From the NCBI GenBank assembly GCA_028290665.1, contig JAQGJK010000026.1, positions 154,861-218,860 of the forward strand: 64,000 nucleotides of DNA, in the 5' to 3' direction. Shown piece by piece: positions 1 to 64,000 of this stretch. The notes under the pieces are model-generated. The model did not search any database. It was not told the DNA's origin and was given only the letters and a program-made list of their open reading frames with translations. The first letter of the stretch is position 1. Every line of letters starts with the position of its first letter. The DNA is from Devosia sp. Its GTDB lineage: Bacteria; Pseudomonadota; Alphaproteobacteria; Rhizobiales; Devosiaceae. The position numbers and the translations under genes are program-made.

Positions 1-1056
1 GCCGACAGCCGCCTGCAGCCGCAATCGCGGTTCATCGAGTTCTCCAAGGCCTATGGCATCCCGCTGTTTCCCGGCACCGTCCCGATCGCGGCGCGGCAGG
101 CGCCCGGCGATGGTCGCGGCTTGACGGTAACGCTCGGCACATCGCTACAGGGCGCGACGACTCCGCCGGTGACGCTCGACACCGGGCTGCTGATCGTCAG
201 TGGCGGTTGGCAACCCGAGCTGACGTTGTGGCACATGGCCGGCGGCGCCAGCCATTGGCAGGCGGCACGCTCGCGCCTCGAAGCCGTCGGCGAAGTCCCC
301 GACATCGCCCTCGCCGGGGCCATGGCCGGCTATAACAGCCATCGCGGTTGTTTGCAGAGTGGTGCGGCCGCTGTGGCCCGCCTGTTCCTCCGCTTTGCTC
401 CCGATATCGATGATCCGCGCATCGACGCCCTCTACGAAACGCCGGATGCTCCACCGGCAATCGCCCCGGCAACAGCCGATATCGAAGACACCTACCTCGA
501 TGGCGGCTTCACCTTCATCACCCGCCCCGCTGCCGCTTCTGTGGCCAAACGAAACTGGTGGCCGTTCCGCAAGGTCGAGGATCATCAGCTGGCGCGGGAA
601 AATCGCGTGCTCGGCGTCGCCGATGTCGCCGCTGCCGTCGCGCTCGACGCCACTCCCGCCGCCGATGCCGGCACCGTGGCGCAGGAACGCTGCGTCATGC
701 CGCGCGACCTGATCGACGCCCGCGAAAAAGCCCCGACGATCCCCTCGCTGCCGATCGTCGAAACGCCCGCATGGCTGGTTGGCCGCTACGGGCCAGGGGC
801 GCAGGTCTGGCTGATTGAAATTCCCGACAACCGGGCGGTAGAAATCGGCGCGCTGATCTACCCTTCGGCCGACCCCGCCAAGCCCCCGGCCGCCATCGGC
901 GCAGTCATCGGCCCGGCGCCAACCGGCAAGCGCGGCACCTGTGCCTATTTCGCTGCAACGGTCATGGCTGGAGCCCAGGTGTTCGTGCGCACGGCAGGCC
1001 AAACCCACGCCGCAAGGGTAGTCTTACGCCCGGCCGACGCAACGACGGCCCGCTAG
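1..1056 (+). CDS. Sarcosine oxidase alpha subunit-like protein, C-terminal part (5'-truncated)
   Basis: The frame is open from base 1, so the gene begins outside the window. The visible 351 residues contain a stretch resembling the FAD-domain end of SoxA-type subunits: SGGWQPELTLWHMAGG followed about 50 residues later by AGYNSHRGCLQSGAAA. In those proteins this is where a flavin-linked dehydrogenase meets the folate-binding part. The remaining ~230 residues are shorter than the usual C-terminal aminomethyltransferase (GcvT-like) half. Their last ~70 residues (IGAVIGPA and after) could be a GcvT-type barrel. The stop overlaps the stop of the convergent gene by a few bases. Family assignment rests on motif resemblance only. 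The full-length function, including whether it oxidises sarcosine, cannot be judged without the N-terminus. Confidence 0.45.
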   Translation, partial: ADSRLQPQSRFIEFSKAYGIPLFPGTVPIAARQAPGDGRGLTVTLGTSLQGATTPPVTLDTGLLIVSGGWQPELTLWHMAGGASHWQAARSRLEAVGEVPDIALAGAMAGYNSHRGCLQSGAAAVARLFLRFAPDIDDPRIDALYETPDAPPAIAPATADIEDTYLDGGFTFITRPAAASVAKRNWWPFRKVEDHQLARENRVLGVADVAAAVALDATPAADAGTVAQERCVMPRDLIDAREKAPTIPSLPIVETPAWLVGRYGPGAQVWLIEIPDNRAVEIGALIYPSADPAKPPAAIGAVIGPAPTGKRGTCAYFAATVMAGAQVFVRTAGQTHAARVVLRPADATTAR

Positions 1057-2270
1057 TGCTTCAGCGCACTCTCATAGGCCCGGCGCAGCACGTCGGCATA
1101 CTCGGCATTGAACCGCAGTTCCGCCATCTTGATCCCGGCCTCAAGGCGTTCGCACGCTACGCGATCGCCGGGATGAGCCCGCACCAGGTCGAGATTGCGG
1201 GTGAGGTGGAATTCCAGCGTTTCGCCGGTTTGCGCCCAAGCGTGGTCGAACAGCGCGTTGATGGCGAGGGAATCTTTGCAATCGCGGATCGTCGCCAGCA
1301 GATACACCCCGTTGAGTGCCGCCAGCAGCCGCTCGCTGTCGACCCGGTCATTGCCTTCGCGCGGCCGCCGCATCGACTGGTTGACCTCCGACCCGATGGT
1401 GCGGACCGAGCGTTCGAGCCGGTCGGAAATTGCCTTGGTCAACCCGGCGATCACCGTTGCCCAGCGGCCGGTCCGCGACACCACGATATAGCCGGTCACC
1501 GCACGCATCAGGCGATGAAACCGCTCCAGCGCCCGGCACAGCCTGTCGAAATCGGCAAACGGACCACTTGGGTCAATGAGGTGTAGCTGGTTCTGCGCGT
1601 GCGCAAGGATCGCGTCGATCAACGGCGCGAGGCCCGCTCGGGTGATGGCCCCTTCCCCCGCATCGCCGGCGATCTTGGTCGCGGCGATGACCAGCCGCGC
1701 CGGGTTGATGACGTCGCCGATCATCGCGTGCATTACCGGGCCGCCGACGGCCTTGTCGTGCAGCGGCATCGATTGCAGTGCGGTCGCCAGCGCTGCGTCG
1801 TCGGCGGTAGCATTAGTCGCCCGGCCAAACGCCGCGGCCTTGCCGAGCAGCGCCCGGGCCCGGAGGGCGCCGAGCACCACGGGCAGCCGCTGCCAGATTT
1901 CTTCGCCGCCGACCACCGCCTTGGCTCGGGCATCGGCCGTCGGCGAAGTCCCGGCTTCGGCGACGGCATCGCGGACCCGGCCTAGCAATTGCGGCATCGC
2001 GGCTTCGAGCATGCCGACCGGCATGGTCCCCGCCTCGATCAACCGCCGGTCGAACAGATCGGCACCGAGATCGCGCGCCATCCAGGTCCACAGCTGCGTC
2101 GCATGCTGGCGAGAGATTGAGCCGTCGAATGGAAACGGCACCGGCGCCTCGACCAGCACGGCGTCGAGCAGCCCGAGAAACGGTACCGATCGCTCGCCCT
2201 GATTGAGGCGCGCACGAAGACTGGTGGCAGGGAGTTCCTGCGGCTGCGGCTCGGGCGAACTGGCGGGCAT
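1053..2270 (-). CDS. Conserved hypothetical protein, 405 aa
   Basis: No family is recognised. The protein is soluble and rich in helix-forming Ala, Leu and Arg, with no signal peptide or membrane segment. The first ~25 residues are Pro/Ser/Gln-rich and probably disordered. The middle part (about residues 215-345) has long amphipathic helices with alternating charges. Codon use and GC match the neighbours, so it looks native. It converges with the SoxA-like gene and is followed upstream by a lipoprotein gene in the same orientation, 67 bases away, but no co-function is evident. Confidence 0.7.
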   Translation of the reverse strand: MPASSPEPQPQELPATSLRARLNQGERSVPFLGLLDAVLVEAPVPFPFDGSISRQHATQLWTWMARDLGADLFDRRLIEAGTMPVGMLEAAMPQLLGRVRDAVAEAGTSPTADARAKAVVGGEEIWQRLPVVLGALRARALLGKAAAFGRATNATADDAALATALQSMPLHDKAVGGPVMHAMIGDVINPARLVIAATKIAGDAGEGAITRAGLAPLIDAILAHAQNQLHLIDPSGPFADFDRLCRALERFHRLMRAVTGYIVVSRTGRWATVIAGLTKAISDRLERSVRTIGSEVNQSMRRPREGNDRVDSERLLAALNGVYLLATIRDCKDSLAINALFDHAWAQTGETLEFHLTRNLDLVRAHPGDRVACERLEAGIKMAELRFNAEYADVLRRAYESALKH

Positions 2271-2337
2271 GGCTCAACTGTGGTTCTAAACGAACCTGGA
2301 GTTTAGCCCAGTCTGGTAAACAAACGCTTTTGGCGCG

Positions 2338-2820
2338 TTATACCGCCGTCGAAACCACTGCCCAGATGCCGTTCTCGCGGCAGGCAGTGCCCTTGCGGTT
2401 ATAGGCCTTGCCCGAAATCGACACCGCGTGGGTGAAATCACGGCAATCGAGGTTGTTGACCCGCACGATCGGCCCGACCTGCACGCTGCCGTTGGCCGAG
2501 CTGTCGCCCTTCCACAAGCGCGGCGCGCCGGGACGGCCGAACTGCAGCGCGTAATACTGCGCGTTGCTGGCTTCGGATTTGTCGCGCGCGGTCATCAGCG
2601 GCAACGCCGTGGTTTCGACGAACGCATTGACGTCGATCATCGCGGCTGCCACCGCAGTGGTCTCGGCAACCGACATGCCCTGCTGCTGCGGCGGCATCGG
2701 CAATACGGTGCCAGCATTGGCCATGCCGACGATCGGCGGCCGCGTCACTGACGTGGTCGAGCCGCACGCCGCGAGCGCGAGCAGGGGAACAAGGGATACC
2801 GCGCGAAGCAAGCTGCTCAT
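2338..2820 (-). CDS. Small lipoprotein with RT0821/Lpp0805-type surface-antigen C-terminus
   Basis: A 160-residue protein. Residues 1-19 form a lipoprotein signal ending in the lipobox LAAC, so Cys19 should be lipidated. After a Pro/Gln-rich spacer, the C-terminal half ends with CRDFTHAVSISGKAYNRKGTACRENGIWAVV. This pattern of paired cysteines, an aromatic and a terminal W-x-V is seen in 17-kDa-antigen / RT0821-Lpp0805 surface proteins. Likely anchored in the outer membrane facing the periplasm; exact role unknown. A GGA ribosome-binding element lies 8 bases before the ATG. It is a separate unit between the unknown 405-residue protein and the two-component kinase. Confidence 0.7.
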   Translation of the reverse strand: MSSLLRAVSLVPLLALAACGSTTSVTRPPIVGMANAGTVLPMPPQQQGMSVAETTAVAAAMIDVNAFVETTALPLMTARDKSEASNAQYYALQFGRPGAPRLWKGDSSANGSVQVGPIVRVNNLDCRDFTHAVSISGKAYNRKGTACRENGIWAVVSTAV

Positions 2821-2876
2821 ATAAATTTCCAGAATGGCCAGAGGGAAAGATGCGGTTTCAATACGGCAAAAGTTGG

Positions 2877-4268
2877 TCAGGCGGCAGCCTGCCGCACCGG
2901 AAGGCGCGGGGTCGGACGCGCCGCAGGCAACAGCAGTTCGGCTCTGAGCCCCCCGAGTCGGGAGCGTCCCAACACGAAGCCGCCTCCGTAAACGTCAACG
3001 AGTTCCTTGACAATATCAAGACCAAGTCCACTGCCGGGAGTTTTTTCATCGAGCCGCACGCCGCGCTTCAGCACGGCCTTGGCCTCGTCCTCGGTCAGGC
3101 CCTTGCCATCATCCTCGATGCGAATGACCAGCGCCCGCGATCCAGCCCAGGCATCTTCGCCGAGTGTCACCTCGACACTCGCCTTGGCCCATTTGCAGGC
3201 ATTGTCCAGCAAATTGCCGACCATCTCCTCAAGGTCGCTCTCCTCGCCGCGGAACCACGGCAGCGTCGCCGGCACCGGTTCGACGAGGCTGACTTCGCGC
3301 GACGGGTGCACTTTGCCCATCACCCGCACCAAGCGCTTCACCGCCAGGTTCGCATCGGCTTTCTTGCCGACGATTCGCGTCCGTGCCGCCAGCCGGGCCT
3401 GGTCGAGATAGTTCGTGACGATCGCCGCCATCTTGTCAGTCTCGGTTGTGACGACGCTCGCCACCACCGTCTGCCGTCCGTTCGCTTCGTTACGCAGCAC
3501 CGCCAGCGGCGTTTTCAGCCCGTGCGCGAGGTTGCCGACCTGACTCTTGGCGCGTTCGATAATCCCGGCATTGGAGCGCAGCAATGCATTCACTTCCTCG
3601 GCCAGTGGCGCGACTTCATAGGGAAAATTGCCCGCCACCTTATCGGTCTCGCCTTCGCGCACGCTCTCGACGGCTGCCCGCAATTGCCCCAGCGGCCGCA
3701 GCGCAATCCGCGCAGTAATGGCGCTCATGATCGCCAACATGATGCCAATGAACCCGAGCACGGTCAGCGTCTGGCCGCGGAAGCTGCCGGCCTCGACGCG
3801 GATTTCATCGAGGTTGCCCGAGATGATGATATGCAACTCCCGATCGCCGATGCGAATCTGGCGCTCGACCATCCGCATCTCCGTCCCGAAGGCATCGCGC
3901 GCCACGTCGGTGCGGGTGTTGTTGGCGTTGAACGGCAGCGTAATGGCGGGCATCTCGCTGCCGACGATCGAGCCCGAGAGATTGAGCAGCGCCCCGTCGC
4001 TGTCCTTGATCGCCCAGTACCACCCCGATTTCGGTCGGTCGAAGCGCGGATCAGTCAGCTCGACATCCGAGCTTTGCGGATTGCCGGCTTCGAGCGTCCG
4101 CGCTACCAGCGATTCGAGCTGTAGATCGAGGGTTTCCCCGAGCCGGTTGTCGAGCGCCCCGGCATAGAGTTCGGTCAAGAGGAACGCGGTCGCCACCAGC
4201 GAGACCACCAGCCAGGCGGTCGACAGCATGAACAGCCGCGCCGCGATCGAGCCCCGCCGTTGCGCCAC
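2877..4268 (-). CDS. Sensor histidine kinase, PhoQ/FeuQ-like
   Basis: Inner-membrane kinase of 463 residues. TM1 is at about 11-33, a periplasmic sensor region at 35-165, TM2 at about 166-188, then a HAMP-like linker. The H-box is NLAHGLKTPL with phospho-acceptor His249. The N-box contains DNAC (355-358), G1 is DDGKGL (386-391) and G2 is GSGLGL (412-417). The H-box form LAHGLKTPL and the overall size fit the PhoQ/FeuQ class. It starts 3 bases after the response regulator, so the two are co-translated. The sensor domain lies next to a small secreted PepSY-like protein encoded upstream, which may modulate it. FeuQ of rhizobia answers to osmolarity and controls cyclic glucan export; assignment of that signal here is inference. 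Confidence 0.9.
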   Translation of the reverse strand: MAQRRGSIAARLFMLSTAWLVVSLVATAFLLTELYAGALDNRLGETLDLQLESLVARTLEAGNPQSSDVELTDPRFDRPKSGWYWAIKDSDGALLNLSGSIVGSEMPAITLPFNANNTRTDVARDAFGTEMRMVERQIRIGDRELHIIISGNLDEIRVEAGSFRGQTLTVLGFIGIMLAIMSAITARIALRPLGQLRAAVESVREGETDKVAGNFPYEVAPLAEEVNALLRSNAGIIERAKSQVGNLAHGLKTPLAVLRNEANGRQTVVASVVTTETDKMAAIVTNYLDQARLAARTRIVGKKADANLAVKRLVRVMGKVHPSREVSLVEPVPATLPWFRGEESDLEEMVGNLLDNACKWAKASVEVTLGEDAWAGSRALVIRIEDDGKGLTEDEAKAVLKRGVRLDEKTPGSGLGLDIVKELVDVYGGGFVLGRSRLGGLRAELLLPAARPTPRLPVRQAAA

Positions 4269-4271
4269 TGA

Positions 4272-4931
4272 TCAGGTCTCGAGAATCTGGTAGCCGAGGC
4301 CCCTGACGGTCTGGATGCAATCTTCGGGCAGTTTCTTGCGCAACCGCCCGACGAACACCTCGATGGTATTGCTGTCGCGGTCGAAATCCTGATCGTAGAG
4401 ATGCTCGGTCAATTCGGTGCGCGAAATTACCTTGCCCTTGTGGTGCATCAGATAGCTCAGCAGCCGCAATTCATGGCTGGTGAGTTTCACCGACTGACCG
4501 TCGACGGTTACCTTGCCTGAACGCACATCGAGCCGCACCGGGCCGGCGGTGATTTCATTGCTGGCGAGCCCGGCGGCCCGTCGAACCAGTGCCCGCACCC
4601 GGGCTAGCACTTCTTCCATATGGAAGGGTTTCGCCACATAGTCGTCGGCGCCGGCATCGATGCCCTGCACCTTGTCGCTCCAGCGGTCGCGCGCCGTCAG
4701 CAGCAGCACCGGCATGATCTTGCCGGCTCGCCGCCATTCCTCGAGCACCGAGAGCCCGTCCATCTGCGGCAGGCCGATGTCGAGCACCACGGCGTCATAG
4801 GGTTCGGTGTCGCCGAGGAAGTGACCCTCCTCGCCATCGAAGGCCACGTCGACGGCATAGCCGGCGTCGGTGAGCGCTTCCTTGAGCTGCCGATTGAGAT
4901 TGATATCGTCTTCGACGACCAGTACGCGCAT
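4272..4931 (-). CDS. OmpR/PhoP-family response regulator (FeuP-like)
   Basis: A 219-residue, two-domain regulator. The receiver domain (1-115) has the acidic pair Glu7-Asp8-Asp9, phospho-acceptor Asp51 in VVLDIGLPQMDG, a conserved Thr in LLTARD and Lys in YVAKPF. The winged-helix DNA-binding domain (about 125-217) has SHELRLLSYLMHHKGKVISR and a C-terminal VRGLGYQI wing. It is the partner of the kinase immediately downstream. A 130-base gap separates it from the PepSY-like gene upstream on the same strand, so it may have its own promoter there. In Sinorhizobium the equivalent order is feuN-feuP-feuQ, which this resembles; the specific regulon is not visible. Confidence 0.92.
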   Translation of the reverse strand: MRVLVVEDDINLNRQLKEALTDAGYAVDVAFDGEEGHFLGDTEPYDAVVLDIGLPQMDGLSVLEEWRRAGKIMPVLLLTARDRWSDKVQGIDAGADDYVAKPFHMEEVLARVRALVRRAAGLASNEITAGPVRLDVRSGKVTVDGQSVKLTSHELRLLSYLMHHKGKVISRTELTEHLYDQDFDRDSNTIEVFVGRLRKKLPEDCIQTVRGLGYQILET

Positions 4932-5061
4932 CAGAGCCCCCGCCTGTTTCCGCGCCGAGGGCCTTTCGTTCCGATAGAATCAGAACGGCCGCCTCGGCCA
5001 ATTATCTAGACGCGTTTTCTTCACGCGAACCGATATTCACTGCGCTTGAAAACGCTCTAGT

Positions 5062-5379
5062 CTATTGCTGACCGGTAACGGCGTTCAAGGTCACGTTTTG
5101 CGCCTGCCCGTAGGCATCGATTACACCCAGCACATAATACAATTCGCCGCCGTAATCGCAGACATTGACCGACAGCACTTCCTGTGAGCCGTCGAACCCG
5201 GCAGCTGCCAGTACGTCGTCCAGCGCCAGGATCTGTCCCGACGCGACGACGCTCTGGATATCGCGCTTTGACAGGCAGGACTCGTCCTGTGCAGCGGCAG
5301 GGCCAAGTGCAGCCAGCGGCAGCATCATCGACACTGCGGCAAAACCGGCAAGGATCATCGAGGTGAGGAACTTTTTCAT
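5062..5379 (-). CDS. Secreted PepSY-like small protein upstream of two-component system (FeuN-like candidate)
   Basis: A 105-residue protein with a Sec signal peptide (MKKFLTSMILAGFAAVS, predicted cleavage after AAA at about 30). The mature ~75 residues have one Cys near the start (Cys35) and one in the middle (Cys74), which could form a disulphide. The rest reads as a single PepSY-like unit: helix with ILALDDVLAAA, then strands ELYYVLGVIDAYG and QNVTLNAVTGQQ. It is periplasmic by prediction. It precedes the FeuP/FeuQ-like pair in the same direction. In rhizobia a small periplasmic protein encoded at that position (FeuN) holds the kinase in check. Equivalence is inferred from position, size and secretion, not from sequence comparison. 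Confidence 0.65.
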   Translation of the reverse strand: MKKFLTSMILAGFAAVSMMLPLAALGPAAAQDESCLSKRDIQSVVASGQILALDDVLAAAGFDGSQEVLSVNVCDYGGELYYVLGVIDAYGQAQNVTLNAVTGQQ

Positions 5380-5491
5380 GCCCTCACCCTAGGGGCGAAC
5401 GGCTGAACCGGGAATGAACATGGCAAAATTGGGATTGTTCCCGGTACAACGCGTTGTATTTGCAGACTCAATCTTAGTCCTCACTCATCGT

Positions 5492-6247
5492 TCAGGCGTT
5501 GCTGATGTCGCTTTTAATCCCTTTCCTCAGGAAAATGATCGCGACTGCTTCCATGATCAACTGCCCCGCGGACTGCCCATCGAGCGCCGGCAAATCGATG
5601 CCGAGCAGTTGGGCCAGACCCGCGAGAACCATCGATGCCGCGATGAGATAAGTCCGATAGCCGGTGAAAACATCCATTGGTGTGGTCTCTCTCTGTTGAA
5701 CATCAGGTGAACTGCCCGCCGCAGCTCGTGCCGCGACGCGGATCGCTTCGACCCGCCGGGTCCAGCCGCGCCCAAACGTGGCGAAGGTGGCGAGACGCGT
5801 CAGGAATTGCAGCCGCCGGCCGCTGAGCGCATCGATCAGCCCGGCCGCGCCGTACAGCGCGACTCGTGCCTTGACCGCCGCCAGCGTTGCCGGACCGATG
5901 CGACCATCCGCCGTCACCCCCAGCACCCCCTGCAGCGTCTTGGCTGCCCGCGCCGGTCCGGAGTTGACGGCGAAATCGAACACCGCGAGGTCGATGCCCG
6001 GCGGAAGCTCGCCGGCATGCACCGGCTTCCAATAGTCGGCGGCATAGATCGCCGCGGCCTCGGCGCGCCGGAGCGCCTTGACCTCGGCCACCGGCAGCCC
6101 CCACCAAGGCGAGACGCGCCGCCAGCGTGCCAGCGTCTTGCGGGTGATCCCAAGATTGGTCGCGCCACCGGGATCCTGCGGATGGTCGACAAAGCCGCCC
6201 TCGTGCAGCAGCAGTTGATCAAGGCTTTCGGCAAACCGGTCAGGCAT
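5492..6247 (-). CDS. GH108 endolysin with C-terminal holin-like membrane tail, end of GTA cluster
   Basis: A 251-residue protein. The N-terminal GH108 lysozyme domain has the catalytic glutamate in LLHEGGF (Glu16) followed by DPGGATNLGIT. A second peptidoglycan-binding-type region (about 88-165) contains GRIGPATLAAV. A short polar linker leads to residues 191-251 with two hydrophobic segments (about 199-217 and 229-240) and a charged end, like a small holin. The linker DNA carries a purine-rich GAGAGAGA 8-9 bases before an in-frame ATG (Met191, base 5677), so a separate 61-residue membrane protein could be made. It overlaps the last GTA gene (megatron) by 8 bases, which suggests the lysis function is transcribed with the GTA. 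RcGTA of Rhodobacter keeps its lysis genes elsewhere. Confidence 0.85.
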   Translation of the reverse strand: MPDRFAESLDQLLLHEGGFVDHPQDPGGATNLGITRKTLARWRRVSPWWGLPVAEVKALRRAEAAAIYAADYWKPVHAGELPPGIDLAVFDFAVNSGPARAAKTLQGVLGVTADGRIGPATLAAVKARVALYGAAGLIDALSGRRLQFLTRLATFATFGRGWTRRVEAIRVAARAAAGSSPDVQQRETTPMDVFTGYRTYLIAASMVLAGLAQLLGIDLPALDGQSAGQLIMEAVAIIFLRKGIKSDISNA

Positions 6248-9200
6248 GAAATTCTCCCCGCGCCCGGTGACCCGGTCCCAGCACCGGGCTCACCTGCGCC
6301 ACGTCGAAGGCAAAGCTCATCGGCACGCCGCCGAAATCGGCCAACTGCTCCACGGCGCTGTAAATCGCCGAGGGTGTTCCAGCACTCAGCGTCCGCAGCA
6401 CCGCATCGGTGCCGTCGCGAATGGTCACCAAATACGCCTCGGGCACCTGCTCGAGCGGCGCCTCAGCCGCGCCCCAGCCCGACGCATCGCCCCGGCTGCG
6501 CCGCGTCCAGCGCAGCGTCACCGCGCCATTGACACCGTTGCGCACGGCCCGCGGATGCCCCGGCCGCAGCGGCAACGCCGGCTCAGCCGCGAGCTCCGCA
6601 GTCAATGCCTGACCGACCAGATCACCGCTCCCAGCATACGCCTGCAGCATCAGCGTCTCGCCAATCAGGCTTGCCGGCACGGGCAGCGTCGGCGTCCGTC
6701 CATCCAGCACGACGACCCGGTTTCCCGCTCCCGCCGTCCCGATGGCAAAGTCGCTGCCATCGAGCCCGCGCAGCAGCATCGTCAGCCGATAGGTGCGTGT
6801 CGCGACCAGTTCGGCGTTGGCAAAACCGATAATTTCCCAACCGCCTGCATCGGTCTCCACCGCCACCCGGTTGACGCCGCCCAGCACCGCGACGGCCTCG
6901 GCGGAGGCCAGATGCCCGGAGTTCAGCACCAATGTCAGCACCGACACCCGATCCCAAAGCGCCAGCGGCCCCGGCACCAGCGCCTCGGCCAGCACCCCGA
7001 GCGTCGACCGCCGGTCGATCGCGAGTACGGTGCTGCCCGTCGCCTCGTCGACCAGCGAGACCGAACCCGGCCACGGGTCCGACCATGCCGCCACCAGCAG
7101 CCGCGATTGCGCGACGCTCTCGGGCAGCGGCGGCAACTGCACCGTCGCCACCACCGGAATGGCCCGCAGCGCCGCCGGCAGATATGCCTCCCGTGCGCCA
7201 TCCGACACCGTCGTCACCGCCAGATCGGCCGGTAGCGCCCGCAAACTCAACTGCCGCGTCTCGGCATCGCGGATTTCCTCGATCACCCAGCGCCCCGGTC
7301 GCCCGGCCAGCGCCAGCACATCGCCCGGTTCGAGCGCCAGGAACGCGTATGGCAGGCGCAGTTCCAGCGTCTCGCCCGCCGCCATCCGGTCGATCAGCAA
7401 GCGCTCGGCCACCTGCCGCGCCGCCGGTCCGTCGAGCACCAGCGGCGAAGTTTCCGCCGCCATCCCTGCCTCCGGCCGCGCCAGCGCCGTAGCATTCCCC
7501 GGCTGATAATCGCGTTCCCGGTCAGTGTAACCGAGCGTCAGCCGTCCGATCGCCTCCGACGCATCCGGACGCCGGCGCGCCTCCAGCGGCGCGTCCTCGG
7601 CAGCAAGCTCATCCGCCGCAACTTCAAACACCGCAACCGCGTTCGGCCGCAGCAGCCGCAACGCCCCGGCCCGCTCGGCCAGCACCAGCCCGGTCGCCCC
7701 GGTCAATCCCGCCAGCGCCTCGCGCGCCGTCGCGGGCCCCTCGATCTGCATCCCGTGCAGCAGCGGCGACCGCGCCTCGACGGCGGCCAAGTCCACGCCG
7801 AAATCCGCCGCCACCGCCTGCGCCAGTTCATCGCTCGCAGCGGCGCCCAATCGCCCGGTCAGCCAGTGCCCCGTCGCATGATTGACCCCATCGGCCCACG
7901 CCGCACGGTCATCTGGAAACGCCGGAAACGGCCGCGCATCCCAGGTCCACAGCGCCATCCGCGACAAATCCACCATCGGCGCGGCATAAATCTCCGACAC
8001 CGGATTGGCGCCCGACGCCCAATGCGCCAGATGCGCCCGCAAAAACTGCCGCTGCATCAACGCATCGGGCAACCCGTTCGAAAAATACGGCCGCCCGCTT
8101 TCTGCGCTCTTCGCATCGCCGAAGATGTTCGGCTGATTGGCCCCCTTATCGACCGCCCCACAGCCCAGCTCAGTGAACCAGATCGGCTTCGAGCGCGGCA
8201 CCCAACCCGTCGGCGCCGCCGCCCGTACCCCGGCCGGCCGGTCGAAATGCGAATTGTCCCAGAACGCAAAAATATCCTTGAACCGCCACACCCACGGCTC
8301 GCCATACGCCCCATCGGTAATCGACGTCCGCAGTTGCGCCAGCCGGTCGGCATCGCTGGCATAATACCAGTCGAACCCCTCCCCACCCGCGATCCCGGCC
8401 CGCAAATAATCGAGGTCATAAACCGACCCCGCCACCGCCGCATCGAGATGCGCCTCCCCGTCCCGCCAGTCGGCGACCGGCATATAATTGTCGATCCCGA
8501 TCGCATCGATCACTGCCGACGCCCACAGCGGATCGAGGTTGAACAACCGCTCGCCGCCAGCACCCTGGACGCCGGAATACTCCGACCAGTCCGCCGCGTA
8601 ACTGAGCTGCGTCCCCGCCCCGACCACCGCCCGCACATCCACCGCCAGCGCCACCAACCCGGCAACAAACGGAAACCCATCACCGGCGTCGCGCAGCGCC
8701 GTCAGCCCGCGCAATTCCGAACCGATCAGCAGCGCATCAACGCCGCCGGCCGCCTCCGCCAGCGCCGCATAATGCAGCACCATCCGCCGATAACCCCATT
8801 CGCCGCCGAGGAAATCTTCCACCTCGGCCGTAACGGTTCCAGTCCCGGCAGAAGCCGAAGTGATCCGCCCCCGCCACGGATACGCCGCCTGCCCGGTCCC
8901 ACCGGACACCGGATCGGGCAGCACATTGCCGGCCGGGATATCCATCAACACGATCGGGTACAGCGTCACCGCCAACCCGCGCGCCTTAAGATCGGCAATC
9001 GCCGCCAGCACTGCCGCATCCGATGGCGTCCCCCCATAAGCGGGGCCGCCCGCATGCGTACTGACTACACCCGCCGCGCCGCGCGACAGCCCCGCCACCG
9101 CCCAGGCCGTCCCCTCGACCGCCCGCTCCGCCGCCTCGACTTTCGGCCGGATCGTGCAATGCCCGCAGCGCAGATCGTCGCCGAACCAGGCCACCACCAG

Positions 9201-9998
9201 CGACACGCGTTCGAGGTTCGGGCACAGCGCCTGCAATTCGTCGAGCGACAGCGTCCAGTCGCTGAGTTCACTCGACAGGTGCGCATTTTCGGCGCGCGTC
9301 ACTCCCGGCGACACCAAGCGCAACCGCGGCACCGGGTCATACCCGAACTCCGTCGCCCCCGGGATCACCGTCACGGCCCGGATCGCCGGTTCGAGGTCGC
9401 CGATCGCCCGGCACAGCTCCACGGTGATGTTAGGGATGCGGTTGCCGAACGGCGCCAGCGGCAGCCGCTCGAACACCAGGTAACACAGCCCGCGATAGGC
9501 CGGTGCCGCGTCGGCGCCCTGCTTGCCGGCAATCAAACTATCGGCTGGCTGGTCCTCGGTACCGCGATGAAACCGCAGCGTCAGCCCCTCAGTTTCGAGC
9601 AATTGCCCATCGGCCCAGATCCGCCCGAGGCGTTGCACCTCACCAGCGCATAGGCCCACGGCAAAGTTCGCCGCCAGTGGGCTCGCCCCGGGATCGGCGG
9701 CAAACAGCCCGCCCTTGGCGCCGGTGTCCTCGGGCTCCACCGCCTCGAGTTCTGTCGCCCAGATGATGTTGCCGGCCACCCGGTTCCAGCCGTAAATCCG
9801 GGCGATCGGCGCGCCCTCGCGCGACCCGGTGAGCCGGAGATCCGCCGGCGCCGCTACCGGCTTTTGCTCGCCGAACAGCCAGCCATCGACGGCGCTGCCG
9901 GCCAGCGCTCCAAGCGCCCGCCCGAACGTCGCGCCGAACGGCCCGCCGACCACGCCGCCGGCGAATTGCCCGGCGAGCGACAGTGCCAGAGTTGCCAT
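6240..9998 (-). CDS. GTA baseplate multidomain protein (megatron, g15)
   Basis: A 1252-residue tail-tip protein, the usual length for RcGTA g15 homologues. The first ~60 residues are Gly/Ala-rich with hydrophobic stretches (GQFAGGVVGGPFGATFG). A TIM-barrel-like GTA domain occupies roughly 420-710, with GIDNYMPVADW and WFTELGCGAVDKG typical of it. Phage tail protein 3 and further beta-rich tail domains follow. In RcGTA this protein forms the baseplate hub extension that contacts the recipient cell. It starts immediately after the NlpC/P60 peptidase gene (1-base overlap) and overlaps the endolysin at its end. No frameshift was seen across its length. Confidence 0.93.
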   Translation of the reverse strand: MATLALSLAGQFAGGVVGGPFGATFGRALGALAGSAVDGWLFGEQKPVAAPADLRLTGSREGAPIARIYGWNRVAGNIIWATELEAVEPEDTGAKGGLFAADPGASPLAANFAVGLCAGEVQRLGRIWADGQLLETEGLTLRFHRGTEDQPADSLIAGKQGADAAPAYRGLCYLVFERLPLAPFGNRIPNITVELCRAIGDLEPAIRAVTVIPGATEFGYDPVPRLRLVSPGVTRAENAHLSSELSDWTLSLDELQALCPNLERVSLVVAWFGDDLRCGHCTIRPKVEAAERAVEGTAWAVAGLSRGAAGVVSTHAGGPAYGGTPSDAAVLAAIADLKARGLAVTLYPIVLMDIPAGNVLPDPVSGGTGQAAYPWRGRITSASAGTGTVTAEVEDFLGGEWGYRRMVLHYAALAEAAGGVDALLIGSELRGLTALRDAGDGFPFVAGLVALAVDVRAVVGAGTQLSYAADWSEYSGVQGAGGERLFNLDPLWASAVIDAIGIDNYMPVADWRDGEAHLDAAVAGSVYDLDYLRAGIAGGEGFDWYYASDADRLAQLRTSITDGAYGEPWVWRFKDIFAFWDNSHFDRPAGVRAAAPTGWVPRSKPIWFTELGCGAVDKGANQPNIFGDAKSAESGRPYFSNGLPDALMQRQFLRAHLAHWASGANPVSEIYAAPMVDLSRMALWTWDARPFPAFPDDRAAWADGVNHATGHWLTGRLGAAASDELAQAVAADFGVDLAAVEARSPLLHGMQIEGPATAREALAGLTGATGLVLAERAGALRLLRPNAVAVFEVAADELAAEDAPLEARRRPDASEAIGRLTLGYTDRERDYQPGNATALARPEAGMAAETSPLVLDGPAARQVAERLLIDRMAAGETLELRLPYAFLALEPGDVLALAGRPGRWVIEEIRDAETRQLSLRALPADLAVTTVSDGAREAYLPAALRAIPVVATVQLPPLPESVAQSRLLVAAWSDPWPGSVSLVDEATGSTVLAIDRRSTLGVLAEALVPGPLALWDRVSVLTLVLNSGHLASAEAVAVLGGVNRVAVETDAGGWEIIGFANAELVATRTYRLTMLLRGLDGSDFAIGTAGAGNRVVVLDGRTPTLPVPASLIGETLMLQAYAGSGDLVGQALTAELAAEPALPLRPGHPRAVRNGVNGAVTLRWTRRSRGDASGWGAAEAPLEQVPEAYLVTIRDGTDAVLRTLSAGTPSAIYSAVEQLADFGGVPMSFAFDVAQVSPVLGPGHRARGEFHA

Positions 9999-10426
9999 CA
10001 GCCGATCCCTCCCGGAAACTCATAGATGCCCGCGACGCGCCCGAGCCACGCCTCGCCCAGCGCCGCCTCGACGACGCCGAGCCCCTCTTGCGCATGGATG
10101 AAGCGCCCCGGACCGCTGACGATGCCGCAATGGCGCGGCGCCACCGCCCGGCGCAGCCGGAACAGCACCACCTGCCCGAGACGCGGCGCGCCACCGGCGC
10201 CAATCAGATGCCGTTTCGCCATCGCTTCGAGACTCCCCAAATTTCGGCCATCGCGGATGGATGCCGCATACGGCGGCGGCGTCTCGGGCTCCGCGCCCAG
10301 CACGGCGCGCCACACCCCGCGCACCAGCCCGAGGCAATCACAGCCGAGCCCCAGCGCCGAAGCCTGATGCCGGTACGGCGTGCCGAGCCACAGCTTCGCC
10401 GCGGCCACAACCAGTTCCGGATTCAT
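9998..10426 (-). CDS. GTA NlpC/P60 cell-wall peptidase (g14)
   Basis: A 142-residue NlpC/P60-family cysteine peptidase of the tail tip, expected to cut recipient peptide cross-links. The catalytic cysteine is in GCDCLGLVRGVW (Cys31) and the histidine follows in APRHCGIV. The chosen start (MNPELVVAAAKLWLGTPY) gives a four-base ATGA overlap with the preceding g13 gene and matches the family's N-terminus. An in-frame start 47 codons upstream would only translate g13 DNA in another frame. It is translationally coupled to g13 and g15. Confidence 0.92.
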   Translation of the reverse strand: MNPELVVAAAKLWLGTPYRHQASALGLGCDCLGLVRGVWRAVLGAEPETPPPYAASIRDGRNLGSLEAMAKRHLIGAGGAPRLGQVVLFRLRRAVAPRHCGIVSGPGRFIHAQEGLGVVEAALGEAWLGRVAGIYEFPGGIG

Positions 10427-11307
10427 GAAAACAGCGCCCGACCGTCGAGCGTCTCCCCCGCCCGCGGTACTCGAAGCACCAAGTCGGTGCCCGGAATATG
10501 CGGGAAACCCCGGAAGTTGACGGCGTTGTCGTATGTCGTGCGGCAAGTCGCAAACCGCCGGTCGCACCCCGCCGTCACGACACCCGCGTCGCCGACAAGC
10601 ACCCAGTCACCCACCGGCTGCTCGAACGTCAGCACCACCGCGTCGCCGACCACCGCATGCTCCAGCACCCGGTCGACAATCCCGCTCCGCGCGCCGCCGT
10701 CCCACAAAAAACTCCCGAACCGGGACCACCCCGCAACAAATGCGTCGAGCCCGGCAACTACCAGCCGATGCGGATCCTCGACCGCCACCACACTTGCCGG
10801 CACGGCGAACGCCGCAGCATCCACCCCGCACCGCGCATCGCCAAAGCTCGCATCGCACAGCGCCTGGTACACCCGCCCGCGCACCACATTCAGCGCCGCC
10901 TGCGCCGACCGCAATTCGGCGCGGAACACGCCGTCCTCGCGGATAATCTCGCCAATGCTGTCACGCCGCAGCAGATGCCGCTCCTCGGGTGCCCGCCAGT
11001 TCACCCGCCAGGTTTCGACCATCGCCCCGTCATACCGCCCGAGCGCAATATCGGCCTCGGCGATGGCGTCGCTATGCAGCAACCCGATCACCGTGCCGGT
11101 ATCCACCTGCCCGCCCAGCCGCGCCTTGCTCGCCCCACCATCGAGCCCATGCGCCGGCACGAATTCGGTGCCGTCAAAACTCAGCGTCCGGTCATGGTCG
11201 GTGAACCCCAGCACCACCCCATCGCCCCGCGTCAGCCGCCAACAATTCGACAGCGTCGTCGCGCCGCTTTCGAGATGCGCCTTGAACCCCAGATCCAGCG
11301 TCCTCAT
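10423..11307 (-). CDS. GTA tail hub protein, DUF2163 / BR0599 family (g13)
   Basis: A 294-residue protein of the DUF2163/phage BR0599 family. Family features visible are the N-terminal LGFKAHLESGATTLSNCWRL, the central DIALGRYDGAMVETWRVNW and the C-terminal GCDRRFATCRTTYDNAVNFRGFPHIPG, which carries a conserved Cys pair. In RcGTA it forms the hub inside the baseplate. Both ends overlap neighbouring genes by four bases (g12 upstream, g14 downstream). Confidence 0.92.
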   Translation of the reverse strand: MRTLDLGFKAHLESGATTLSNCWRLTRGDGVVLGFTDHDRTLSFDGTEFVPAHGLDGGASKARLGGQVDTGTVIGLLHSDAIAEADIALGRYDGAMVETWRVNWRAPEERHLLRRDSIGEIIREDGVFRAELRSAQAALNVVRGRVYQALCDASFGDARCGVDAAAFAVPASVVAVEDPHRLVVAGLDAFVAGWSRFGSFLWDGGARSGIVDRVLEHAVVGDAVVLTFEQPVGDWVLVGDAGVVTAGCDRRFATCRTTYDNAVNFRGFPHIPGTDLVLRVPRAGETLDGRALFS

Positions 11308-11921
11308 TGAAGCACCTCGATCACCGGCAGGCTCGGCGCATCGGCGGCGTCAAAGCTGGTCAATTCGATATCGAGCCGGTCGATGTCGAAGCGCACCGGC
11401 ACGTCGAACAGAAACCCCGCGGTAATCGCCGCCCCGTCGCCCGGTGCTACCGCAAACGTCACCAGCCCAGTCAGCGCATCGACAGCGAACTCCGCCGCGA
11501 CGCCGTCCACTGCCACCACCACGCTGCCCGCCACCGGCTTGGTGATCGGCCGCACATGCGGGTCAAAACTTGCGCCATAGCGCTTCACCAATTGAAACAC
11601 CGTAGTCACGCCATCACCCGTCCCGATGGCCTGATCGAGCGCCGTCACCACGCCGGTCCCCGACGATGAAAAATCGAGCCCATCGCGCCACAGAAACCCG
11701 TGAAACCTGCCACGGCGCTCCTCGAAAAACGCCAGCACCGCCTGCATGTCGGCGCGGGATTTGATCCCGTAGCCGGCATTGTAGCGCCGCCGCGACTGCG
11801 CCCAACGGCTGTTGCGCTGCTCCCGGCCACTCGCCAGCGTCACCACATCGGTCAACCGCTCCGGCCCGCCGCGGCTGCCGAGCGCCACGCCGAGTGGAAA
11901 TCGCACTGCATGAAATGCCAT
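11304..11921 (-). CDS. GTA distal tail protein, DUF2460 (g12)
   Basis: A 205-residue DUF2460 protein. The family opening MAFHAVRFPLGVALGSRGGPERLTDVVTL and the region RRRYNAGYGIKSRADMQAVLAFFEERRGRFHGFLWRDGLDF are plain. It caps the tail tube and links it to the hub. It overlaps the tape-measure gene stop by one base and g13 by four bases, so its place in the polycistron is secure. Confidence 0.92.
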   Translation of the reverse strand: MAFHAVRFPLGVALGSRGGPERLTDVVTLASGREQRNSRWAQSRRRYNAGYGIKSRADMQAVLAFFEERRGRFHGFLWRDGLDFSSSGTGVVTALDQAIGTGDGVTTVFQLVKRYGASFDPHVRPITKPVAGSVVVAVDGVAAEFAVDALTGLVTFAVAPGDGAAITAGFLFDVPVRFDIDRLDIELTSFDAADAPSLPVIEVLQ

Positions 11922-12466
11922 CAGCTCGCCCTCGCCCCGCGCCGCACTGCCCTGAGCAGCATCGCCGACACCTCCGCCTCGCTGCTCAAAAAGCTCCGCG
12001 CATCGGATGCGGTGATGTTCATGGTGACACTTACCCCGCCCCCGGCACCCGCGACCCCGAGCCGCCCGTCACTCCCCCGCGACAATGGCAGGATCGCCTC
12101 CGGCCCCGCCTCGCCCATTACCCCGAGCCCGCCCCCGGCCGGGAAAAACGACGGGCTCGACACCACGCCACCCTTGGCGAACGCCGTAACCCCGCCCAGC
12201 GCCGGATTGGTCGCCGCGAACAGGCTCTCCACCGCCCCGCCGATCAGCTGCTCCAACGGCTTCAACGCCGCCTTCAGCGCGATATCGGCAAACGACCGCG
12301 AGATGTCCGACAGGATCGAATTCAGCGACTTCCCATCGCTCACCGCCCCCCGAAACGCCCGCGACACCGACCGCGCCACCCCATCGGCAAGCTCGCCGAT
12401 CCGCCCAAGCTCCGCCGAAACGTCATTCAACTCCGCCGAAAACCCATCCGGAAACAAATCCGCCAC
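11921..12466 (-). CDS. GTA tail tape measure protein (g11)
   Basis: About 181 residues, a short tape measure consistent with the short tail of RcGTA-type particles. It has an Ala/Ser-rich helical first half (ELNDVSAELGRIGELADGVARSVSRAFRGAV), a Gly-rich middle with FAKGGVVSSPSFFPAGGGLGVMGEAGPEAILPL and a C-terminal Arg-rich end. The start chosen is the GTG at 12466, which sits 9 bases after a GGAGG (complement of 12476-12480). The frame stays open to 12550, but that part only translates a palindromic repeat. The GTG at 12472 is a second option. Confidence 0.85.
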   Translation of the reverse strand: MADLFPDGFSAELNDVSAELGRIGELADGVARSVSRAFRGAVSDGKSLNSILSDISRSFADIALKAALKPLEQLIGGAVESLFAATNPALGGVTAFAKGGVVSSPSFFPAGGGLGVMGEAGPEAILPLSRGSDGRLGVAGAGGGVSVTMNITASDARSFLSSEAEVSAMLLRAVRRGARAS

Positions 12467-12480
12467 TTTCACCGTCCTCC

Positions 12481-12560
12481 AAGGTAAACCGCCTTCCCTC
12501 CCCCTTGAGGGGAGGGATTGAGGGAGGGGGTAGCTCCACATGCATGACACGAGGAAATGG
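12481..12560. repeat. Palindromic intergenic repeat, type A, inside GTA cluster
   Basis: A copy of the CCCTCCCC/GGGGAGGG hairpin family: CCTCCCCCTTGAGGGGAGG followed by a G-rich tail and TAGCTCCACATGCA. Similar copies lie at 28733-28905 and 32972-33025, and variants at 15096-15262. It lies between g10.1 and g11, where RcGTA-type clusters normally have tight gene coupling. Confidence 0.8.
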
Positions 12561-12598
12561 CGCGCCGATCGGCACCAAGCCGCTTCCTCGTTCCACCG

Positions 12599-12784
12599 CT
12601 AATCCGGAAACCGCCCCATCAGCCCCTCAAACTCCACCCGCCTCAGCGGCCCGGCCCGCCGCCCGACCACACCCTCATGCGCCATCGCCAATTCCCTTGG
12701 CGTCATCCGCCAAAACGCGTCCGGCGGCAGCCGCAGCACGCCCAACCCGAACCGCATCGCCGCGTCCCAGGGGAACCCGCTCAC
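12599..12784 (-). CDS. GTA tail assembly chaperone (g10.1, Phage_TAC_2-like)
   Basis: A 61-residue protein, MSGFPWDAAMRFGLGVLRLPPDAFWRMTPRELAMA, matching the small rcc01693-like tail assembly chaperone (PF09550 type). It has the characteristic W-D-x-x-M-x-x-G-x-x-x-L-x-L-x-P pattern followed by FW-x-x-TP-x-E. It overlaps g10 by four bases (ATGA). With g10 it probably guards the tape measure during tail assembly. Confidence 0.88.
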   Translation of the reverse strand: MSGFPWDAAMRFGLGVLRLPPDAFWRMTPRELAMAHEGVVGRRAGPLRRVEFEGLMGRFPD

Positions 12785-13095
12785 GCCGGCTCCCCAAAGG
12801 TCGCCCGCAGCAGCCGCGCCACGATCTCGGCGGCGCCCCGCAACCCGCCCTCGATCGCCAGCCGCGCCAGATCGTCATCGGCAATTGCCTGCCCGCCGCC
12901 ACGCAACCCGGCCCCGAGGATTGCCGTCAGATCGCGCGCCGAAATCCGCCCGCCGGCAAAGCGCTCGCCTAAGCCCGCAAGGTCGCCGGCCCCGAGCCGC
13001 GCCTCCAATTCGGCCAGCGCCCCGAGCGTCAGGCACAGCGTCAGTTCCTCGCCGCCGATCACCGCCGCGATCTCGCCCCGATGCAGATTGGCCAT
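12781..13095 (-). CDS. GTA g10 (gene transfer agent family protein, Phage_TAC_11)
   Basis: A 104-residue protein of the GTA g10/TAC_11 family. The opening MANLHRGEIAAVIGGEELTLCLTLGALAELEARLG and the helical remainder with LRGGGQAIADDDLARLAIEGGL are standard. It is a tail assembly factor, not part of the mature tube. It lies 3 bases downstream of the major tail gene and overlaps g10.1. Confidence 0.9.
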   Translation of the reverse strand: MANLHRGEIAAVIGGEELTLCLTLGALAELEARLGAGDLAGLGERFAGGRISARDLTAILGAGLRGGGQAIADDDLARLAIEGGLRGAAEIVARLLRATFGEPA

Positions 13096-13098
13096 CGC

Positions 13099-13512
13099 TC
13101 AAGCTCCCGTGAAAGTCAGTTGTCCGGCGCTTTCGAGCGCCAGCTCGAAGGTCACTTCGCCGGCGTGCTCGGCCGAAAATTCGAGCGCGGTGATCTGGAA
13201 CGGGCCCGCGACGGTGCCGAAATCGGGCAGGATCAGCTGCCAGTTGCGCAGCGTCCCGGCAAAGAACAGCGACCGGATCTCGGCGTCCGAACTCTGGTCC
13301 TTGAAGATCCCGGCCCCCGACACCGCCGCCCGCCGGATGCCGCCGCCGCTCAGCAGTTCGCGCCACCGCCCAGCGCTTTCGGCATCGGTGATGTCGATCA
13401 CCGCAGCATTGAACGCGAGGCTCTTGGTCCGGAGCCCGGCCACCGTCAGAAAGCTCCCCGACCCCGTCTGGTCGAGCTTCAACAACATATCCCGCCCGCT
13501 CTGCGCCGACAT
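13099..13512 (-). CDS. GTA major tail (tube) protein (g9)
   Basis: A 137-residue protein of the TP901-1-like major tail family. MSAQSGRDMLLKLD, the mid motif DITDAESAGRWRELLSG and the beta-rich C-terminus are characteristic. It builds the tail tube through which DNA leaves. It is followed after 3 bases by g10. Upstream, a ~200-base repeat-filled gap separates it from g8, which is unusual for this otherwise tightly packed operon. Confidence 0.92.
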   Translation of the reverse strand: MSAQSGRDMLLKLDQTGSGSFLTVAGLRTKSLAFNAAVIDITDAESAGRWRELLSGGGIRRAAVSGAGIFKDQSSDAEIRSLFFAGTLRNWQLILPDFGTVAGPFQITALEFSAEHAGEVTFELALESAGQLTFTGA

Positions 13513-13545
13513 TTCTCGCCTCCAAAATGAACAAGACCCTCAACC

Positions 13546-13712
13546 GCCCTGCGGGCACCCCCGGGTCGAGCCCGGGGCAGGCTTTCTCCCGCGAGCGGAA
13601 GAAGGGAGGAGAGGCGCTGACACGCGCCCCCCTCGTCCTTCCCCTCTTCCGCTAGCGGGAGAGAGCTTGCCCTCGGGCTTGACCCGAGGGGTGGCGCGTA
13701 GCGCCGGGTGAG
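13546..13712. repeat. Palindromic intergenic repeat, type B, inside GTA cluster
   Basis: Contains nested inverted repeats: GGGTCGAGCCCGGGG, CTTCCGCTAGCGGGAGAG, CCCTCGGGCTTGACCCGAGG and GGCGCGTAGCGCCGGGTGAG. The last two elements, with the CCTCTTCCGC-AGCGGGAGAG stem, recur at 17094-17158. It fills the whole g8-g9 gap. The hairpins may act as transcript stabilisers or attenuators. Confidence 0.75.
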
Positions 13713-13715
13713 GGC

Positions 13716-14123
13716 CTACTCCCCCACCTCCGTAAACACCCGCAACCCCACCGCCGCGCGCGCCAATCCAGTCTCCGCATCGACCACCGTATCGGTCCGC
13801 TCATGCACCACATGCGTCACCACCAGCGCCCCGGCGACCGTCAATCCCAACGCCACCGCCACCACCCGCTCGGCCAGCAGCACCGCGGCCTTCCGGCTCG
13901 GCCGGTCGGCCCAGGCGTGCACTAAAATCCGGTGCTCGAACCCCACCGCGGCATCGCCGTCATGGGTCAGCACATCGTGCCGGCCGATCACCACATAGGG
14001 CGGCTCCCGGCGTTCGGGCGGCGCATCGAACACCCCGCCGGCCCCGGTCAGCGCCATGAGGTCGGCATCACCCAGCAGCGCCGCCACCAGCGCGCCCTGC
14101 AGCTGGACGATCGGATGGCTCAT
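13716..14123 (-). CDS. GTA tail terminator, DUF3168 (g8)
   Basis: A 135-residue DUF3168 protein: MSHPIVQLQGALVAALLGDADLMALTG, then PYVVIGRHDVLTHDGD and EHRILVHAWADRPSRK. It ends tail polymerisation at the head-proximal end. The start at 14123 gives a four-base overlap with g7. A longer in-frame extension upstream would merely read through g7 in the wrong frame. Confidence 0.92.
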   Translation of the reverse strand: MSHPIVQLQGALVAALLGDADLMALTGAGGVFDAPPERREPPYVVIGRHDVLTHDGDAAVGFEHRILVHAWADRPSRKAAVLLAERVVAVALGLTVAGALVVTHVVHERTDTVVDAETGLARAAVGLRVFTEVGE

Positions 14124-14458
14124 CCCGTCACCGCGGTTTCCCGGCACCGGCACCCAAGGAAGGTTCGCCCGCCGGCGATGCCCTCGGCGCTCTCGACCAC
14201 CAGCCTGCGTCCTCGGAACACGAAGCGGTCGCCGGCGTGGATATCGGTGCGAAAGCGCAGCACCACCGAATGCGTCGCCGTCACCCCGCGCCCATCGGCC
14301 GCCGCACCCCAGCGCGTGCCGAGCGGTGTCACCCGGGCCCACAGCGTCGCGCCCGGCACGAAATCCACCGTCTGCCCACCCCCGGCCTCGGGCGTCGACA
14401 TGCGCTTCTGGTAGCCGACCCGGTCGCGCAGCCCGCCGATCGGGCTCTCGGCGATCAC
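14120..14458 (-). CDS. GTA head closure / head-tail adaptor (g7)
   Basis: A 112-residue phage head-tail joining protein (PF05521-like): LRDRVGYQKR near the start, WARVTPLGTRW in the middle and the terminal GRTFLGCRCRE. It acts as the stopper in the neck of the particle. It overlaps g8 and g6 by four bases each. Confidence 0.9.
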   Translation of the reverse strand: MIAESPIGGLRDRVGYQKRMSTPEAGGGQTVDFVPGATLWARVTPLGTRWGAAADGRGVTATHSVVLRFRTDIHAGDRFVFRGRRLVVESAEGIAGGRTFLGCRCRETAVTG

Positions 14459-15033
14459 AGCCGCACCCGCTTGTAGGGCGACACCAGCCGGTCGAACCCC
14501 GCCGGCACCACGGCGCCCGAACCGGCAACGATCACCGCGTCCCGATGCTCGAACCAGTAGGCAATCAGCACTTTCAGCGCCTGTGTCAGGTCCGCCGGCA
14601 CGTCGTCGCCGGTCTCGCCGAACCCCGCGACATAGTCGATCTCGAGCCCGCGCCGCTCGCGCAGCGCCGGCATCCCGGCAACCGCCAGCGGCAGCAACAG
14701 CCGCGCCGGCGACACCCGGGTCTCGGGGATAAATTGTGCCAGCGGCACCAGATGCTCGTCGCCCTCGGCATCATAGGCGGTGATCACCGTCAGGCTCAGC
14801 ATCGGCCCGACCGGCAATTCGATCACCCGGCACACCGGCCAGGCATCGAGCACCAGCCGCCAGCTTTGCGCCACCAGCGCCCGCCCGGTGATCGCCTCCA
14901 CATGCAGCCGCGCCGCGGTGATCAGCGTCGCGATCAGCCCGTCCTCGGCCGCATCGTCCACCCGCAGATACGCCTTCGCCGCCGCCAGCGACATCGGCTC
15001 CTCCGCGGGTCCCGCGAGAAGGTAATGAGTCAT
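14455..15033 (-). CDS. GTA head-tail connector/adaptor (g6)
   Basis: A 192-residue phage gp6/phiE125-gp8-like connector: EEPMSLAAAKAYLRVDDAAEDGLIATLITAARLHVEAITGR is the family signature. The start MTHYLLAGPAEEPM at 15033 is preceded by AAGAGA; an in-frame start 16 codons earlier lacks support. It binds under the portal. Upstream is a 284-base repeat-containing gap before the capsid gene. Confidence 0.9.
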   Translation of the reverse strand: MTHYLLAGPAEEPMSLAAAKAYLRVDDAAEDGLIATLITAARLHVEAITGRALVAQSWRLVLDAWPVCRVIELPVGPMLSLTVITAYDAEGDEHLVPLAQFIPETRVSPARLLLPLAVAGMPALRERRGLEIDYVAGFGETGDDVPADLTQALKVLIAYWFEHRDAVIVAGSGAVVPAGFDRLVSPYKRVRL

Positions 15034-15095
15034 GTTGGGTTCTCTTGATGTTGGAAAAGTTTTGTTGAGGTCGGGACGCAAAAGCGCCCACGGAG

Positions 15096-15262
15096 CCCGT
15101 GGCTCACCCCACCCCAGCCCTCCCCATCAAGGGGAGGGAGGCGCAAAAATCTCGCCCAGCGAGCCTGTAAAACTAGCAGTCAGCGAAGTGGATCACAGCC
15201 AACCCGCCCCACCTCCTCCCCCTTGATGGGGGAGGCCGGGAGGGGGTGAAGCCACACACACT
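15096..15262. repeat. Two palindromic repeats between capsid and connector genes
   Basis: Left element: CCCTCCCCATCAAGGGGAGG (about 15118-15140). Right element: CCTCCCCCTTGATGGGGGAGG (about 15210-15232) followed by a G-rich tail GGGAGGGGGTGAAGCC. They face each other as an inverted pair about 70 bases apart. They belong to the same broad class as repeat type A. Confidence 0.75.
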
Positions 15263-15317
15263 GCCCCCACGATCATTTCACCGCGAAAGGGCCATCAGGC
15301 CGAGTTAGCTGTCTCGG

Positions 15318-16553
15318 CTACGCATCACCAAACTTCAGCAGCTTGATCGCGTCAAAATCCGCCACACCTTCACCCACCCGCTTCGTCGTATAAAACAGCA
15401 CGTACGGCTTGCTCGAATACGGGTCGCGGAGGATGTTCACCCCCTGCCGGTCGACGATCAGATAGCCGCGCCGGAAATCACCGAAAGCAATCGAGTACGA
15501 ATGCACCGCGATGTCCGGCATGTCCTCGGCCTCGACCAGCGGGAACCCCATCAGCGTCGCCGATCCGTCCCGCGTCAGTGCCGGCTGCCAGATGTAGTTG
15601 CCGTCGGCGTCCTTGAGCTTCCTGATCGCGCCTTGGGTCTTGCGGTTCATCACCCAGCTGGCGTTCTGCCGATAACCGGCCTTCAGCGCATAGGCCAAGT
15701 CGACCAGCGCGTCGCTCTTGTTGCTGGCGGCAAAATCCCCGTCGACGCCGGTGGCGATGTAGCCGAGGCTGTCCCAGGCCCAGCTCGCATTGGCCACCCT
15801 GGTTTCGGCGAGGAAGCCCTTGGGCTTGTTGCTGCCGTTGCCCGAAATGAACGCCGTGGTTTCCTGCGCCGCGAACGCTGCGTTGACCTCGTCGGCGATC
15901 CACTGGCCGACATCGACCACCGCGTCGTCGAGGAACATCTGCGTCGCCGCCGGCATGGCGTAGAGTTCCGCCGTCGGGAAGCTCAGCTCGTCGATGGTCA
16001 TCGTCGTGCTGGTCGCCCGAGACCCGGTTTCGGCCACCCAGCCGACCGCCGGCCCGGTCAGCGCCACCGGCTTCTTATACACCGCCGACGACACCTGCCG
16101 CACCCCGGCGATGGCGCGAATGGGCGACAGCCCGGTCATCAGTCGGGCGATCTCGTTCTCGACTTCCGCCGGCACCAGATAGCCGCCATCGCTGTTGGAG
16201 CCGACCGACAGCGCCTTCTCCTCGCCGCGCTTCACATAGGCCGAAAACGCCGCTTTGTACTCGTCGCCACCCGCACCAGGCCGCACCCCGTCCAGCGCCG
16301 GCCGGGCCCGGTCGAGGCTCTGACGGTCGAGCCGGGCCTTGGTGCTGTCGAGCACCCCGCTCAGCCGCTCCACCTTGTCCTCGAGCAGCGCATCGGCGGC
16401 GCCGCGTTTCTCGATCTCGCCGAGCCGCGCATCATTGCTGGCGCGGAACTCATCGAACCCCGCCATGAAATCGCGGAACAGGGTTTCGGTCGTACCGGCA
16501 CCAACGCCGGCGGCCGCCTTGTTCTCAAGGCGGTCGGTCGCAATCTTGGTCAT
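15318..16553 (-). CDS. GTA major capsid protein, HK97 fold (g5)
   Basis: 411 residues, typical for HK97-type GTA capsid precursors. The N-terminal ~110 residues are a charged, coiled-coil delta domain (ENKAAAGVGAGTTETLFRDFMAGFDEF..), removed by the g4 protease in relatives. The mature part begins near GGDEYKAAFSAYVKRGEEKALSVGS and includes the hallmark QETTAFISGNGSNKPKGFL. C-terminal YSKPYVLFYTTKRVGEGV is also typical. It starts 9 bases after the protease gene. Confidence 0.95.
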   Translation of the reverse strand: MTKIATDRLENKAAAGVGAGTTETLFRDFMAGFDEFRASNDARLGEIEKRGAADALLEDKVERLSGVLDSTKARLDRQSLDRARPALDGVRPGAGGDEYKAAFSAYVKRGEEKALSVGSNSDGGYLVPAEVENEIARLMTGLSPIRAIAGVRQVSSAVYKKPVALTGPAVGWVAETGSRATSTTMTIDELSFPTAELYAMPAATQMFLDDAVVDVGQWIADEVNAAFAAQETTAFISGNGSNKPKGFLAETRVANASWAWDSLGYIATGVDGDFAASNKSDALVDLAYALKAGYRQNASWVMNRKTQGAIRKLKDADGNYIWQPALTRDGSATLMGFPLVEAEDMPDIAVHSYSIAFGDFRRGYLIVDRQGVNILRDPYSSKPYVLFYTTKRVGEGVADFDAIKLLKFGDA

Positions 16554-16562
16554 GGTTTTTCC

Positions 16563-17054
16563 TTAAGGTCTAAAAACATCGAGCGCCGCCGTGAGCGAGC
16601 GCTGCAGCCGGGCCTCGGCGCCGGCTTCGCTCGCGGCGGCAATTCGCGCGCCGTCGAGCATCGGAAACGTCACGATCGAAATCTCCCAGAGATCGACCGC
16701 CCAGAGTTTGCGCGCCCCCGCTTCGCGGGTCGCCTTCACCGTGCGAAAGCCGATGGACAACCCGTCCACCGCCCGCCGCTCGATCAGCCGCCTGAGCGCA
16801 TCGGCCCGCGGCACCCCCGGCACCAGCCGGCCCGCCACCCACAGCCCGAAGCCATCCTCGGCAATCGCCTCCCACACTCCGACGGGTTCGGCCGGGTCAT
16901 GCTGGAACAACAACCGGATATTCTCCCGCCCCCGCCGCTGGAGCGACGCGGCAAACGCCCCCGGCATCACCCGGTCCCCGCCATCGTCCAATTGCCCGAA
17001 CACGCTCGCATACCCCGCGAACCGCCCGTCATCATCGATCGGCAAAGCCGTCAT
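16563..17054 (-). CDS. GTA prohead protease, HK97 family (g4)
   Basis: A 163-residue serine protease of the phage prohead family (S78/HK97 type). Visible motifs are FAGYASVFGQLDDGGDRVMPGAFAASL, the His-bearing LLFQHDPAEPVGVW and the Ser-bearing DGLSIGFRT. It matures the capsid during assembly. It is immediately upstream of g5. A repeat-filled gap separates it from g3.5. Confidence 0.93.
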   Translation of the reverse strand: MTALPIDDDGRFAGYASVFGQLDDGGDRVMPGAFAASLQRRGRENIRLLFQHDPAEPVGVWEAIAEDGFGLWVAGRLVPGVPRADALRRLIERRAVDGLSIGFRTVKATREAGARKLWAVDLWEISIVTFPMLDGARIAAASEAGAEARLQRSLTAALDVFRP

Positions 17055-17093
17055 CTACTTCGACCCCCTTCCCCACTCCCCATCATCGGGCAA

Positions 17094-17158
17094 GTCCCCC
17101 CTTCCCCTCTTCCGCCAGCGGGAGAGGGTGGCGCGCAGCGCCGGGTGAGGGCCTACCC
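17094..17158. repeat. Palindromic intergenic repeat, type B, inside GTA cluster
   Basis: CCCCTCTTCCGCCAGCGGGAGAGGG with GGTGGCGCGCAGCGCCGGGTGAGGGCCTAC, the same element as at the right end of 13546-13712. It sits between g4 and g3.5. Confidence 0.75.
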
Positions 17159-17249
17159 AAAACCCCCTGCCCCACCGATCGCCCCAAATTCCCAACAAAC
17201 TCCCGAAACACCTCCCGCGCCGCCGCGCGCCCCGAACTCCGCGCGCCCA

Positions 17250-17453
17250 TCACTCATCCCCCCGCCTGAACAACACATTCAGCGCCGCGATCTCGGTGAC
17301 GAAATCATTGAACCGCCGGTTCGCCGCCGCCAGTTCCCTCAGCGTCCACCCCAACAACCCACTCGCCCCGCTCGCCCACAAAAACAGCGCCAGATGCGCC
17401 AGATCCCCATGCGTCGCGATCGTTTTGGTCAATTCGTCCATGTGCGATTCCAT
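17250..17453 (-). CDS. GTA g3.5 small protein
   Basis: A 67-residue protein resembling RcGTA g3.5: IATHGDLAHLALFLWASGASGLLGWTLRELAAANRRFNDFVTEIA. It has one hydrophobic helix (about 20-40) then an amphipathic helix; function in relatives is unknown. Starts at 17453 (ATG) or 17441 (ATG, four codons in) are both weakly supported. Its expected upstream neighbour, the portal gene g3, is separated by an opposite-strand foreign gene. Confidence 0.82.
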   Translation of the reverse strand: MESHMDELTKTIATHGDLAHLALFLWASGASGLLGWTLRELAAANRRFNDFVTEIAALNVLFRRGDE

Positions 17454-17533
17454 GTGCCTATTAAGATTGTTCGCCTGCGTTGCTGCTGATACTATCAGTG
17501 GCGCAACGAGTTGTTTTTTAACAAGAGTTTACC

Positions 17534-18139
17534 GTGGTAGAGTTTCTTCAATTCTTCTCCAGTCTTGCCTGGCCGGTAACGGTGGTTGTATTAGCAATGA
17601 TTTTCCGCAGTGACCTTTCCGCAGCGATGCAACGGGTGAGGAAAGCTGGCATTGCCGGCGTAGAGTTAGCCGAGCAGCAAACCGTAGTAGCTGCTGTTAG
17701 TCAGTTCGAAAAAAGTGGCGAACTTAAGCAATTGCCGATCGGATTTCGTCGTACTCCGCCTATAGCAGACCTAGAAATGGAACTTCACAATTCGATTTCT
17801 GTTTTTGTAAAAGAAGATAGGATTGATATATTGATAAGTGAGCTTGCTTTTACTAGGATGACAAGGCATTTTGAGGCGGCTTGGGGAATTATTTTCGAAA
17901 GTCAAATACGAGCTCTTCAAGTTGCTGTAAGCACAGAAGGGAAAGTCGACGAAATCAATATACGTAGCCTCTATGAATCGAGCGATTATCCTGTTGAGTT
18001 TTCTTTCGAAGACTGGGTGAAATTTCCCGTGGGTCAGCTTTTCGCCACAAGGGGCGGCCAGACCTTCGAAATTACTGATCTTGGCCGTGAGTTCTTGAAT
18101 TGGCTCCCGACAAAAGGTGCGCTACGTAGACCCGCCTAG
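17534..18139 (+). CDS. AT-rich hypothetical membrane-anchored protein inserted in the GTA cluster
   Basis: A 201-residue protein of unknown family, on the strand opposite to all GTA genes. The first ~25 residues (VEFLQFFSSLAWPVTVVVLAMIF) form one membrane anchor, followed by a charged helical stretch and a soluble body. The last ~30 residues (FEITDLGREFLNWL) resemble the wing end of a small winged-helix fold; that is only a resemblance. Base composition is clearly lower in GC than its neighbours (24 G/C of 60 in 17821-17880). The GTG start has AAGAG 7 bases upstream. Its stop abuts the portal gene's stop exactly. It looks like a horizontally acquired cargo gene. Confidence 0.75.
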   Translation: MVEFLQFFSSLAWPVTVVVLAMIFRSDLSAAMQRVRKAGIAGVELAEQQTVVAAVSQFEKSGELKQLPIGFRRTPPIADLEMELHNSISVFVKEDRIDILISELAFTRMTRHFEAAWGIIFESQIRALQVAVSTEGKVDEINIRSLYESSDYPVEFSFEDWVKFPVGQLFATRGGQTFEITDLGREFLNWLPTKGALRRPA

Positions 18140-19285
18140 TCAAACCCCCAACATCGCCCGCTTCTCCGCATCGCTCAAAAACCCCGCGCCGCCGATCCGC
18201 GCCCACAGCGCCGCCCGATCCTCCGCCAGCGCTTCGATGCCGTCGAGATCGGGGACCAGCGTTACCCCGCCGAAGGCCGGTCCGAGCCAGAAGCTCAGAT
18301 CGTCCGCCACTCGCCGCACCAATGGAATAATCGTGTGCCGCCACAGCGCCTTGTTGGCCTCGACCTGGTTGGAATAGGTCAGGTCGCCGGGGATGCCGAG
18401 CAGCATCGGCGGCACGCCGAAGGCCAGCGCGATATCGCGCGCCGCGGCGTTGCGCGCCTCGATGAAATCCATGTCGCGCGGCGTCATGGCGATGGTTTTC
18501 CAGTCGAGCCCGCCTTCGAGCACCATCGGCCGCCCGGCGTTCCTCGCCCCGGCGAACCCCTCGACCAGTTCCTCTTTGAGCCGCTTGAACTGGTCGTCGG
18601 ACAGGTTCGACCCCGGGGCATAAACCAGCGCACCCGAAGGCTGCGCCGAGTTATCCAGCAGCGCCTTGTTCCACTTGGCCGAGGCATTATGAATATCGAG
18701 GCTCTGCTGCGCCGCCTGCAGGGGCGCCATGCCATAAGCATCGTCGAGCGGGTCGAACAGCGCCATGTGCAGCACCCCGGCGATCGGCTCGGCGTCGAGC
18801 CGGAATTCCCGCAATTTGCCGTGCACGGTATAGGCATAGGCCACGGGCCAGCCGGCGCCATCGACCACGACGCGCATCCGGTCGGGCCGCAGCGCATAGA
18901 GTTCTCGCACCTCGCCATCGACGATCCCCGCCGACAGATACGCGTTGCCCGCCGTCTCGAGGTAGGAAAACACCGCCTCAAACATCTCGCCGCCCGATTG
19001 CCGCGGATTGGGCCGCGACAGCAGCGTGAGCAGCGGGTGTTCGGACAACAGTTTCCCGCCATCGTTGACCAGCAGCGGCACCCGGTTGGCGCTCTCGGCG
19101 ATCAGCCGGATGCAGCGGTACATGACCGGGTTCTTCGCGAACCCCTCGGTCACCAGGCTGACGAAACTCCGCCGGCTCCAGTCCGCCTCCCCGAGGCTGG
19201 TGATGCTGACGAGGCTCTGCACCGTCTTGGTTTCACGCGGCGCAACGACGCCCCCGCCCCTCAGGCGGCCCCACCAACTCGACAT
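18140..19285 (-). CDS. GTA portal protein, HK97 family (g3)
   Basis: A 381-residue phage portal protein. Family marks are NPVMYRCIRLIAESANRVPL, HPLLTLLSRPNPRQSGGEMFEAVFSYLETAGNAYL and the C-terminal GIPGDLTYSNQVEANKALWRHTIIPLVRRVADDLS. Twelve copies make the DNA gate of the head. An AAGGGG lies 9 bases before the ATG. It is intact despite the foreign gene directly beyond its stop. Two strong hairpins lie in the 115-base gap to the terminase gene. Confidence 0.94.
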   Translation of the reverse strand: MSSWWGRLRGGGVVAPRETKTVQSLVSITSLGEADWSRRSFVSLVTEGFAKNPVMYRCIRLIAESANRVPLLVNDGGKLLSEHPLLTLLSRPNPRQSGGEMFEAVFSYLETAGNAYLSAGIVDGEVRELYALRPDRMRVVVDGAGWPVAYAYTVHGKLREFRLDAEPIAGVLHMALFDPLDDAYGMAPLQAAQQSLDIHNASAKWNKALLDNSAQPSGALVYAPGSNLSDDQFKRLKEELVEGFAGARNAGRPMVLEGGLDWKTIAMTPRDMDFIEARNAAARDIALAFGVPPMLLGIPGDLTYSNQVEANKALWRHTIIPLVRRVADDLSFWLGPAFGGVTLVPDLDGIEALAEDRAALWARIGGAGFLSDAEKRAMLGV

Positions 19286-19314
19286 TTTTCTGATCCCCTT
19301 CAGAGCATTTTGCA

Positions 19315-19402
19315 GTCAAACGGCTGCGTTTGACGTCCGACAAATTGCGGCAAAGCGGCAGCTAAAGCGCTGTTTTGATTTATCAAAACTCACAGCGCTT
19401 TT
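19315..19402. promoter_or_regulatory. Two hairpins between GTA terminase and portal genes
   Basis: Hairpin 1 is a perfect inverted repeat GTCAAACG-GCTG-CGTTTGAC (19315-19334). Hairpin 2 pairs AAAGCGCTG (19364-19372) with CAGCGCTTT (19393-19401) and continues as TTTTGAT/ATCAAAA, so it folds into a long stem whose lower arm touches the terminase stop codon. On the minus strand it would form after the g2 stop and before g3, as an attenuator or processing site. Neither is followed by a clear U-run in that direction. Confidence 0.6.
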
Positions 19403-20651
19403 AGATAGCGCGCAGGCGCGGCGCCGGTGCTTCGCGCAACAGCAGATCCGTCAGCGCCCACACCAGCGCATCGACGCGATCGGGCGAATGCCCGTCGGCC
19501 TTGCCGTCAGCGCCGAAGGCACACATTTCGTCTTCGAGCGCCGTCAGTCCCGGCCGGTGCGTCACCAGCCCCCGTGCATAGAGCGACGCCACCGGCTCGG
19601 CCCTAACCCATTTGCCGCGCGTCGCCCGGACGCTGCGCACCGGCACGCCGGCATCGACCTGCGCGATGATTTCCCGCACCATATCGCCGCCCTGGTTCAC
19701 TTCGGCGACGATGCAATCGGCCTGATGGTCCTTGAACAGCCCCACCGCCCGGCGCGCCCAGTCGAGCGGCCCGGCTTTGGGCAGCGTACCGTCCTCCAGC
19801 ACCACCGCCCCCGCGCCGCGCCGTCCGGCTACGACGATGCCGCAGGCGTCCGCTCGCGGTCCGCTCGACACCGGCGGGTCGACCGCGACGACGATGCGCC
19901 CCATTTCCCCACCCGTCTCACCACCCGGATCGGGGCGGAACATTTCCCGTCGCCACAGCGCATCGGGCAAATCCTCGATCAGTTCGCCATCGAGTTCCTG
20001 CCGCCCCAGCACCGTGCCGCGATAACGCCCGACCACCGCGTCGAGGAAACTCGGCGCGAGGTTCGCGGCATTCTCATCGGTCCGCATCCGCGTCACCGCC
20101 GTCAGCCGATCACCCAGCAGTCGCTTCAGCAACCGCGTCGGCCGCGGCGTCGTCGTCGCCACCTGCCTCGGGTTATCGCCGAGCCGCAGGCTGAACTGCA
20201 GCATGTCCCACGCCGCCTCGGGGTCCGGCCATTTAGCCACTTCATCGCACCACGCCGCGGCAAATTGCGGCCCGCGAAACCCGTCCGGGTCGCTCGCCGA
20301 GAGGATTTGCGCCTCGACCCCGTTGGGCCAGCGCAGCGTCGTGCCACGCAGCACCGGCCGCTCGTCATCGCCATGGATGCGCAGCAATCCGCTGTCGCCG
20401 CGCACCATCACCGCAATCGCCTCGGTCATGGTCTCGCCGACCAGCGCGATCGGCGACACCGGGTTTTCGCCCGTCGCCAGCGCCCGCACCCACTCGGCCC
20501 CGGCCCGGGTTTTACCCGAACCGCGCCCGCCCAGCACCAGCCAGGTGGTCCAGTCGCCCGCCGGCGCCAGTTGTGCCGGGCGCGCCCACAGCGGCCAATG
20601 CTGCGCCAGCGCCTGCACCTGCCGTGCCGTCAGCGTCGCCGCATCAAGCAT
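19401..20651 (-). CDS. GTA terminase large subunit (g2)
   Basis: A 416-residue packaging ATPase/nuclease. The ATPase part has Walker A-like LGGRGSGKTRAGAEWV and downstream IALVGETMTEAIAVMV and AAWCDEVAKWPDPEAAWDML. The RNase H-like nuclease part follows with VAVDPPVSSGPRADACGIVV. Start at 20651, overlapping the small terminase gene by 8 bases. RcGTA-type terminases package host DNA by headful packaging of short fragments; that behaviour is assumed from the family. Confidence 0.94.
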   Translation of the reverse strand: MLDAATLTARQVQALAQHWPLWARPAQLAPAGDWTTWLVLGGRGSGKTRAGAEWVRALATGENPVSPIALVGETMTEAIAVMVRGDSGLLRIHGDDERPVLRGTTLRWPNGVEAQILSASDPDGFRGPQFAAAWCDEVAKWPDPEAAWDMLQFSLRLGDNPRQVATTTPRPTRLLKRLLGDRLTAVTRMRTDENAANLAPSFLDAVVGRYRGTVLGRQELDGELIEDLPDALWRREMFRPDPGGETGGEMGRIVVAVDPPVSSGPRADACGIVVAGRRGAGAVVLEDGTLPKAGPLDWARRAVGLFKDHQADCIVAEVNQGGDMVREIIAQVDAGVPVRSVRATRGKWVRAEPVASLYARGLVTHRPGLTALEDEMCAFGADGKADGHSPDRVDALVWALTDLLLREAPAPRLRAI

Positions 20652-21126
20652 TGGCGAGGTCGTCGATCCGCCTGGCGATCTGCCGGCGCAGCGCTTCGAT
20701 ATCCTTGGTTGCCGATTTGGCCCGGGGCGATTTCTGCCGCGCGGTATCGAGTTCGATCAGCTTGCCGAGCGTCGTTGCCAGGCTGCCGAGCATCGCGACT
20801 TCCGGTGAACCGGCCGTTTTCATCTTGCTCTCCAAATGTTTCAGATTGTGGTCGAGGATGCGGAACAGCCGCTTGATGATCTGCTTGCGCGCCGTCACCC
20901 GATGGATGCTGCGGCGCTGCCAGTCTTCCCGCTTCACCAGCCATTTAAGCTGGTTCATGGTGATCAAGAACTTCTCGCAGATTTCGCTACGGGTCCCGAT
21001 GCCCCTCTCATAATCGTGGCGCACCTCGCGGACCCGCTCACCGTCCCGCACCCGCAGCCATGATGAATCTTTTGTGAATCCGATTTCGGATTCTCCGGCA
21101 ACCGTTTGACTCTGCCCCGGATTCAT
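20644..21126 (-). CDS. GTA small terminase-like protein (g1)
   Basis: About 160 residues, basic. A helix-turn-helix-like region (VRHDYERGIGTRSEICEKFLITMNQLKWLVKREDW) is followed by helices and a lysine/arginine-rich C-terminus ending in LRRQIARRIDDLANA. It is placed as the small terminase by its position ahead of g2 and by the DNA-binding region. The start at 21126 (MNPGQSQTVAGES) is preferred, because a longer frame up to 21177 would overlap the divergent KTSC gene. It is the first gene of the GTA cluster. Confidence 0.75.
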   Translation of the reverse strand: MNPGQSQTVAGESEIGFTKDSSWLRVRDGERVREVRHDYERGIGTRSEICEKFLITMNQLKWLVKREDWQRRSIHRVTARKQIIKRLFRILDHNLKHLESKMKTAGSPEVAMLGSLATTLGKLIELDTARQKSPRAKSATKDIEALRRQIARRIDDLANA

Positions 21127-21161
21127 CTCTGCGGATTCATTCACATAAGCGAGGGTCAAGA

Positions 21162-21428
21162 ATGGCCTCCTCGGCAATCCGCCACGTGTTTTACCGACCC
21201 GAACGACAGGAATTGTCGATCTGGTTTCGCGATAGCGGGCGGCGCTACAAGTATTTCGATGTCCCCGAACTGTTTTTCGACGCGCTTACCGCGTCGGCGT
21301 CGCAGGGCGCGTTCTATAATCGCTGGATCAAGGGACATTTCCGCAGCGAAGCGGTCGAGGACGGCAAAGGGCCGCGTCGCTTCCGGCCGCCGGTCACTCC
21401 CGAAACCCACTTTCTCGACCGTAGCTGA
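21162..21428 (+). CDS. KTSC domain protein
   Basis: An 88-residue protein with a KTSC domain: SSAIRHVFYRPERQELSIWFRDSGRRYKYFDVPELFFDAL, then GAFYNRWIKGHFR. KTSC domains are small, often found beside RNA- or lysyl-tRNA-related partners; function is unknown. A GAGGG lies 7 bases before the ATG. It diverges from g1 with only 35 bases between the starts, and lies between a 25-bp repeated element (21446-21470) and the GTA genes. Confidence 0.85.
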   Translation: MASSAIRHVFYRPERQELSIWFRDSGRRYKYFDVPELFFDALTASASQGAFYNRWIKGHFRSEAVEDGKGPRRFRPPVTPETHFLDRS

Positions 21429-21445
21429 ACTCTACCCCACGCGGG

Positions 21446-21470
21446 CCCCCCGGGGACAACATCGGGAAAC
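21446..21470 (-). repeat. 25-bp element shared with the gafY promoter (copy 1)
   Basis: The 25 bases CCCCCCGGGGACAACATC + GGGAAAC occur here and, identically, at 60083-60107. It lies 18 bases beyond the KTSC stop codon and about 320 bases upstream of the g1 start. It has the same orientation relative to the minus-strand GTA genes as copy 2 has to gafY. See the findings for the regulatory hypothesis. Confidence 0.9.
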
Positions 21471-21582
21471 GCCCGCAGCGCCTTGATTGTGCGCAATCGG
21501 GCAGGTCTGCGATTCGCCTGGCCCGACAGCAAAACCCCGATGGAGGGAGCCGTCTGGTCCGCCGCGTTCGCGATTGCTGAAC

Positions 21583-21633
21583 CAACACCTCACTGTGTTG
21601 GAAAATCCGTGCGGCAATTCGGATTTTTCAATT
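21583..21633 (+). terminator. Double hairpin with T-tract (terminator; possible small RNA end)
   Basis: CCAACAC-CTCACT-GTGTTGG is followed directly by AAAATCCG-TGCGGCAATT-CGGATTTTTC. The second hairpin, ending in a T-run, is a standard rho-independent terminator on the + strand. It lies 150 bases after the KTSC gene, so it ends either that transcript or a separate small RNA. It lies upstream of the HWE kinase gene. Confidence 0.65.
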
Positions 21634-21667
21634 ATGTAGGGAGCTATCCAGCGGTCAGAGTTTCAGC

Positions 21668-22669
21668 ATGCAGTCCAGCGTCCCGGCCCCGCCTCTCTGG
21701 AATGAGCGTAATCTGCGACGCGCCATCGACGCCGCCGGAGTGGCGCTGTGGTCATGGAATGTCGACACCGACGACTTCGCCATGGACGATCAGGGCTGCA
21801 CCCTGTGGCACGTGCCCCGAGGCGGCGAAGTCACCTTCGAACACCTGTCGGCCCATATCCACCCGGCCGACCGCGACCGCGTCCGCGCCGCCTTCGTCGG
21901 CACGCGTGGCATCGTCGGCCCCTATGAAATCGATTTCCGCATCATGATCGGTGAAGAAATCCGCTGGATTTCAGCGCGCGGCGTGGGCAATGACGCCGGG
22001 ATGCATCTGCGTCAGATGTTCGGGGTGTTTCTCAACGTCACCGGCCGCAAGCAGGCCGAAGAAGGTCACGAATTGCTGGCCGGCGAAATGAGCCACCGCG
22101 TCAAGAACCTGCTTGCTATCGCTTCCGGCCTAACCCAGATTACCTCCCGATCGACAACCACCGCCGCCGAAATGGCCACCGAGTTGACCGCTCGTCTCGC
22201 GGCGCTCGGGCGTGCCCATGATCTGGTGCGTCCACTGCCCGGTCATCAGGGCGACGCGGCATTGCTCGGCGATCTCCTTAGCGTGCTGCTGTCACCCTAC
22301 GAGGACATGGGCGCCTTCAGCGGCCGCATCCGGGTGGCGGTGCCACGAATGGGCGTCAGCGAACTGGCGGCGACGACGCTGGCCCTGGTCATCCACGAAC
22401 TGGCGACGAATTCGCTCAAATACGGTGCCCTGTCCGCCGAGGCGGGGACACTGGATGTCTCCGGCTCGACTGTCGACGACGAAATCCTCATCGTCTGGAC
22501 CGAACGCGGCGGGCCGACGGTGCCAGCAGCCGGCGGACCCCAGGGCTATGGCAGCAAGATGCTGGCGCGAAGCGTCAATGGCCAACTGGGCGGTTCGATC
22601 AGCTACGATTGGTCGGTCGACGGCCTGATCGTCAACCTCAGGATCAAGGCCGACCGGCTGGCGGCGTAG
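21668..22669 (+). CDS. PAS-containing HWE-family sensor histidine kinase
   Basis: 333 residues, cytosolic (no membrane segment). A PAS-like fold occupies about 15-130, ending with GVFLNVTGRKQAEEGHE. The HWE kinase core follows: EMSHRVKNLLAIASGL with His143, then HELATNSLKYGALS (243-256) and WTERGGP (277-283), the His/Trp-Glu residues that name the family. G-box is GYGSKMLARSVNGQLGG. HWE kinases often feed general-stress or light-type signalling in alphaproteobacteria. No regulator is adjacent, so its partner is unknown. A bidirectional terminator follows. Confidence 0.9.
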   Translation: MQSSVPAPPLWNERNLRRAIDAAGVALWSWNVDTDDFAMDDQGCTLWHVPRGGEVTFEHLSAHIHPADRDRVRAAFVGTRGIVGPYEIDFRIMIGEEIRWISARGVGNDAGMHLRQMFGVFLNVTGRKQAEEGHELLAGEMSHRVKNLLAIASGLTQITSRSTTTAAEMATELTARLAALGRAHDLVRPLPGHQGDAALLGDLLSVLLSPYEDMGAFSGRIRVAVPRMGVSELAATTLALVIHELATNSLKYGALSAEAGTLDVSGSTVDDEILIVWTERGGPTVPAAGGPQGYGSKMLARSVNGQLGGSISYDWSVDGLIVNLRIKADRLAA

Positions 22670-22683
22670 TACCAACCACAAAA

Positions 22684-22707
22684 AAACGGACCCGACCGGG
22701 CCCGTTT
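22684..22707. terminator. Bidirectional terminator between HWE kinase and DUF378 genes
   Basis: Stem AAACGG-A-CCC / GGG-C-CCGTTT with runs of A before and T after. On the minus strand it ends in seven T residues, serving the DUF378 gene. On the plus strand TTTCTTCTT follows, serving the kinase gene. Confidence 0.8.
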
Positions 22708-22730
22708 CTTCTTACAGAGCAATCGGTCAG

Positions 22731-22961
22731 CTACAGCCGGCCGCGCTCAGCCGGAACTTCGCCGCTCGACAGGGCGCGTGAGAACGGCACCAACTGGTAG
22801 AGGGCGGAAAGGCCAACCAGTACATAGATGATGCGCGACAGCGCGGCCTGCTGGCCACCGAACAGGCTGGCAACCAGATCAAACTGAGCTGCTCCGACGA
22901 GCAGCCAATTGATGCCGCCAATAATCACCAGCAGCAGCGTAATCAAATTCAAGGCTTTCAT
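22731..22961 (-). CDS. DUF378 small membrane protein
   Basis: 76 residues: MKALNLITLLLVIIGGINWLLVGAAQFDLVASLFGG then SRIIYVLVGLSALYQLVPF. The I-G-x-I-N-W-L-L-V-G and V-G-L-S-A-L-Y motifs define DUF378 (two membrane helices, unknown function). The start at 22961 gives the family's N-terminus. It lies 136 bases downstream of chrA in the same direction. Confidence 0.88.
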   Translation of the reverse strand: MKALNLITLLLVIIGGINWLLVGAAQFDLVASLFGGQQAALSRIIYVLVGLSALYQLVPFSRALSSGEVPAERGRL

Positions 22962-23097
22962 TCCACACTCTCCAACACCGGGCCCGGACAACTTGACGAT
23001 CCCCGGATCGTTCCGCCGGCACGGTCTGATCGACTCCGGGTATTTCCCTTTCCAGAGGCGACAATTGCGGAGCGGCATCCGGGGCCCGTCCGCCGCA

Positions 23098-24297
23098 TCA
23101 TGGGACCGGCAGCAAATCCATCAGACCGCCGGCCAGCGCACACAGCGCTACGACCAGCCACGGTGGCGTCTTCCACATGAAGAGCAGCAGGAACGCGGCG
23201 ATCCCGAGGGCATAGTCGGCCGGATCGAGAATGCCGGAAGTCCAGACGGGCGAGTAGAGCGCCGCCAGCAGCAACCCCACCACGGCGGCATTGACGCCCT
23301 CGAGCATGGCCTGCGTCAGCTTCTGTCGGCGGAGATCCTCCCAGAATGGCAACGTCCCGACGACCAGCAGGAACGAGGGCGTAAAAATGGCGACGAGGCA
23401 AACCGCTGCCCCGAGCCAGCCATTGGGAAATGGGGTCATGGCCGCTCCAAGATAGGCGGCAAAGGTGAAAAGCGGGCCGGGCATCGCCTGTGTCGCGCCA
23501 TATCCGGCAAGAAACACGTCCTCGCCGATCCAACCAGGAGGCACGATCTCGGCCTGGAGCAACGGCAGCACGACATGGCCGCCGCCGAACACCAGCGAGC
23601 CCGAGCGATAAAATGCATCGATCAGGTCGATTGCATGATTTTCCGTGATTGCAGCCAGTAGCGGCAGGCCGGTCAGCAGCACGGCGAAAGCCAGCAGCGC
23701 AATCACCCCCGTGCGGCGACTTAGCGCGATCGGCAGTGCCACATGTTCGGTCGGCGACCCCTGTCGAAACCACACCGCCCCGACAAGGCCGCCAAGCGCG
23801 ATGGCGCCGATCTGTCCCCACGCCGTCGGGAACAACAGCGCCATGCCGGCAGCGACCGCCGCCAGTGTCGCCCGTTCCCGGTCCAGCGCGAGGGCTCGGG
23901 CCATCCCCAGCACGGCAAGAGCGACAATTGCGACGGCGGCGATCTTCAGGCCGTGCAGCCACCCGGCATCGAGCACCCCGGCGGTTGCCGTGATCCCGTA
24001 GGCGAACAGCACCAGAATAATCGCCGACGGCAGCGTGAAGGCCGTCCAGGCCGCGAGGGCACCGAGAAAACCCGCACGGGACAGGCCGATGGCCATGCCG
24101 ACCTGGCTCGACGCTGGCCCGGGCAGGAACTGGCAGAGCGCCACGAGATCGGCAAAGCTGCGCTCATCGAGCCACTGGCGGCGTTCGACGAACTCGGTAC
24201 GGAAATACGCCAGATGCGCGATCGGGCCGCCGAACGCCGTCAAACCGAGCTTGAGAAAAGCCCGGAACACCTCACCCGCACGTTCCCCCTGCATCAC
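23098..24297 (-). CDS. chrA: Chromate transporter (CHR family, ChrA-like)
   Basis: 399 residues, about ten to twelve hydrophobic segments, arranged as two homologous CHR domains. The N-half has FLKLGLTAFGGPIAHLAYF and CQFLPGPASSQVGMAIG. The C-half has LVFGGGHVVLPLLQAEIV and QAMPGPLFTFAAYLGAAM. The paired FGG(P/G) and PGP motifs are diagnostic. It is predicted to export chromate. No chrB or other resistance gene is next to it, so it may serve sulfate-like oxyanion balance instead. Confidence 0.93.
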   Translation of the reverse strand: MMQGERAGEVFRAFLKLGLTAFGGPIAHLAYFRTEFVERRQWLDERSFADLVALCQFLPGPASSQVGMAIGLSRAGFLGALAAWTAFTLPSAIILVLFAYGITATAGVLDAGWLHGLKIAAVAIVALAVLGMARALALDRERATLAAVAAGMALLFPTAWGQIGAIALGGLVGAVWFRQGSPTEHVALPIALSRRTGVIALLAFAVLLTGLPLLAAITENHAIDLIDAFYRSGSLVFGGGHVVLPLLQAEIVPPGWIGEDVFLAGYGATQAMPGPLFTFAAYLGAAMTPFPNGWLGAAVCLVAIFTPSFLLVVGTLPFWEDLRRQKLTQAMLEGVNAAVVGLLLAALYSPVWTSGILDPADYALGIAAFLLLFMWKTPPWLVVALCALAGGLMDLLPVP

Positions 24298-24375
24298 GCC
24301 CCCGGACTGTTTGCCAATAGCACGCAGACGATGTCGGTTTTATAAGCATCGCTTCGTCGGCCCCCGCTCGAACCC

Positions 24376-25629
24376 CTACGCCGGCCCGAACCGCCGCGAC
24401 GCGTCCAGCGCCAGCCCCAAGCCCACACTCCCGAACGCGTCGGTGCGCACCAGTTCCGCCTCCGGGAACTGCGCTGCGAGCGCTGCCGCCACGGCGGGGA
24501 CTTCCGTCGAGCCGCCCGTGAGGATCAGCGACTGGATCGCCCCGGCCCGCACCCCGGCGAGGTGCAGGGTCTTGTCGATGGTCTTGGTGATCCGCCCGAC
24601 GGCATCTTCGATGGCGGCATTGAGGTCGTCCCGCGCGATCGGGGTTTCGAGCACTACCTCGTCGACATCGAAACGGAACGCCACAAGCTCATGGCTTGAT
24701 AACGCGATCTTGCTGTCCTCTACCGCGGTCAGCAGCCGGTGCCCGGCGCGCGCCTCGATGATCGCCATCATGTCCTCGACCGGCATCGGCGACCGCGCCT
24801 CGCGGCGGGTCTGGCGCAGTTCGATCATGGTCCGCTGATCGTACAGCCGGTTGATCCGGTGCCAGGTCGACAGATCATTATACGGCGCCACCGGCAGATA
24901 CCGCTTGCCGTCAGCGGTCGGGCTGCCACGCCCGAGCAGCGGCATGATCTGGCGCATCGACAGCAGTCGGTCGAAATCCGTGCCGCCGATATGGACGCCC
25001 GCCGTCGCAAGGATATCGCGCTTGCGGTCGCTGGCCTTGGCCCGGTCCGGCGACACCCGGATGACGGTGAAATCGGAGGTGCCGCCGCCCAAATCGGCGA
25101 CCAGCGCCAGCTTTTCGCCCGTGATGGTCCGCTCATAATCGAGCGCCGCGGCGATCGGCTCGAACTGGAACTCGACGGCATCGAACCCCTGGCTGCGCAG
25201 CGCCTCTTCCAATTGCTGTTGCGCTTCCCGATCGGCCACCGGGTCGTCGTCGACGAACTGCACCGGTCGGCCGGCCACCACCGCGTCGATCGGCGCCCCC
25301 AGCGCCACTTCGGCGCGGTATTTCAGCATGCCGATGAACAGTCCGAGGATATCGGAAAACGCCAGCACCTCATCCTTGACCCGGGTCTTGTCGTTGATCA
25401 GCGCACTGCCGAGCACGCTTTTGAGCGACCGCATCACCCGGCCGTCGGTACCAGCGACATACTCCGCCAGCGCGGCGCGGCCGAACAGCGTGCGGTCATC
25501 CTCAAAGGAAAAGAAGATGACGCTCGGGATGGTGACCCGGTCGCCCTCGATCGGGAACAACCGGGGCATCCCGTTCGCCGCCGTGCCGATGGTCGAATTG
25601 GAGGTGCCGAAATCGAGGCCGCACTGCAT
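24376..25629 (-). CDS. Hsp70-family protein, YegD-like
   Basis: 417 residues. The actin/Hsp70 ATPase fold is marked by GLDFGTSNSTIG at the start (phosphate 1), LVADLGGGTSDFTVIRV (phosphate 2) and SLILTGGSTEVPAVAAAL near the end. It lacks the peptide-binding domain of DnaK, as YegD-type proteins do. In between is ALDYERTITGEKLALVADLGGG. Cytosolic; likely a stress-associated ATPase of unknown client. It stands alone, transcribed away from the VWA gene. Confidence 0.9.
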   Translation of the reverse strand: MQCGLDFGTSNSTIGTAANGMPRLFPIEGDRVTIPSVIFFSFEDDRTLFGRAALAEYVAGTDGRVMRSLKSVLGSALINDKTRVKDEVLAFSDILGLFIGMLKYRAEVALGAPIDAVVAGRPVQFVDDDPVADREAQQQLEEALRSQGFDAVEFQFEPIAAALDYERTITGEKLALVADLGGGTSDFTVIRVSPDRAKASDRKRDILATAGVHIGGTDFDRLLSMRQIMPLLGRGSPTADGKRYLPVAPYNDLSTWHRINRLYDQRTMIELRQTRREARSPMPVEDMMAIIEARAGHRLLTAVEDSKIALSSHELVAFRFDVDEVVLETPIARDDLNAAIEDAVGRITKTIDKTLHLAGVRAGAIQSLILTGGSTEVPAVAAALAAQFPEAELVRTDAFGSVGLGLALDASRRFGPA

Positions 25630-26100
25630 CGGGTCGCTTCGCCTAACGTCAAGGAGGGCCGGCGGTCATAGCCGATCGGCGCCGAAAGTCACCCCCTCGT
25701 TTCCGCATGCCTCGACTTCGGTCCGCCCGCAGCGGCACATGCAAAAAACCCACCCTCGCGGGTGGGCTGAGTTTTGCATGGGATAAACTGACTGATGTCA
25801 GGTCGATAGAACTGGAGATCGCAGGAGGCGGCCCGATCGCGGTGCCGCGCGGGTGACGCCTGATATGGAGGATCATGGCTGAACTGCCGCACAACCGCAC
25901 GTTCAGCTTTAATTCATCATTAACCTTGCCCAAATCCTAACCATGTCGGATCAATTTAGTTAAAGTTTATAACAAGTTGCGCGATCGGTTGCCATTGTGG
26001 AAAACTGGTGCGACACCGTTGCTGTAATCCCGCCGCGTAGTCCTGCATTCCCCTCCGGCCACATCGGGCCACCCGTCATTCATGACATTCGAGGTCGCCC
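25630..26100. other. Divergent intergenic region (471 bases)
   Basis: Lies between the starts of the YegD-like gene (minus) and the VWA gene (plus). It holds a strong two-tier palindrome at 25738-25780. From about 25900 to 26000 it is AT-rich (TTCATCATTAACC, AATTTAGTTAAAGTTTATAAC), the likely promoter zone of the VWA gene. No reading frame with protein-like character was found in it. Confidence 0.6.
25738..25780. terminator. Two-tier hairpin, terminator-like
   Basis: Inner stem CCCACCC-TCGC-GGGTGGG (25749-25766) inside an outer stem CATGCAAAA (25738-25746) / TTTTGCATG (25772-25780). A T-run follows the inner stem on the + strand and an A-run precedes it, so it could terminate either way. No gene ends beside it. 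Confidence 0.6.
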
Positions 26101-27783
26101 ATGAGGCTCATCAGAACACTGTTTGCCGGCGTGTTGCTTATGTTTGCCACTGCCGTGCCAACGCTCGCCGCCGAAAAGGCCATCATCGTGCTTGATGCGT
26201 CGGGGTCGATGTGGGCACAAGTCGATGGCGTGGCGCGCATCACCATCGCGCGACAGACCCTCGCCGATGTGCTGGGCACGCTGCCCGACGACATTGAACT
26301 CGGTCTCATCGCCTACGGCCATCGCGAAAAGGGCAATTGCGACGATATCGAACTCCTGGTCGAGCCCGAGGCCGGCACTGCCGATGCCATCATCGCCGCG
26401 GCCGACCGGTTGACCCCCAAGGGCAAGACCCCGCTGACCGCCGCGGTCAAGCTCGCAGCCGAGGATCTCAACTACACCGAGGACAAGGCGACGGTGATCC
26501 TGATTACCGACGGGCTCGAAACCTGCGAGGCCGATCCGTGCGCGCTGGGCGCGGCGCTCGAAGGCGCCGGCGTCGATTTCACCGCCCATGTCGTCGGCTT
26601 CGGTTTGTCCGATGCCGAGGGCCAGGCTGTTGCGTGTCTCGCGGAAAACACCGGCGGCGAATACCTCGCCGCCTCCGACGCCGCCTCGCTCACCAAAGCG
26701 CTGACCACCGCGGTGGCGCAAGTCAGCGAACCGGCCACCACGATCGAAGCCCCCGTCGAAGCGCCGGTCGAGGCACCCGTCAGCGACATCAGCATCGATC
26801 CTGAAATCGTCATGGCCGAGGGCGATGATCCGCTGCCCGATGATTTCTACATCGTCTGGGAACTGGCAAAGCCCGATTCCCGCGGCCGGGCCGGTGACTA
26901 TGTCGACACCGAATACTACGCCGGCTGGCGCGGCGTGCTCGAACCCGGCGATTACATCCTCACCGCCCGCGCCGATTACGCCGTCGTCTCGCAGCCCATC
27001 ACCATCGTCGCCGGAAAAACCGCCGAGCCGTATTTCGTGCTCAACGCCGGCCGGTTGATCCTCCACCCCAAGGCCACCGCCGATGCGGATACGGACGGCG
27101 ACGCCGCCGTCTACACCGAGTTCCCAAATGGTGAGAGCACCACCAGCTATGGCGATGTGAACCTCGTGGTCCCAGCCGGCGATACGGTGGTCACCGTCAC
27201 CCTCGGTTCCGCGGAAGTCACCGAAACCATCGCCGTCGCGGCGGGCGAAACCGTCGAGCGCGACATCGTCGTCGGCACCGGCCACGTCATCGTCAATGGC
27301 TATTACGTCGAGGGCATGAAGGTCGAGGACGGCGACATGTTCATCGAAATCCTGTCGGCCAAGGAAGCCATCGACGGCAGCCGCAAGAACTTCTCGTACG
27401 GCTACGGCCCGGATACGGCCCACGACCTCGCAGCCGGCGACTACCTCGCCCGCGTCACCATGGAGCAGGCGACTGTCGACGTGCCATTCACCGTCAAGGC
27501 CGGCGAGCAGTTCAAACTCGACGCCATCCTCGGCGCCGGCGTGCTCTACATCGCGGCGCCGGGTGGCGAGTCCTTCGAATATTTCGGTACCAAGAAAAAC
27601 ATTCAGGGCGAGCGTAAATCATTCGGCTACGCCTATGGCGAAGAAGCCCAGATGACGCTTCCGGCCGGCGACTACATCGTCGAAGTCACTCCCACCGGCG
27701 GCAGCGAACCCGTGGAAGTCGAAGCCACCGTTGTCGCCGGCGAACGCACCGAACTCGAGGTCGACTTCACCTCCGAGGAGTAA
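26101..27783 (+). CDS. Secreted VWA-domain protein with repeated beta modules
   Basis: 560 residues. Signal peptide 1-23 (cleavage after TLA). The VWA domain at about 25-205 carries the MIDAS triad Asp32-x-Ser34-x-Ser36 (VLDASGSMW), a Thr in KGKTPLTAAV and Asp in LITDGLETC, so metal binding looks intact. A Pro/Glu-rich linker (VEAPVEAPVSD) leads to three or four ~75-100-residue beta modules. Each has L-x-A-G-D-Y-x-x-x-V and V-x-A-G-E (for example VLEPGDYILTARA, HDLAAGDYLARVT, TLPAGDYIVEVT). Probably periplasmic or surface adhesion/assembly protein. A monocistronic gene. Confidence 0.9.
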   Translation: MRLIRTLFAGVLLMFATAVPTLAAEKAIIVLDASGSMWAQVDGVARITIARQTLADVLGTLPDDIELGLIAYGHREKGNCDDIELLVEPEAGTADAIIAAADRLTPKGKTPLTAAVKLAAEDLNYTEDKATVILITDGLETCEADPCALGAALEGAGVDFTAHVVGFGLSDAEGQAVACLAENTGGEYLAASDAASLTKALTTAVAQVSEPATTIEAPVEAPVEAPVSDISIDPEIVMAEGDDPLPDDFYIVWELAKPDSRGRAGDYVDTEYYAGWRGVLEPGDYILTARADYAVVSQPITIVAGKTAEPYFVLNAGRLILHPKATADADTDGDAAVYTEFPNGESTTSYGDVNLVVPAGDTVVTVTLGSAEVTETIAVAAGETVERDIVVGTGHVIVNGYYVEGMKVEDGDMFIEILSAKEAIDGSRKNFSYGYGPDTAHDLAAGDYLARVTMEQATVDVPFTVKAGEQFKLDAILGAGVLYIAAPGGESFEYFGTKKNIQGERKSFGYAYGEEAQMTLPAGDYIVEVTPTGGSEPVEVEATVVAGERTELEVDFTSEE

Positions 27784-27826
27784 ACCGGGCGCGGCTGGGA
27801 CAACTTAGCCGCACCACCCCCACCGC

Positions 27827-27939
27827 CGTCATCCCCGCGAAGGCGGGGACCCAGTACCCACCGCATCCGAGGCTAAACCCCAAGCGGTGCTACAAGCCAA
27901 CTTGGCGCATACTGGATTCCCGCCTCCGCGGGAATGACG
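27827..27939. repeat. Composite inverted repeat (type D)
   Basis: CGTCATCCCCGCGAAGGCGGGGACCCAGTA at the left (27827 on) mirrors TACTGGATTCCCGCCTCCGCGGGAATGACG at the right (to 27939), as two facing copies of one palindromic repeat. This kind of CGTCAT(C/T)CCCGCG repeat is dispersed in many alphaproteobacterial genomes. It lies between two convergent genes. Confidence 0.75.
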
Positions 27940-27965
27940 CCGCGCTCGTTAGACAGAGCAGCTCT

Positions 27966-28583
27966 TCACCCAACCATCGCCATCCGCGCCAGTTCGCTGC
28001 GCAGGTCGATGCTGTCGACCCGGTTGCGGCCGCGGTCGACCGCCCGGCCGAGCGCCAGCACTGCCCCATCGAGCAATTCGCGATGCCCGGCTTCCGCCGG
28101 ATTGGCCGCGGCGACCCCGATGGTGACGCTGTCGCCGGCCTTGCGGCTCGTCGCCGGAATGGTCCCGAGCGCCTCGCGCCGAATCTTTTCAGCGGCCATC
28201 CGCGCCAGCAGGATCGGTCCATCGGGCAGCGTTGCCACCAGCCGGCCCGAGCCCGACAATTGCACGATGCGGCTCGAGGCGGGAATGTGCGAGCGCACGA
28301 GTTCGGCAACGCGCACCAGGCGGCGGGTCGCCACTTCCGTCCCGTGACCACGCCGTAGTTCGGCATAGCCATCGATTTCGATCAGCATCACCGAGATCGA
28401 CACATGGCGGTCGGCGCAGCGCTTCCAGTCGGCCGAAATCGCGGCATCTGCGCCGTTCCGCAGGCCGTCTGGCTTCGGCGCGTGTGCGGAGGGCCCCTGC
28501 CGGCTCAACGGATTGAGTTCATGCAACGCGCTCGCAACGCGATCCCAGAAGCCCGGCCGGGAATGGAAAATGGTATCAGACAT
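27966..28583 (-). CDS. Degenerate GGDEF-domain protein
   Basis: 205 residues, soluble. The GGDEF fold spans about 60-190: VMLIEIDGYAELRRGHG (metal-site region), VRVAELVRSHIPASSRIVQLSGSGRLVATLP and ITIGVAAANP-like VTIGVAAANPAEAG. The active-site GG(D/E)EF is replaced by SGSGR (110-114), so cyclase activity is not expected. It may bind a nucleotide or a partner. A perfect TTAA-N7-TTAA lies about 60 bases upstream of the start, a CtrA-type site. Confidence 0.8.
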   Translation of the reverse strand: MSDTIFHSRPGFWDRVASALHELNPLSRQGPSAHAPKPDGLRNGADAAISADWKRCADRHVSISVMLIEIDGYAELRRGHGTEVATRRLVRVAELVRSHIPASSRIVQLSGSGRLVATLPDGPILLARMAAEKIRREALGTIPATSRKAGDSVTIGVAAANPAEAGHRELLDGAVLALGRAVDRGRNRVDSIDLRSELARMAMVG

Positions 28584-28642
28584 GGCGTTCTATCCTCTGG
28601 TCCGACCCGGAAACAACGAGCCCCAAACCTCCGCCCTTATGG

Positions 28643-28657
28643 TTAAGTCCCGGTTAA
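28643..28657. promoter_or_regulatory. CtrA-type binding site TTAA-N7-TTAA
   Basis: TTAAGTCCCGGTTAA: both half sites match and the 7-base spacing is exact. It is followed by AAC, matching the extended CtrA consensus. It lies 60 bases before the start of the degenerate GGDEF gene on the minus strand. Confidence 0.55.
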
Positions 28658-28732
28658 ACGGGCTTACTCGGAGGTATGGACGGATGGTTCGCACGCGGCC
28701 AGAAGCCGAGTCCGATGACCTCGTCATGCACG

Positions 28733-28905
28733 CGCAGCTACCCCCACCCTCAATCCCTCCCCTCAAGGGGGAGGGAGGCGACGGAATTACCGCGTGCGCT
28801 CCAAAACTACAGTGAGAACAGACGTTCGAATAAGGGGACCGCGCGCCACAAACCCTCCCCTCCCCCCTGAGGGGAGGGCTAGGGTGGGGGTAGCTCCAGA
28901 TGCTG
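28733..28905. repeat. Inverted pair of type A palindromic repeats
   Basis: Two copies in opposite orientation: AGCTACCCCCACCCTCAATC at 28737 and its complement-type TGGGGGTAGCTCC ending near 28895, each with its own CCCTCCCC/GGGGAGGG stem. The ~70-base spacer (GGCGACGGAATTACC..GGGGACCGCGCGCC) also has GGGGACCG, which is seen again near the copy at 32960. Confidence 0.75.
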
Positions 28906-29060
28906 GGGGAAGGCTTCGCACTCGACGTTGCCACGGATGAAATTCACTCCCCGATTCAGCAATCACCGCCACACGCACACGCCATTGCGGCGAAGGCCGC
29001 AAACCACCTTGATGCCTCTCCCAGCCCCCAGCGTCCAATCCGTCCCTCCACCACCCAACC

Positions 29061-29522
29061 CTAAAGCCGATCCGGCGGTTCGTACTCCGGCCAGTCCACC
29101 GCGTGATCTTCCCACTCGTCCGGGGCGATCTCATCCTCGGAAAACGTCCGGCCCTTAACCGACACCCCGACATCGATCACCGTCTGCCGGTCGCCCGACA
29201 CCAGCGGATGCCACCAGGCCAGCCCCCGGCCCTCGGCGATGCGGCGATAGGCACAGGTCTGGGGGATCCAGTCGATGCTGGTGACATTGTCGAGGTTGAG
29301 CTTGATGCAATCGGGCACGATGCTCAGCCGGTTCGGATAATCCTTGCAGCCGCAGGTGTCGCCGTCGAGCAGTCGGCAGCGGACGTCAGAGGTGATGATC
29401 ACCCCTGAATCCTCGTCCTCGAGCTTGAGCAGGCAGCAGCGTCCGCAGCCGTCGCAGAGCGCTTCCCACTCCACATCGGTCATTTGTGCGAGAGTCTTGT
29501 GCTCCCAGAACGGCATCGTCAC
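29061..29522 (-). CDS. YcgN-type UPF0260 cysteine-cluster protein
   Basis: 153 residues. The UPF0260 signature CDGCGRCCLLKLEDED (from about residue 24) is followed by TSDVRCRLLDGDTCGCKDYPNRLSIVPDCIKL and IDWIPQTCAYRRIAEGRGLAWWHPLVSGD. The many Cys residues (CxxCxxCC, CxC) suggest a metal centre. Cytosolic, function unknown, conserved across Proteobacteria. It diverges from the PBP1A gene. Confidence 0.93.
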   Translation of the reverse strand: MTMPFWEHKTLAQMTDVEWEALCDGCGRCCLLKLEDEDSGVIITSDVRCRLLDGDTCGCKDYPNRLSIVPDCIKLNLDNVTSIDWIPQTCAYRRIAEGRGLAWWHPLVSGDRQTVIDVGVSVKGRTFSEDEIAPDEWEDHAVDWPEYEPPDRL

Positions 29523-29619
29523 TCCACTGTGTCTGCTTTGCGCTGGACAGCGCCGGTCGGCAATCCTATTCCAGCACTGGGCTAACCCACATTCCTAACC
29601 CACATGGCTGGGGCATCCG

Positions 29620-31788
29620 GTGCAGGATCCATTCTACCACAAGGAAAAGCGCCGAAAGAAGTCGGGCATGCTGGCGGCCGACGCCTGGCTCGATTCAACG
29701 CTCTATGACTTTTGGCACGCGCTCGGGCGCGGCTATACCCGGTTTCAGGACTTCATGTCCATTTTCCATGTCACCGGCTGGAAACGTTTCTTTGCCGAAG
29801 TGGCCTCGGATGGCTTAAGCTTTTTTGCCATTGGCTGCGTGTTCATGGCGGCGCTCGCCACGCCGGCCTTCGACATTACCGCGTCGGGCCAGATCAATGC
29901 CGCCGAGGACATCTCGGTGGTATTCCTTGATCGCTATGGCAGCGAGATTGGCCGCCGCGGCATCCGCTCCGATGACAGCGTGGCGCTGGCCGAACTGCCC
30001 GATTACCTGATCAAGGCGACGCTCGCCACCGAGGACCGACGGTTCTACGAGCATTGGGGCATCGATCTGGTCGGCACGCTGCGCGCCCTTGCCAGCAATG
30101 CCGGGGGCGACGGGTCGCTGCAGGGCGGCTCCTCGATCACCCAGCAGCTGGCCAAGAACCTGTTCCTCTCCCCCGAGCAGAACCTCGAACGCAAGATCAA
30201 GGAAGCCTTCCTCGCCGTCTGGCTCGAATGGCACTACACCAAGGACGAAATCCTCAAGCTCTATTTCGACAAGGCCTATATGGGCGGCGGCAATTTCGGC
30301 GTCGTCGCCGCTGCAGATTATTATTTCGGCAAGGACGTGCGCGACATTTCGCTGTCGGAAGCCGCCATGCTAGCCGGCCTGTTCAAGGCGCCGACGCGTT
30401 ATGCCCCGCATGTCGATCTCGCCGCCGCGCGCGGCCGCGCCAATCTCGTGCTCTCAAACCTTGTCGATTCCGGCTTCCTGACCGAAGGCCAGGTCACTGC
30501 CGCTCGGCGCCATCCGGCCATCGCCGTCGATCGCTCCGAAGATGTGAATTCCCCCAACTATTTCCTCGATTACGCGTTCGAGGAGGTCAAAGCCAAAGTC
30601 GCCGATCTCGGCATCACCTCCAACAATTTCGTCGTCCGCACCACGGTCGACACCATGCTGCAGGGCTATGCGGAGGATGCCGTCACTTCGGTAGTGCGCG
30701 AGCAGGGAGAGCAATATGGCGTCAGCCAGGCGGCGATGGTCGTCACCGATACCAATGGCGCCATCCGCGCCATGGTCGGCGGCGTCGACTACGCCCAGAG
30801 CCAGTTCAACCGCGCCATCGTCTCGACCCGCCAGCCCGGCTCCTCGTTCAAGATCTTCGTTTATGCCGAAGCCATGGAAGCGCTGGGACTGACCCCCGAA
30901 TCCGTGGTCAGCGGCGCTACCCAGTGCATCGGAGACTGGTGCCCGGTGAATTATTCGCGCAATTCGGTCGGCAATATCAGCCTGATCTCGGCGTTCGGCC
31001 AGTCGATCAACACCGTACCGGTCAACCTGTCCATCAAGACCGGGCGCGATCCGATCGCCGCACTCAGCCACCGCATGGGCCTTCGCGCCGATTTCCCGGT
31101 CACCCGTTCGCTGGCGCTCGGCCCTGCCTCGGTCAGTGTCATCGACATGACGTCGGCCTATGCGGTCCTCGCCAATGACGGGTTGAAAACCGAGGCTTTC
31201 GGCTTCACCCGCATTGCCACGCTCCGCGGCGACGTGGTCTGGGAGTTCGATCCCGCCGCACAGCGGGAACGCATCCTCTCGGAACAGACCGTCGCCTACA
31301 TGAACCAGATGATGCGCTACGTCGTGACCAATGGCACTGGCAAGCGCGCCGACATCCCCGGCGTCCCCGCCGTCGGCAAGACCGGCACCACCAGTTCCTA
31401 CAAAGACGCCTGGTTCTGCGGCTTCACCGGCAACTACGTCGCCGCCGTCTGGTTCGGCAACGATGACTACAAATCGACGAAAAACTTGACCGGCGGCACG
31501 CTGCCGACCGTGGCGTGGCAGAAATTCATGGCCTACGCCCACACCAATATCGACATCAAGCCGGTGTTCGGCGTCGACTTCGATTTCGGTACGCCGGTCA
31601 TTGTGGCCGATGCCGGACCCGATGCCGCGACAGTGCCGGTGGTGGTTCGTCCGCCGACGCTGACTCCCGAAGCCGGCCAGAAGCTGCTCGATCTGGCCGA
31701 GCGGCTGCAGCAGACGCTCGATGCGGTGGCCCCCGGTCCCGGCCAGGTTGCCGTCATTCCCGACGCTGCTGTCAGTCAGGGCATTTGA
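29620..31788 (+). CDS. Penicillin-binding protein 1A family (bifunctional)
   Basis: 722 residues with a GTG start. An N-terminal cytoplasmic ~60 residues precede one membrane helix (SFFAIGCVFMAALATPA, about 68-84). The GT51 transglycosylase domain has EDRRFYEHWGID and GGSSITQQLAKNLFL. The transpeptidase domain has the active-site SSFK in RQPGSSFKIF, SIN in GQSINTVPV and KTGTTSSYKDAWFCG. It synthesises and crosslinks peptidoglycan at the inner membrane. The next gene starts within a few bases, so it heads an operon with the DUF1214/DUF1254 pair. Confidence 0.95.
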   Translation: MQDPFYHKEKRRKKSGMLAADAWLDSTLYDFWHALGRGYTRFQDFMSIFHVTGWKRFFAEVASDGLSFFAIGCVFMAALATPAFDITASGQINAAEDISVVFLDRYGSEIGRRGIRSDDSVALAELPDYLIKATLATEDRRFYEHWGIDLVGTLRALASNAGGDGSLQGGSSITQQLAKNLFLSPEQNLERKIKEAFLAVWLEWHYTKDEILKLYFDKAYMGGGNFGVVAAADYYFGKDVRDISLSEAAMLAGLFKAPTRYAPHVDLAAARGRANLVLSNLVDSGFLTEGQVTAARRHPAIAVDRSEDVNSPNYFLDYAFEEVKAKVADLGITSNNFVVRTTVDTMLQGYAEDAVTSVVREQGEQYGVSQAAMVVTDTNGAIRAMVGGVDYAQSQFNRAIVSTRQPGSSFKIFVYAEAMEALGLTPESVVSGATQCIGDWCPVNYSRNSVGNISLISAFGQSINTVPVNLSIKTGRDPIAALSHRMGLRADFPVTRSLALGPASVSVIDMTSAYAVLANDGLKTEAFGFTRIATLRGDVVWEFDPAAQRERILSEQTVAYMNQMMRYVVTNGTGKRADIPGVPAVGKTGTTSSYKDAWFCGFTGNYVAAVWFGNDDYKSTKNLTGGTLPTVAWQKFMAYAHTNIDIKPVFGVDFDFGTPVIVADAGPDAATVPVVVRPPTLTPEAGQKLLDLAERLQQTLDAVAPGPGQVAVIPDAAVSQGI

Positions 31789-31792
31789 GCCG

Positions 31793-32368
31793 TTGCGCTT
31801 TGTGTTCCACCTGCTCCTGCTCGTCGCCGTAGCCCTCGGCGTCGGTTTCGGGCTGTCGTGGTATGCGCTCAACGATGGCCGCCTCGGCGGCGCGCGGCAG
31901 CTCGGCCCATGGGCCGCGTGGCCGGATCTTGGCTCCCCGGCGCCCAATCCCTATACCCGAGCCCTTCTCGCTCGCACCGGGGCGCTGCAACTCGGGCGCA
32001 GCGAGGGTCTGCAGTTCATCGCCACCGCCGATAGTGCCGGCGAGCCGCTCGACCTCGCCTGCCGCTACCGCGTCGAAGGCCCGACGCCGGCGGCGAGCCT
32101 GTGGACGCTTGCGGCAGTCGGCCCCGATGGACGAAACGTCGCCAGCGCCGGCACGCCCCCTAATCTCGACAGCGCCCATGTCGCTCGCACCAATGATGGC
32201 ATCGCCATCATCAACGTCTCGAGCCGCCTCGCCGGTCAGAACTGGCTCGAGGTCACCGGCAACGGGCCATTCTCGCTGGTGCTGACTTTCTACGACACCC
32301 AGCTCGCGTCCAACCTCGGCGCCGATCCTGCCACCATGCCCGCGATCACCCGGGGCGAGTGCGCATGA
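31793..32368 (+). CDS. DUF1214 membrane-anchored protein
   Basis: About 191 residues with one N-terminal helix (FHLLLLVAVALGVGFGLSWYAL). The DUF1214 part has NPYTRALLARTGALQLGRSEGLQFIATADS, LDLACRYRVEGP and the terminal NWLEVTGNGPFSLVLTFYDTQLA. DUF1214 and DUF1254 halves usually work together; here they are adjacent genes with a four-base ATGA overlap. The TTG at 31793 is a tentative start. A GTG at 31721 would overlap PBP1A, and a GTG at 31802 is also possible. Confidence 0.8.
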   Translation: MRFVFHLLLLVAVALGVGFGLSWYALNDGRLGGARQLGPWAAWPDLGSPAPNPYTRALLARTGALQLGRSEGLQFIATADSAGEPLDLACRYRVEGPTPAASLWTLAAVGPDGRNVASAGTPPNLDSAHVARTNDGIAIINVSSRLAGQNWLEVTGNGPFSLVLTFYDTQLASNLGADPATMPAITRGECA

Positions 32369-32919
32369 TCCGCACCCTGCTCTGGCTGGTTGGAGGCGTG
32401 CTGCTCGGCGGGGTGATCCACCTCATCGTCATCCTGATGCTGCCGATGCTTGCCACCAACGACGTCTGGACCAAAATTTCGGCCCTCGACGCGCGCAACA
32501 AGGTCGTGGTCCTGCCCGCCGTATTGCCGGGCACGCCCAATCCGCTGCACCTTGATCCGGGCCTCGCCTATGCGGTGTGTCAGGTCGATCTCTCGCAGGG
32601 CCCTGGCGTGCTGACGGGGACGCTCCCCGATGGCTTTTGGTCGCTGGCGGTGTTCACCCGCGCCGGCATCATCGCCTATTCGACCACCAACCGCGACGGC
32701 ATCGGCCGCACCCTCGACCTCGGCATCTTCAATGCCGCGCAAACGCGTCTGCTCGCCGAACAGCAGATCGACATCTCCGAAGGCCTGCTCATCGTCGAAG
32801 CCCCCGCCGACGACATCTTCATCCTCGTCCGCCTGGCCCCGCCGCACCCCACCACGCGCCCCCGCTTCGAAGCCGCCCTAAGCCAACTCGCCTGCGGCAA
32901 CATCCAGGGCGCGAACTAG
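32365..32919 (+). CDS. DUF1254 membrane-anchored protein
   Basis: 184 residues with an N-terminal helix (TLLWLVGGVLLGGVIHLIVILML), then a DUF1254-type body with MLATNDVWTKISAL, LHLDPGLAYAVCQVDLSQGPGVLTGTLPDGFWSLAVF and GLLIVEAPADDIFILVRL. It starts at the ATGA overlap with the DUF1214 gene, so the two are translated together. Periplasm-facing; role unknown. Confidence 0.88.
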   Translation: MIRTLLWLVGGVLLGGVIHLIVILMLPMLATNDVWTKISALDARNKVVVLPAVLPGTPNPLHLDPGLAYAVCQVDLSQGPGVLTGTLPDGFWSLAVFTRAGIIAYSTTNRDGIGRTLDLGIFNAAQTRLLAEQQIDISEGLLIVEAPADDIFILVRLAPPHPTTRPRFEAALSQLACGNIQGAN

Positions 32920-32971
32920 GCGGGCTAAGGCTCTGCCAACGTCCCCAATAAGGGGACCGGGTCACCCCAAT

Positions 32972-33025
32972 CTCTCCCCTCCCCCTTGAGGGGAGGGCTA
33001 GGGTGGGGGTAGCTCCACATGCAGG
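32972..33025. repeat. Type A palindromic repeat
   Basis: CTCCCCTCCCCCTTGAGGGGAGGG followed by CTAGGGTGGGGGTAGCTCCACATGCAGG. The right flank TAGCTCCACATGCA is identical in form to the copy in the GTA cluster (12530-12545). Confidence 0.8.
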
Positions 33026-33099
33026 AGCATCGACTAGATGCTCCCGCCGAGCCACGCGCTTCTCACTGTCTACTTGCTACCGCCGAACTCACCGCACCC

Positions 33100-33918
33100 C
33101 TACTTAATCTGCACCGCCCCATCATCCGTCGCCCATTTCGAATACCGTGAGGCGATCGCCGCGCCGGCGAATGGATCGGCCTCCCCCCCGCCTGCGCAAA
33201 ACCGCCCGCCCATCGCCTCGGCCACGAACAGTTGCAATGCCCCGAGCCGCCAGTCGACCTCGCGCGCCTCCTGATGCGGCGTCTCAACCAATAACGTATC
33301 GAGCGCAAAGCTATAGCTGTCGTAACGATACCGCAGCGCCGCGACGAACCAGGCGATGCTGTTGTCGTTCTCGATCCGCCGGTCGGCGACCTCGACCGGC
33401 AGCACCGGACCGAGCGACGACGCCGCGAGGGCCACGGCGCGCTTGCGGTCGAGTTCCTGCACCACGCAGATGGCGGCGAACGTCTCGGGCAGCATGGCGA
33501 TGTCACGATCGATGTCGGCGGCGATGGTCGCAAAGCGCACCCGCGACGAGGCGTAGGCGTCTTTCCGCAGGTAATTGTAATACCGGGTCACCTCGAAGCT
33601 GGTGGCCGGCAGCCTTGGCGACAGCCGGCTGGCCTTCAACTCCACCGCGAGGTTGAATTTCCAGTCGGCGGCATGCGGCGCGGTGAGGTAGCGCCAGACG
33701 CGGTTGACCATCGCCTCCTCTTCGTCGGCAACGAGCAGCGTCGACACGGGCTCACCCTGCAGCCCGGAGAGCGTCTCGCCGAGTTGGGGCAGCAATTGCC
33801 CAGTCAAAGCGCTCGGTGCTCGCCGGTTGAAATCGCCGGCCGTCGCAACGCAGCCGGTCACCGACAATGTGGCAGCCAACACGAGCAGCAGGGATGAAAT
33901 CGAGACCGGATTAGCCAC
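33100..33918 (-). CDS. Hypothetical lipoprotein, ~272 aa
   Basis: With the GTG start at 33918 the protein begins VANPVSISSLLLVLAATLSVTGC, a lipoprotein signal with the lipobox at residue 23. No family is recognised in the body, which is helical and charged (VADEEEAMVNRVWRYLTAP, VTRYYNYLRKDAYASSRVRF, LPETFAAICVVQELDRKRAVAL). The upstream extension to 34017 reads low-complexity Cys/Arg-rich sequence and is rejected. Likely a periplasm-facing membrane lipoprotein, divergent from the DUF2336 gene. Confidence 0.65.
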   Translation of the reverse strand: MANPVSISSLLLVLAATLSVTGCVATAGDFNRRAPSALTGQLLPQLGETLSGLQGEPVSTLLVADEEEAMVNRVWRYLTAPHAADWKFNLAVELKASRLSPRLPATSFEVTRYYNYLRKDAYASSRVRFATIAADIDRDIAMLPETFAAICVVQELDRKRAVALAASSLGPVLPVEVADRRIENDNSIAWFVAALRYRYDSYSFALDTLLVETPHQEAREVDWRLGALQLFVAEAMGGRFCAGGGEADPFAGAAIASRYSKWATDDGAVQIK

Positions 33919-34248
33919 GCCGCCGTCCGGGTCGTGCCGGCTTGGTCGGCTTTGCCGCCACTGGCAGTTGCGGTTCCCGGTGGTAGCGAACCCCGGTGAA
34001 CAGCAGCAATTGTCCACCCCCGGGAGCCGGGGGCTGGTTCAGGGAGCGATCCCTCGGTTGAAACTGCAGGAGCTTGCCCAATTGGGCCTCCACCACGAAA
34101 CTTGGCCGCAAAACTTGCTCAAACCATTTTGACTCAAAGGCAACGGATGACGCTGTTCCGTGACCACCACTAAGGGATCGTCATGGTTAACAGTCCGCTA
34201 ACGTTTCAACGCCAATAGTGACCACATCGACCCCGTAGCGGAATCAAG
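33919..34248. other. Divergent intergenic region (330 bases)
   Basis: Between the lipoprotein gene and the DUF2336 gene. It has TTAACAGTCCGCTAAC at 34187-34202, a TTAA-N7-(C)TAA match to a CtrA-type site with one mismatch, 47 bases before the DUF2336 start. Nothing else is recognised. Confidence 0.4.
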
Positions 34249-35391
34249 ATGCTCGGCTTCCAACCCTATGAGACGTTCCAAGTGCTGATCGAGACTGGCG
34301 GCACCGACCGCACCAACACGCTGCTGGTCGCGGCCTGCGATGCCTTTGCGCGTCGCGGCAAGCCGACCCCGGCGGAGCTCGAACAGTTCGAAACCCTGGT
34401 CGGCCGGTTGTTTCCGCTCGCCGCTCCAATTGCCCGGGCCAAGGCGGCGCGCCAGTTGAGCCAGTCGAATAACCTCTCCCCTGCCCTCGAAGCGCTGATC
34501 ATCGGCTCGATCGGCGATGAGCTGTCCAACTTCCTCGAGTCGACGCCCTCGCTGTCGGACGAAACCGCTCTCGAAATCGTCGCCCGCTACGATGTCGGCG
34601 CCGCTGCCGCCGTTGCCAAGCGCCGCGACCTGTCGCATCCGGTGCTGGCCAAGCTGTTCCAGATGAACAGCCGTAAGGTCTATCGCGAACTCGCAGCCAA
34701 CACCTCGATCGGCGCGCAGGGCGGCTTCCTGTCGGCCCTCGCCCGCGCCGCGCAGATGGATCATCAGGTGGCGGGGCTGCTCGCCAACCGCGCCGATTTC
34801 GACAAGGCCATGCTCGCCCCGGCATTTTTTGATCTGATCGACAGCGATCGGGTCAAGGTCATCGAAGCGTTCGCCGAGCGCAACACCCCGCCAACGGCGA
34901 TCAAGCGTACGCTCGAACAGCTCTCGGTCGCCAATGGCGAATTGACCAAGGCCCTGATGAAGCTGTTCTCGGAAAACCGTCGCCCGGAAGTCACCCGCCT
35001 CCTGACCCAGGTTACCGGGCTCGATGAAGTGCGCTGCGGCCAGATCACCCACGATGTCAGCGGCGCCTCGCTGTTCGTCATCCTCCGCAGCTTTGGCTGC
35101 AATTCCTATGACGGGTTGCGCGTCCTGATCCACGCCACGGCGCAGGAAGGCGAGCGCACCCAGCAATTGGCCGTATTCGCCGGCCTGTTCGGCACCGTGC
35201 GTCCCGATGCCATGGCCTATCTGATCAGTGTCTGGCGCGGGCAGGTCAATCTGCTCGATCTCGCCAAGCCCGAATACCGGCCGTTCAGCGTCGAAACCGA
35301 ACGCACCCGCATCGCCTCGCGTTCGGGCAATCCACAGGTCGACCAAGCCATCGACGCCCTCGCCCGCATCGGCGTCCGCCGCGCCAGCTGA
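34249..35391 (+). CDS. DUF2336 protein
   Basis: 380 residues, soluble and largely helical (HEAT-like pattern). The DUF2336 signature is visible as LFPLAAPIARAKAARQLSQSNNLSPALEALIIGSIGDEL, RYDVGAAAAVAKRRDLSHPVLAKLF and ALARAAQMDHQVAGLLANRAD. Family function is unknown, but it is confined to alphaproteobacteria. No recognised binding site except the near-CtrA motif upstream. Confidence 0.9.
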   Translation: MLGFQPYETFQVLIETGGTDRTNTLLVAACDAFARRGKPTPAELEQFETLVGRLFPLAAPIARAKAARQLSQSNNLSPALEALIIGSIGDELSNFLESTPSLSDETALEIVARYDVGAAAAVAKRRDLSHPVLAKLFQMNSRKVYRELAANTSIGAQGGFLSALARAAQMDHQVAGLLANRADFDKAMLAPAFFDLIDSDRVKVIEAFAERNTPPTAIKRTLEQLSVANGELTKALMKLFSENRRPEVTRLLTQVTGLDEVRCGQITHDVSGASLFVILRSFGCNSYDGLRVLIHATAQEGERTQQLAVFAGLFGTVRPDAMAYLISVWRGQVNLLDLAKPEYRPFSVETERTRIASRSGNPQVDQAIDALARIGVRRAS

Positions 35392-35420
35392 TTTTGCCAC
35401 GAAGCCAGGTTCGGCTCAGG

Positions 35421-35756
35421 CTAAATCACTAGGATGCCCAAATCGCCGCGACGCAGTTCGAGGCTCACCACCCAGAAATCGGGGTCGAAATCGGCCTCAC
35501 GCGTTATGCGGTCGCGCACCTTTCCCGGCTCCACCTGGTCGAACCGTCGCTCGAATACCCAGTCGGCGCCGTCATCGGTCCGGGCCGCCGCTGGCGCCGG
35601 GGTATAGAGCGACACCGTGCCGTTGAGGTGATCGATCTCGATGAAGATCTGCCCGGCGATCGGATCGCCGCGTCGGGTGATGACGCAGACATGGCCGAGA
35701 TCGTTGTGTCGTCTGAGGAACGCGGCGACCCACAGATCGCTTCGCAGCAACGACAT
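35421..35756 (-). CDS. DUF1491 protein
   Basis: 111 residues: LRSDLWVAAFLRRHNDLGHVCVITRRGDPIAGQIFIEI and WVFERRFDQVEPGKVRDRITREADFDPDFWVVSLE identify DUF1491. Small soluble protein, unknown function, usual in Hyphomicrobiales. It ends an operon with the peptidoglycan-binding and histidine kinase genes (5-base gap). Confidence 0.92.
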   Translation of the reverse strand: MSLLRSDLWVAAFLRRHNDLGHVCVITRRGDPIAGQIFIEIDHLNGTVSLYTPAPAAARTDDGADWVFERRFDQVEPGKVRDRITREADFDPDFWVVSLELRRGDLGILVI

Positions 35757-35761
35757 CGCGG

Positions 35762-36931
35762 CTACAGCGTCGCGCCGTTTTCGAGCAGCATACCCAACAG
35801 CCCCGAGGTGATTTCGCCAGTCACCTGGTAATTGTAATACACCTCGAAATTGCGGATCGCCTTGGCCGTCGCTTCACCGGCGACACCATCGACGGTGCCG
35901 TGGAGGAAGCCGAGGCTCGACAGTCCGCGCTGCACCTTCGAAACGAGTGCGACATCGGCGGCTGGCTGCAGGGCCGGTCCCTGCCCCGCCCCGTCATCGG
36001 TCAATGTCCCCGGTGGGGTCAGCGCCATTGCCACCTGCGTCGTGCCGCTAAGGCCGCTGCGGCTGGCATTGAGGTCGACGAGCGCTCCGGCGATGGCATC
36101 GAGTGTCGATTCGGCACCCTCGGCGACCCGTTCGAACCCATCGGTCACCGGTGCCGCGACTGGTGCAGCAACCGGGGTCGGCATCGGCAGCACCGCCAGC
36201 GTCGTCGGCGCAGGAGAGGGCGTCAGCAGCACCGGAGCCGGCGCTTCAGCTTGCACCTGCGGCTGCGGCGCGACCGTAAGCAGCGCCGGCATCGGCTGCG
36301 ACGGCGGGGTAATCGAGGCGGTGATCAGCTGTTCGGTCGGCTGGGGCACCACGATCGGCACTTCGGTCACCGTCGGCAGGCGCATCGGCGCCGCGATGAT
36401 GGCGGCCATGATCTCGGGGTTGAGCGCGCCCTGCGGCTTGTAGCCGAGCGCCGTCTCGAACGCCCGGATCGCCTTGGCGGTCATCGGCCCATAATAGCCG
36501 TCGACGGTGCCGGTGAACAAACCCATGTCGTGCAGCTTCTTTTGCACGGCGAACACGTCGGCATTGCCGACCGGGGCATTCGGATCGGCCGGGACGGCAT
36601 CGGCGGTCGCCGGCAAGGCCGACGGCACCAGTTTCACCGGCCGCGATACCGGCTGGATCTCCGGGGTGCCGCTGAGCGAGGGCACCGCGGTGCCCGCCAC
36701 GGCGATCGCCGGCGCGAACATCGGCGCCGGGTGTCGCATGGTCTGGCTGTAAAGCGCGTTGCTCGCCGCCAGCAGCGACAGCACGCTCAGCGCCACGACA
36801 CTGCTCGACGCCGCCGGGGCGCGCTTGAACTGGTCGACGATTTGCCCGACGACCCAATGACCGCCACGGCCAACGGACACCATGGCGGCACCACCCGCCA
36901 TCAGGGGCAGGCGCGCGATCATTGCAGTCAT
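35762..36931 (-). CDS. Peptidoglycan-binding protein, two PG_binding_1 domains
   Basis: 389 residues. One membrane segment (VVALSVLSLLAASNALYS, about 45-62) anchors it with the body in the periplasm. PG_binding_1 modules: VQKKLHDMGLFTGTVDGYYGPMTAKAIRAFETALGYK (about 120-165) and VQRGLSSLGFLHGTVDGVAGEATAKAIRNFEVYYNY (C-terminal). A long Pro/Ala-rich linker joins them. The start at 36931 is favoured, because it gives an ATGA overlap with the kinase gene stop. It is probably tied to envelope sensing by the adjacent kinase. Confidence 0.9.
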   Translation of the reverse strand: MTAMIARLPLMAGGAAMVSVGRGGHWVVGQIVDQFKRAPAASSSVVALSVLSLLAASNALYSQTMRHPAPMFAPAIAVAGTAVPSLSGTPEIQPVSRPVKLVPSALPATADAVPADPNAPVGNADVFAVQKKLHDMGLFTGTVDGYYGPMTAKAIRAFETALGYKPQGALNPEIMAAIIAAPMRLPTVTEVPIVVPQPTEQLITASITPPSQPMPALLTVAPQPQVQAEAPAPVLLTPSPAPTTLAVLPMPTPVAAPVAAPVTDGFERVAEGAESTLDAIAGALVDLNASRSGLSGTTQVAMALTPPGTLTDDGAGQGPALQPAADVALVSKVQRGLSSLGFLHGTVDGVAGEATAKAIRNFEVYYNYQVTGEITSGLLGMLLENGATL

Positions 36932-38787
36932 AGAGCTTTTCTCTTTTGCTCGGGCCATATTGTCGTCTGCTGCTGGTTCTGGGGCTCGCGACGCAGTGGC
37001 GTCACCACCCCAGTGTCGCCCACTCTGGTTTCCGGACCGTTTAGAGGCAGCAAAACTGTGATCGTCGTGCCGTAGCCCGGCTCCGACATCGCCCGCAATT
37101 GCCCGCCATGCAGGTCGATCAGCCCCTTGACGATCGACAGCCCGAGCCCGGTACCCTCGTAGCGCCGCGCCAGTCCGTCATGCACCTGGAAGAATGGCTC
37201 GCCGATACGGCCCAGCGATTCGGTCGACATGCCGATGCCATTATCCTTGACCGAGATGCCAAGACTCTGGCCCTGCCGCCACATCGACAGCACCACCTGC
37301 CCGCCATCGTTGGAGAACTTTACCGCGTTCGACAGCAGGTTAATGAGGATCTGACGGCAGGCGCGTTCGTCGGCGATCACATCCGGCAGCCCGATCCGCA
37401 AATCGGTCTTGAGGGTCACCTGCTTTTCGCGCGCCAGCGGCTCGATGATCGAGACGCACGGCCCGACCAGCCCCTCGGGGGCAAACGATTCGGTTTGCAA
37501 TTCGAACTTGCCCGCTTCGAGCCGGCTCATGTCGAGCAGCATTCGCACCACGTCGAGCAGGTGCATGCCGCTGCCATGGATCAACTCGGCATATTCCTTG
37601 TGCTGCGGCGTCAGGCTGCCACCGATCCCCGTGGTCATCATTTCGGAAAAACCGACGATGGCGTTGAGCGGGGTGCGCAATTCGTGACCAATGGTGGCGA
37701 GGAACCGCGATTTGGCAGAATTGGCGTCCTCGGCAGTTTTTCTTGCCTCGCGCATTTCGACTTCGTGTTGCTTCCGCTCAGTGATGTCGCGGAACAGACC
37801 CACGACTTCGTAGCGCTGCTCGGGATGATCGCCCTCGAGTACCGGCGACAACGCCACCTCGACCCAGACGAACATCGGCAGCTTGATCGCCGCATTCGGA
37901 TCGTCGCGCCGCATCCGGACTTCGATAGTTCGGGCTTTGCCGCCCATGTTGGCGTCGGCAAAGGCTGTCAGATACAGCGGCCGGTCGAGCACGTGGATGC
38001 GCTCCCCAAGCCCCCCGCCCGACAATTCATAGCGCCGGCAGCCGAACAGCGTCTCCGAGGAGCGCGAGGTGAACAGCACCTCGCCCTCTGCCGAAAAGCG
38101 GATCACCGCGTCCTGTACATGCTCGATCAGATGCCGGTAGGCATTGATCTGGGCGCGGTCATAGACATCGAACGTGGTGTTGAGCCGATTGGCGGTGAAA
38201 CTGACGACGATGGCGACGACGACAAAGCTCAGCGCCGAAACTAGTGCATACGAAGTCGGGTACAGCATCGTCCACGGCAGCAGCCCGAACGTCGCGACGG
38301 CTGCAAACGCCACCACCGCCGACAATAATGCCCAGGCGCGGGTCTTCATCGCCGCCGGTGCCAGCAGCGACGCATGCACCGGCGCCAGCAGCGCCACGGC
38401 GAGGCCGAAATCGGCGAACGCAGGATCGGCTACCGTGAGCACCAGCCCCAGCAGCAGCATGCCGTAAACCTGGCCCGACACGGCGCCATCGAGATTGCCG
38501 CGTTCGTGCAGTGCCAGCGTCAGCACGCCGGCCGATAGCGCAATCATCGCGAGGATGAACGGCAGCAACCCGCCGATGATCAGGTCATAAATCGCGAACG
38601 GCATGCCGATCAGGCCGGCGGCGAGCAGGATGCGGGAATTGGTCAGCAGCGTCTCGCGCCGCAACAGATCTGGACGTGCCGTTGGGACGGACTGGCCAGG
38701 GGTATGGCCCCTTGCGCCGCGCCAACCCAGCGCTGCGCTCAGTTTGCCGAGGCTGGAAGCCAAGAGGCTACGCATATACAAACTCAC
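36928..38787 (-). CDS. PAS-domain sensor histidine kinase
   Basis: 619 residues. Five or six membrane helices (about 52-195), then a PAS domain (217-345: AYRHLIEHVQDAVIRFSAEG through VGLFRDITERKQ). The kinase core has HELRTPLNAIVGFSEMM (His368), LINLLSNAVKFSNDGG, VKDNGIGMS and YEGTGLGLSIVKGLIDLHGG. PleC/DivJ-type kinases of cell-cycle circuits share this core; a specific name is not justified. Start 38787 or 38775. Co-translated with the peptidoglycan-binding gene. Confidence 0.9.
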   Translation of the reverse strand: MSLYMRSLLASSLGKLSAALGWRGARGHTPGQSVPTARPDLLRRETLLTNSRILLAAGLIGMPFAIYDLIIGGLLPFILAMIALSAGVLTLALHERGNLDGAVSGQVYGMLLLGLVLTVADPAFADFGLAVALLAPVHASLLAPAAMKTRAWALLSAVVAFAAVATFGLLPWTMLYPTSYALVSALSFVVVAIVVSFTANRLNTTFDVYDRAQINAYRHLIEHVQDAVIRFSAEGEVLFTSRSSETLFGCRRYELSGGGLGERIHVLDRPLYLTAFADANMGGKARTIEVRMRRDDPNAAIKLPMFVWVEVALSPVLEGDHPEQRYEVVGLFRDITERKQHEVEMREARKTAEDANSAKSRFLATIGHELRTPLNAIVGFSEMMTTGIGGSLTPQHKEYAELIHGSGMHLLDVVRMLLDMSRLEAGKFELQTESFAPEGLVGPCVSIIEPLAREKQVTLKTDLRIGLPDVIADERACRQILINLLSNAVKFSNDGGQVVLSMWRQGQSLGISVKDNGIGMSTESLGRIGEPFFQVHDGLARRYEGTGLGLSIVKGLIDLHGGQLRAMSEPGYGTTITVLLPLNGPETRVGDTGVVTPLRREPQNQQQTTIWPEQKRKAL

Positions 38788-39072
38788 TTGCCCGACGCCG
38801 GATTACTATTGGACCAGATTGATGGTCGCGTTGGATCGAACCTGCGTTTTAGAGTTGAAGACACCCTTAAGTGCGCGCCGGGGCAGCGCATTTGCCCCGT
38901 ACGGGTCGCGGCTTTCGACGATCAGGGTGAACAAAACATGAGCATTGGCAGGTCGCACCGATCCGATAAAATTGTATCGAATTGCGCTATTCGACTTTAA
39001 TTCGCCCCCGGTAGCGTTGGTCCTGTCGCCGGTGGGATGGTCCTGCCGGTTGAGGTTCGGTGGTTGGCGACA

Positions 39073-39369
39073 ATGCTGTTGCGAAGCGCTTTCTGGCTGG
39101 CGGTAGCGTTCATCGCCGTTCGACCGGACGCCGATTATGCCGGGCTCGCCCGGGATGCCGGCACCGAAGCCGTGGCCATTGGCCAGCAACTGGTCATCGA
39201 ACACGTTATCGCTCAATCGTGCCTGCAGTTTTCATGCGTCGAGGCCGCGCCCATCGCGGTCGTTGCCAAGGCGCCGCTCTCCACCCCATCTGTCGGTCCA
39301 CCCATGCAGGATTCGCCGACTTTTGATCCGGCGCCGGATCCCCGCCCGCGTCCGGATTGGATGGGATGA
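39073..39369 (+). CDS. DUF5330-like small protein upstream of sufE
   Basis: 98 residues: LLRSAFWLAVAFIAVRPDADY, a membrane-adjacent start, then GTEAVAIGQQLVIEHVIAQSCLQFSCVEAA and a Pro-rich tail with PPMQDSP. It resembles the DUF5330 gene that sits ahead of sufE in rhizobia, but it is short and the match is only partial. Start 39073 is chosen (ATG); 39037 (GTG) is also possible. Confidence 0.5.
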   Translation: MLLRSAFWLAVAFIAVRPDADYAGLARDAGTEAVAIGQQLVIEHVIAQSCLQFSCVEAAPIAVVAKAPLSTPSVGPPMQDSPTFDPAPDPRPRPDWMG

Positions 39370-39371
39370 AG

Positions 39372-39415
39372 CTGGGGGCCGCGTCTCATCCCCGACATAG
39401 TCAAGCGGCCCCCAG
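39372..39415 (+). terminator. Perfect inverted repeat after DUF5330-like gene
   Basis: CTGGGGGCCGC (39372-39382) pairs with GCGGCCCCCAG (39405-39415). No T-run follows at once, but a second strong stem does. Confidence 0.55.
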
Positions 39416-39421
39416 TCTTCC

Positions 39422-39459
39422 GAGCCGCAGATGCGCTGCCCCGCATCTGCGGCTCTTTC
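39422..39459 (+). terminator. 14-bp perfect stem terminator before sufE
   Basis: GAGCCGCAGATGCG (39422-39435) pairs with CGCATCTGCGGCTC (39442-39455), followed by TTTC. Classic rho-independent form on the + strand, between the DUF5330-like gene and sufE. Confidence 0.75.
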
Positions 39460-39505
39460 ATTGCGCCCTCTTCTCTCGACCTCGGCTGTTCCCTAAATAG
39501 GGACG

Positions 39506-39922
39506 ATGACCGAGCCCCAAGCCTTCACCGAAATCCGCGACAACCTCGCCTTCCTCGATGATTGGGAGGAGCGCTACCGCTACCTCATCGAACTCGGCCA
39601 GGCGCTGCCGCCGCTGACCGAGGCCGAGCGGAGCGACGCCAACAAGGTGCATGGCTGCGTCTCCCAGGTCTGGCTCGCCGGCACCACCGAGGGCGACCAG
39701 CTCGCCTACCGCGGCGATTCCGATGCGATGATCGTCAAGGGCCTCGTCGCCGTCCTCATCGCCCTCTACTCCAACCGCCCCGCCGCCGAAATCGCCACCA
39801 CCGACGCCATCGCCGTCTTCGACGAATTGGGGTTACGCGAACACCTCACCGCCCAACGCTCAAACGGCCTCATCGCCATGGTCAACCGGATGAGGAATGA
39901 TGCGCGGGCAGTGGCTGGTTAG
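39506..39922 (+). CDS. sufE: SufE sulfur acceptor protein
   Basis: 138 residues. The SufE fold has DDWEERYRYLIELGQALPPLTEAERSDANKVHGCVSQVWL with catalytic Cys51, then KGLVAVLIALYSNRPAAEI and ERxNGL-type QRSNGLIAMVNRM. It receives persulfide from a SufS-type desulfurase and passes it to Fe-S scaffold assembly. The suf genes themselves are not in the window. A decayed partial copy lies at 40795-41110. Confidence 0.95.
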   Translation: MTEPQAFTEIRDNLAFLDDWEERYRYLIELGQALPPLTEAERSDANKVHGCVSQVWLAGTTEGDQLAYRGDSDAMIVKGLVAVLIALYSNRPAAEIATTDAIAVFDELGLREHLTAQRSNGLIAMVNRMRNDARAVAG

Positions 39923-40067
39923 GTTTGCGGAGGTGGTCGAGATACCCGTGGGCCCAGCCGATTTCATCGCGCCAATACTGCACGCACGACATGTCGCACG
40001 CGAGACGAGTGGCTACGCCGCCAACGTCTAGGACTCGGTCAATCATCTGGCGTGCGTAGAATGTGCA

Positions 40068-40634
40068 TTATGGAGCGGGCGGGAGCGGCGGGCCTCCTCT
40101 AATCTGGTATAGAACATGCGGTTCGAGCGGATGACCTTTTGGGAAATCGGGGCTCAGGAAGTCATCACTCGGTTCATGGTGCATCCCAATCTTCTCCATC
40201 ACGCGGCGGCTTGGCATGTTTATCGAAGCTGTAACAGCAACGACCTCGGTTTCGTGTAGGGCAGTCCAAGCATGGTCCAGCACGGCTCGCGCGCCCTCAG
40301 TCGCTAGCCCCTGACCCCATACACGCGTGGCAAGTTGCCAGGCGATCTGGAGGCTTGGCTGCGAGGGAATGGCAGCCTTGAGAACCGCGCCGAAGCCGGT
40401 CAGCCCAATCACCCCGATGAATGATCCATCGCGCCTGTCTTCAGCAGCCAGCATGCCGAAGCCGCGTTCGGTATGCTCGGCCATAAACCTGTCCAAGCGA
40501 GCATTCGCAGCCTTAGGCTCCAGCACGCTGAGCGCAAATCTTCGAACGGTAGGATCGGCGAAGATTTCAGCATTGACCGCGCGGTCGTCATCGCGAAGCG
40601 GCCTTAGAAGCAGCCGGTCGGTCAAAATCTGCAT
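40068..40634 (-). CDS. GNAT acetyltransferase (RimJ/RimL type)
   Basis: 188 residues with the start at 40634 (MQILTDRLLLRPLRDDD), typical for RimJ/RimL-like N-acetyltransferases. Motifs: GVIGLTGFGAVL, QIAWQLATRVWGQGLATEGARAVLDHAW (acetyl-CoA loop Q/RxxGxG/A as WGQGLATEG), and TASINMPSRRVMEKIGM. Substrate unknown. It lies between sufE and its decayed copy. Confidence 0.88.
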   Translation of the reverse strand: MQILTDRLLLRPLRDDDRAVNAEIFADPTVRRFALSVLEPKAANARLDRFMAEHTERGFGMLAAEDRRDGSFIGVIGLTGFGAVLKAAIPSQPSLQIAWQLATRVWGQGLATEGARAVLDHAWTALHETEVVAVTASINMPSRRVMEKIGMHHEPSDDFLSPDFPKGHPLEPHVLYQIRGGPPLPPAP

Positions 40635-40767
40635 TGAACAGCCCGGACAGACAGGAATGGCGGAATGTATCACGCATCGTTCCGACTATGCCATGCTCGG
40701 CGATCTGGCGCAAAAATCAAGAATTATGCACGACTTTCCCACGCAGCAAACTCAATGAACTGCATGG

Positions 40768-40793
40768 TGCAGAATTCGGGTGCGAATTCTGCA
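40768..40793. repeat. Perfect 10-bp inverted repeat at the edge of the sufE pseudogene
   Basis: TGCAGAATTC-GGGTGC-GAATTCTGCA. It lies just before the first base with similarity to sufE, so it may mark the breakpoint of the duplication. Confidence 0.7.
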
Positions 40794-40794
40794 G

Positions 40795-41110
40795 CTTCCG
40801 GTTGTTCCGCTGACCGGCACCGGGGCTGGAGTCGTTGAGCCAAGACCGGCAACTCTGGCTTGCCGGCACCAGCTTCAGCACCCGCCTCGCCTGCCGCGGC
40901 GATGGCCATGCGATGATCCTCAAAGGCCTCGTCGCCGTACTAATCGCCCGCCACTCCAACCGCCCCGCCGCCGGGATCGCGACCCGCGCTACTGCCGCCA
41001 CAATTTCCGCACCCGACCATTGCTAACCCCTAACCGCCACTCCCTCCAACGGCCTCACCGCGAGGGTCAACCGCCCCGGAGCGATGCCCGGGCGGTGGAA
41101 GTGGCGGGAG
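40795..41110 (+). pseudogene. Decayed partial sufE copy
   Basis: Sequence from about 40797 (CCGCTGACCG) onward parallels the 3' two thirds of sufE, starting at its CCGCTGACCGAGGCCGAG. In the translated frame, QLWLAGTSFSTRLACRGDGHAMILKGLVAVLIARHSNRPAAGIAT matches VWLAGTTEGDQLAYRGDSDAMIVKGLVAVLIALYSNRPAAEIAT of SufE. It then breaks: a stop follows after PDHC. Further on the DNA still matches SNGL..VNR and GRWKWR-type codons of the SufE tail in another frame. The active-site Cys region is missing. Non-functional. Confidence 0.85.
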
Positions 41111-41153
41111 CAGATAACGTCAGCCAGTCACAAACGCCGCTAAGCCGTGACGG

Positions 41154-41597
41154 TCATGCCACCTCCAACGTCGCTACGGCGTCGAGCGTTGGCAGCGGTT
41201 TCCAGGGGAGGGCTGTCGCCGGACATGGTGGCGGATCATCGTCATCGTCGTTTTCCCAGAACCGCCAACTCCGAAGCCGATTTTGCCCGTGTCGAAGATC
41301 ATGCGGTCGACGGGCACGGCGAGGTTCAAAATAAGCGACCCTGTCATCGGCGATATCGTCCAGGCGCTTCATGGCAGCCAAAATCGCGTCGATGTCGACG
41401 ACTGCGCCGTTGTCGAGGCGGCGGAGTGCGGGGCGGTTGCGTACCGCGCGTATGTCGGAGGCCCAGTTCGCCAATACTGCCCGCTTGTCCGCGACCGTCA
41501 GGTCGGGGTCGTTGAGGACATCATCCGGGTCTGTGTGAAAGCTCTGCGGGCCGATTGCAGAGCCGGGGTTCAAGTCATCCGAATTGAGTTGGTTCAT
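41154..41597 (-). CDS. Conserved hypothetical protein next to hsp20
   Basis: 147 residues: DDLNPGSAIGPQSFHTDPDDVLNDPDLTVADKRAVLANWASDIRAVRNRPALRRLDNGAVVDIDAILAAMKRLDD. A similar protein with LTVADKRAVLA(S)WASDA and LDNGAVVDID often follows hsp20 in rhizobia; function unknown. The C-terminal third is Arg/Asp-rich and low complexity. It follows hsp20 by 113 bases in the same direction and may be part of the heat-shock operon. Confidence 0.7.
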   Translation of the reverse strand: MNQLNSDDLNPGSAIGPQSFHTDPDDVLNDPDLTVADKRAVLANWASDIRAVRNRPALRRLDNGAVVDIDAILAAMKRLDDIADDRVAYFEPRRARRPHDLRHGQNRLRSWRFWENDDDDDPPPCPATALPWKPLPTLDAVATLEVA

Positions 41598-41621
41598 CTA
41601 CTTCTCCATGACGGAAAATGC

Positions 41622-41642
41622 TCCCCGGTCGAGCCGGGGAGC
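41622..41642 (-). terminator. Hairpin between hsp20 and the hypothetical gene
   Basis: CTCCCCGG-TCGAG-CCGGGGAG (41622-41642). No T-run on the minus strand, so it may rather be an RNA-processing or stabilising hairpin within the operon. Confidence 0.4.
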
Positions 41643-41651
41643 CGATCACTT

Positions 41652-41714
41652 GTCTTGGAAGGCGCTGGTCAAGTCTTGGAATGCGCTGGTCAAGTCCTGG
41701 AACGCGCTGATCAA
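41652..41714. repeat. Three tandem 21-bp repeats across the hsp20 stop codon
   Basis: Units starting at 41652, 41673 and 41694, consensus GTCTTGGAA-GCGCTGGTCAA with small changes. The third unit overlaps the end of hsp20 (stop at 41711). On the + strand it encodes a heptad repeat S-W-N-A-L-V-K, but no gene is supported there. Confidence 0.85.
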
Positions 41715-42184
41715 GCTGCCTTGGCGCCCTGCTCGATCTGCTGGGGCTGATTATCCTGGCTGGGCGCAGCGCCGGCAGCCGTGCCGATCTCGATGCGCCG
41801 CGGCTTCAGTTGTTCGGGCACTTCCCGGACCAGCTTGACGCTCAGCAGGCCGTTCTCAAGCGCCGCTCCGGCGACCCTGACATGGTTGGCCAGGTTGAAC
41901 GTCTGCTTGAAATTGCGCTGCGCAATGCCGCGATGCAGTAACTGCCGTTCGTTTTCGGTCGCCTGCTTCTGCCCAGCGACGAGGAGTTCAGTCCCCGTCT
42001 GCATCAGTTCGATTTCATCCGCGTTGAAACCGGCCACCGCCATGCTGATGCGGTACTCGTTTTCGCCGATTTTTTCGATGTCATAGGGCGGCCAGTCCGG
42101 CCCGACGCTGTGGTCGAGCATGTCGAACAGGCGGTCGAAACCCACCGTCGAGCGGTAGAACGGGGCGTAGTCGAATGCTTTCAT
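41711..42184 (-). CDS. Hsp20 small heat-shock protein
   Basis: 157 residues from the ATG at 42184 (MKAFDYAPFYRSTVGFDRLFDMLD, the rhizobial Hsp20 opening). The alpha-crystallin domain (about 30-125) has YDIEKIGENEYRISMAVAGFNADEI and VRVAGAALENGLLSVKLVREVPEQLKPRRIEI. Cytosolic chaperone that holds unfolding proteins. An AGGA ribosome-binding site lies 8 bases upstream, inside a ROSE-type hairpin. The in-frame ATG two codons upstream is too close to it. Confidence 0.95.
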   Translation of the reverse strand: MKAFDYAPFYRSTVGFDRLFDMLDHSVGPDWPPYDIEKIGENEYRISMAVAGFNADEIELMQTGTELLVAGQKQATENERQLLHRGIAQRNFKQTFNLANHVRVAGAALENGLLSVKLVREVPEQLKPRRIEIGTAAGAAPSQDNQPQQIEQGAKAA

Positions 42185-42186
42185 AG

Positions 42187-42260
42187 CCATATCCTCGTGT
42201 AGCAACATGGACCCGGCACACCAGCCCGGTGTGCGGATAACCGAGCCTACTCGGCCTCGG
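42187..42260 (-). promoter_or_regulatory. ROSE-type RNA thermometer in the hsp20 leader
   Basis: On the minus strand the leader forms three hairpins. The first is CCGAGGCCGAGTAGGCTCGG. The second is GCACACC-GGGCT-GGTGTGC. The last (42187-42210) is CCAUGUUGCU-ACACG-AGGAUAUGG, where UUGCU pairs with the AGGA ribosome-binding site leaving the G unpaired, the signature of ROSE elements. Heat should melt it and free translation. Confidence 0.85.
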
Positions 42261-42434
42261 TTCGCGCGCGTAACGTTGCCCAAACGGTCGGGTTCCACTG
42301 ACTGCAAAAAATTTTGGGAGGGCCGTCGTTGTTACGATTTGTCGTCTGGCACCGGACCGCGCAATGCTCCAACGGGCAAATCGCCGCGGCGCAACCGCAG
42401 TAGCTGCCTGACCGCTCTCAAAGGACCAAAACAC

Positions 42435-43415
42435 TCACCGGGCTCCCCAGGCCGGGCCGATCAATTCAATTTTGTTCGTCCAGAGATAGCCCTCAAAGCT
42501 GTCCGGCACCTGCGCTAGCACGTCTACGGTATCGATTCCGGCGGTTCCCGGGTCGCCGCTGGTGTAGGGGCCAAGCAGGATCACCTGACTGCCGGCGTCC
42601 TCGATCCGCTGGAGAAACAGGTTGGGCCAGCCCCAGAGCCAGGGCGCGGCATTGATCGGCACCATGATTATTGTGTCCTGGCAGGCCTCTGGCATGAAGC
42701 CGGTCCATCCAAGAGCCGCATAGCCAAGCAGGCAATCCATCAGGCCGCGTCGGGACCAGACGGCCAGGTCGCCGATCAACTCGTTGGCTCGAAAAGTCGG
42801 GGCGTCCCCGCCATAGGCGCCCCATACCGCCGGTCGCCACTCCGGATGGTCCACCAGCAAGGCGGCCAGCATGTCGCCTTCGCGGGTGTCGTTGCTCTTG
42901 AAGTTGACGAGAAACCGCCGGTCCGAAAAAGCGGCCAAGACGTCCTTGAGTTCCGGAATCAGGCCGATGCCGCTGCCCCGCAATGGAAAAGTCGTTCCGC
43001 CATCGGCGGTATAGCCGTAGCCAATGTCCAGCGTCCGAAGATACGCCATGTCGTGAGAGCGCGTCTCACCCGTGCCGTCGCTTCGGCAATCGAGCGTCCA
43101 GTCGTGGATCACCGCAAACTGCCCATCGGTGGTGGGGTGAACATCGAGCTCAACGATCGCGGCCCCCGCTGCAAAAGCCGCTTGCATCGAGGGGATGCTG
43201 TTTTCAAGAAATCGGTGCGTCGGCGGCGTGATCCGCTCGGCCGTACAGGTGTCGTTTTCCAGCCCAACTCGGTCAAAAGTCTGGTGTATGCCTCGGTGCG
43301 CGATCAACTCGACTTGAGGATCAAGCGGCGTAGGAATCCGCCAGCTGCTATTGAATACGTAAACGCCGCCCAAGACTACGAAAACACCCACCAGCGTCCG
43401 ATACCGCTTCTTCAT
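42435..43415 (-). CDS. Glycerophosphodiester phosphodiesterase-family protein
   Basis: 326 residues. An N-terminal membrane anchor (TLVGVFVVLGGVYVF) is followed by a GDPD barrel: ELIAHRGIHQTF (catalytic HRG), ENSIPSMQAAFAAGAAIVELDVHPTTDGQFAVIHD (ExD and His). The C-half has PELKDVLAAF and LGPYTSGDPGTAGIDTVD. It would cleave glycerophosphodiesters or similar lipid head groups, outward-facing. A single transcription unit. Confidence 0.88.
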   Translation of the reverse strand: MKKRYRTLVGVFVVLGGVYVFNSSWRIPTPLDPQVELIAHRGIHQTFDRVGLENDTCTAERITPPTHRFLENSIPSMQAAFAAGAAIVELDVHPTTDGQFAVIHDWTLDCRSDGTGETRSHDMAYLRTLDIGYGYTADGGTTFPLRGSGIGLIPELKDVLAAFSDRRFLVNFKSNDTREGDMLAALLVDHPEWRPAVWGAYGGDAPTFRANELIGDLAVWSRRGLMDCLLGYAALGWTGFMPEACQDTIIMVPINAAPWLWGWPNLFLQRIEDAGSQVILLGPYTSGDPGTAGIDTVDVLAQVPDSFEGYLWTNKIELIGPAWGAR

Positions 43416-43643
43416 CAGCTTCCCCAGGTCTCAAAGTCGCGGGCATGGTGACAGATTGTGAAACAGATCGAGACCGCAAAACGCGAGGCTGGAGAATTCG
43501 TCTCCTTCAATCTCAACCGCCCCGCCAGGTCCTTCAGACCTGTTTCACCAACGGCCGCGGCAGCAAACCGCGGTGGGCGATATGCCCAAGTTCATCTCAC
43601 GCGGACGGTCGCCGCGGTGACAGGGCCCTACGCAGTCCCACCA

Positions 43644-44177
43644 TCAGGCCGGGACGTAGCTAAGCCTCAACACGTTGTCATCGATCTGTTCACTGCCGGC
43701 CAAACGCAAGGGCGGGCGCGCTGCGGCGAAGAAGGGGGTGCCCCTCCCGAGTACCTCCGGGTGGAGGTAAATGCGGTATTCGTCGATCAGGCCCAGTTCG
43801 GTCAGGGTACGCGCGAGACTAGGCCCGCCGATTTCGATCTCACCGTCGATTTCGGCCTTGAGCCGACGCACTTCCGCCTCGAGGTCCCCCTGCACCAGCT
43901 TCGCATTGGGCCCGACCGAAGTCAGCGTGCGCGACACCACCCATTTCGGCGCCTTGCGCCAGGCCACGGCAAAGGCGCGGTGGTCGATGTCCCAGCCGGG
44001 CTGGTCTTCATCCCAGTAGCTCATCAGCTCATAGAGCTTACGGCCATAAAGGCTGCCGGCAAGGCCGTCCGTCTGCTCGACAAAACGACGGAACAGCTTT
44101 GGGCTGGGCGGCTGCATTTCCGTATGATCGACATAGCCATCCAGCGATTGGTTCATCCCAAAGAAAAGCTTGGCCAT
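43644..44177 (-). CDS. Dihydrofolate reductase-family (RibD C-terminal) protein, copy 1
   Basis: 177 residues: LFFGMNQSLDGYVDH at the start, SLYGRKLYELMSYWDED and KWVVSRTLTSVGPNAKLVQGD, then IEIGGPSLARTLTELGLIDEYRIYLHPEVLGRGTPFF, the RibD_C hallmarks. Likely an NAD(P)H-dependent reductase of unknown substrate. A truncated HxlR regulator lies divergently upstream. The whole module has an intact paralogue at 56286-57465. Confidence 0.9.
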   Translation of the reverse strand: MAKLFFGMNQSLDGYVDHTEMQPPSPKLFRRFVEQTDGLAGSLYGRKLYELMSYWDEDQPGWDIDHRAFAVAWRKAPKWVVSRTLTSVGPNAKLVQGDLEAEVRRLKAEIDGEIEIGGPSLARTLTELGLIDEYRIYLHPEVLGRGTPFFAAARPPLRLAGSEQIDDNVLRLSYVPA

Positions 44178-44296
44178 CCCGTCCCTCGTTGCTGGGTGAC
44201 GCCCGTCACGCCACGCTCAATTGTTCCCGAGGCTGTGGTAGCATTCAGCCCGATGCAAGAACCACCTCTATTTGGCAACTGGTTTGGGGAGGATCC

Positions 44297-44425
44297 ATGA
44301 GACTGAGACGCTCCGGATGCCCGATCAACCTGACGCTCGAAGCCTTCCGCGATCGGTGGAGCCTGATCATCCTGCGGGATGCCATGGTCGGCGGGCGCCG
44401 CCGCTGCTTCCGATGGCCAGGCTAA
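44297..44425 (+). pseudogene. Truncated HxlR-family regulator
   Basis: Reads MRLRRSGCPINLTLEAFRDRWSLIILRDAMVGGRRRCFRWPG then stops (42 residues). The first 34 residues match the N-terminus of the intact HxlR protein at 56953 (RRRSGCPIDLTLETFGNRWSLIILRDIMFGG). The winged helix and dimer helix are missing. The DNA after the stop shows no continued match I could follow. It ends next to the convergent aldo/keto reductase gene. Confidence 0.85.
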
Positions 44426-44460
44426 GAAAGAACATCCGCATAGGAGAACTCCTTGGGGGT

Positions 44461-45522
44461 TTAAGCGGGCGGCAGCTCTCGCAGAGCCTGATCGCTCGAG
44501 TCGATGTACCGGTGGCGCTGAAGCCTGCCAAACACGCCGTAAGGGTAGTCGTTCGGAGTGTTGGCGCTGACCTCATCCAGCCGGGTCGTGGCGTCGGCGC
44601 CAAGCTGCATGTCGGCTGCCGGTAGGTTTTCCTCCAACTGCGCCATGGTCCGCGCGCCGATGATCGATGCTGTGACACCCGGGCGGTTGGTGACCCAGCT
44701 CAGCGCTACCTGGCTAACGCTGGCGCCGATTTCGCCGGCGATCTGACGAGCGACTTCCAGCGTCGCCCAGTTGCGGTCGGACGAAAACAGGTCCTTCCCG
44801 ATGTGACGCATCATGGCATTGTCGGAGCCAAACCGCGTATCGGCGCCTGCATCGGCTTTTCGGGTGTACTTGCCGGTTAAGAAGCCAGAGGCCAGTGGCG
44901 ACCAGGAGAGAAGCCCGAGTTCGCTGTTGAGCGCAGCCGGAATGACCTCGTATTCGATCTCTCTTGAGGCGAGGCTATACTGCTGCTGCAGCGTAACCGG
45001 CATCTGCAGGCCCATGGCCTTTGCCGTGGAAAGCATCAGCTGCAGCTGCCAGCCGGTAAAGTTGGAAAGGCCAACATAATGGATTTTGCCGGCACGCACC
45101 GCTGCGTCGAGAAACGTCAAGGTTTCTTCCACCGGGGTTAGCGGGTCCCAGCCGTGCAGTTGGTAAAGATCGATCGCATCGACGCCGAGGCGCTTCAACG
45201 AAGTATTGAGCGCGCGGCTCAAATGGCGGCGCGACGCGCCCGCCTCGTTGACATCGGGGCCGGTGCCAAACCGCGCTTTGGACGCGAAGATCACCTTGTT
45301 GGTCAGATCGGCGGGTCTGCTCGCACGCCACCGTCCGAGAAGCTCCTCTGAAGCACCGCCGCCATAGACGTCGGCAGTGTCGAGCATGTTGCCACCGGCT
45401 TCAAGATAAGCGTCGATGATGGCGAAGGCTTCGGACTCGGGGGTTTCCGATCCAAACCCCATGGTCCCAAGCGCGAGGTTCGAAACCGAGACCCCTGAAT
45501 TGCCGAGTTTTCTGTATTGCAT
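44461..45522 (-). CDS. Aldo/keto reductase
   Basis: 353 residues, TIM-barrel AKR. LGLGTMGFG-type opening (SNLALGTMGFGSETPESEAFAIIDAYLEAGGNMLDTADVYGGG) with Asp48 and Tyr53 of the tetrad, Lys82 in IFASKARFG, and His in YQLHGWDPLTPVEETL. Cofactor end: ASIIGARTMAQLEENL. It is followed upstream by the Old Yellow Enzyme gene with a 3-base gap, so the two are an operon opposite the LysR regulator. Confidence 0.93.
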   Translation of the reverse strand: MQYRKLGNSGVSVSNLALGTMGFGSETPESEAFAIIDAYLEAGGNMLDTADVYGGGASEELLGRWRASRPADLTNKVIFASKARFGTGPDVNEAGASRRHLSRALNTSLKRLGVDAIDLYQLHGWDPLTPVEETLTFLDAAVRAGKIHYVGLSNFTGWQLQLMLSTAKAMGLQMPVTLQQQYSLASREIEYEVIPAALNSELGLLSWSPLASGFLTGKYTRKADAGADTRFGSDNAMMRHIGKDLFSSDRNWATLEVARQIAGEIGASVSQVALSWVTNRPGVTASIIGARTMAQLEENLPAADMQLGADATTRLDEVSANTPNDYPYGVFGRLQRHRYIDSSDQALRELPPA

Positions 45523-45525
45523 GGT

Positions 45526-46692
45526 TCAAGCCTCGTGTTCTTTGGATGAAAGGTCGGGGCTGGACGCCAGGGGGAACCAGCCTGTCATGGCCTCGATAAT
45601 CCTCGACAGTTTTGCCGGGATGCCGAGGTCCGTGACTTGTGCGGGATCGAGCGTCGTCGCGATTGATAGTGCGTCGCCGCCTTGCGCGCGTTCCACCCAA
45701 TCCGGATTGATAACCAGGCCGCGGCCGACTGCGACACCGGAGAGGCCGATCGCGAGTGCTGCCGATGCCTGTGCGGGGGTCAAAATTCCGCCTGCCGCAA
45801 ACAGCGGGATACGGCCTTCGACATGCCTCTCGATGACCCGTGCGATGGTCTCCGAACCGGCGCTGCCGATAGGTTTGTTCGTCAGGATGTTGCCAAGCGA
45901 AACATGCACATAGTCGACCTTGGCCTCGATGAGGCGGTCGATCAGCGCCAGGGCGTCGTCGATCCGAAGGCCGTCGGCATCCGGCTCTTCGGGTGAAATG
46001 CGGTAGCCCAGCAGAAAGGGCCCCTTCGCATGAAGCTCGGCAACGCGACGAACCTCCGCCACGACGGCGAGGGCAAAGCGCATGCGGTTCGGAAGCGAGC
46101 CGCCCCACTGGTCCTGCCGCTTGTTGAAGTGGGGGGAGAAGAAATTCTGGATCAGGAAACCGTGCGCGCCATGCAGTTCGACACCATCGAACCCCGCCTC
46201 GATCGCGCGGCGTGTGGCCTCGCCAAAGGCAGTAACAATCTCAAGAATTTCGGTCTGCGTCAGCTCCCGTGGGACCGCTGCAGCAGCGAATGCCGTGGCC
46301 GGAATGCCGACCTCACTGGCGCTGACAATCTCCCGGTCGGGAATGAGGTCCGGTACAGCCTTGTTGCCGGCGTGGAAAATTTGCAGGACGGCGGGCGCCC
46401 CGCCGCTTTTGGCGGCCTCGGCAAGACTGCGGAGGCTTGGGATAAAGCGATCGTCAAATGATGCAAATTCATCGGTGAAGCCGATGCCATTGGCCTGGAC
46501 ATGCGTACAGCCAGTGATGACCAGCCCCACTCCACCCACCCGTTTACGATAGTAGGCCAACTCCTCTTTGGTCACCGTCCCATCGGCATTGCCGGACCAG
46601 GTGGTCATCGGCGCCATGATGAGCCGGTTGCGTAAGGCCATGCCGTTGGCAAAGGCGAAGGGCTGGAAAAGCAGAGGAGCGAAGTGGTTCAT
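45526..46692 (-). CDS. NADH:flavin oxidoreductase / Old Yellow Enzyme
   Basis: 388 residues, FMN barrel. RNRLIMAPMTTWSGNADGTVTKEELAYYRKR (flavin site), QIFHAGNKAV, GFDGVELHGAHGFLIQNFFSPHFNKRQDQWGGSLPNRMRFAL (family signature), FAAGGILTPAQASAAL and GVAVGRGLVINPDWVERA. It likely reduces activated C=C bonds. With the AKR gene it forms an operon divergent from the LysR gene, which probably controls it. Confidence 0.94.
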   Translation of the reverse strand: MNHFAPLLFQPFAFANGMALRNRLIMAPMTTWSGNADGTVTKEELAYYRKRVGGVGLVITGCTHVQANGIGFTDEFASFDDRFIPSLRSLAEAAKSGGAPAVLQIFHAGNKAVPDLIPDREIVSASEVGIPATAFAAAAVPRELTQTEILEIVTAFGEATRRAIEAGFDGVELHGAHGFLIQNFFSPHFNKRQDQWGGSLPNRMRFALAVVAEVRRVAELHAKGPFLLGYRISPEEPDADGLRIDDALALIDRLIEAKVDYVHVSLGNILTNKPIGSAGSETIARVIERHVEGRIPLFAAGGILTPAQASAALAIGLSGVAVGRGLVINPDWVERAQGGDALSIATTLDPAQVTDLGIPAKLSRIIEAMTGWFPLASSPDLSSKEHEA

Positions 46693-46819
46693 GACATCAC
46701 ACGGGGGCTGATGGTTGCGAGATGGCGCGCTTGGCCATCGTCCATGCCGTAAATTAGTGCGTGGCGGTCATTTCGATTAGACGCTATAATTCGAATGCCC
46801 CTAGCGATTTGATGCATAA

Positions 46820-47713
46820 ATGAAACGAGACGATCTTTATGATCTGGCGGCCTTCGAAGTCGTCGCCAAGCACGCAAGTTTCACCCGCGCAGCGGCCGAA
46901 CTCGACATGTCGCAGTCGGCTCTCAGCCATGCGATAAAAATGCTAGAGGAGCGGCTGGGCGTCCGGCTGCTGGCGCGCACGACCCGGTCGGTGTCGGTCA
47001 CGGAAGCGGGCGAAACGCTGCTTCGCTCCCTGCGCCCCGCGCTAGACGATATCGCCACCGGGGTTGATGCACTCGGCGCCATGCGCGGCAAGGCTGCCGG
47101 CACCATTCGGCTCACTGCAACGAAGCATGCAATCTCTTCCGTGGTCATGCCGCTACTGCCGAAATTTCTCGCGGAGTACCCGGATGTGCAGCTGCAGATG
47201 CTTGTCGATGACAGCTTCATCGACATTGTGGCGATGAGAATCGATGCCGGCATTCGCTTCGGCGACATCGTCGAAAAGGACATGATCGCGGTTCGGATCG
47301 GTCCGGACGTGCCCTTGGCCGTTGTCGGAGCGCCTTCCTACTTCGAAAAGTATGGCCACCCGGGTACGCCTCGCGAACTTTCTCTACATCGGTGCATCAA
47401 CTACCGTCACCTGCGCACCTCCGGCGTCTTCGGGTGGGAGTTCGTCGAGGACGGACGGCCGCTCCAGGTTCGCGTTGAGGGACCGCTGACCTTCAGTAAT
47501 TCCGAGCTGCTGCTCGAAGCCGCACTTGCCGGCCACGGCCTCGCCTACGTCTACGAGAACGAAGTTCTAGGCCACGTCGCGGCGGGCCGCCTCGAACGCA
47601 CCCTTGCCAAATGGTGCCCAAACTTCCCCGGATACTATCTGTATCACCCAAGCCGGAGACAGGTCCCGCCGGCCCTGGCGGCGCTAGTCGCTGCCCTAAA
47701 ATACCGGCCTTAG
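46820..47713 (+). CDS. LysR-family transcriptional regulator
   Basis: 297 residues. The HTH domain (1-62) has DLAAFEVVAKHASFTRAAAELDMSQSALSHAIKMLEERLGVRLLARTTRSVSVTEAG. The co-inducer domain follows (about 90-297) with GTIRLTATKHAISSVVMPLLPKFLAEYPDVQLQ. It is divergent from the OYE/AKR operon by 127 bases; control of that operon is inferred from position, as usual for LysR. Confidence 0.95.
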   Translation: MKRDDLYDLAAFEVVAKHASFTRAAAELDMSQSALSHAIKMLEERLGVRLLARTTRSVSVTEAGETLLRSLRPALDDIATGVDALGAMRGKAAGTIRLTATKHAISSVVMPLLPKFLAEYPDVQLQMLVDDSFIDIVAMRIDAGIRFGDIVEKDMIAVRIGPDVPLAVVGAPSYFEKYGHPGTPRELSLHRCINYRHLRTSGVFGWEFVEDGRPLQVRVEGPLTFSNSELLLEAALAGHGLAYVYENEVLGHVAAGRLERTLAKWCPNFPGYYLYHPSRRQVPPALAALVAALKYRP

Positions 47714-47726
47714 CCAGTTCGCCTTG

Positions 47727-47831
47727 CCCCTCCGCAGTGACGCAGCATGGAGCGTACACGAACTGCCCTGCGGACACGACGTGCCGTTACTGATGCCGAA
47801 CGAACTGGCGGAGCTGCTCGAAAAAGCGTGA
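47727..47831 (+). pseudogene. C-terminal fragment of an alpha/beta hydrolase
   Basis: Frame reads LRSDAAWSVHELPCGHDVPLLMPNELAELLEKA then stop. VHELPCGHD(V/M) followed by M-P-x-E-L-A-x-L-L is the usual end of small alpha/beta-fold hydrolases, with the catalytic His in GHD. No N-terminal part precedes it (the LysR stop is 14 bases away). Confidence 0.6.
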
Positions 47832-47936
47832 CACCTTCGCCTCGATAAAGGATCCGGCGCTGCGTGGTTCTCGATCGCGCGCTACCCGAGACGTTAGCGC
47901 GCAATCCGTTCGATCAATCCATTGATGTCGACTACT

Positions 47937-48060
47937 GCTCCTGCTTGAACACATCCTTGAAGATGAGCGGCCCCCAGACGCGGCCGCGGGCGTGCACCAG
48001 CGCGCCTCCTTCGTTGAACTTTCCAAGCGTGAGTGGGGCGAAGCCGAGTTGTTTGGCGAG
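47937..48060 (-). pseudogene. C-terminal fragment of an F420-dependent NADP reductase-like protein
   Basis: Frame reads LAKQLGFAPLTLGKFNEGGALVHARGRVWGPLIFKDVFKQEQ then stop. GFAPLxLGxxxEGG is the usual end of NADPH:F420-type oxidoreductase/NAD-binding proteins. The Rossmann half is missing. Assigned from motif memory, so the family name is tentative. Confidence 0.5.
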
Positions 48061-48080
48061 GGCCGCCGCCAGCAAGACCA

Positions 48081-48169
48081 AACGCGTCCGCCACTTCACC
48101 GAATTCGTGTCCCGCCGGCTCGACGCCTACACGCCGCTTCTCGCCGGGCTCTCCACATCGCGCGACTGA
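48081..48169 (+). pseudogene. C-terminal fragment of a LysR-type regulator
   Basis: Frame reads RVRHFTEFVSRRLDAYTPLLAGLSTSRD then stop. R-x-R-x-F-x-E-F-V-x-x-R-L is typical of the last helix of LysR co-inducer domains. No HTH part is present nearby. Confidence 0.4.
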
Positions 48170-48188
48170 GGCATCCGGATCGCGCTGT

Positions 48189-48866
48189 TCACGGCCTCGA
48201 CGCGTACGCCACCCACCCCTTGAAGCTCAGCGCTGCGTAAAACAGGCTGACCTCGTCGAACCCGGCCTCGCGCAGCATCGCTTCCTCTTCCGCCGGGGCC
48301 AGAATGGTCAGGCGGGTGCCGATGGCTTGCCGGCCACGTTCGAGGATGTCCGGGTCGACATCATCGGGCTGGCCATAGGCGACATGACGGGCGATCCAGT
48401 GCGAGCGCTCGGGCTCGGTCTGGGGGAAGCTGATATGGGCGAGGACGAACGGGGCGCCGGGCTTTAACCGGCGATGGATCTCCCGAAGCGTGCTGAGCCG
48501 TTCGTTTTGAACAATGAAGTGGAAGGTCAGCAGGCTCACCGCCGCATCGAACGGACCCTCGGGGGCGTCTGCGATGTAGCCCTGATGCAGTTGCACCCGG
48601 TCGGCATGCTCGGTCAGTGTCGCGCGCGCGAGGCTCAGCATCGCCTCGGACGGGTCTACGCCATCGAACGACCAGCCGGGGTGCGCCTCGGCCAGCGCCC
48701 GCGTTTCCAGGCCGCCGCCGGCTCCGACGACCAGCACCCGCCCGTCGTCGGGGGTTCGCTCCGCCACGAGCATCGAAACCATGCGATGTACGGCTAAGAG
48801 GCCCGGGACCTGCCGCAGCGCCGTATCGTGGTAGGAGGTGCTGGCGGGGGGCTGAAACGAATTCAT
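48189..48866 (-). CDS. Class I SAM-dependent methyltransferase
   Basis: 225 residues with start at 48866 (MNSFQPPASTSYHDTALRQVPG). SAM motif I is RVLVVGAGGGLETRALA, followed by FDGVDPSEAMLSLAR and PFDAAVSLLTFHFIVQNERLSTLREIHRRLKPGAPFVLAHISF. Substrate unknown. Translationally coupled (ATGA) to the FAD reductase gene. An in-frame start 68 codons upstream would read the reductase in another frame. Confidence 0.9.
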   Translation of the reverse strand: MNSFQPPASTSYHDTALRQVPGLLAVHRMVSMLVAERTPDDGRVLVVGAGGGLETRALAEAHPGWSFDGVDPSEAMLSLARATLTEHADRVQLHQGYIADAPEGPFDAAVSLLTFHFIVQNERLSTLREIHRRLKPGAPFVLAHISFPQTEPERSHWIARHVAYGQPDDVDPDILERGRQAIGTRLTILAPAEEEAMLREAGFDEVSLFYAALSFKGWVAYASRP

Positions 48867-49786
48867 GCCGCCGCTCCGAGTTTGTGCGCCTCGGACAGCA
48901 GCGCCCGGTGAGTCGCCAAGCCCGCCATGACGCCGTCGGCGCATGCGAAGGTCACGGTGTAGCCACCGCCGCGGGTGATGTCGCCGGCGGCATAGACGTC
49001 GGCAACGCTCGTCAGGTTCATCTCGTCCACCGCGACGAACGGGCTGAACGGACCGGCGGTGATCGCACAACCGAGTTGTCCCGCCAGTGGACTGTTCAGC
49101 ACCTGCGACGGCCCGACATACAGCGCATCGATCGCCTGCGAGCGGCCGCCAACCAGCGCGACACCGGACAGCTGCGTGCCCTCGCCAATCAGCGCCTCGA
49201 TCGGCGCCGCTTCGATGGCGATGTCGAGGCGGCGGAACTGCGCCAGTACTGCCGCATCCGGGAGCGCCGCGCCGTTGAGGAAATATGTCGTCGGCCCCCA
49301 GTTCGCTACCAGCAGCGCCTGATGCACTGACATCGGCGATTGCTGCAGCACGCCAAGCCGCTGCCCGCTGAATTCAAAGCCATGGCAATACGGGCAATGA
49401 ATGACCGTCTTGCCCCACCGTTCGGCAATGCCGGAAATCTCAGGCAGAATATCGGAAACGCCGAACGCCAGCAGCAGCTTCGAACCCAGCAGCACGGCAC
49501 CGTCCTCGAGTGTAACGGCGATGCCGCCGCCTGAGCGCGCAACGTCGACCGCGACGCCATCGACGAAACTGACGCTCGGATAGGCGGCGACCTGCGCGCG
49601 CGCGGTGGCGATCATGTCGCGCGGGTTGCTGCCGTCCTGACTGAACAAACCATGCGAATGCTCGGCAAATCGATTGCGGGGCTTGCCCGCGTCGATGACG
49701 CACACCGAAAGGCGCGACCGTGCCAAGTAGAGCGCGGCGGCGAGGCCGGCGAAACTCCCGCCGATAATGATGACATCATGCTGCAA
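48863..49786 (-). CDS. Thioredoxin reductase-like FAD/NAD(P) oxidoreductase
   Basis: 307 residues from the TTG at 49786, supported by AGGGG 8 bases upstream. FAD site: DVIIIGGSFAGLAAALYLARSRLSVCVIDAG. The redox motif is CPYCHGFEFSG (in place of the CATC of thioredoxin reductases) and the C-terminal flavin site is SVADVYAAGDITRGGG. These CPYC enzymes are a known branch of unknown substrate. It forms an operon with the methyltransferase and is divergent from an Rrf2 regulator. Confidence 0.92.
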   Translation of the reverse strand: MQHDVIIIGGSFAGLAAALYLARSRLSVCVIDAGKPRNRFAEHSHGLFSQDGSNPRDMIATARAQVAAYPSVSFVDGVAVDVARSGGGIAVTLEDGAVLLGSKLLLAFGVSDILPEISGIAERWGKTVIHCPYCHGFEFSGQRLGVLQQSPMSVHQALLVANWGPTTYFLNGAALPDAAVLAQFRRLDIAIEAAPIEALIGEGTQLSGVALVGGRSQAIDALYVGPSQVLNSPLAGQLGCAITAGPFSPFVAVDEMNLTSVADVYAAGDITRGGGYTVTFACADGVMAGLATHRALLSEAHKLGAAA

Positions 49787-49863
49787 TTCGTTTCCCCTCA
49801 AAAGCGCGTCGCCCTGCCCTGGAGGACCAGGGCTGCGAACCCAATGGACACGGCGCCGTAAAC

Positions 49864-49888
49864 TCATGTATCAATCGTTGGTACATGA
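49864..49888. promoter_or_regulatory. 25-bp near-perfect palindrome, probable Rrf2 operator
   Basis: TCATGTATCAA-TCG-TTGGTACATGA: the outer 7 bases match exactly and the inner TATCAA/TTGGTA pair differs at one base. It lies in the divergent region, 78 bases before the reductase start and 63 bases before the Rrf2 start, so it can serve both genes. Confidence 0.75.
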
Positions 49889-49950
49889 ATGAAGACGCGA
49901 CGTCAATCGCGGCAGTTGACAGGCCGTGACTGAGCCCACAGATAACTCAA

Positions 49951-50385
49951 ATGAACAAAGACACCCGACTTTCAGGCGTTCTGCATGTCCTGCTGCACCT
50001 GTCGCAGGTCAGCGTTCCACTGACCTCCGAGGCTTTGGCCAACACCATGGGCACCAACCCCGCAGTGTTGCGGCGGACCATGGCCGGCTTGCGGAATTCG
50101 GGCTACGTGCATGCCGAAAAAGGCCATGGCGGCGGCTGGACCCTCGCCCGTCCACTCGCCGAAATCACCCTGCTCGACGTCTACGCCGCCCTCGGCCGCC
50201 CCGGCCTGTTCGCCATCGGCAGCCGCAACGCCGCACCCGATTGCCGGGTCGAGCGCGCCGTCAACACCGCTCTGTCCGACACCATGGCGCAGGCGGAGGC
50301 CCTGTTCACCGAACGCTTCGGTCAGGTGACGCTCGATACCCTGCTTCCCGCCTCGCCCACAGCGCTGTCGGTGCATTGCCACTAA
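49951..50385 (+). CDS. Rrf2-family transcriptional regulator
   Basis: 144 residues: [74 protein letters not shown] is the Rrf2 winged helix with the recognition-wing KGHGGGW. Only one Cys lies in the usual iron-sulfur loop (PDCRVERAV), so an Fe-S sensor is unlikely. It probably represses the divergent CPYC-reductase operon via the palindrome between them. Confidence 0.92.
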
Positions 50386-50507
50386 AACGAACCAGGGCGA
50401 ACCGCCGGCCGAACCCGGGCAACAGCTGCCAAACTCGTTGAAGTGCATGACTTCAGGACTACGCACCGGTTCTCCGCACTTTGCCGCCGCCAGTTCGACC
50501 AACCTCG

Positions 50508-51149
50508 CTAGCGTTGGAACGTCAGGTGGATGGTGCCGCTCGGTGCCGTTTCCGACTTGACTGCGTAGCCGGTCTCAAAGCCACGCAGATCGTCCCAGAG
50601 GCGGATGCCGCGCCCGAGCAAGATCGGCGCGATGGCGACATGCAGGTGGTCGACTAGGCCAGCCTTGAGATACTCGCGAACAACGGTCGGGCCCCCGCCA
50701 ATTCGCACATCCTTGCCGCCAGCGACGCTCACTGCCTGCCGGAGTGCCTCGACCGGGTCGGTAGCCAGAAAGTGGAAAGTGGTGCCACCCGCCATTTCAA
50801 TGGCAGGCCGCTGCCGGTGCGTCAGCACGAAGACCGGGCAGCGGAACGGGGGCTCCTCTCCCCACCACCCACGCCAGTTCGCATCGTCGGGGAAATTATG
50901 AAGTCCGAACATGCCGGCGCCCATGATCTCGGCGCCCACGTCAACGAAATACGCCTGCGCGTAGTCGTCGTCGACGCCGGTGGTTCCGCCACCCGAATTA
51001 TCCTGCAGGACGCGCTCGCGAAACGTTTTCGTCGCCGCATAGGCACCGGTGAGACGCGGCCAATCCTCGCCAAACGGGATCTCGGGCGTCTGGTCCGTCG
51101 TTGTCGCGAAACCATCGAGCGAGATCATGAGATCAACACGAACAGCCAT
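50508..51149 (-). CDS. Dihydrofolate reductase-family protein
   Basis: 213 residues: VDLMISLDGFATTTDQTPEIPFG, then PVFVLTHRQRPAIEMAGGTTFHFL and DVRIGGGPTVVREYLKAGLVDHLHVAIAPILLGRGIRLW. RibD_C/DHFR-like reductase of unknown substrate. It is divergent from an ArsR gene, and a duplicated operator lies between them. Confidence 0.9.
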   Translation of the reverse strand: MAVRVDLMISLDGFATTTDQTPEIPFGEDWPRLTGAYAATKTFRERVLQDNSGGGTTGVDDDYAQAYFVDVGAEIMGAGMFGLHNFPDDANWRGWWGEEPPFRCPVFVLTHRQRPAIEMAGGTTFHFLATDPVEALRQAVSVAGGKDVRIGGGPTVVREYLKAGLVDHLHVAIAPILLGRGIRLWDDLRGFETGYAVKSETAPSGTIHLTFQR

Positions 51150-51203
51150 CGGAGTTCCTCCTTGTGGTGGTTGCCTGACCGCCCCCCATCAGGCGGGCTT
51201 GAT

Positions 51204-51252
51204 ACTAAGGCAAATGCCTCTATATCAGGACCGGAAACTAAGGCAAGTACCT
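51204..51252. promoter_or_regulatory. Tandem operator: two 16-bp repeats, 33-bp period
   Basis: ACTAAGGCAAATGCCT (51204-51219) and ACTAAGGCAAGTACCT (51237-51252). Each has its own inverted symmetry (AGGCA-AA-TGCCT in the first). The period is three helical turns. They lie between the divergent reductase and ArsR genes, so they are probably the ArsR binding sites. Confidence 0.75.
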
Positions 51253-51294
51253 TTTTATCCTTGACCGCCCCCGTCACTCACCCTACTGATCCAC

Positions 51295-51651
51295 ATGCCT
51301 CATCATTCGACCCCCCTCGACCTCGCCTTTCACGCCCTCAGCGACCCGACCCGTCGTGCGGTGCTGTCGCGACTGGCCCGGGGCGAGGTGCCGGTCACCG
51401 CATTGGCCGAACCGTTCGACATGGCGCTGCCCTCCTTTGCCCAGCATCTCAAGGTGCTGGAAGATTGCGGGCTGATCGCCAGCGAAAAGCGCGGACGCAG
51501 CCGCTGGTGCCGGCTGGTGCAGGAGCGCTTCGATGAGGCGGCGGAGTGGATGGAAGCGGAGCGCCGAAGCTGGGCCGAGCGGCTCGATCGGTTGGAAATT
51601 TACCTCGACAAGATAGATGAGGCTGAAAAAACGCATGGCAAACCCGTTTGA
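51295..51651 (+). CDS. ArsR-family regulator
   Basis: 118 residues: LDLAFHALSDPTRRAVLSRLARGEVPVTALAEPFDMALPSFAQHLKVLEDCGLIASEKRGRSRWCRL is the standard ArsR winged helix. No metal-binding Cys pair is present, as in the class that governs SRPBCC genes. It overlaps the SRPBCC gene downstream (ArsR/AHSA1 module). Confidence 0.93.
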   Translation: MPHHSTPLDLAFHALSDPTRRAVLSRLARGEVPVTALAEPFDMALPSFAQHLKVLEDCGLIASEKRGRSRWCRLVQERFDEAAEWMEAERRSWAERLDRLEIYLDKIDEAEKTHGKPV

Positions 51652-52114
51652 GACCTGGTCGCTCGATCGCGAAATCGTCCTGGTCAAACTGCTCAACCAC
51701 CCACGCGAAAAAGTCTTTGCCGCCTGGCTGAACCCCGAGGCGCTGGCCGAGTGGTATGGCCCGACCGGCCTCGAGATCGAGACGCACGAGGCCGATATTC
51801 GCGAAGGCGGCGTCTGGCGGTTCGATATGGTGGGGCTGTTCGAGGGGCAGCAGCAGCGCTTCCCCAACCTCATGCGGTTCATCGAGATCGTCCCGAACGA
51901 ACGGATCGTGATGGACTACGGCACGCCCGACCCCATCGACCCCGACCGCTTTCGCACCACCGTAACCTTCGACTCGCAAACCGACGGCAAGACGGTGCTG
52001 ACCATGCGCCAACTCCACCCAAGCCGCGAACGGCGCCAGTTCGTCATCGGCTTCGGCGCAGTCGAATACGGCCTGCAGACCCTAGACGGCCTAGCCGCCT
52101 GGCTCGACCGCTAA
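51635..52114 (+). CDS. SRPBCC / AHSA1-like protein
   Basis: 159 residues. START-type fold: FETWSLDREIVLVKLLNHPREKVFAAWLNPEALAEWYGPTGLEIETHEADIREGGVWRF, the usual opening of ArsR-linked AHSA1 proteins. It overlaps the ArsR gene by 17 bases with the start at 51635; 51617 is also possible. Ligand unknown. Confidence 0.9.
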   Translation: MANPFETWSLDREIVLVKLLNHPREKVFAAWLNPEALAEWYGPTGLEIETHEADIREGGVWRFDMVGLFEGQQQRFPNLMRFIEIVPNERIVMDYGTPDPIDPDRFRTTVTFDSQTDGKTVLTMRQLHPSRERRQFVIGFGAVEYGLQTLDGLAAWLDR

Positions 52115-52127
52115 GCCAACCCCACTG

Positions 52128-52250
52128 CTTTCCTCCCCCGTCAAAGACGGGGGAGGGGGACCATCCAAAGGATGGTGGAGGGGGCGGCGCGAACACCGAC
52201 TCAGCATCCGTAGCCGCCCCTCCCCCGTGCGATGCACGGGAGAGGACCAG
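52128..52250. repeat. Type C palindromic repeat
   Basis: CTCCCCCGTC-AAA-GACGGGGGAG followed by GGGACCATCC-AAA-GGATGGTGG and a right arm CCCTCCCCCGTGCGATGCACGGGAGAGG. The same composite occurs at 55109-55170, 56140-56165 and in the tandem array at 57950-58495. Confidence 0.8.
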
Positions 52251-52273
52251 GCGCCCTACTCCGGCAATAAACT

Positions 52274-53239
52274 TCAATCCTTGAGCCCGAACCACACCTC
52301 GACGTCACCAGCGCCGCTTTGCGCGTCAAAGGCCGGGCCGTAATATTCGAGGAAGCTGTAGGGAGCCCCGCTCGCCTCGTAGCCAGCCTCCGCAAGCCAG
52401 TCGGACGCGGCACCGATGGTTGCGCGCAGGCTGGTCACATCGCCCGAGTGGGTGAACCGGGCCCAGCGCAATGCCGGCACCGCGATGACCGTCAGTTCCG
52501 GCGGCAGGTCGGCGTCGGGCCGCACTTCGACCGCCGTAATATACTCGAAGTCCTCGCCGTTGGTTTCAGCGTCCCCGACAATGCCGAAAGCCGCCTTGCC
52601 CAACGCGCCATCGACATTCCCGAGATAGGGCTGAAATTGCTGCCATTGTGCCGGGATGCCGGCCCCATGGCTCATCTGGTGACGCTGCGAAATGCCGGCG
52701 AACCGCATCGATTGGCGGTTTTCAAACACCGGTGGGGTGAGATTGACATTGATATCGGTCGTCATCGGATAGGGCTCCACAAGGGCTATGTCATCAAGAC
52801 TGCGTCGTCGTCGCAGCAGTTCGGGCGTGATGCCGAACTGATTGCGGAAGGCACGGGTGAATGCCTCATGCGAGCCATAGCCAGCGTCGAGAGCGACGGC
52901 GAGGATGTCGGGAGCACCGGCTGCGAGGGCACGCGCGGCTTCCGTCAATCTGCGGGCCCGCAGATATCCCGTGATGGAATATCCGGTGACCATGGGGAAC
53001 AGGCGCGACAGATAGGTCGGAGATTTGCCGGTCACTTCCACCAGGTCATCGAGCGACACCGGTTCACGAAACCGGCTTTCGAGGACCCAGAGCATCTTTG
53101 CGACCAGTGACACGGACCTGAACTCTCCTGAGGCCGGGACTGTATGCCATGACGGCGAAACCGCCATTTGATCCTGGATGCCCTCGACGATGCTCAACCG
53201 ATAGTCAACGGCACTCGAAATGCCGCGACCGACCGACAT
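52274..53239 (-). CDS. AraC-family regulator with GyrI-like ligand domain
   Basis: 321 residues from 53239 (other starts: 53284, and 53167 with AGGA nearby). AraC HTH: EVTGKSPTYLSRLFPMVTGYSITGYLRARRLTEAARALAAGAPDILAVALDAGYGSHEAFTRAFRNQFGITP. The C-terminal half is a GyrI-like/effector-binding fold: RFAGISQRHQMS.. and ASDWLAEAGYEASGAPYSFLEYYGPAF. A stand-alone regulator of unknown target, possibly drug-binding. Confidence 0.9.
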   Translation of the reverse strand: MSVGRGISSAVDYRLSIVEGIQDQMAVSPSWHTVPASGEFRSVSLVAKMLWVLESRFREPVSLDDLVEVTGKSPTYLSRLFPMVTGYSITGYLRARRLTEAARALAAGAPDILAVALDAGYGSHEAFTRAFRNQFGITPELLRRRRSLDDIALVEPYPMTTDINVNLTPPVFENRQSMRFAGISQRHQMSHGAGIPAQWQQFQPYLGNVDGALGKAAFGIVGDAETNGEDFEYITAVEVRPDADLPPELTVIAVPALRWARFTHSGDVTSLRATIGAASDWLAEAGYEASGAPYSFLEYYGPAFDAQSGAGDVEVWFGLKD

Positions 53240-53321
53240 GCTTTGGCTGCTTTTGCGCCGGCGCAAGCCTGACCTATACGACACTCAGGCGTCCTGTCGC
53301 CGACAGTCTGAACGAGGACCA

Positions 53322-54311
53322 TTAGCGGCCGCTGCCGGAGAAATCCGGTTCGAGGCGCTCGACTTCAATCGTGAGGTGCGAGAGTTCCTGCAGATGAGCC
53401 AGTTTTTCCCGGTAATACGAGGGCGCTTCGGGGTTTTTCGAGCTCACCGAAATGATTGCGCCGTGATGGCCGGGGCCGAGTTTCCAGACATGGAGATCGG
53501 TAATCCGTTCGCCGCCGGTCTCGACCGCCTGCCGGATTTGTTCCGGCAGCTCTTCGTCCGCCGGAATGTAATCGAGCAGCACGGCGCCAGCGTCCCGTAT
53601 GAGGCCCCATGACCAGCGGGCAATGACCAGCGCCCCGACTATCCCGATCAGCGGATCGAGCCACAGCCAGCCATAAATGCTCCCGAGGATAAGCGCGCCA
53701 ATCGCCAGCACCGAGGTCAGGGCATCGGCCAGCACGTGCAGGTAGGCGGCACGCAGATTATTATCGCGGCCGTGCCCCTGATGTGCATGATCGTGGCGAT
53801 GCTCATGGCCCCCGTGATGATGATCGTGGTCGCCATGGTGAGCGTGATCGCCTCTTAGCAGCCACGCACTGATCAGGTTGACGATCAGGCCCGCGATTCC
53901 AACCGCGATGGCCTGGCCAAACGAAATCGCCACCGGATGGTAAAACCGCTGGACACTCTCATAGGCGATGAACAGGGCGATCAACGCGAGGACCACGGCA
54001 CTCGAGAATGCCGCCAGATCGCCGAACTTTCCCGTCCCGAAGGTAAACCGGCCATTCCCGGCGTGCTTGCGCGCCAGGTAGTACGCCCCCGCGGCAATCA
54101 GCATCGCGGCGGCATGGGTCGACATATGCAGGCCGTCCGCGATCAGTGCCATCGACCCGTAGGCCGAACCGGCGGCGATCTCGATCACCATCATCGAGAC
54201 GGTCAGGGCAATGACCAGCCAGACCCGGCGTTCGTTGCGACCGTGATTTTCACCGAGAAAGACATGCGAATGACCGGCGCCAAGCGGGCCGGGCGCGTTG
54301 ATGGCGCTCAT
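53322..54311 (-). CDS. dmeF: Cation diffusion facilitator (DmeF-like)
   Basis: 329 residues, six membrane helices. The N-terminal HSHVFLGENHGRNERRVWLVIALT marks the DmeF type. Metal-site helices include GSMALIADGLHMSTHAAAML and DALTSVLAIGALI. A His-rich loop (HAHHGDHDHHHGGHEHRHDHAHQGHG) faces the cytosol. The C-terminal domain ends ERLEPDF. Exports Co2+/Ni2+ in relatives. It forms an operon with the DmeR-type repressor (4-base overlap). Confidence 0.93.
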   Translation of the reverse strand: MSAINAPGPLGAGHSHVFLGENHGRNERRVWLVIALTVSMMVIEIAAGSAYGSMALIADGLHMSTHAAAMLIAAGAYYLARKHAGNGRFTFGTGKFGDLAAFSSAVVLALIALFIAYESVQRFYHPVAISFGQAIAVGIAGLIVNLISAWLLRGDHAHHGDHDHHHGGHEHRHDHAHQGHGRDNNLRAAYLHVLADALTSVLAIGALILGSIYGWLWLDPLIGIVGALVIARWSWGLIRDAGAVLLDYIPADEELPEQIRQAVETGGERITDLHVWKLGPGHHGAIISVSSKNPEAPSYYREKLAHLQELSHLTIEVERLEPDFSGSGR

Positions 54312-54580
54312 TTCAGGTACGTCCTCACGACTTCGATCAATTCGGCCGCGCCCTGCTCCCGTTGTCCGGGGTCAGCCACTGCCATGATGTGCTCCCGAAT
54401 GTGGTCCTCGATCAGTTCGGCGGTCAGACCGCTCATGGCGCCGCGTGCAGAGGCCACCAGATTGAGAATCTCGGCGCAGGGAGCGTCGCTTTCAAGCAAC
54501 CGCTCGACGGCCTCCAGCTGCCCTTTGAGGCGTCGGATCCGAGCGAGCAGTTTCGGCTTCTGCTGAATTATGTGACTCAT
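54308..54580 (-). CDS. dmeR: CsoR/RcnR-family metal-responsive repressor (DmeR-like)
   Basis: 90 residues: MSHIIQQKPKLLARIRRLKGQLEAVERLLESDAPCAEILNLVASARGAMSGLTAELIEDHIREHIM. His3, Cys35, His60 and His64 match the RcnR/DmeR metal site. It represses dmeRF until Ni or Co binds. A G-tract operator lies ahead of it. Confidence 0.92.
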   Translation of the reverse strand: MSHIIQQKPKLLARIRRLKGQLEAVERLLESDAPCAEILNLVASARGAMSGLTAELIEDHIREHIMAVADPGQREQGAAELIEVVRTYLK

Positions 54581-54589
54581 CCGAGTAAC

Positions 54590-54606
54590 ATAGGGGGGTA
54601 CCCTAT
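54590..54606. promoter_or_regulatory. G-tract operator of dmeRF
   Basis: ATAGGGGGGTACCCTAT. A run of G flanked by AT is the site type bound by RcnR/DmeR proteins. It lies 10 bases before the dmeR start. Confidence 0.75.
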
Positions 54607-54840
54607 TAATTTCAAGTTGAACGACCGGAATTGCCGACGGGTCGCAACGAGGCGGCTAGATCAGCAGCGCCGAAATCGCTGCGCTGTGGTCCGCAGCGCA
54701 TTCCAGGTCGATCGGCGACTCAACTGGTGAGGCCAGCTTGGCTAGAACACCCCGAGGGCCTCAGCGATCGCCTTCTCAGGCTAGCAAAAACGCGAGGCAC
54801 CTGATCTTATGAGGGTGTCAAAAACATTGAGGGGGGACCC

Positions 54841-55080
54841 ATGCCCTACGTTCGCATCGAGATCACCGACGGCGCCACCGACGAACAGAAGCTCCAGATT
54901 TATGAGGAAACCACCGAGATGCTGGTCCGCATCCTCGGCAAGAATCCCGAATACACGTTCATCGTGATCGAGGAAGTCGACAACAAGAACTGGGGCCACA
55001 AAGGCACCTCGGTTGCCAAGATCCGCGAAGCCGAAGCCGCCGCCAAGGCCGCAGCCGCGCCCCTCACAGCGGTCGCCTGA
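54841..55080 (+). CDS. 4-oxalocrotonate tautomerase family protein
   Basis: 79 residues. After Met removal, Pro1 is the catalytic residue (MPYVRIEITDGATDEQKLQIYEETTEMLVRILG), followed by YTFIVIEEVDNKNWGHKG. A GAGGGGGG lies 5 bases upstream. Reaction partner unknown. A single gene. Confidence 0.88.
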   Translation: MPYVRIEITDGATDEQKLQIYEETTEMLVRILGKNPEYTFIVIEEVDNKNWGHKGTSVAKIREAEAAAKAAAAPLTAVA

Positions 55081-55108
55081 CAAGCCGGCACCCTGCTTGC
55101 CTGCTATC

Positions 55109-55170
55109 CTCCCCCGCAGCAGCGGGGGAGGGGGACCATCCAGAGGATGGTGGAGGGGGCGGCGCGAACC
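55109..55170. repeat. Type C palindromic repeat (left half)
   Basis: TATCCTCCCCCGCAGCAGCGGGGGAGG and GGGACCATCCAGAGGATGGTGG, then GGGGGCGGCGCGAACC. The right arm seen in other copies is absent. Confidence 0.75.
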
Positions 55171-55207
55171 CCGGCAGCGCCCATAGCGGCCACAACAATA
55201 ACGCCCC

Positions 55208-55933
55208 TCAGGCGGCCACCGGCATACGCGGCTTCTCCCAATCCATCACAAGGAAGGAGGGGACCCTTCTGAAAAGATCGATCTGCTGGGCGTTCCCGCC
55301 ATGCGGCGGCGGCTCATCGAAGTATCGCAACTGCAAGTTATTGCCGAGTAACAGCGCCATGTAAGTCCCAAGTGGCCGGTGCCAGTTCTGCACACGGAGT
55401 TCGCCCCAGCCGATCCAGTCGGACCGCTCTTCGAGGTAATGATCAATCAAAAAACTGTTTGTACCGTCTTCCGCCTCCCGCCACCCCGTCGGATTACTGG
55501 CGCTGTAAAAACTGTTCAGATTCGCGATCAGAAGGTGCCCGCCCGAGCGCAATACCCGAGTCATTTCACCGATGGCTTTTGCCAAGTCGGGAATGTCGAT
55601 GAGGCTCATATAGGCCACGACGAGATCGAACGACTGATCCTCGAACGGCAATAGCTCTGCCCCAACGGCGCAATATTCACCCTCCGGATGCAATTGTCTG
55701 GCCTTACGGATTAAAGATTCGGCCGGGTCGATGCCAGTCGTGATGAGGCCCCATGCGGAGAGCAGCCGGCAAAACCGACCCTCACCGCACCCGACGTCGA
55801 GAACAGTCTTCGCCTCACTCAACCGGGCCCGGTCGAGCATGGGCCGATCAAGAACAAACCGCCGCGCAAAATCCCCCTCGACGCCTATCGTTGAAATCCA
55901 GGCCTCGGCGGACTCTTCCCATCCATTCGACAT
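55208..55933 (-). CDS. Class I SAM-dependent methyltransferase
   Basis: 241 residues with start at 55933, supported by AGGGGGAAG upstream. Motifs: TVLDVGCGEGRFCRLLSAWG, TGIDPAESLIRKAR, FDLVVAYMSLIDIPDLAKAIGEMTRVLRSGGHLLIANL. The second half is typical of ubiquinone/small-molecule methyltransferases (LGTYMALLLGNNLQLRYFDEPPPHGG). Substrate unknown. Confidence 0.9.
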   Translation of the reverse strand: MSNGWEESAEAWISTIGVEGDFARRFVLDRPMLDRARLSEAKTVLDVGCGEGRFCRLLSAWGLITTGIDPAESLIRKARQLHPEGEYCAVGAELLPFEDQSFDLVVAYMSLIDIPDLAKAIGEMTRVLRSGGHLLIANLNSFYSASNPTGWREAEDGTNSFLIDHYLEERSDWIGWGELRVQNWHRPLGTYMALLLGNNLQLRYFDEPPPHGGNAQQIDLFRRVPSFLVMDWEKPRMPVAA

Positions 55934-56285
55934 CAGCAACTTCCCCCTGAGTGTCGGCAATTCAACAAACCGAACTGCAATGTCGAAGGTGGCCGATCAG
56001 TGACGAGACGGGCTGCCGACAAGTGAACGAAAGGCGGACCCGATGCTTGATCGGGCACCGCCGGCCGTCGCCAAGCACCACCGGGCGGAGGTAAAGCCGC
56101 TACTCATCGAGCCGGCCGAGTTCATCACCCCTACTATCCTCCCCCGTCAAAGACGGGGACGGGGACCACCCACCCACTACGCAGCGTCGGCCATCACCAT
56201 CGTCAAGCGACCAATCCGGCGGCCGGATTGCCTTGAGCTCTTACGCAACGGCGCCCGCATCCGCCCGGCGACGGCCCCCGACGCC
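55934..56285. other. Intergenic region (352 bases) with reductase remnant and partial repeat
   Basis: Holds a reductase fragment (56067-56122) and a left arm of the type C repeat (TCCTCCCCCGTCAAAGACGGG, 56140-56160). The remaining ~100 bases up to the next gene show no feature I recognise. Confidence 0.5.
56067..56122 (-). pseudogene. Short fragment of a dihydrofolate reductase-family gene
   Basis: The bases GCCGTCGCCAAGCACCACCG followed by GGCGGAGGTAAAGC.. match, with a few changes, the stretch at 56379-56436 of the intact gene (coding for the LRPVVLGGGKPFF region). Probably the leftover of a tandem duplicate. Confidence 0.75.
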
Positions 56286-56831
56286 TCAGGCGGGAACGTA
56301 CGTCAATTTCATCGTGTCCCCGGAGAGCTGTTCGCTTGACACGAGGTGGAGTAGCGATCGGGGGGTGTTGAAGAACGGTTTGCCGCCGCCGAGCACCACG
56401 GGGCGGAGGTAAAGCTGGTACTCATCGAGCAGGCCGAGTTCGGCGAGGCCTCCGGCGAGTTCGGGTCCGGCGACTTCGATCGTGCCCTCCTGCTCGGCTT
56501 TGAGCGTCCGGACGAACTGTTCGAGATCGCCGTTCACCAGCGTCGCATTCGGCCCGACCGAGTGCAGGGTCCGCGACACCACCCATTTCGGCTTCTCCCG
56601 CCAGGCCGTCGCAAACGCGTTGCCGACATCGTCCTCGGCTGGCTGATCCTCGTCCCAGTAGCGCATGATCTCATACATGCGCCGGCCGTAGAGGCTGCCG
56701 GCCGAGTGGCTCAGCTGGTCGCTGAAGTGCCGATGCAGGGCGTCGTCCGGCATTGGCAGCCCGGGCGCGCCTTCGACACCCGAAACATAGCCGTCGAGCG
56801 ACTGCAGCATTGCAAAAACGAGCTTGGCCAT
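56286..56831 (-). CDS. Dihydrofolate reductase-family (RibD C-terminal) protein, copy 2
   Basis: 181 residues: LVFAMLQSLDGYVSGVEGAPGLPMPDDALHRHFSDQLSHSAGSLYGRRMYEIMRYWDED, KWVVSRTLHSVGPNATLVNGD and IEVAGPELAGGLAELGLLDEYQLYLRPVVLGGGKPFF. Clear paralogue of the protein at 43644-44177. Divergent from an intact HxlR regulator, likely its controller. Confidence 0.9.
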   Translation of the reverse strand: MAKLVFAMLQSLDGYVSGVEGAPGLPMPDDALHRHFSDQLSHSAGSLYGRRMYEIMRYWDEDQPAEDDVGNAFATAWREKPKWVVSRTLHSVGPNATLVNGDLEQFVRTLKAEQEGTIEVAGPELAGGLAELGLLDEYQLYLRPVVLGGGKPFFNTPRSLLHLVSSEQLSGDTMKLTYVPA

Positions 56832-56952
56832 GGGTGGCTCCTGTCGAGTGGTGGCAGTCCGGAGGGATTGCCAGTTACGCCGTGCATTGTGCTAGCAGTG
56901 CCTCGCGGGGTAGAACCATTACTAATTCGCAACCGGTTGAGGGATGCATTGC

Positions 56953-57465
56953 ATGAGCCGCCGCCGCTCGGGATGCCCGATAGACCTGACGCTCGAGACC
57001 TTCGGCAATCGCTGGAGCCTGATCATCCTCCGCGACATCATGTTCGGCGGCCACCGCACTTTTCGAGCGCTCCTCGCCCACAACATGGAAGGGATCGCGT
57101 CCAACATTCTCGCCGACCGGCTGGCACGGCTGGCGGCAAATGGGCTGCTGTCGCGCTGCGGCGATCCCGGCCACAAGCAGCGAGTGGTCTATAGCCTGAC
57201 CGAAAAGGCCATCGATCTGGTCCCGATGATGGCGGTCATGGGCAGCTGGGGGGTGCGCCACACCCTCGCCTCGACGGAGCTCTCGACCCGCGCGAAGGTG
57301 CTTGAAGCCGGCGGGCCGCCGCTCTGGTCCGCCTTCATGGCAGAGTTGCGCCACTTCCACCTCGGTGCACCGCAACCCGCCGAGTCGGTCCTCGCCATGA
57401 TGCAGTCGGCATACGAAGCGGCGCTGGCGGAACGCCGCCCGCAAGCTGATCTGGTTGCGGGATAG
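56953..57465 (+). CDS. HxlR-family transcriptional regulator
   Basis: 170 residues from ATG 56953 (GAGGG 9 bases upstream; the ATG at 56944 is too near it). RSGCPIDLTLETFGNRWSLIILRDIMFGGHRTFRALLAHNMEGIASNILADRLARLAANGLLSRCGDPGHKQRVVYSLTEKAIDLVPMM is a complete HxlR winged helix with a Cys near the start, the redox-type residue. It probably controls the divergent reductase gene. Confidence 0.93.
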   Translation: MSRRRSGCPIDLTLETFGNRWSLIILRDIMFGGHRTFRALLAHNMEGIASNILADRLARLAANGLLSRCGDPGHKQRVVYSLTEKAIDLVPMMAVMGSWGVRHTLASTELSTRAKVLEAGGPPLWSAFMAELRHFHLGAPQPAESVLAMMQSAYEAALAERRPQADLVAG

Positions 57466-58594
57466 CGACGGAGGCCGATGCATCCAGACCGTGCATCGGC
57501 GGCGGCGTTAAGTTGGGGGGATGCTTGCCATGCAGACCTGAGCCCGCGCAGCAATTGCTTCGGGTGTCTCGGCCGCGACGGGCCGGTCGAGCGTACGCGA
57601 GCATCAGGTCGTTGCATCGATGATGCCGAGCCGTTCTGGCCGCAAGCAGCAAAGCGCGGTCCGATGCGGTGATCGCTGCCCGATTTTCCAATGTCGAACC
57701 GGCGGACCAGTCGGGCGCCTGCCGGTATAGGAGGGACAAGCGGCCAGCCCCAAACACGGCGTGTGCCATGACCATCACGGAGCCAACGATCGGGTGGCCG
57801 GCTAAGTCGAGCCCCTACTTTCCTCCCCGTGCAATGCACTGGAGAGGCAAGCAGCCGAGCCACGGCGCAACCTCCCGACTAGCCAATGCAAAAACGTGTA
57901 GCCCGGCTTTGCAAAAGTCGAACTTCACCCTGGCAAGACATCCCCCGCTTTCCTCCCCCGCAGTCGCGAGGGAGGAGGACCATCCGCAGGATGGTGGAGG
58001 GGGCGGCGCAAACTCCGCCGCCGTGTCCGTGGCCGCCCCCTCCACCGGCTTTGCCGGTCCCCCTCCCCCGTGCCATGCACGGGAGAGGAAAACAGGCCGA
58101 GCCAAAGCCGGCCGCATTCGTCACATCACACGCCTGAAAGACCGCCACGCCCCTCTTGCTATCCTCCCCTGTCGCAGACGGGGGAGGGGGACCATCCGCA
58201 GGATGGTGGAGGGGGCGGCGCAAACTCCGCCGCCGTGTCTATGGCCGCCCCCTCCACCGGCTTTGCCGGTCCCCCTCCCCCGTGCCATGCACGGGAGAGG
58301 AAAACAGGCCGAGCCAAAGCCGCGCCGCACTCGTCACATCGCTCGCCTGAAAGACCGCCAAGCCCTCTTGCTATCCTCCCCTGTCGCAGACGGGGGAGGG
58401 GGACCATCCGCAGGATGGTGGAGGGGGCGGCGCGAACTCCGTCTCTGAGCCTCCAGCCGCCCCCTCCCCCGTGACTTGCACGGGAGAGGAAGTCAACGCA
58501 CCCTGACCCCAATACGGATTCAAAATCCGCTGATGAAAATTCTTTTCGGCGAAGATAAGGTCATCAATACCGAGATCGGGCTTAGGAATCGGCC
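57466..58594. other. Long gene-poor region with tandem palindromic repeats
   Basis: 1129 bases. The first ~380 bases (57466-57840) have no frame I trust; a faint AhpD/CMD-like reading on the minus strand (SDRALLLAARTARHHRCND) is not convincing. From 57950 to 58495 runs the 212-bp tandem array. The last 100 bases lead into a small gene. Confidence 0.6.
57950..58495. repeat. Tandem array of 212-bp type C repeats (3 units)
   Basis: Units start near 57950, 58161 and 58373 (period 211-212). Each contains the left hairpin CTCCCCTGTCGCAGACGGGGGAG, the GGGACCATCCGCAGGATGGTGG hairpin, a CGGCTTTGCCGG element (units 1-2) and a right arm CCCTCCCCCGTGCCATGCACGGGAGAGG. They are joined by an AAAACAGGCCGAGCC.. 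spacer. Unit 3 has a different middle and ends early. Confidence 0.85.
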
Positions 58595-58873
58595 ATGGAC
58601 GGACTTATTCGCGGATTTTTCCACTACGCGATTTTGGTGTGTTTGCCGGCCATTACGGCCTTTCTGGTTTATAACTATGTTCGCGAACTTTGGGTCTACG
58701 CCACCGACCGAGCGAAGTTCAACACCTTGAAGAAGCCAATAATCATGGACGGGGAGAGCGGCGGTACCGAGATTTCGTCACCCGCCGGCCGTTTGCTGTT
58801 CTCGTATCCGTTCTTTATCGCCGGCTTCGCCCTTTTTTGCGGTCTTATTTTGGCGCGGCAGTGGAACCCCTGA
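58595..58873 (+). CDS. Hypothetical small membrane protein
   Basis: 92 residues. Two hydrophobic segments: FFHYAILVCLPAITAFLVYNYV (about 8-29) and LLFSYPFFIAGFALFCGLILA (about 67-87). A short charged region lies between. No family recognised. It follows the repeat array and is moderately lower in GC than its neighbours. May be a recent arrival. Confidence 0.55.
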   Translation: MDGLIRGFFHYAILVCLPAITAFLVYNYVRELWVYATDRAKFNTLKKPIIMDGESGGTEISSPAGRLLFSYPFFIAGFALFCGLILARQWNP

Positions 58874-59127
58874 CTTCTACATATTTGGATGAAGGGCGTG
58901 TAGCTAGGCGACGGGCCGTACCAGCGGTTAAAGCCCAGCGCCGACAGTCGGCTAGCCTTGCCATGGCACGGTCTCTCAATGCGCAGCATATGCGTTTCAA
59001 AGCGCAGCGCAGGATCACCAGAGGCGGGCTAATTGCCCCATATCCTCTCTATATTGACGGCCCGCTTGCGATGCACATCTATGCGACTATGGCGATTTCC
59101 TCCGGTGAGACCTTGGCTAGGCTCCGG

Positions 59128-59643
59128 TCACATTTCGCGTTCACGGCGTCGGACGCTATCCGTCGGCAACCCACCCTCACCGATGAACACTTCGAGCCGC
59201 CGCGACGCCGGCCCTACCGCCCGGTCGTCGAGGCCCCACTGCCGGGCCAGCGCATCGAGTCCCGCACGCAGCAGAAATTTGGCGCTGCGCCGCGGCCAGC
59301 GGCGTTCCGCCTCGATTTCCGCCAGCCCCTTGCCGAACCCACAGACATCGAGCACCACTCCGGCGCAATCGCCCGGCAGGCCGGCCACCAGTGTGTTGAG
59401 CTGTTTCCGTGCAGTGGCGGCGCTATCCGAAAGGTCATTGCCCCCACCGCCGCCGCCTGGAATTCGCACAGCGTCATAGGACATGGTCAGCCGCGGCATT
59501 AGCGCCGCCCGCCGAAACAGGCCCTGCAGCCGCACCGCGGCCTCCAGCTGCCGCGCCCCGAGAAACGCCTCGCTTTCCCCCGCTTGCGGTTTGGCGAGCC
59601 GAAGCAGCGGGGTGGTGTCGGCCACCCGGACCGGCGCCGCCAT
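59128..59643 (-). CDS. gafZ: GafZ-like GTA activator partner, DUF6456 (split GafA C-terminus)
   Basis: 171 residues from the ATG at 59643, with GAGG 5 bases upstream (the GAGG overlaps the gafY stop). DUF6456 signature: DTTPLLRLAKPQAGESEAFLGARQLEAAVRLQGLFRRAALMPRLTMSYDAVRIPGGGGG, and GVVLDVCGFGKGLAEIEAERRWPRRSAKFLLRAGLDALARQWG, typical of the protein placed after GafY in Caulobacter. In Caulobacter GafY and GafZ together activate the GTA; GafA of Rhodobacter is the fused form. Assigned from the family pattern and the adjacent partner. Confidence 0.7.
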   Translation of the reverse strand: MAAPVRVADTTPLLRLAKPQAGESEAFLGARQLEAAVRLQGLFRRAALMPRLTMSYDAVRIPGGGGGGNDLSDSAATARKQLNTLVAGLPGDCAGVVLDVCGFGKGLAEIEAERRWPRRSAKFLLRAGLDALARQWGLDDRAVGPASRRLEVFIGEGGLPTDSVRRREREM

Positions 59644-59650
59644 CGCCGCC

Positions 59651-60028
59651 TCACGCCGCGGCATCGGTCACCCCCTCGGCAAAGCTCCGGAGTTCGACAT
59701 GCAGCGTCTCGACCAGGCGATCGAACCCCGGATCGTCGCGGGCATCCTCGATCAGCTGGCAGGCGTGCCGCACCGTCGCCCGGTCGCGCCCGAACTGCCG
59801 CCCGATCTCGGCCATGCCGCGCGACAGCGTCGAATTGAGCAGGTACATCGCCAGTTGCCGCGCCCGCACCACCGCCGCCCGGCCGCGCTTCTCGCGCACC
59901 AGCACCGCTGCATCGACCCCGTTAGCCACCGCCGCCAGATCGAGCGCCAGCGACCCAACCAGATCGCGCCGCACCCCCGCCTGCCGCCACAGCCCCGCCT
60001 CACGCCGCTCGCCACTCAAAACCCGCAT
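59651..60028 (-). CDS. gafY: GafY-like DNA-binding GTA activator (DnaA-IV-like domain)
   Basis: 125 residues from ATG 60028, with GGAGG 5 bases upstream. The middle has a DnaA domain IV-like helix-turn-helix: ARQLAMYLLNSTLSRGMAEIGRQFGRDRATVRHACQLIEDARDD (about 56-100), where GRDRATVRHA mirrors the DnaA box-binding motif. It is followed by the DUF6456 gene with 7 bases between, so the pair is an operon. In GafA-type systems this protein binds the GTA promoter. The GTA structural cluster is in the same window. Confidence 0.7.
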   Translation of the reverse strand: MRVLSGERREAGLWRQAGVRRDLVGSLALDLAAVANGVDAAVLVREKRGRAAVVRARQLAMYLLNSTLSRGMAEIGRQFGRDRATVRHACQLIEDARDDPGFDRLVETLHVELRSFAEGVTDAAA

Positions 60029-60045
60029 CGCACCCTCCAAACTTA

Positions 60046-60079
60046 ATAGGATTATATTCCTATATTGTTCGCACAACAA
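60046..60079 (-). promoter_or_regulatory. gafY promoter with two operator-like palindromes
   Basis: On the minus strand TTGTTG (-35, 60074-60079), a 17-base spacer and TATAAT (-10, 60051-60056) form a near-consensus sigma-70 promoter. Overlaid are TTGTT-CGCAC-AACAA (60065-60079) on the -35, and ATAGGA-N6-TCCTAT (60046-60063) on the -10. Both palindromes could block polymerase when bound. A GGAGG lies at 60034-60038. Confidence 0.75.
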
Positions 60080-60082
60080 CCA

Positions 60083-60107
60083 CCCCCCGGGGACAACATC
60101 GGGAAAC
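60083..60107 (-). repeat. 25-bp element shared with the GTA cluster front (copy 2)
   Basis: The same 25 bases as 21446-21470. It ends 3 bases upstream of the gafY -35 box, the classic position for an activator. Confidence 0.9.
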
Positions 60108-60155
60108 CAGCAGGGAGGTTGGGGTTATCGGCTCAAGGGGGCGCGAGGCAGTCGG

Positions 60156-61013
60156 TCAGGAGGATAACCCCCCTCGCCCAGCCCGCGGGAACCCCGCATG
60201 CGGCACCGTGACCCGGGTCGAATACAGCCGCCCGGTTGGGTTGCCCCGATTGATCTCCCCGGTCCATTCGTTGGCGCAGATGAACAGCGTGCGGCCGTCG
60301 GCGCCGCCGAGCATGCAGGCGAAGGCCATGCGGTCGATGGGGATTTCGGCAAGTACCGCGCCGCCCTCGGCGATGCGGACGCAGCGCGGGCCGGAGGCCA
60401 CCCACAGCCCGCCCTCGGCATCCATGCAAATGCCGTCGCCGCCCTGCCCCTCGAGTTTCGCCCATAGCCGGGGGTTCGACAGGCTGCCATCGTCCGCAAT
60501 GTCGAATGCCGTCAGCTGGCTGTTGAACGATTCGGCGCAGATCAGCGTCTTGCCGTCGGGGGTGATCACCATGCCGTTGGGGAACGCCAGATCGCCCTTC
60601 TGCCTCTCCACCGTGCCGTCCGGCCGCACTAGCGCAATGAAACCCGGCTGGAACTCGCCGCCGGGAAATTTGAAGTTGACGTTGTTGAGGTAGGTGTTGC
60701 CGCGGTCGTCGCAGACGATCTCGTTGTAGCCGAACTCGGCGTCGCTCAGATCGGCGAAGTCCGCGAGTTCGCCAGCTACCAGCTTCTGCAACTGTTTGCC
60801 CGTCGAGTTGACGACGAGGCAGGTGCCGTCCGCCGTCCAATCGAACGAGATCGGCAGCGATTTGACCGAGGCCATCGCCTCGCTCTCGCCCGCCTCGGTC
60901 AGCGCGTAAATCGTCTGCCCCACCCAATCAGCGAACCAGATGCGGCCGGCGTGCCAGCGCGGGCATTCCCCCATCAGGATATCCGCCTTGAGGGTTGCGA
61001 GTGCATTGGTCAT
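60156..61013 (-). CDS. SMP-30/gluconolactonase-family protein
   Basis: 285 residues. Six-bladed propeller: MGECPRWHAGRIWFADWVGQTIYAL (metal site Glu), LVVNSTGKQLQKLV, NEIVCDDRGNTYLNN, FPNGMVITPDGKTLICAESFNSQLTAFDI (Asn/Asp), GDGICMDAEGGLWVAS and FACMLGGADGRTLFICANEW. Lactonase-type hydrolase, substrate unknown. Confidence 0.93.
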   Translation of the reverse strand: MTNALATLKADILMGECPRWHAGRIWFADWVGQTIYALTEAGESEAMASVKSLPISFDWTADGTCLVVNSTGKQLQKLVAGELADFADLSDAEFGYNEIVCDDRGNTYLNNVNFKFPGGEFQPGFIALVRPDGTVERQKGDLAFPNGMVITPDGKTLICAESFNSQLTAFDIADDGSLSNPRLWAKLEGQGGDGICMDAEGGLWVASGPRCVRIAEGGAVLAEIPIDRMAFACMLGGADGRTLFICANEWTGEINRGNPTGRLYSTRVTVPHAGFPRAGRGGLSS

Positions 61014-61133
61014 GGTCAGTTTCCCTGTTCAGGACCATGACGCGCGACTACCAGCGATTTCGACACCCGGCCCATTTATCTTCATGATCCTCCCCTGTCG
61101 GAGACGGGCAGGAAAGGGCAGAAGCGGGCCGGA

Positions 61134-61547
61134 TCACCCCGGCGGCATTTTCTCGAACGCCGGCAGCCCCGGATCGACGTGATCCCAGACCTGCGCGCTA
61201 TGGGTCCACAGCACCTGCCGGGGTGCATAGCGGCTCGGATCGTCGAGGCTGGCGGCGCGGATGACGAGGAAATCCGGGTTGTCCGGGAAGGTCATGTACA
61301 CCGGCGAGCCGCAAATCGGGCAGAAGGCCCGCGCCTTCACGGTGCCGCCGTCGCCTACCGCGGTCCACACCGTCGCGGCGCCGGAAACCATCCCCGGCAG
61401 CCGGGCAAAAGTCAGGTGCGAGGCATGACCGGTGCCGCTTTCCTGCTGGCATTGCCGGCACTGGCAGTCGAGCATCATCAGCGGCTCGGCGGCGATTTCA
61501 TAGCGTATAGCGCCACAGGCGCAGCCTCCGGTATAGGGCTCGGTCAT
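61134..61547 (-). CDS. GFA-family protein (glutathione-dependent formaldehyde-activating type)
   Basis: 137 residues. Zinc-binding CACGAIRYEI, LDCQCRQCQQESGTGHASHLTF and AFCPICGSPVYMTF match the GFA/CENP-V fold. Its substrate is not fixed in the family. A stand-alone gene ahead of the ArsR/SRPBCC pair, transcribed in the same direction. Confidence 0.93.
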   Translation of the reverse strand: MTEPYTGGCACGAIRYEIAAEPLMMLDCQCRQCQQESGTGHASHLTFARLPGMVSGAATVWTAVGDGGTVKARAFCPICGSPVYMTFPDNPDFLVIRAASLDDPSRYAPRQVLWTHSAQVWDHVDPGLPAFEKMPPG

Positions 61548-61573
61548 GCAAAATCTCCCGGGTGGATAAAAGC

Positions 61574-62035
61574 TCAGTCGCTGTCGCCAAACTCGCCAAG
61601 GCTGCGGACCACCTTGGGCCAGGCGCTGCTCATGCTGTCGAACACCGTGACGTTGCGCGGCAGCACGAAGCCGGAGTGGACGAGCCGCAGCCGCGTGCCG
61701 GTCGCCACCGGCGTCAGCAGCCAGGTCACAAGACTATCGAGTTCGGAGCCGTAGCCGACATTGTCGGAGTGCCCGCTGCGCCACGTATAGGACAGCAACT
61801 CGCCAACCCGCACCTCCACCACCTCGCAGTTGATGGTCCCGTCCCAGGGTCCGGCCGGCTTGGTCTGGAAGGTAAACTCCGTGCCGGTCACCGCGGCAAA
61901 GCCGGTCGGCGCCATCAGCCAGCGCGCGATCAATTCGCCGCTGGTCAACACCCGCCACAGCAGCGGCGGCGCCTGCGGGAACATCTCGTCGACCACAATG
62001 GCCCGGCTGGCCGTCTCCAGAACTTCGGCAATCAT
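61574..62035 (-). CDS. SRPBCC / AHSA1-like protein (second copy)
   Basis: 153 residues, start at 62035 with an ATGA overlap with the ArsR gene. MIAEVLETASRAIVVDEMFPQAPPLLWRVLTSGELIARWLMAPTGFAAVTGTEFTFQTKP is the AHSA1 opening; PWDGTINCEVVEVRVGELLSYTWRSG follows. Same gene order as at 51295-52114, but the protein sequences are diverged. Confidence 0.9.
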   Translation of the reverse strand: MIAEVLETASRAIVVDEMFPQAPPLLWRVLTSGELIARWLMAPTGFAAVTGTEFTFQTKPAGPWDGTINCEVVEVRVGELLSYTWRSGHSDNVGYGSELDSLVTWLLTPVATGTRLRLVHSGFVLPRNVTVFDSMSSAWPKVVRSLGEFGDSD

Positions 62036-62367
62036 TGATCGATCTCCTGCAACAGGCTGCGCAACGCGCCGAGGCGCTGGCGCCAAAAGACGCCGTAATG
62101 GGTCATCCAGTCGAACAGCGGCTCAAAGCCGTCCGGCCGCGCCCGGTAAAAGGTTTTCCGCCCGTCGGGCCGTTCGAGCACCAGCCCCGCTGCTTTCAGC
62201 CGCTTCAAATGCTGCGACACTGCACCCTGGCTGACGCCGCTCCCCGCCGTCAGCTGGACGACGCTGATCTCTTCGGTGCCGACGATCCGCTCGAACAGCT
62301 CCCGCCGGGTCGGATCGGCCAAGGCGCGGAGAACAACATCGATGCTGGCTGGTTCAGGCATCTCCAC
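62032..62367 (-). CDS. ArsR-family regulator (second copy)
   Basis: 111 residues: DVVLRALADPTRRELFERIVGTEEISVVQLTAGSGVSQGAVSQHLKRLKAAGLVLERPDGRKTFYRARPDGFEPLFDWM is a full ArsR winged helix. No metal Cys. The start is 62367 (GTG) or 62361 (ATG); neither has a good ribosome-binding site. An inverted repeat directly upstream is a candidate operator. Confidence 0.92.
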   Translation of the reverse strand: MEMPEPASIDVVLRALADPTRRELFERIVGTEEISVVQLTAGSGVSQGAVSQHLKRLKAAGLVLERPDGRKTFYRARPDGFEPLFDWMTHYGVFWRQRLGALRSLLQEIDQ

Positions 62368-62369
62368 TC

Positions 62370-62403
62370 ATTAGCGAGGACTGATTGATAAGTCAACGCT
62401 AAT
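62370..62403. promoter_or_regulatory. Long inverted repeat before the second ArsR gene
   Basis: ATTAGCG (62370-62376) and CGCTAAT (62397-62403), with inner GACT/AGTC. It starts 2 bases upstream of the ArsR start. A likely operator. Confidence 0.65.
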
Positions 62404-62465
62404 TTATGTGTGATGCGGTGGAGACCCCATGACGCTGTCACCCTGAGTTCGAACCCCAACCGCAA

Positions 62466-62499
62466 AAACCAAAACGGCCGCCCGATGGGGGCGGCCGTT
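62466..62499 (-). terminator. Terminator of mucR
   Basis: AACGGCCGCCC / GGGCGGCCGTT stem (62473-62499) followed on the minus strand by TTTTGGTTTTT. A textbook rho-independent form after the MucR gene. Confidence 0.85.
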
Positions 62500-62526
62500 G
62501 GCGACGCTTTTCAGTGTTTCAATGGA

Positions 62527-62949
62527 TCAGGCGGCTTTGCGGCCGAGACCGTTGTCCTTGGCCAAACGCGAGCGGGTTGCCGAATAGTTCGGTGCAACCA
62601 TCGGGTAGTCGGCCGGCAAGCTCCACTTTTCGCGATACTGCTCGGGCGACAAATCGTAATGCGTCCGCAGATGCCGCTTCAGCGACTTGAACTTCTTGCC
62701 GTCTTCGAGACAGATGATAAAATCCGGATTGATCGATTTTTTTACCGAAACGGCCGGCTTCTGGTCTTCGACGATGACAGGGACCGAGTTGGTGTGCAGC
62801 GCCGTCAGGGTCGCATGGATGTCGACAATCAACTTCGCCAGGTCAGTCGAACTCAAGGCATTGTGGCTGACATAGGCGCAGACAATTTCAGTGCTCAATT
62901 CGATAAGCTCACTGCCGCCCTCGAGGGCGACACGGGTGAGATCATTCAT
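62527..62949 (-). CDS. MucR/Ros-family zinc-finger regulator
   Basis: 140 residues. The zinc-finger region FIICLEDGKKFKSLKRHLRTHYDLSPEQYREKWSLPADYPMVAPNYSATRSRLAKDNGLG is the Ros/MucR hallmark; one Cys is replaced by Asp as in many MucR proteins. N-terminal oligomerisation part 1-65. MucR proteins bind AT-rich DNA broadly and repress many genes. A target in this window, such as the AT-rich insert gene, is possible but not shown. Confidence 0.93.
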   Translation of the reverse strand: MNDLTRVALEGGSELIELSTEIVCAYVSHNALSSTDLAKLIVDIHATLTALHTNSVPVIVEDQKPAVSVKKSINPDFIICLEDGKKFKSLKRHLRTHYDLSPEQYREKWSLPADYPMVAPNYSATRSRLAKDNGLGRKAA

Positions 62950-63096
62950 ACTCTAGCCTTTCGTATACAACAGGGACACCGATGATATTGGCCGGTGCCG
63001 TTGTAGCGATTGGTAAACGTGTTTGCAGTCTCGTGCAACGTTTGAGCAAATGAACTGTGTATGCACTAACGGCCGAACATGACTAGGATTGTCGCT

Positions 63097-63140
63097 TTTC
63101 AGTGTCCGCAAACTCATCTTTCAGTGTCTGCAAACTCATC
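63097..63140. repeat. 22-bp tandem duplication at the end of mrpG
   Basis: Copies at 63097-63118 and 63119-63140 (TTTCAGTGTC(C/T)GCAAACTCA + TC) differ at one base. Because 22 is not a multiple of 3, the second copy shifts the frame, and the stop codon falls in the duplicated part. Confidence 0.85.
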
Positions 63141-63452
63141 CACAGCAGTCGATGCTGCCGGACGGTGCCCGGTCAGATAGCTCGCCCGCGCTAGTAGATG
63201 TGCGGATAACGGGGTGGTGAGCAGCACGAAGCCGATGCCAAGCCCCGCTCGCAATGCCACCGGCCCATCGAGCGAAACCATTGCAATCGCTGCGAAAATC
63301 AGACCGCAGCCAACGGCTCCGGCTTTCGATGCCGCGTGCATTCTGGTGTAAAAATCGGGGAAGCGCAGCAATCCGATGGCCGCCAGCAGCCCAAACAGCG
63401 CGCCGAAAATTACTAACACGATACTTGCGAAGACCAGCGCGTCGTTAAACAT
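63114..63452 (-). CDS. mrpG: Monovalent cation/H+ antiporter subunit G
   Basis: 112 residues from ATG 63452: MFNDALVFASIVLVIFGALFGLLAAIGLLRFPDFYTRMHAASKAGAVGCGLIFAAIAMVSL is the MnhG/MrpG pattern (LRFPD-x-YTRMHAA). Three membrane helices. The end DEFADTER arises from the tandem duplication described. It overlaps mrpF by 8 bases. Confidence 0.93.
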   Translation of the reverse strand: MFNDALVFASIVLVIFGALFGLLAAIGLLRFPDFYTRMHAASKAGAVGCGLIFAAIAMVSLDGPVALRAGLGIGFVLLTTPLSAHLLARASYLTGHRPAASTAVDEFADTER

Positions 63453-63768
63453 TGTGGCTTTTTTCCTCCCGCTGTTCCAGACCGCGACTTTTCGTCCCAT
63501 GCCGCAGCAGGTAGCGCGCGAGGGCGACGGTGGCGAGGAAACCGATCAGCGCCAGCCCGATGGCGAGGTCGAGATACAGCGTCATGCCGGTGCGGATGGC
63601 GAAAATCACGATGCAGCCGATGGTGAGCGTCGTCAGCAGGTCCAGCGCCAGAATCCGATCGGGCAGCGTCGGCCCGATAACCAGCCGCACCAGCGTCAAC
63701 GCCATCGCCAGCCCCTCGAGCCCCAGCGCTGCCCACGTCGCCAGTTCGAGCCACGCCAGGGCAGTCAT
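63445..63768 (-). CDS. mrpF: Monovalent cation/H+ antiporter subunit F
   Basis: 107 residues, three helices. LALVRLVIGPTLPDRILALDLLTTLTIGCIVIFAIRTGMTLYLDLAIGLALIGFLATVALARYL is the MrpF signature (GPT-x-x-DRI-x-A-x-D). It overlaps mrpE by 4 bases and mrpG by 8. Confidence 0.94.
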   Translation of the reverse strand: MTALAWLELATWAALGLEGLAMALTLVRLVIGPTLPDRILALDLLTTLTIGCIVIFAIRTGMTLYLDLAIGLALIGFLATVALARYLLRHGTKSRGLEQREEKSHNV

Positions 63769-64000
63769 CGAAACACCGCCATGATCCGCGCCTCAAAGCC
63801 CGCGGCAATCCCGGCGATCAGCGTCTCGCGATTAGTCAGTTGCAACACGTGGACATACAGCACGCTTCGGTCGGCCGACACATCGAGGCTTAGCGTCCCC
63901 GGCGTCAGGGTGATCAGGCTCGCCAATAGCGTGATCTCAACATCGGTCGTCACAAGCAGCGGATAGGCGATGATCGCCGGACGCAGCCGCGCCTTGAGAT
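63765..64000 (-). CDS. mrpE: Monovalent cation/H+ antiporter subunit E, C-terminal part (truncated by window edge)
   Basis: The frame continues upstream beyond the window edge at base 64000: LKARLRPAIIAYPLLVTTDVEITLLASLITLTPGTLSLDVSADRSVLYVHVL. The LITLTPGTLSLDVS motif is definitive for MnhE/MrpE. The GTG at 63953 is an internal codon, not the start. The rest of the mrp operon lies outside the window. Confidence 0.92.
   Translation of the reverse strand, partial: LKARLRPAIIAYPLLVTTDVEITLLASLITLTPGTLSLDVSADRSVLYVHVLQLTNRETLIAGIAAGFEARIMAVFR

Follow-up and report, generated by a model that had tools for sequence, protein, structure and literature searches.

Organization of the GTA and gafYZ loci

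The window analysed here, a stretch of 64,000 nucleotides from Devosia sp., carries two loci of interest on its minus strand (Table 1). The first is a cluster for a GTA, a domesticated virus that moves genes between bacteria; four of its genes were checked. The second comprises gafY, encoding the switch-on protein of the GTA, and gafZ; as in GafYZ-type control, a gene for a protein with a DnaA-type helix-turn-helix adjoins a DUF6456 gene.

Table 1. Coordinates of the genes and promoter features within the window
Feature	Position	Strand	Basis
GTA cluster	6240..21177	-	Pfam; four genes checked
GTA TIM-barrel tail protein	6240-9998	-	Pfam
GTA capsid	15318-16553	-	Pfam
GTA portal	18140-19285	-	Pfam
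GTA terminase	19401-20651	-	Pfam
-10 TAGAGT of GTA promoter	21429..21434	-	Aligned with TATAGT and downstream block of relatives
Spacer GGGGGCCCGCGTGGGG	21435..21450	-	Without the palindrome CGTSACG (putative GafZ element) seen in most relatives
Core TTGTCCCCG, proposed GafY box replacing -35	21451..21459	-	Place and spacing as TTATCCCCG in relatives
25-bp element, copy upstream of GTA cluster	21446..21470	-	Exact match
gafZ, DUF6456 protein	59128..59664	-	Pfam 5.1e-26
gafY, DnaA-type helix-turn-helix protein, 125 aa	59651..60028	-	Pfam Bac_DnaA_C 1.7e-13; PDB 1j1v 9.8e-8
Palindrome TAGGAATATAATCCTA over -10, proposed RogA-type operator	60047..60062	-	TAGGA-N5-7-TCCT type in relatives
gafY promoter: TTGTTG 60079-60074, 17 bp, TATAAT 60056-60051	60051..60079	-	Sequence
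Core TTGTCCCCG, proposed GafY box at gafY	60088..60096	-	Core conserved in gafY promoters
25-bp element, copy upstream of gafY	60083..60107	-	Exact match

A first-pass annotation had reported the same 25 bases upstream of both loci, and the two copies of this element, GTTTCCCGATGTTGTCCCCGGGGGG, are indeed exact, lie on the minus strand and have equal orientation relative to the GTA genes and gafY. The element includes the core TTGTCCCCG and a TTTCCCGATG part. With up to three mismatches allowed, a scan of the window returned two matches, compared with none in 100 shuffles, in agreement with the view that a chance match is not credible. The same threshold applied to the window's own genome (2.24 Mb, 60.95% complete) gave the same two places only, and zero for the reversed pattern; recurrence of the whole 25-mer at many unrelated sites was thus not seen there. 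The count of two holds for the whole 25-mer, but a shorter sequence, TCTCCCGATGTTATCCCC(G/A)G, also lies upstream of three copies of an RNA-like repeat near contig ends in this genome.

At gafY, the arrangement is as claimed: the element ends at 60083 and is followed by the -35 hexamer TTGTTG. The palindrome overlapping the -10 box is, at the sequence level, a RogA-type operator at gafYZ, and palindromes of the TAGGA-N5-7-TCCT type occur in 62 of 68 family gafY promoters. At the GTA end, the annotation had found no good -35 after the element; none is present there, because the core itself stands where a -35 would be, 25 bp upstream of the -10. The GTA transcript is predicted to start at about 21422.

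Conservation of the core at both promoters

No match to the whole 25-mer (up to three mismatches) was found in the 150 relatives searched, and upstream regions were therefore compared genome by genome. The comparison covered 68 gafY and 67 GTA promoters chosen non-randomly, 50 and 49 of them coming from the best-scoring matches and their partners and the remaining 18 of each being picked to broaden genus coverage. Upstream of gafY, the core TTATCCCCG was present with at most one mismatch in 65 of 68 family genomes, against one for the reversed word and five for the reverse complement. Its distance to the operator palindrome varies from 25 to 34 bp, its spacing to the -10 differs from that at the GTA promoter, and tandem TTATCC copies 9 bp apart are found in relatives.

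The 67 GTA promoters, which do not include those of G003 and G007, reduce to 65 that were anchored (G045 and G052 were not). Among these, 55 carry the core (up to two mismatches) in place of a -35, either 25 bp (52 promoters) or 26 bp (three) before the -10. In the narrower set of 49 promoters, 45 have the core precisely 25 bp upstream of the -10, again with up to two mismatches, and when nine further offsets were scanned, 26 bp alone yielded any (two); the lax anchoring of the wider set misplaced G021 and G028, both of which carry the box in the narrower set. The palindrome CGTSACG stands between box and -10 in 59 of the 65 anchored promoters and is absent from the corresponding interval of the window promoter. 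Five genomes have TTGACA/T and a repressor-like palindrome instead of the GTA box while keeping the box at gafY, and the GTA promoters of G006, G156 and G050 have neither the box (up to two mismatches) nor TTGACA. A common site at the gafYZ and GTA promoters is thus present at the sequence level, and what relatives share of the element is the core at both promoters, not the whole 25-mer.

The recognition helix of GafY reads GRDRATV in the window protein, GRDRTTV in 29 other aligned family proteins and GRDRTTC in four Caulobacter-type proteins; the residue matching E. coli T435, changed in the window protein, is said in PMC9638019 to bind specific bases. This substitution was set aside as evidence on the box, as TTGTCCCC is also found upstream of the GTA cluster in G022 and G052, which have Thr in their GafY, and the link is further undercut by G009, whose GafY also has Ala (GRSRATV) and yet has other boxes.

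Boxed promoters across family genomes

Promoters with this box form a class that extends beyond the two loci. The pattern ACTTATCCCCG occurs at 80 sites versus three for its reversed form in eight genomes, a set selected once the box was already known to be present in each. Across 101 family genomes, CTTATCCCCG-N16/17-TANNNT occurs at 402 sites versus nine reversed; the window genome has no exact CTTATCCCCG site, because its core and preceding base differ. The class is absent from eight of ten genomes without detected gafY (no match, or a match resembling DnaA; G154, at 6.3e-8, was taken as DnaA by E-value), a comparison that counts genomes as independent with kinship uncorrected. Six of the ten also lack the terminase, and all six have zero class sites. 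Terminase matches are present in the gafY-less genomes G003, G007, G026 and G047, so gafY may be unassembled there; class sites despite no detected gafY occur in G003 (one) and G007 (three), both fragmented assemblies. Within genus g11, five gafY-less genomes have zero class sites and 14 with gafY have 0–28. Of all 90 genomes in which gafY is present, 12 lack class sites. Because most genomes share one core, agreement of 9-mers within genomes was weak evidence: it came to 382, against a mean of 376.9 under permutation, and 29 of 5000 permuted sets came as high.

With five known gafY/GTA sites left out, 75 of the 80 sites were sorted by eye into three GTA, four gafY, 23 RNA and 45 other sites, some of the last being orthologous or inside genes. 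Fourteen of these 45 have a -10 at 25 bp, and at most seven have one at any other distance. In two genomes, the box precedes a DUF2793 tail-fibre gene. Boxed promoters also precede a multi-copy RNA-like element with up to 16 matches per genome, for which Rfam returned no family (one tRNA elsewhere and four matches below the gathering score). Of the 54 sites that the window genome has when up to two mismatches are allowed, 30 were looked at.

Comparison with known regulators

In Caulobacter, GafY acts at the gafYZ and GTA promoters and contacts RpoD, a GafZ element lies between -35 and -10, the mapped GafY site spans -123 to -113 and acts together with IHF, and RogA sites read GGAA-N4-TTCC; according to both studies, a GafY motif was not derivable from their own data (PMC11150451, PMC9632790). 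The window shares with Caulobacter crescentus the gafY–gafZ pair and, as predictions here, a GafY site at gafYZ and GTA, a GGAA-N4-TTCC operator at gafYZ and an activator-dependent GTA promoter; a palindrome between -35 and -10 at GTA is shared by most relatives, whereas the window has no GafZ-type palindrome. The site here lies at -35 rather than at -123 to -113, and its sequence differs: the C. vibrioides site, located via the published promoter letters, reads ACTATGGGGAT and has only ATCCCC in common with the box, on the other strand. Four Caulobacter-type gafY promoters yielded no convincing second copy of the Caulobacter site. Exact matches to WATCAANNNNTTR, the E. coli IHF consensus, are rare here, occurring in two of 46 GTA and one of 50 gafY family promoters.

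GafY shares its helix-turn-helix family with DnaA, and the box shares the TTATCC half of the DnaA box. The core TTGTCCCCG does not match TTATNCACA, the DnaA box consensus, having CCCG instead of CACA; GafY also differs in having GRDR, versus GRDH in E. coli DnaA, and no ATPase domain in its 125 aa.

By position, the GTA box resembles that of sigma appropriation by T4 MotA, in which an activator box replaces the -35 next to a normal -10; the MotA box is centred near -30 (PMC6755090), and the box here at about -33. Protein and site are unrelated, and the co-activator AsiA has no known counterpart here. The accessible text on Rhodobacter capsulatus GafA (PMC6363796, PMC9638019) describes a DnaA-like N-terminus and direct binding to the GTA and its own promoters, as one protein rather than two, with the DnaA-like domain dispensable for autoregulation at the gafA promoter; that text gives no site sequence.

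A proposed GafY site and its alternatives

Given the conservation of the core at both promoters, its likeness to a DnaA box, which the DnaA-type domain of GafY would lead one to expect, and the absence of its promoter class from eight of ten genomes without detected gafY, we propose that the 25-bp element probably holds the GafY binding site, serving gafYZ self-activation and -35-replacing activation of the GTA. The annotation's notion of a shared activator site, perhaps GafY's own, is supported to this extent; it needs amending in that the GTA site stands in for a -35 rather than preceding one, and in that other promoters are served too. The core (TTGTCCCCG here, TTATCCCCG in relatives) would be a DnaA-box derivative read by the DnaA-type helix-turn-helix of GafY. 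At gafYZ, the site would act from just upstream of the -35/-10 pair; the RogA-like operator over the -10 suggests that a repressor opposes the self-activation of gafYZ by GafY. The GTA copy of the site would span about -37 to -29, where bound GafY could contact sigma-70 and hold RNA polymerase on a -10-only promoter, and in most relatives CGTSACG would load GafZ for anti-termination. What is observed is sequence, conservation, spacing, genome-wide enrichment and association with gafY; GafY as the binder, a sigma contact made by it here and the role of GafZ are inferred. Counting against this reading are the class-free genomes that have gafY, the class sites in G003 and G007, the lack of exact CTTATCCCCG sites in the window genome, the distant, IHF-assisted Caulobacter site with its different sequence, the dispensable DnaA-like domain of GafA, the unequal spacing to the -10 at gafY and GTA, and the three GTA promoters with neither box nor TTGACA.

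The core and the DnaA box have TTATCC in common, and DnaA is present in all these bacteria. The protein on the box could instead be DnaA or some other factor that acts throughout the host, in which case GTA and gafYZ would be coupled to replication or growth state. We consider this improbable: the true-DnaA-box pattern CTTATCCACA is unenriched (15 sites versus 14 reversed in 101 genomes), and eight of the ten genomes with DnaA in which gafY was not detected have no class site. The 25-bp spacing to the -10, fixed at GTA and other promoters, would also suit a reading of TTATCCCCG as a -35 recognised by an alternative sigma factor, the sites then being a sigma rather than an activator regulon. 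This is more improbable still, given that the -10 stays TATAGT-like, that the core lies at a variable 25–34 bp before the operator palindrome at gafY, that TTGACA/T replaces the core in five genomes and that Caulobacter GafY works with RpoD.

A further question is why identity extends beyond the core. The full 25-bp identity is peculiar to the window genome: the flanks of the GTA and gafY cores agree at 16 of 16 bases here, compared with at most ten within each of 47 other genomes and up to 12 between pairs drawn from different genomes. Such a pattern makes it conceivable, though we lean against it, that the extra identity is a recent copy of a promoter piece, by gene conversion or duplication, and not a longer recognised site. 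Against this, TCCCGATGTT, the upstream part of the 25-mer, recurs in three RNA-type promoters of this genome without the downstream GGGGG, which would suggest that it too is recognised; it may be a second subsite, comparable to the tandem TTATCC copies in relatives. A recent copy is compatible with a GafY site in the core.

Significance

With its fixed spacing within promoters, the motif shared across the family predicts the sequence that GafY recognises, a way for GafY to act where an IHF site is unseen and the membership of the GTA programme. Polymerase may likewise be recruited through the GafY site to the tail-fibre gene and the multi-copy RNA-like element. There is perhaps an even chance that GafY is a DnaA-derived factor replacing the -35 across a whole regulon that includes this structured RNA of about 250 nt, unknown to Rfam; if so, switching on the GTA would express many copies of a single RNA simultaneously, the window genome included. 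Replacement of the box by TTGACA/T and a repressor-like palindrome, which parallels the published chimeric promoter that turned GafYZ-independent, shows the same cluster shifting from activator towards apparent repressor control, as in a prophage.

Conservation of the core at the gafY and GTA promoters

The first-pass annotation had described the same 25 bases upstream of the gene transfer agent (GTA) cluster and of gafY, and a direct check of the sequence bore this out: the two copies are exact and equally oriented. Its view that such a match is not a product of chance also held, as the 25-mer was found within 3 mismatches in none of 100 shuffles of the window. In the genome-wide search that it had proposed, matches within 3 mismatches were confined to those two places; the assembly is 60.95% complete, so further copies may be missing.

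Across the family, a GafY-like match was obtained in 100 of 101 genomes; in some the sole match was DnaA, and ten genomes were counted as being without gafY. A terminase was detected in 92 of the 101. Within-genome comparison identified a word around CTTATCCCCG common to both upstream regions in many of 48 genomes. At gafY promoters, the DnaA-box-like core of the 25-mer (the box) is present within 1 mismatch in 65 of 68 genomes, and in the first 50 genomes it starts 25–34 bp 5' of the palindrome TAGGA-N-TCCT. This palindrome, which also occurs in Caulobacter-type gafY promoters, is similar to the sites reported in the published passages for the repressor RogA.

At GTA promoters, the core (within 2 mismatches) lies 25 bp 5' of the -10 in 45 of 49 cases, and at 25–26 bp in 55 of the 65 anchored promoters of a wider set of 67. 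Directly 3' of it stands the palindrome CGTSACG, a putative GafZ element (59/65 within 1 mismatch), exact copies of which occur at none of 50 gafY promoters; according to Tran and Le, the GafZ element of Caulobacter likewise falls between -35 and -10. In the window, the 25-bp spacing of the GTA promoter is preserved, but GGGGGCCCGCGTGGGG occupies the position that CGTSACG has in relatives. Two to three tandem TTATCC motifs, 9 bp apart, lie 5' of the main box in the GTA promoters of G152, G088, and G063 (L059, L062, L098).

Four GTA genes were checked, encoding the terminase, portal, capsid, and GTA TIM-barrel protein. The neighboring genes include one for a ROS/MucR regulator close to gafYZ; for Hyphomicrobiales, too, a mucR-like gene adjoining gafA-type genes is described. 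The predicted GTA leader is antisense to all of a KTSC-domain gene except the end of that gene, and an HWE-type histidine kinase gene is directed away from the GTA promoter region.

Features and loci considered in the analysis
Feature	Position or locus	Strand	Remarks
25-mer, GTA side	21446-21470	-	
25-mer, gafY side	60083-60107	-	
gafY	59651-60028		DnaA C-terminal domain (Pfam, 1.7e-13); E. coli DnaA domain IV (1j1v, 9.8e-8)
gafZ	directly after gafY		DUF6456 (5.1e-26)
ROS/MucR regulator gene	62527-62949	-	
KTSC-domain gene	21162-21428	+	strand opposite to GTA genes
HWE-type histidine kinase gene	21668-22669	+	
Repeated-element loci	L316-L321, L251, L259, L289-L297		box at promoter
Repeated-element loci, own genome	L221, L222, L233		contig ends
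GTA promoters	L357, L359, L371, L389, L391		TTGACA/T and RogA-like palindrome replacing box

Distribution of the promoter class

In eight genomes, ACTTATCCCCG occurred at 80 sites against 3 for its reverse; when a correctly spaced -10 was also required, the count in the 101 family genomes was 402 sites against 9. A DnaA box put in the same frame gave no excess (15 versus 14 reversed). Zero sites were found in eight of the ten genomes without detected gafY (G003 has one and G007 three) and in 12 of the 90 with gafY; a one-sided rank test on site number, ignoring kinship, gave 4e-5. Within one genus, g11, five genomes without gafY had zero sites and 14 with gafY had 0 to 28 (exact p 6e-4, kinship ignored). 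Across 240 genomes of the class, the count was 34 versus 17; G217, G280, and G384 (6, 3, and 3 sites) carry DUF6456, and G360 (3 sites) was not among the DUF6456 matches.

The largest single target group (23 of 75 sites) is a repeated element of ~250 nt. When its first 130 positions were modeled, matches appeared in 44 of 101 genomes, with up to 16 per genome and three in the assembly studied here, where the copies lie at assembly breaks because the element is multi-copy; among the ten genomes without gafY, only G074 gave a match, and a weak one (4e-4). The core was present within 1 mismatch at the place searched in 25 of the 30 element loci retrieved, and an own-genome locus at a contig end, misread in that automated count, also has it. 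In the own-genome elements, the box again lies 25 bp 5' of TAAGCT. Double changes affect 7 of 13 predicted pairs of the fold, the energy of which is weak. Rfam gave no credible match and a literature search returned nothing on the element; of all leads from the analysis, this RNA-like family is the most surprising. Other genes 3' of a box include one for an ABM-domain protein, several with no evident tie to GTAs and, in two genomes, one for a DUF2793 and S74-domain protein, DUF2793 being assigned to the GTA tail fibre in passages of PMC10883770.

Proposed mode of action and relation to known systems

We predict that the core is a GafY site, for which the evidence is good but indirect. With the GTA -10 set at -12 to -7, the box spans -37 to -29, and GafY interacts with RpoD in Caulobacter, according to published work. 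The T4 MotA box, described as centred at about -30, substitutes for a -35; the predicted activator site at the GTA promoter likewise occupies the -35 place, and by analogy the activator at the GTA box would do the job of a -35. The distance from box to -10 is longer at gafY, so GafY probably acts there from just upstream of the -35, opposed by a repressor on the palindrome. In Caulobacter, by contrast, the GafY site lies at -123 to -113 with IHF between. In two relatives, G006 and G017, a good box stands 102–104 bp 5' of the -10, but no exact match to the E. coli IHF consensus is present there.

Five genomes (G004, G005, G016, G023, and G029) retain the exact core at gafY and have TTGACA or TTGACT where the box normally stands at the GTA promoter, overlaid by a TAGGAAAATAGTCC-like palindrome and followed 3' by a CGTSACG-type sequence. 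Judged by sequence, these box-less promoters look as if they were under direct repressor control. Insertion of a near-consensus -35 in the Caulobacter GTA promoter is reported, in passages of Tran and Le, to give activity regardless of GafYZ.

Among the listed papers that mention GafY, the protein is treated in Gozzi et al., Tran and Le, PMC13236601, and, with a single mention, PMC13281022. In the passages concerned, Gozzi et al. state that the GafYZ motif could not be predicted, Tran and Le that too few sites hampered MEME, and PMC13236601 gives a motif for CdxB and none for GafY. Among the listed papers containing the literal core letters, none was on GTAs by title. Within these open-access literature searches, a GafY motif was not found in print. 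The arrangement of predicted GafY sites is a variant of a known GTA control system, and the variant itself is new.
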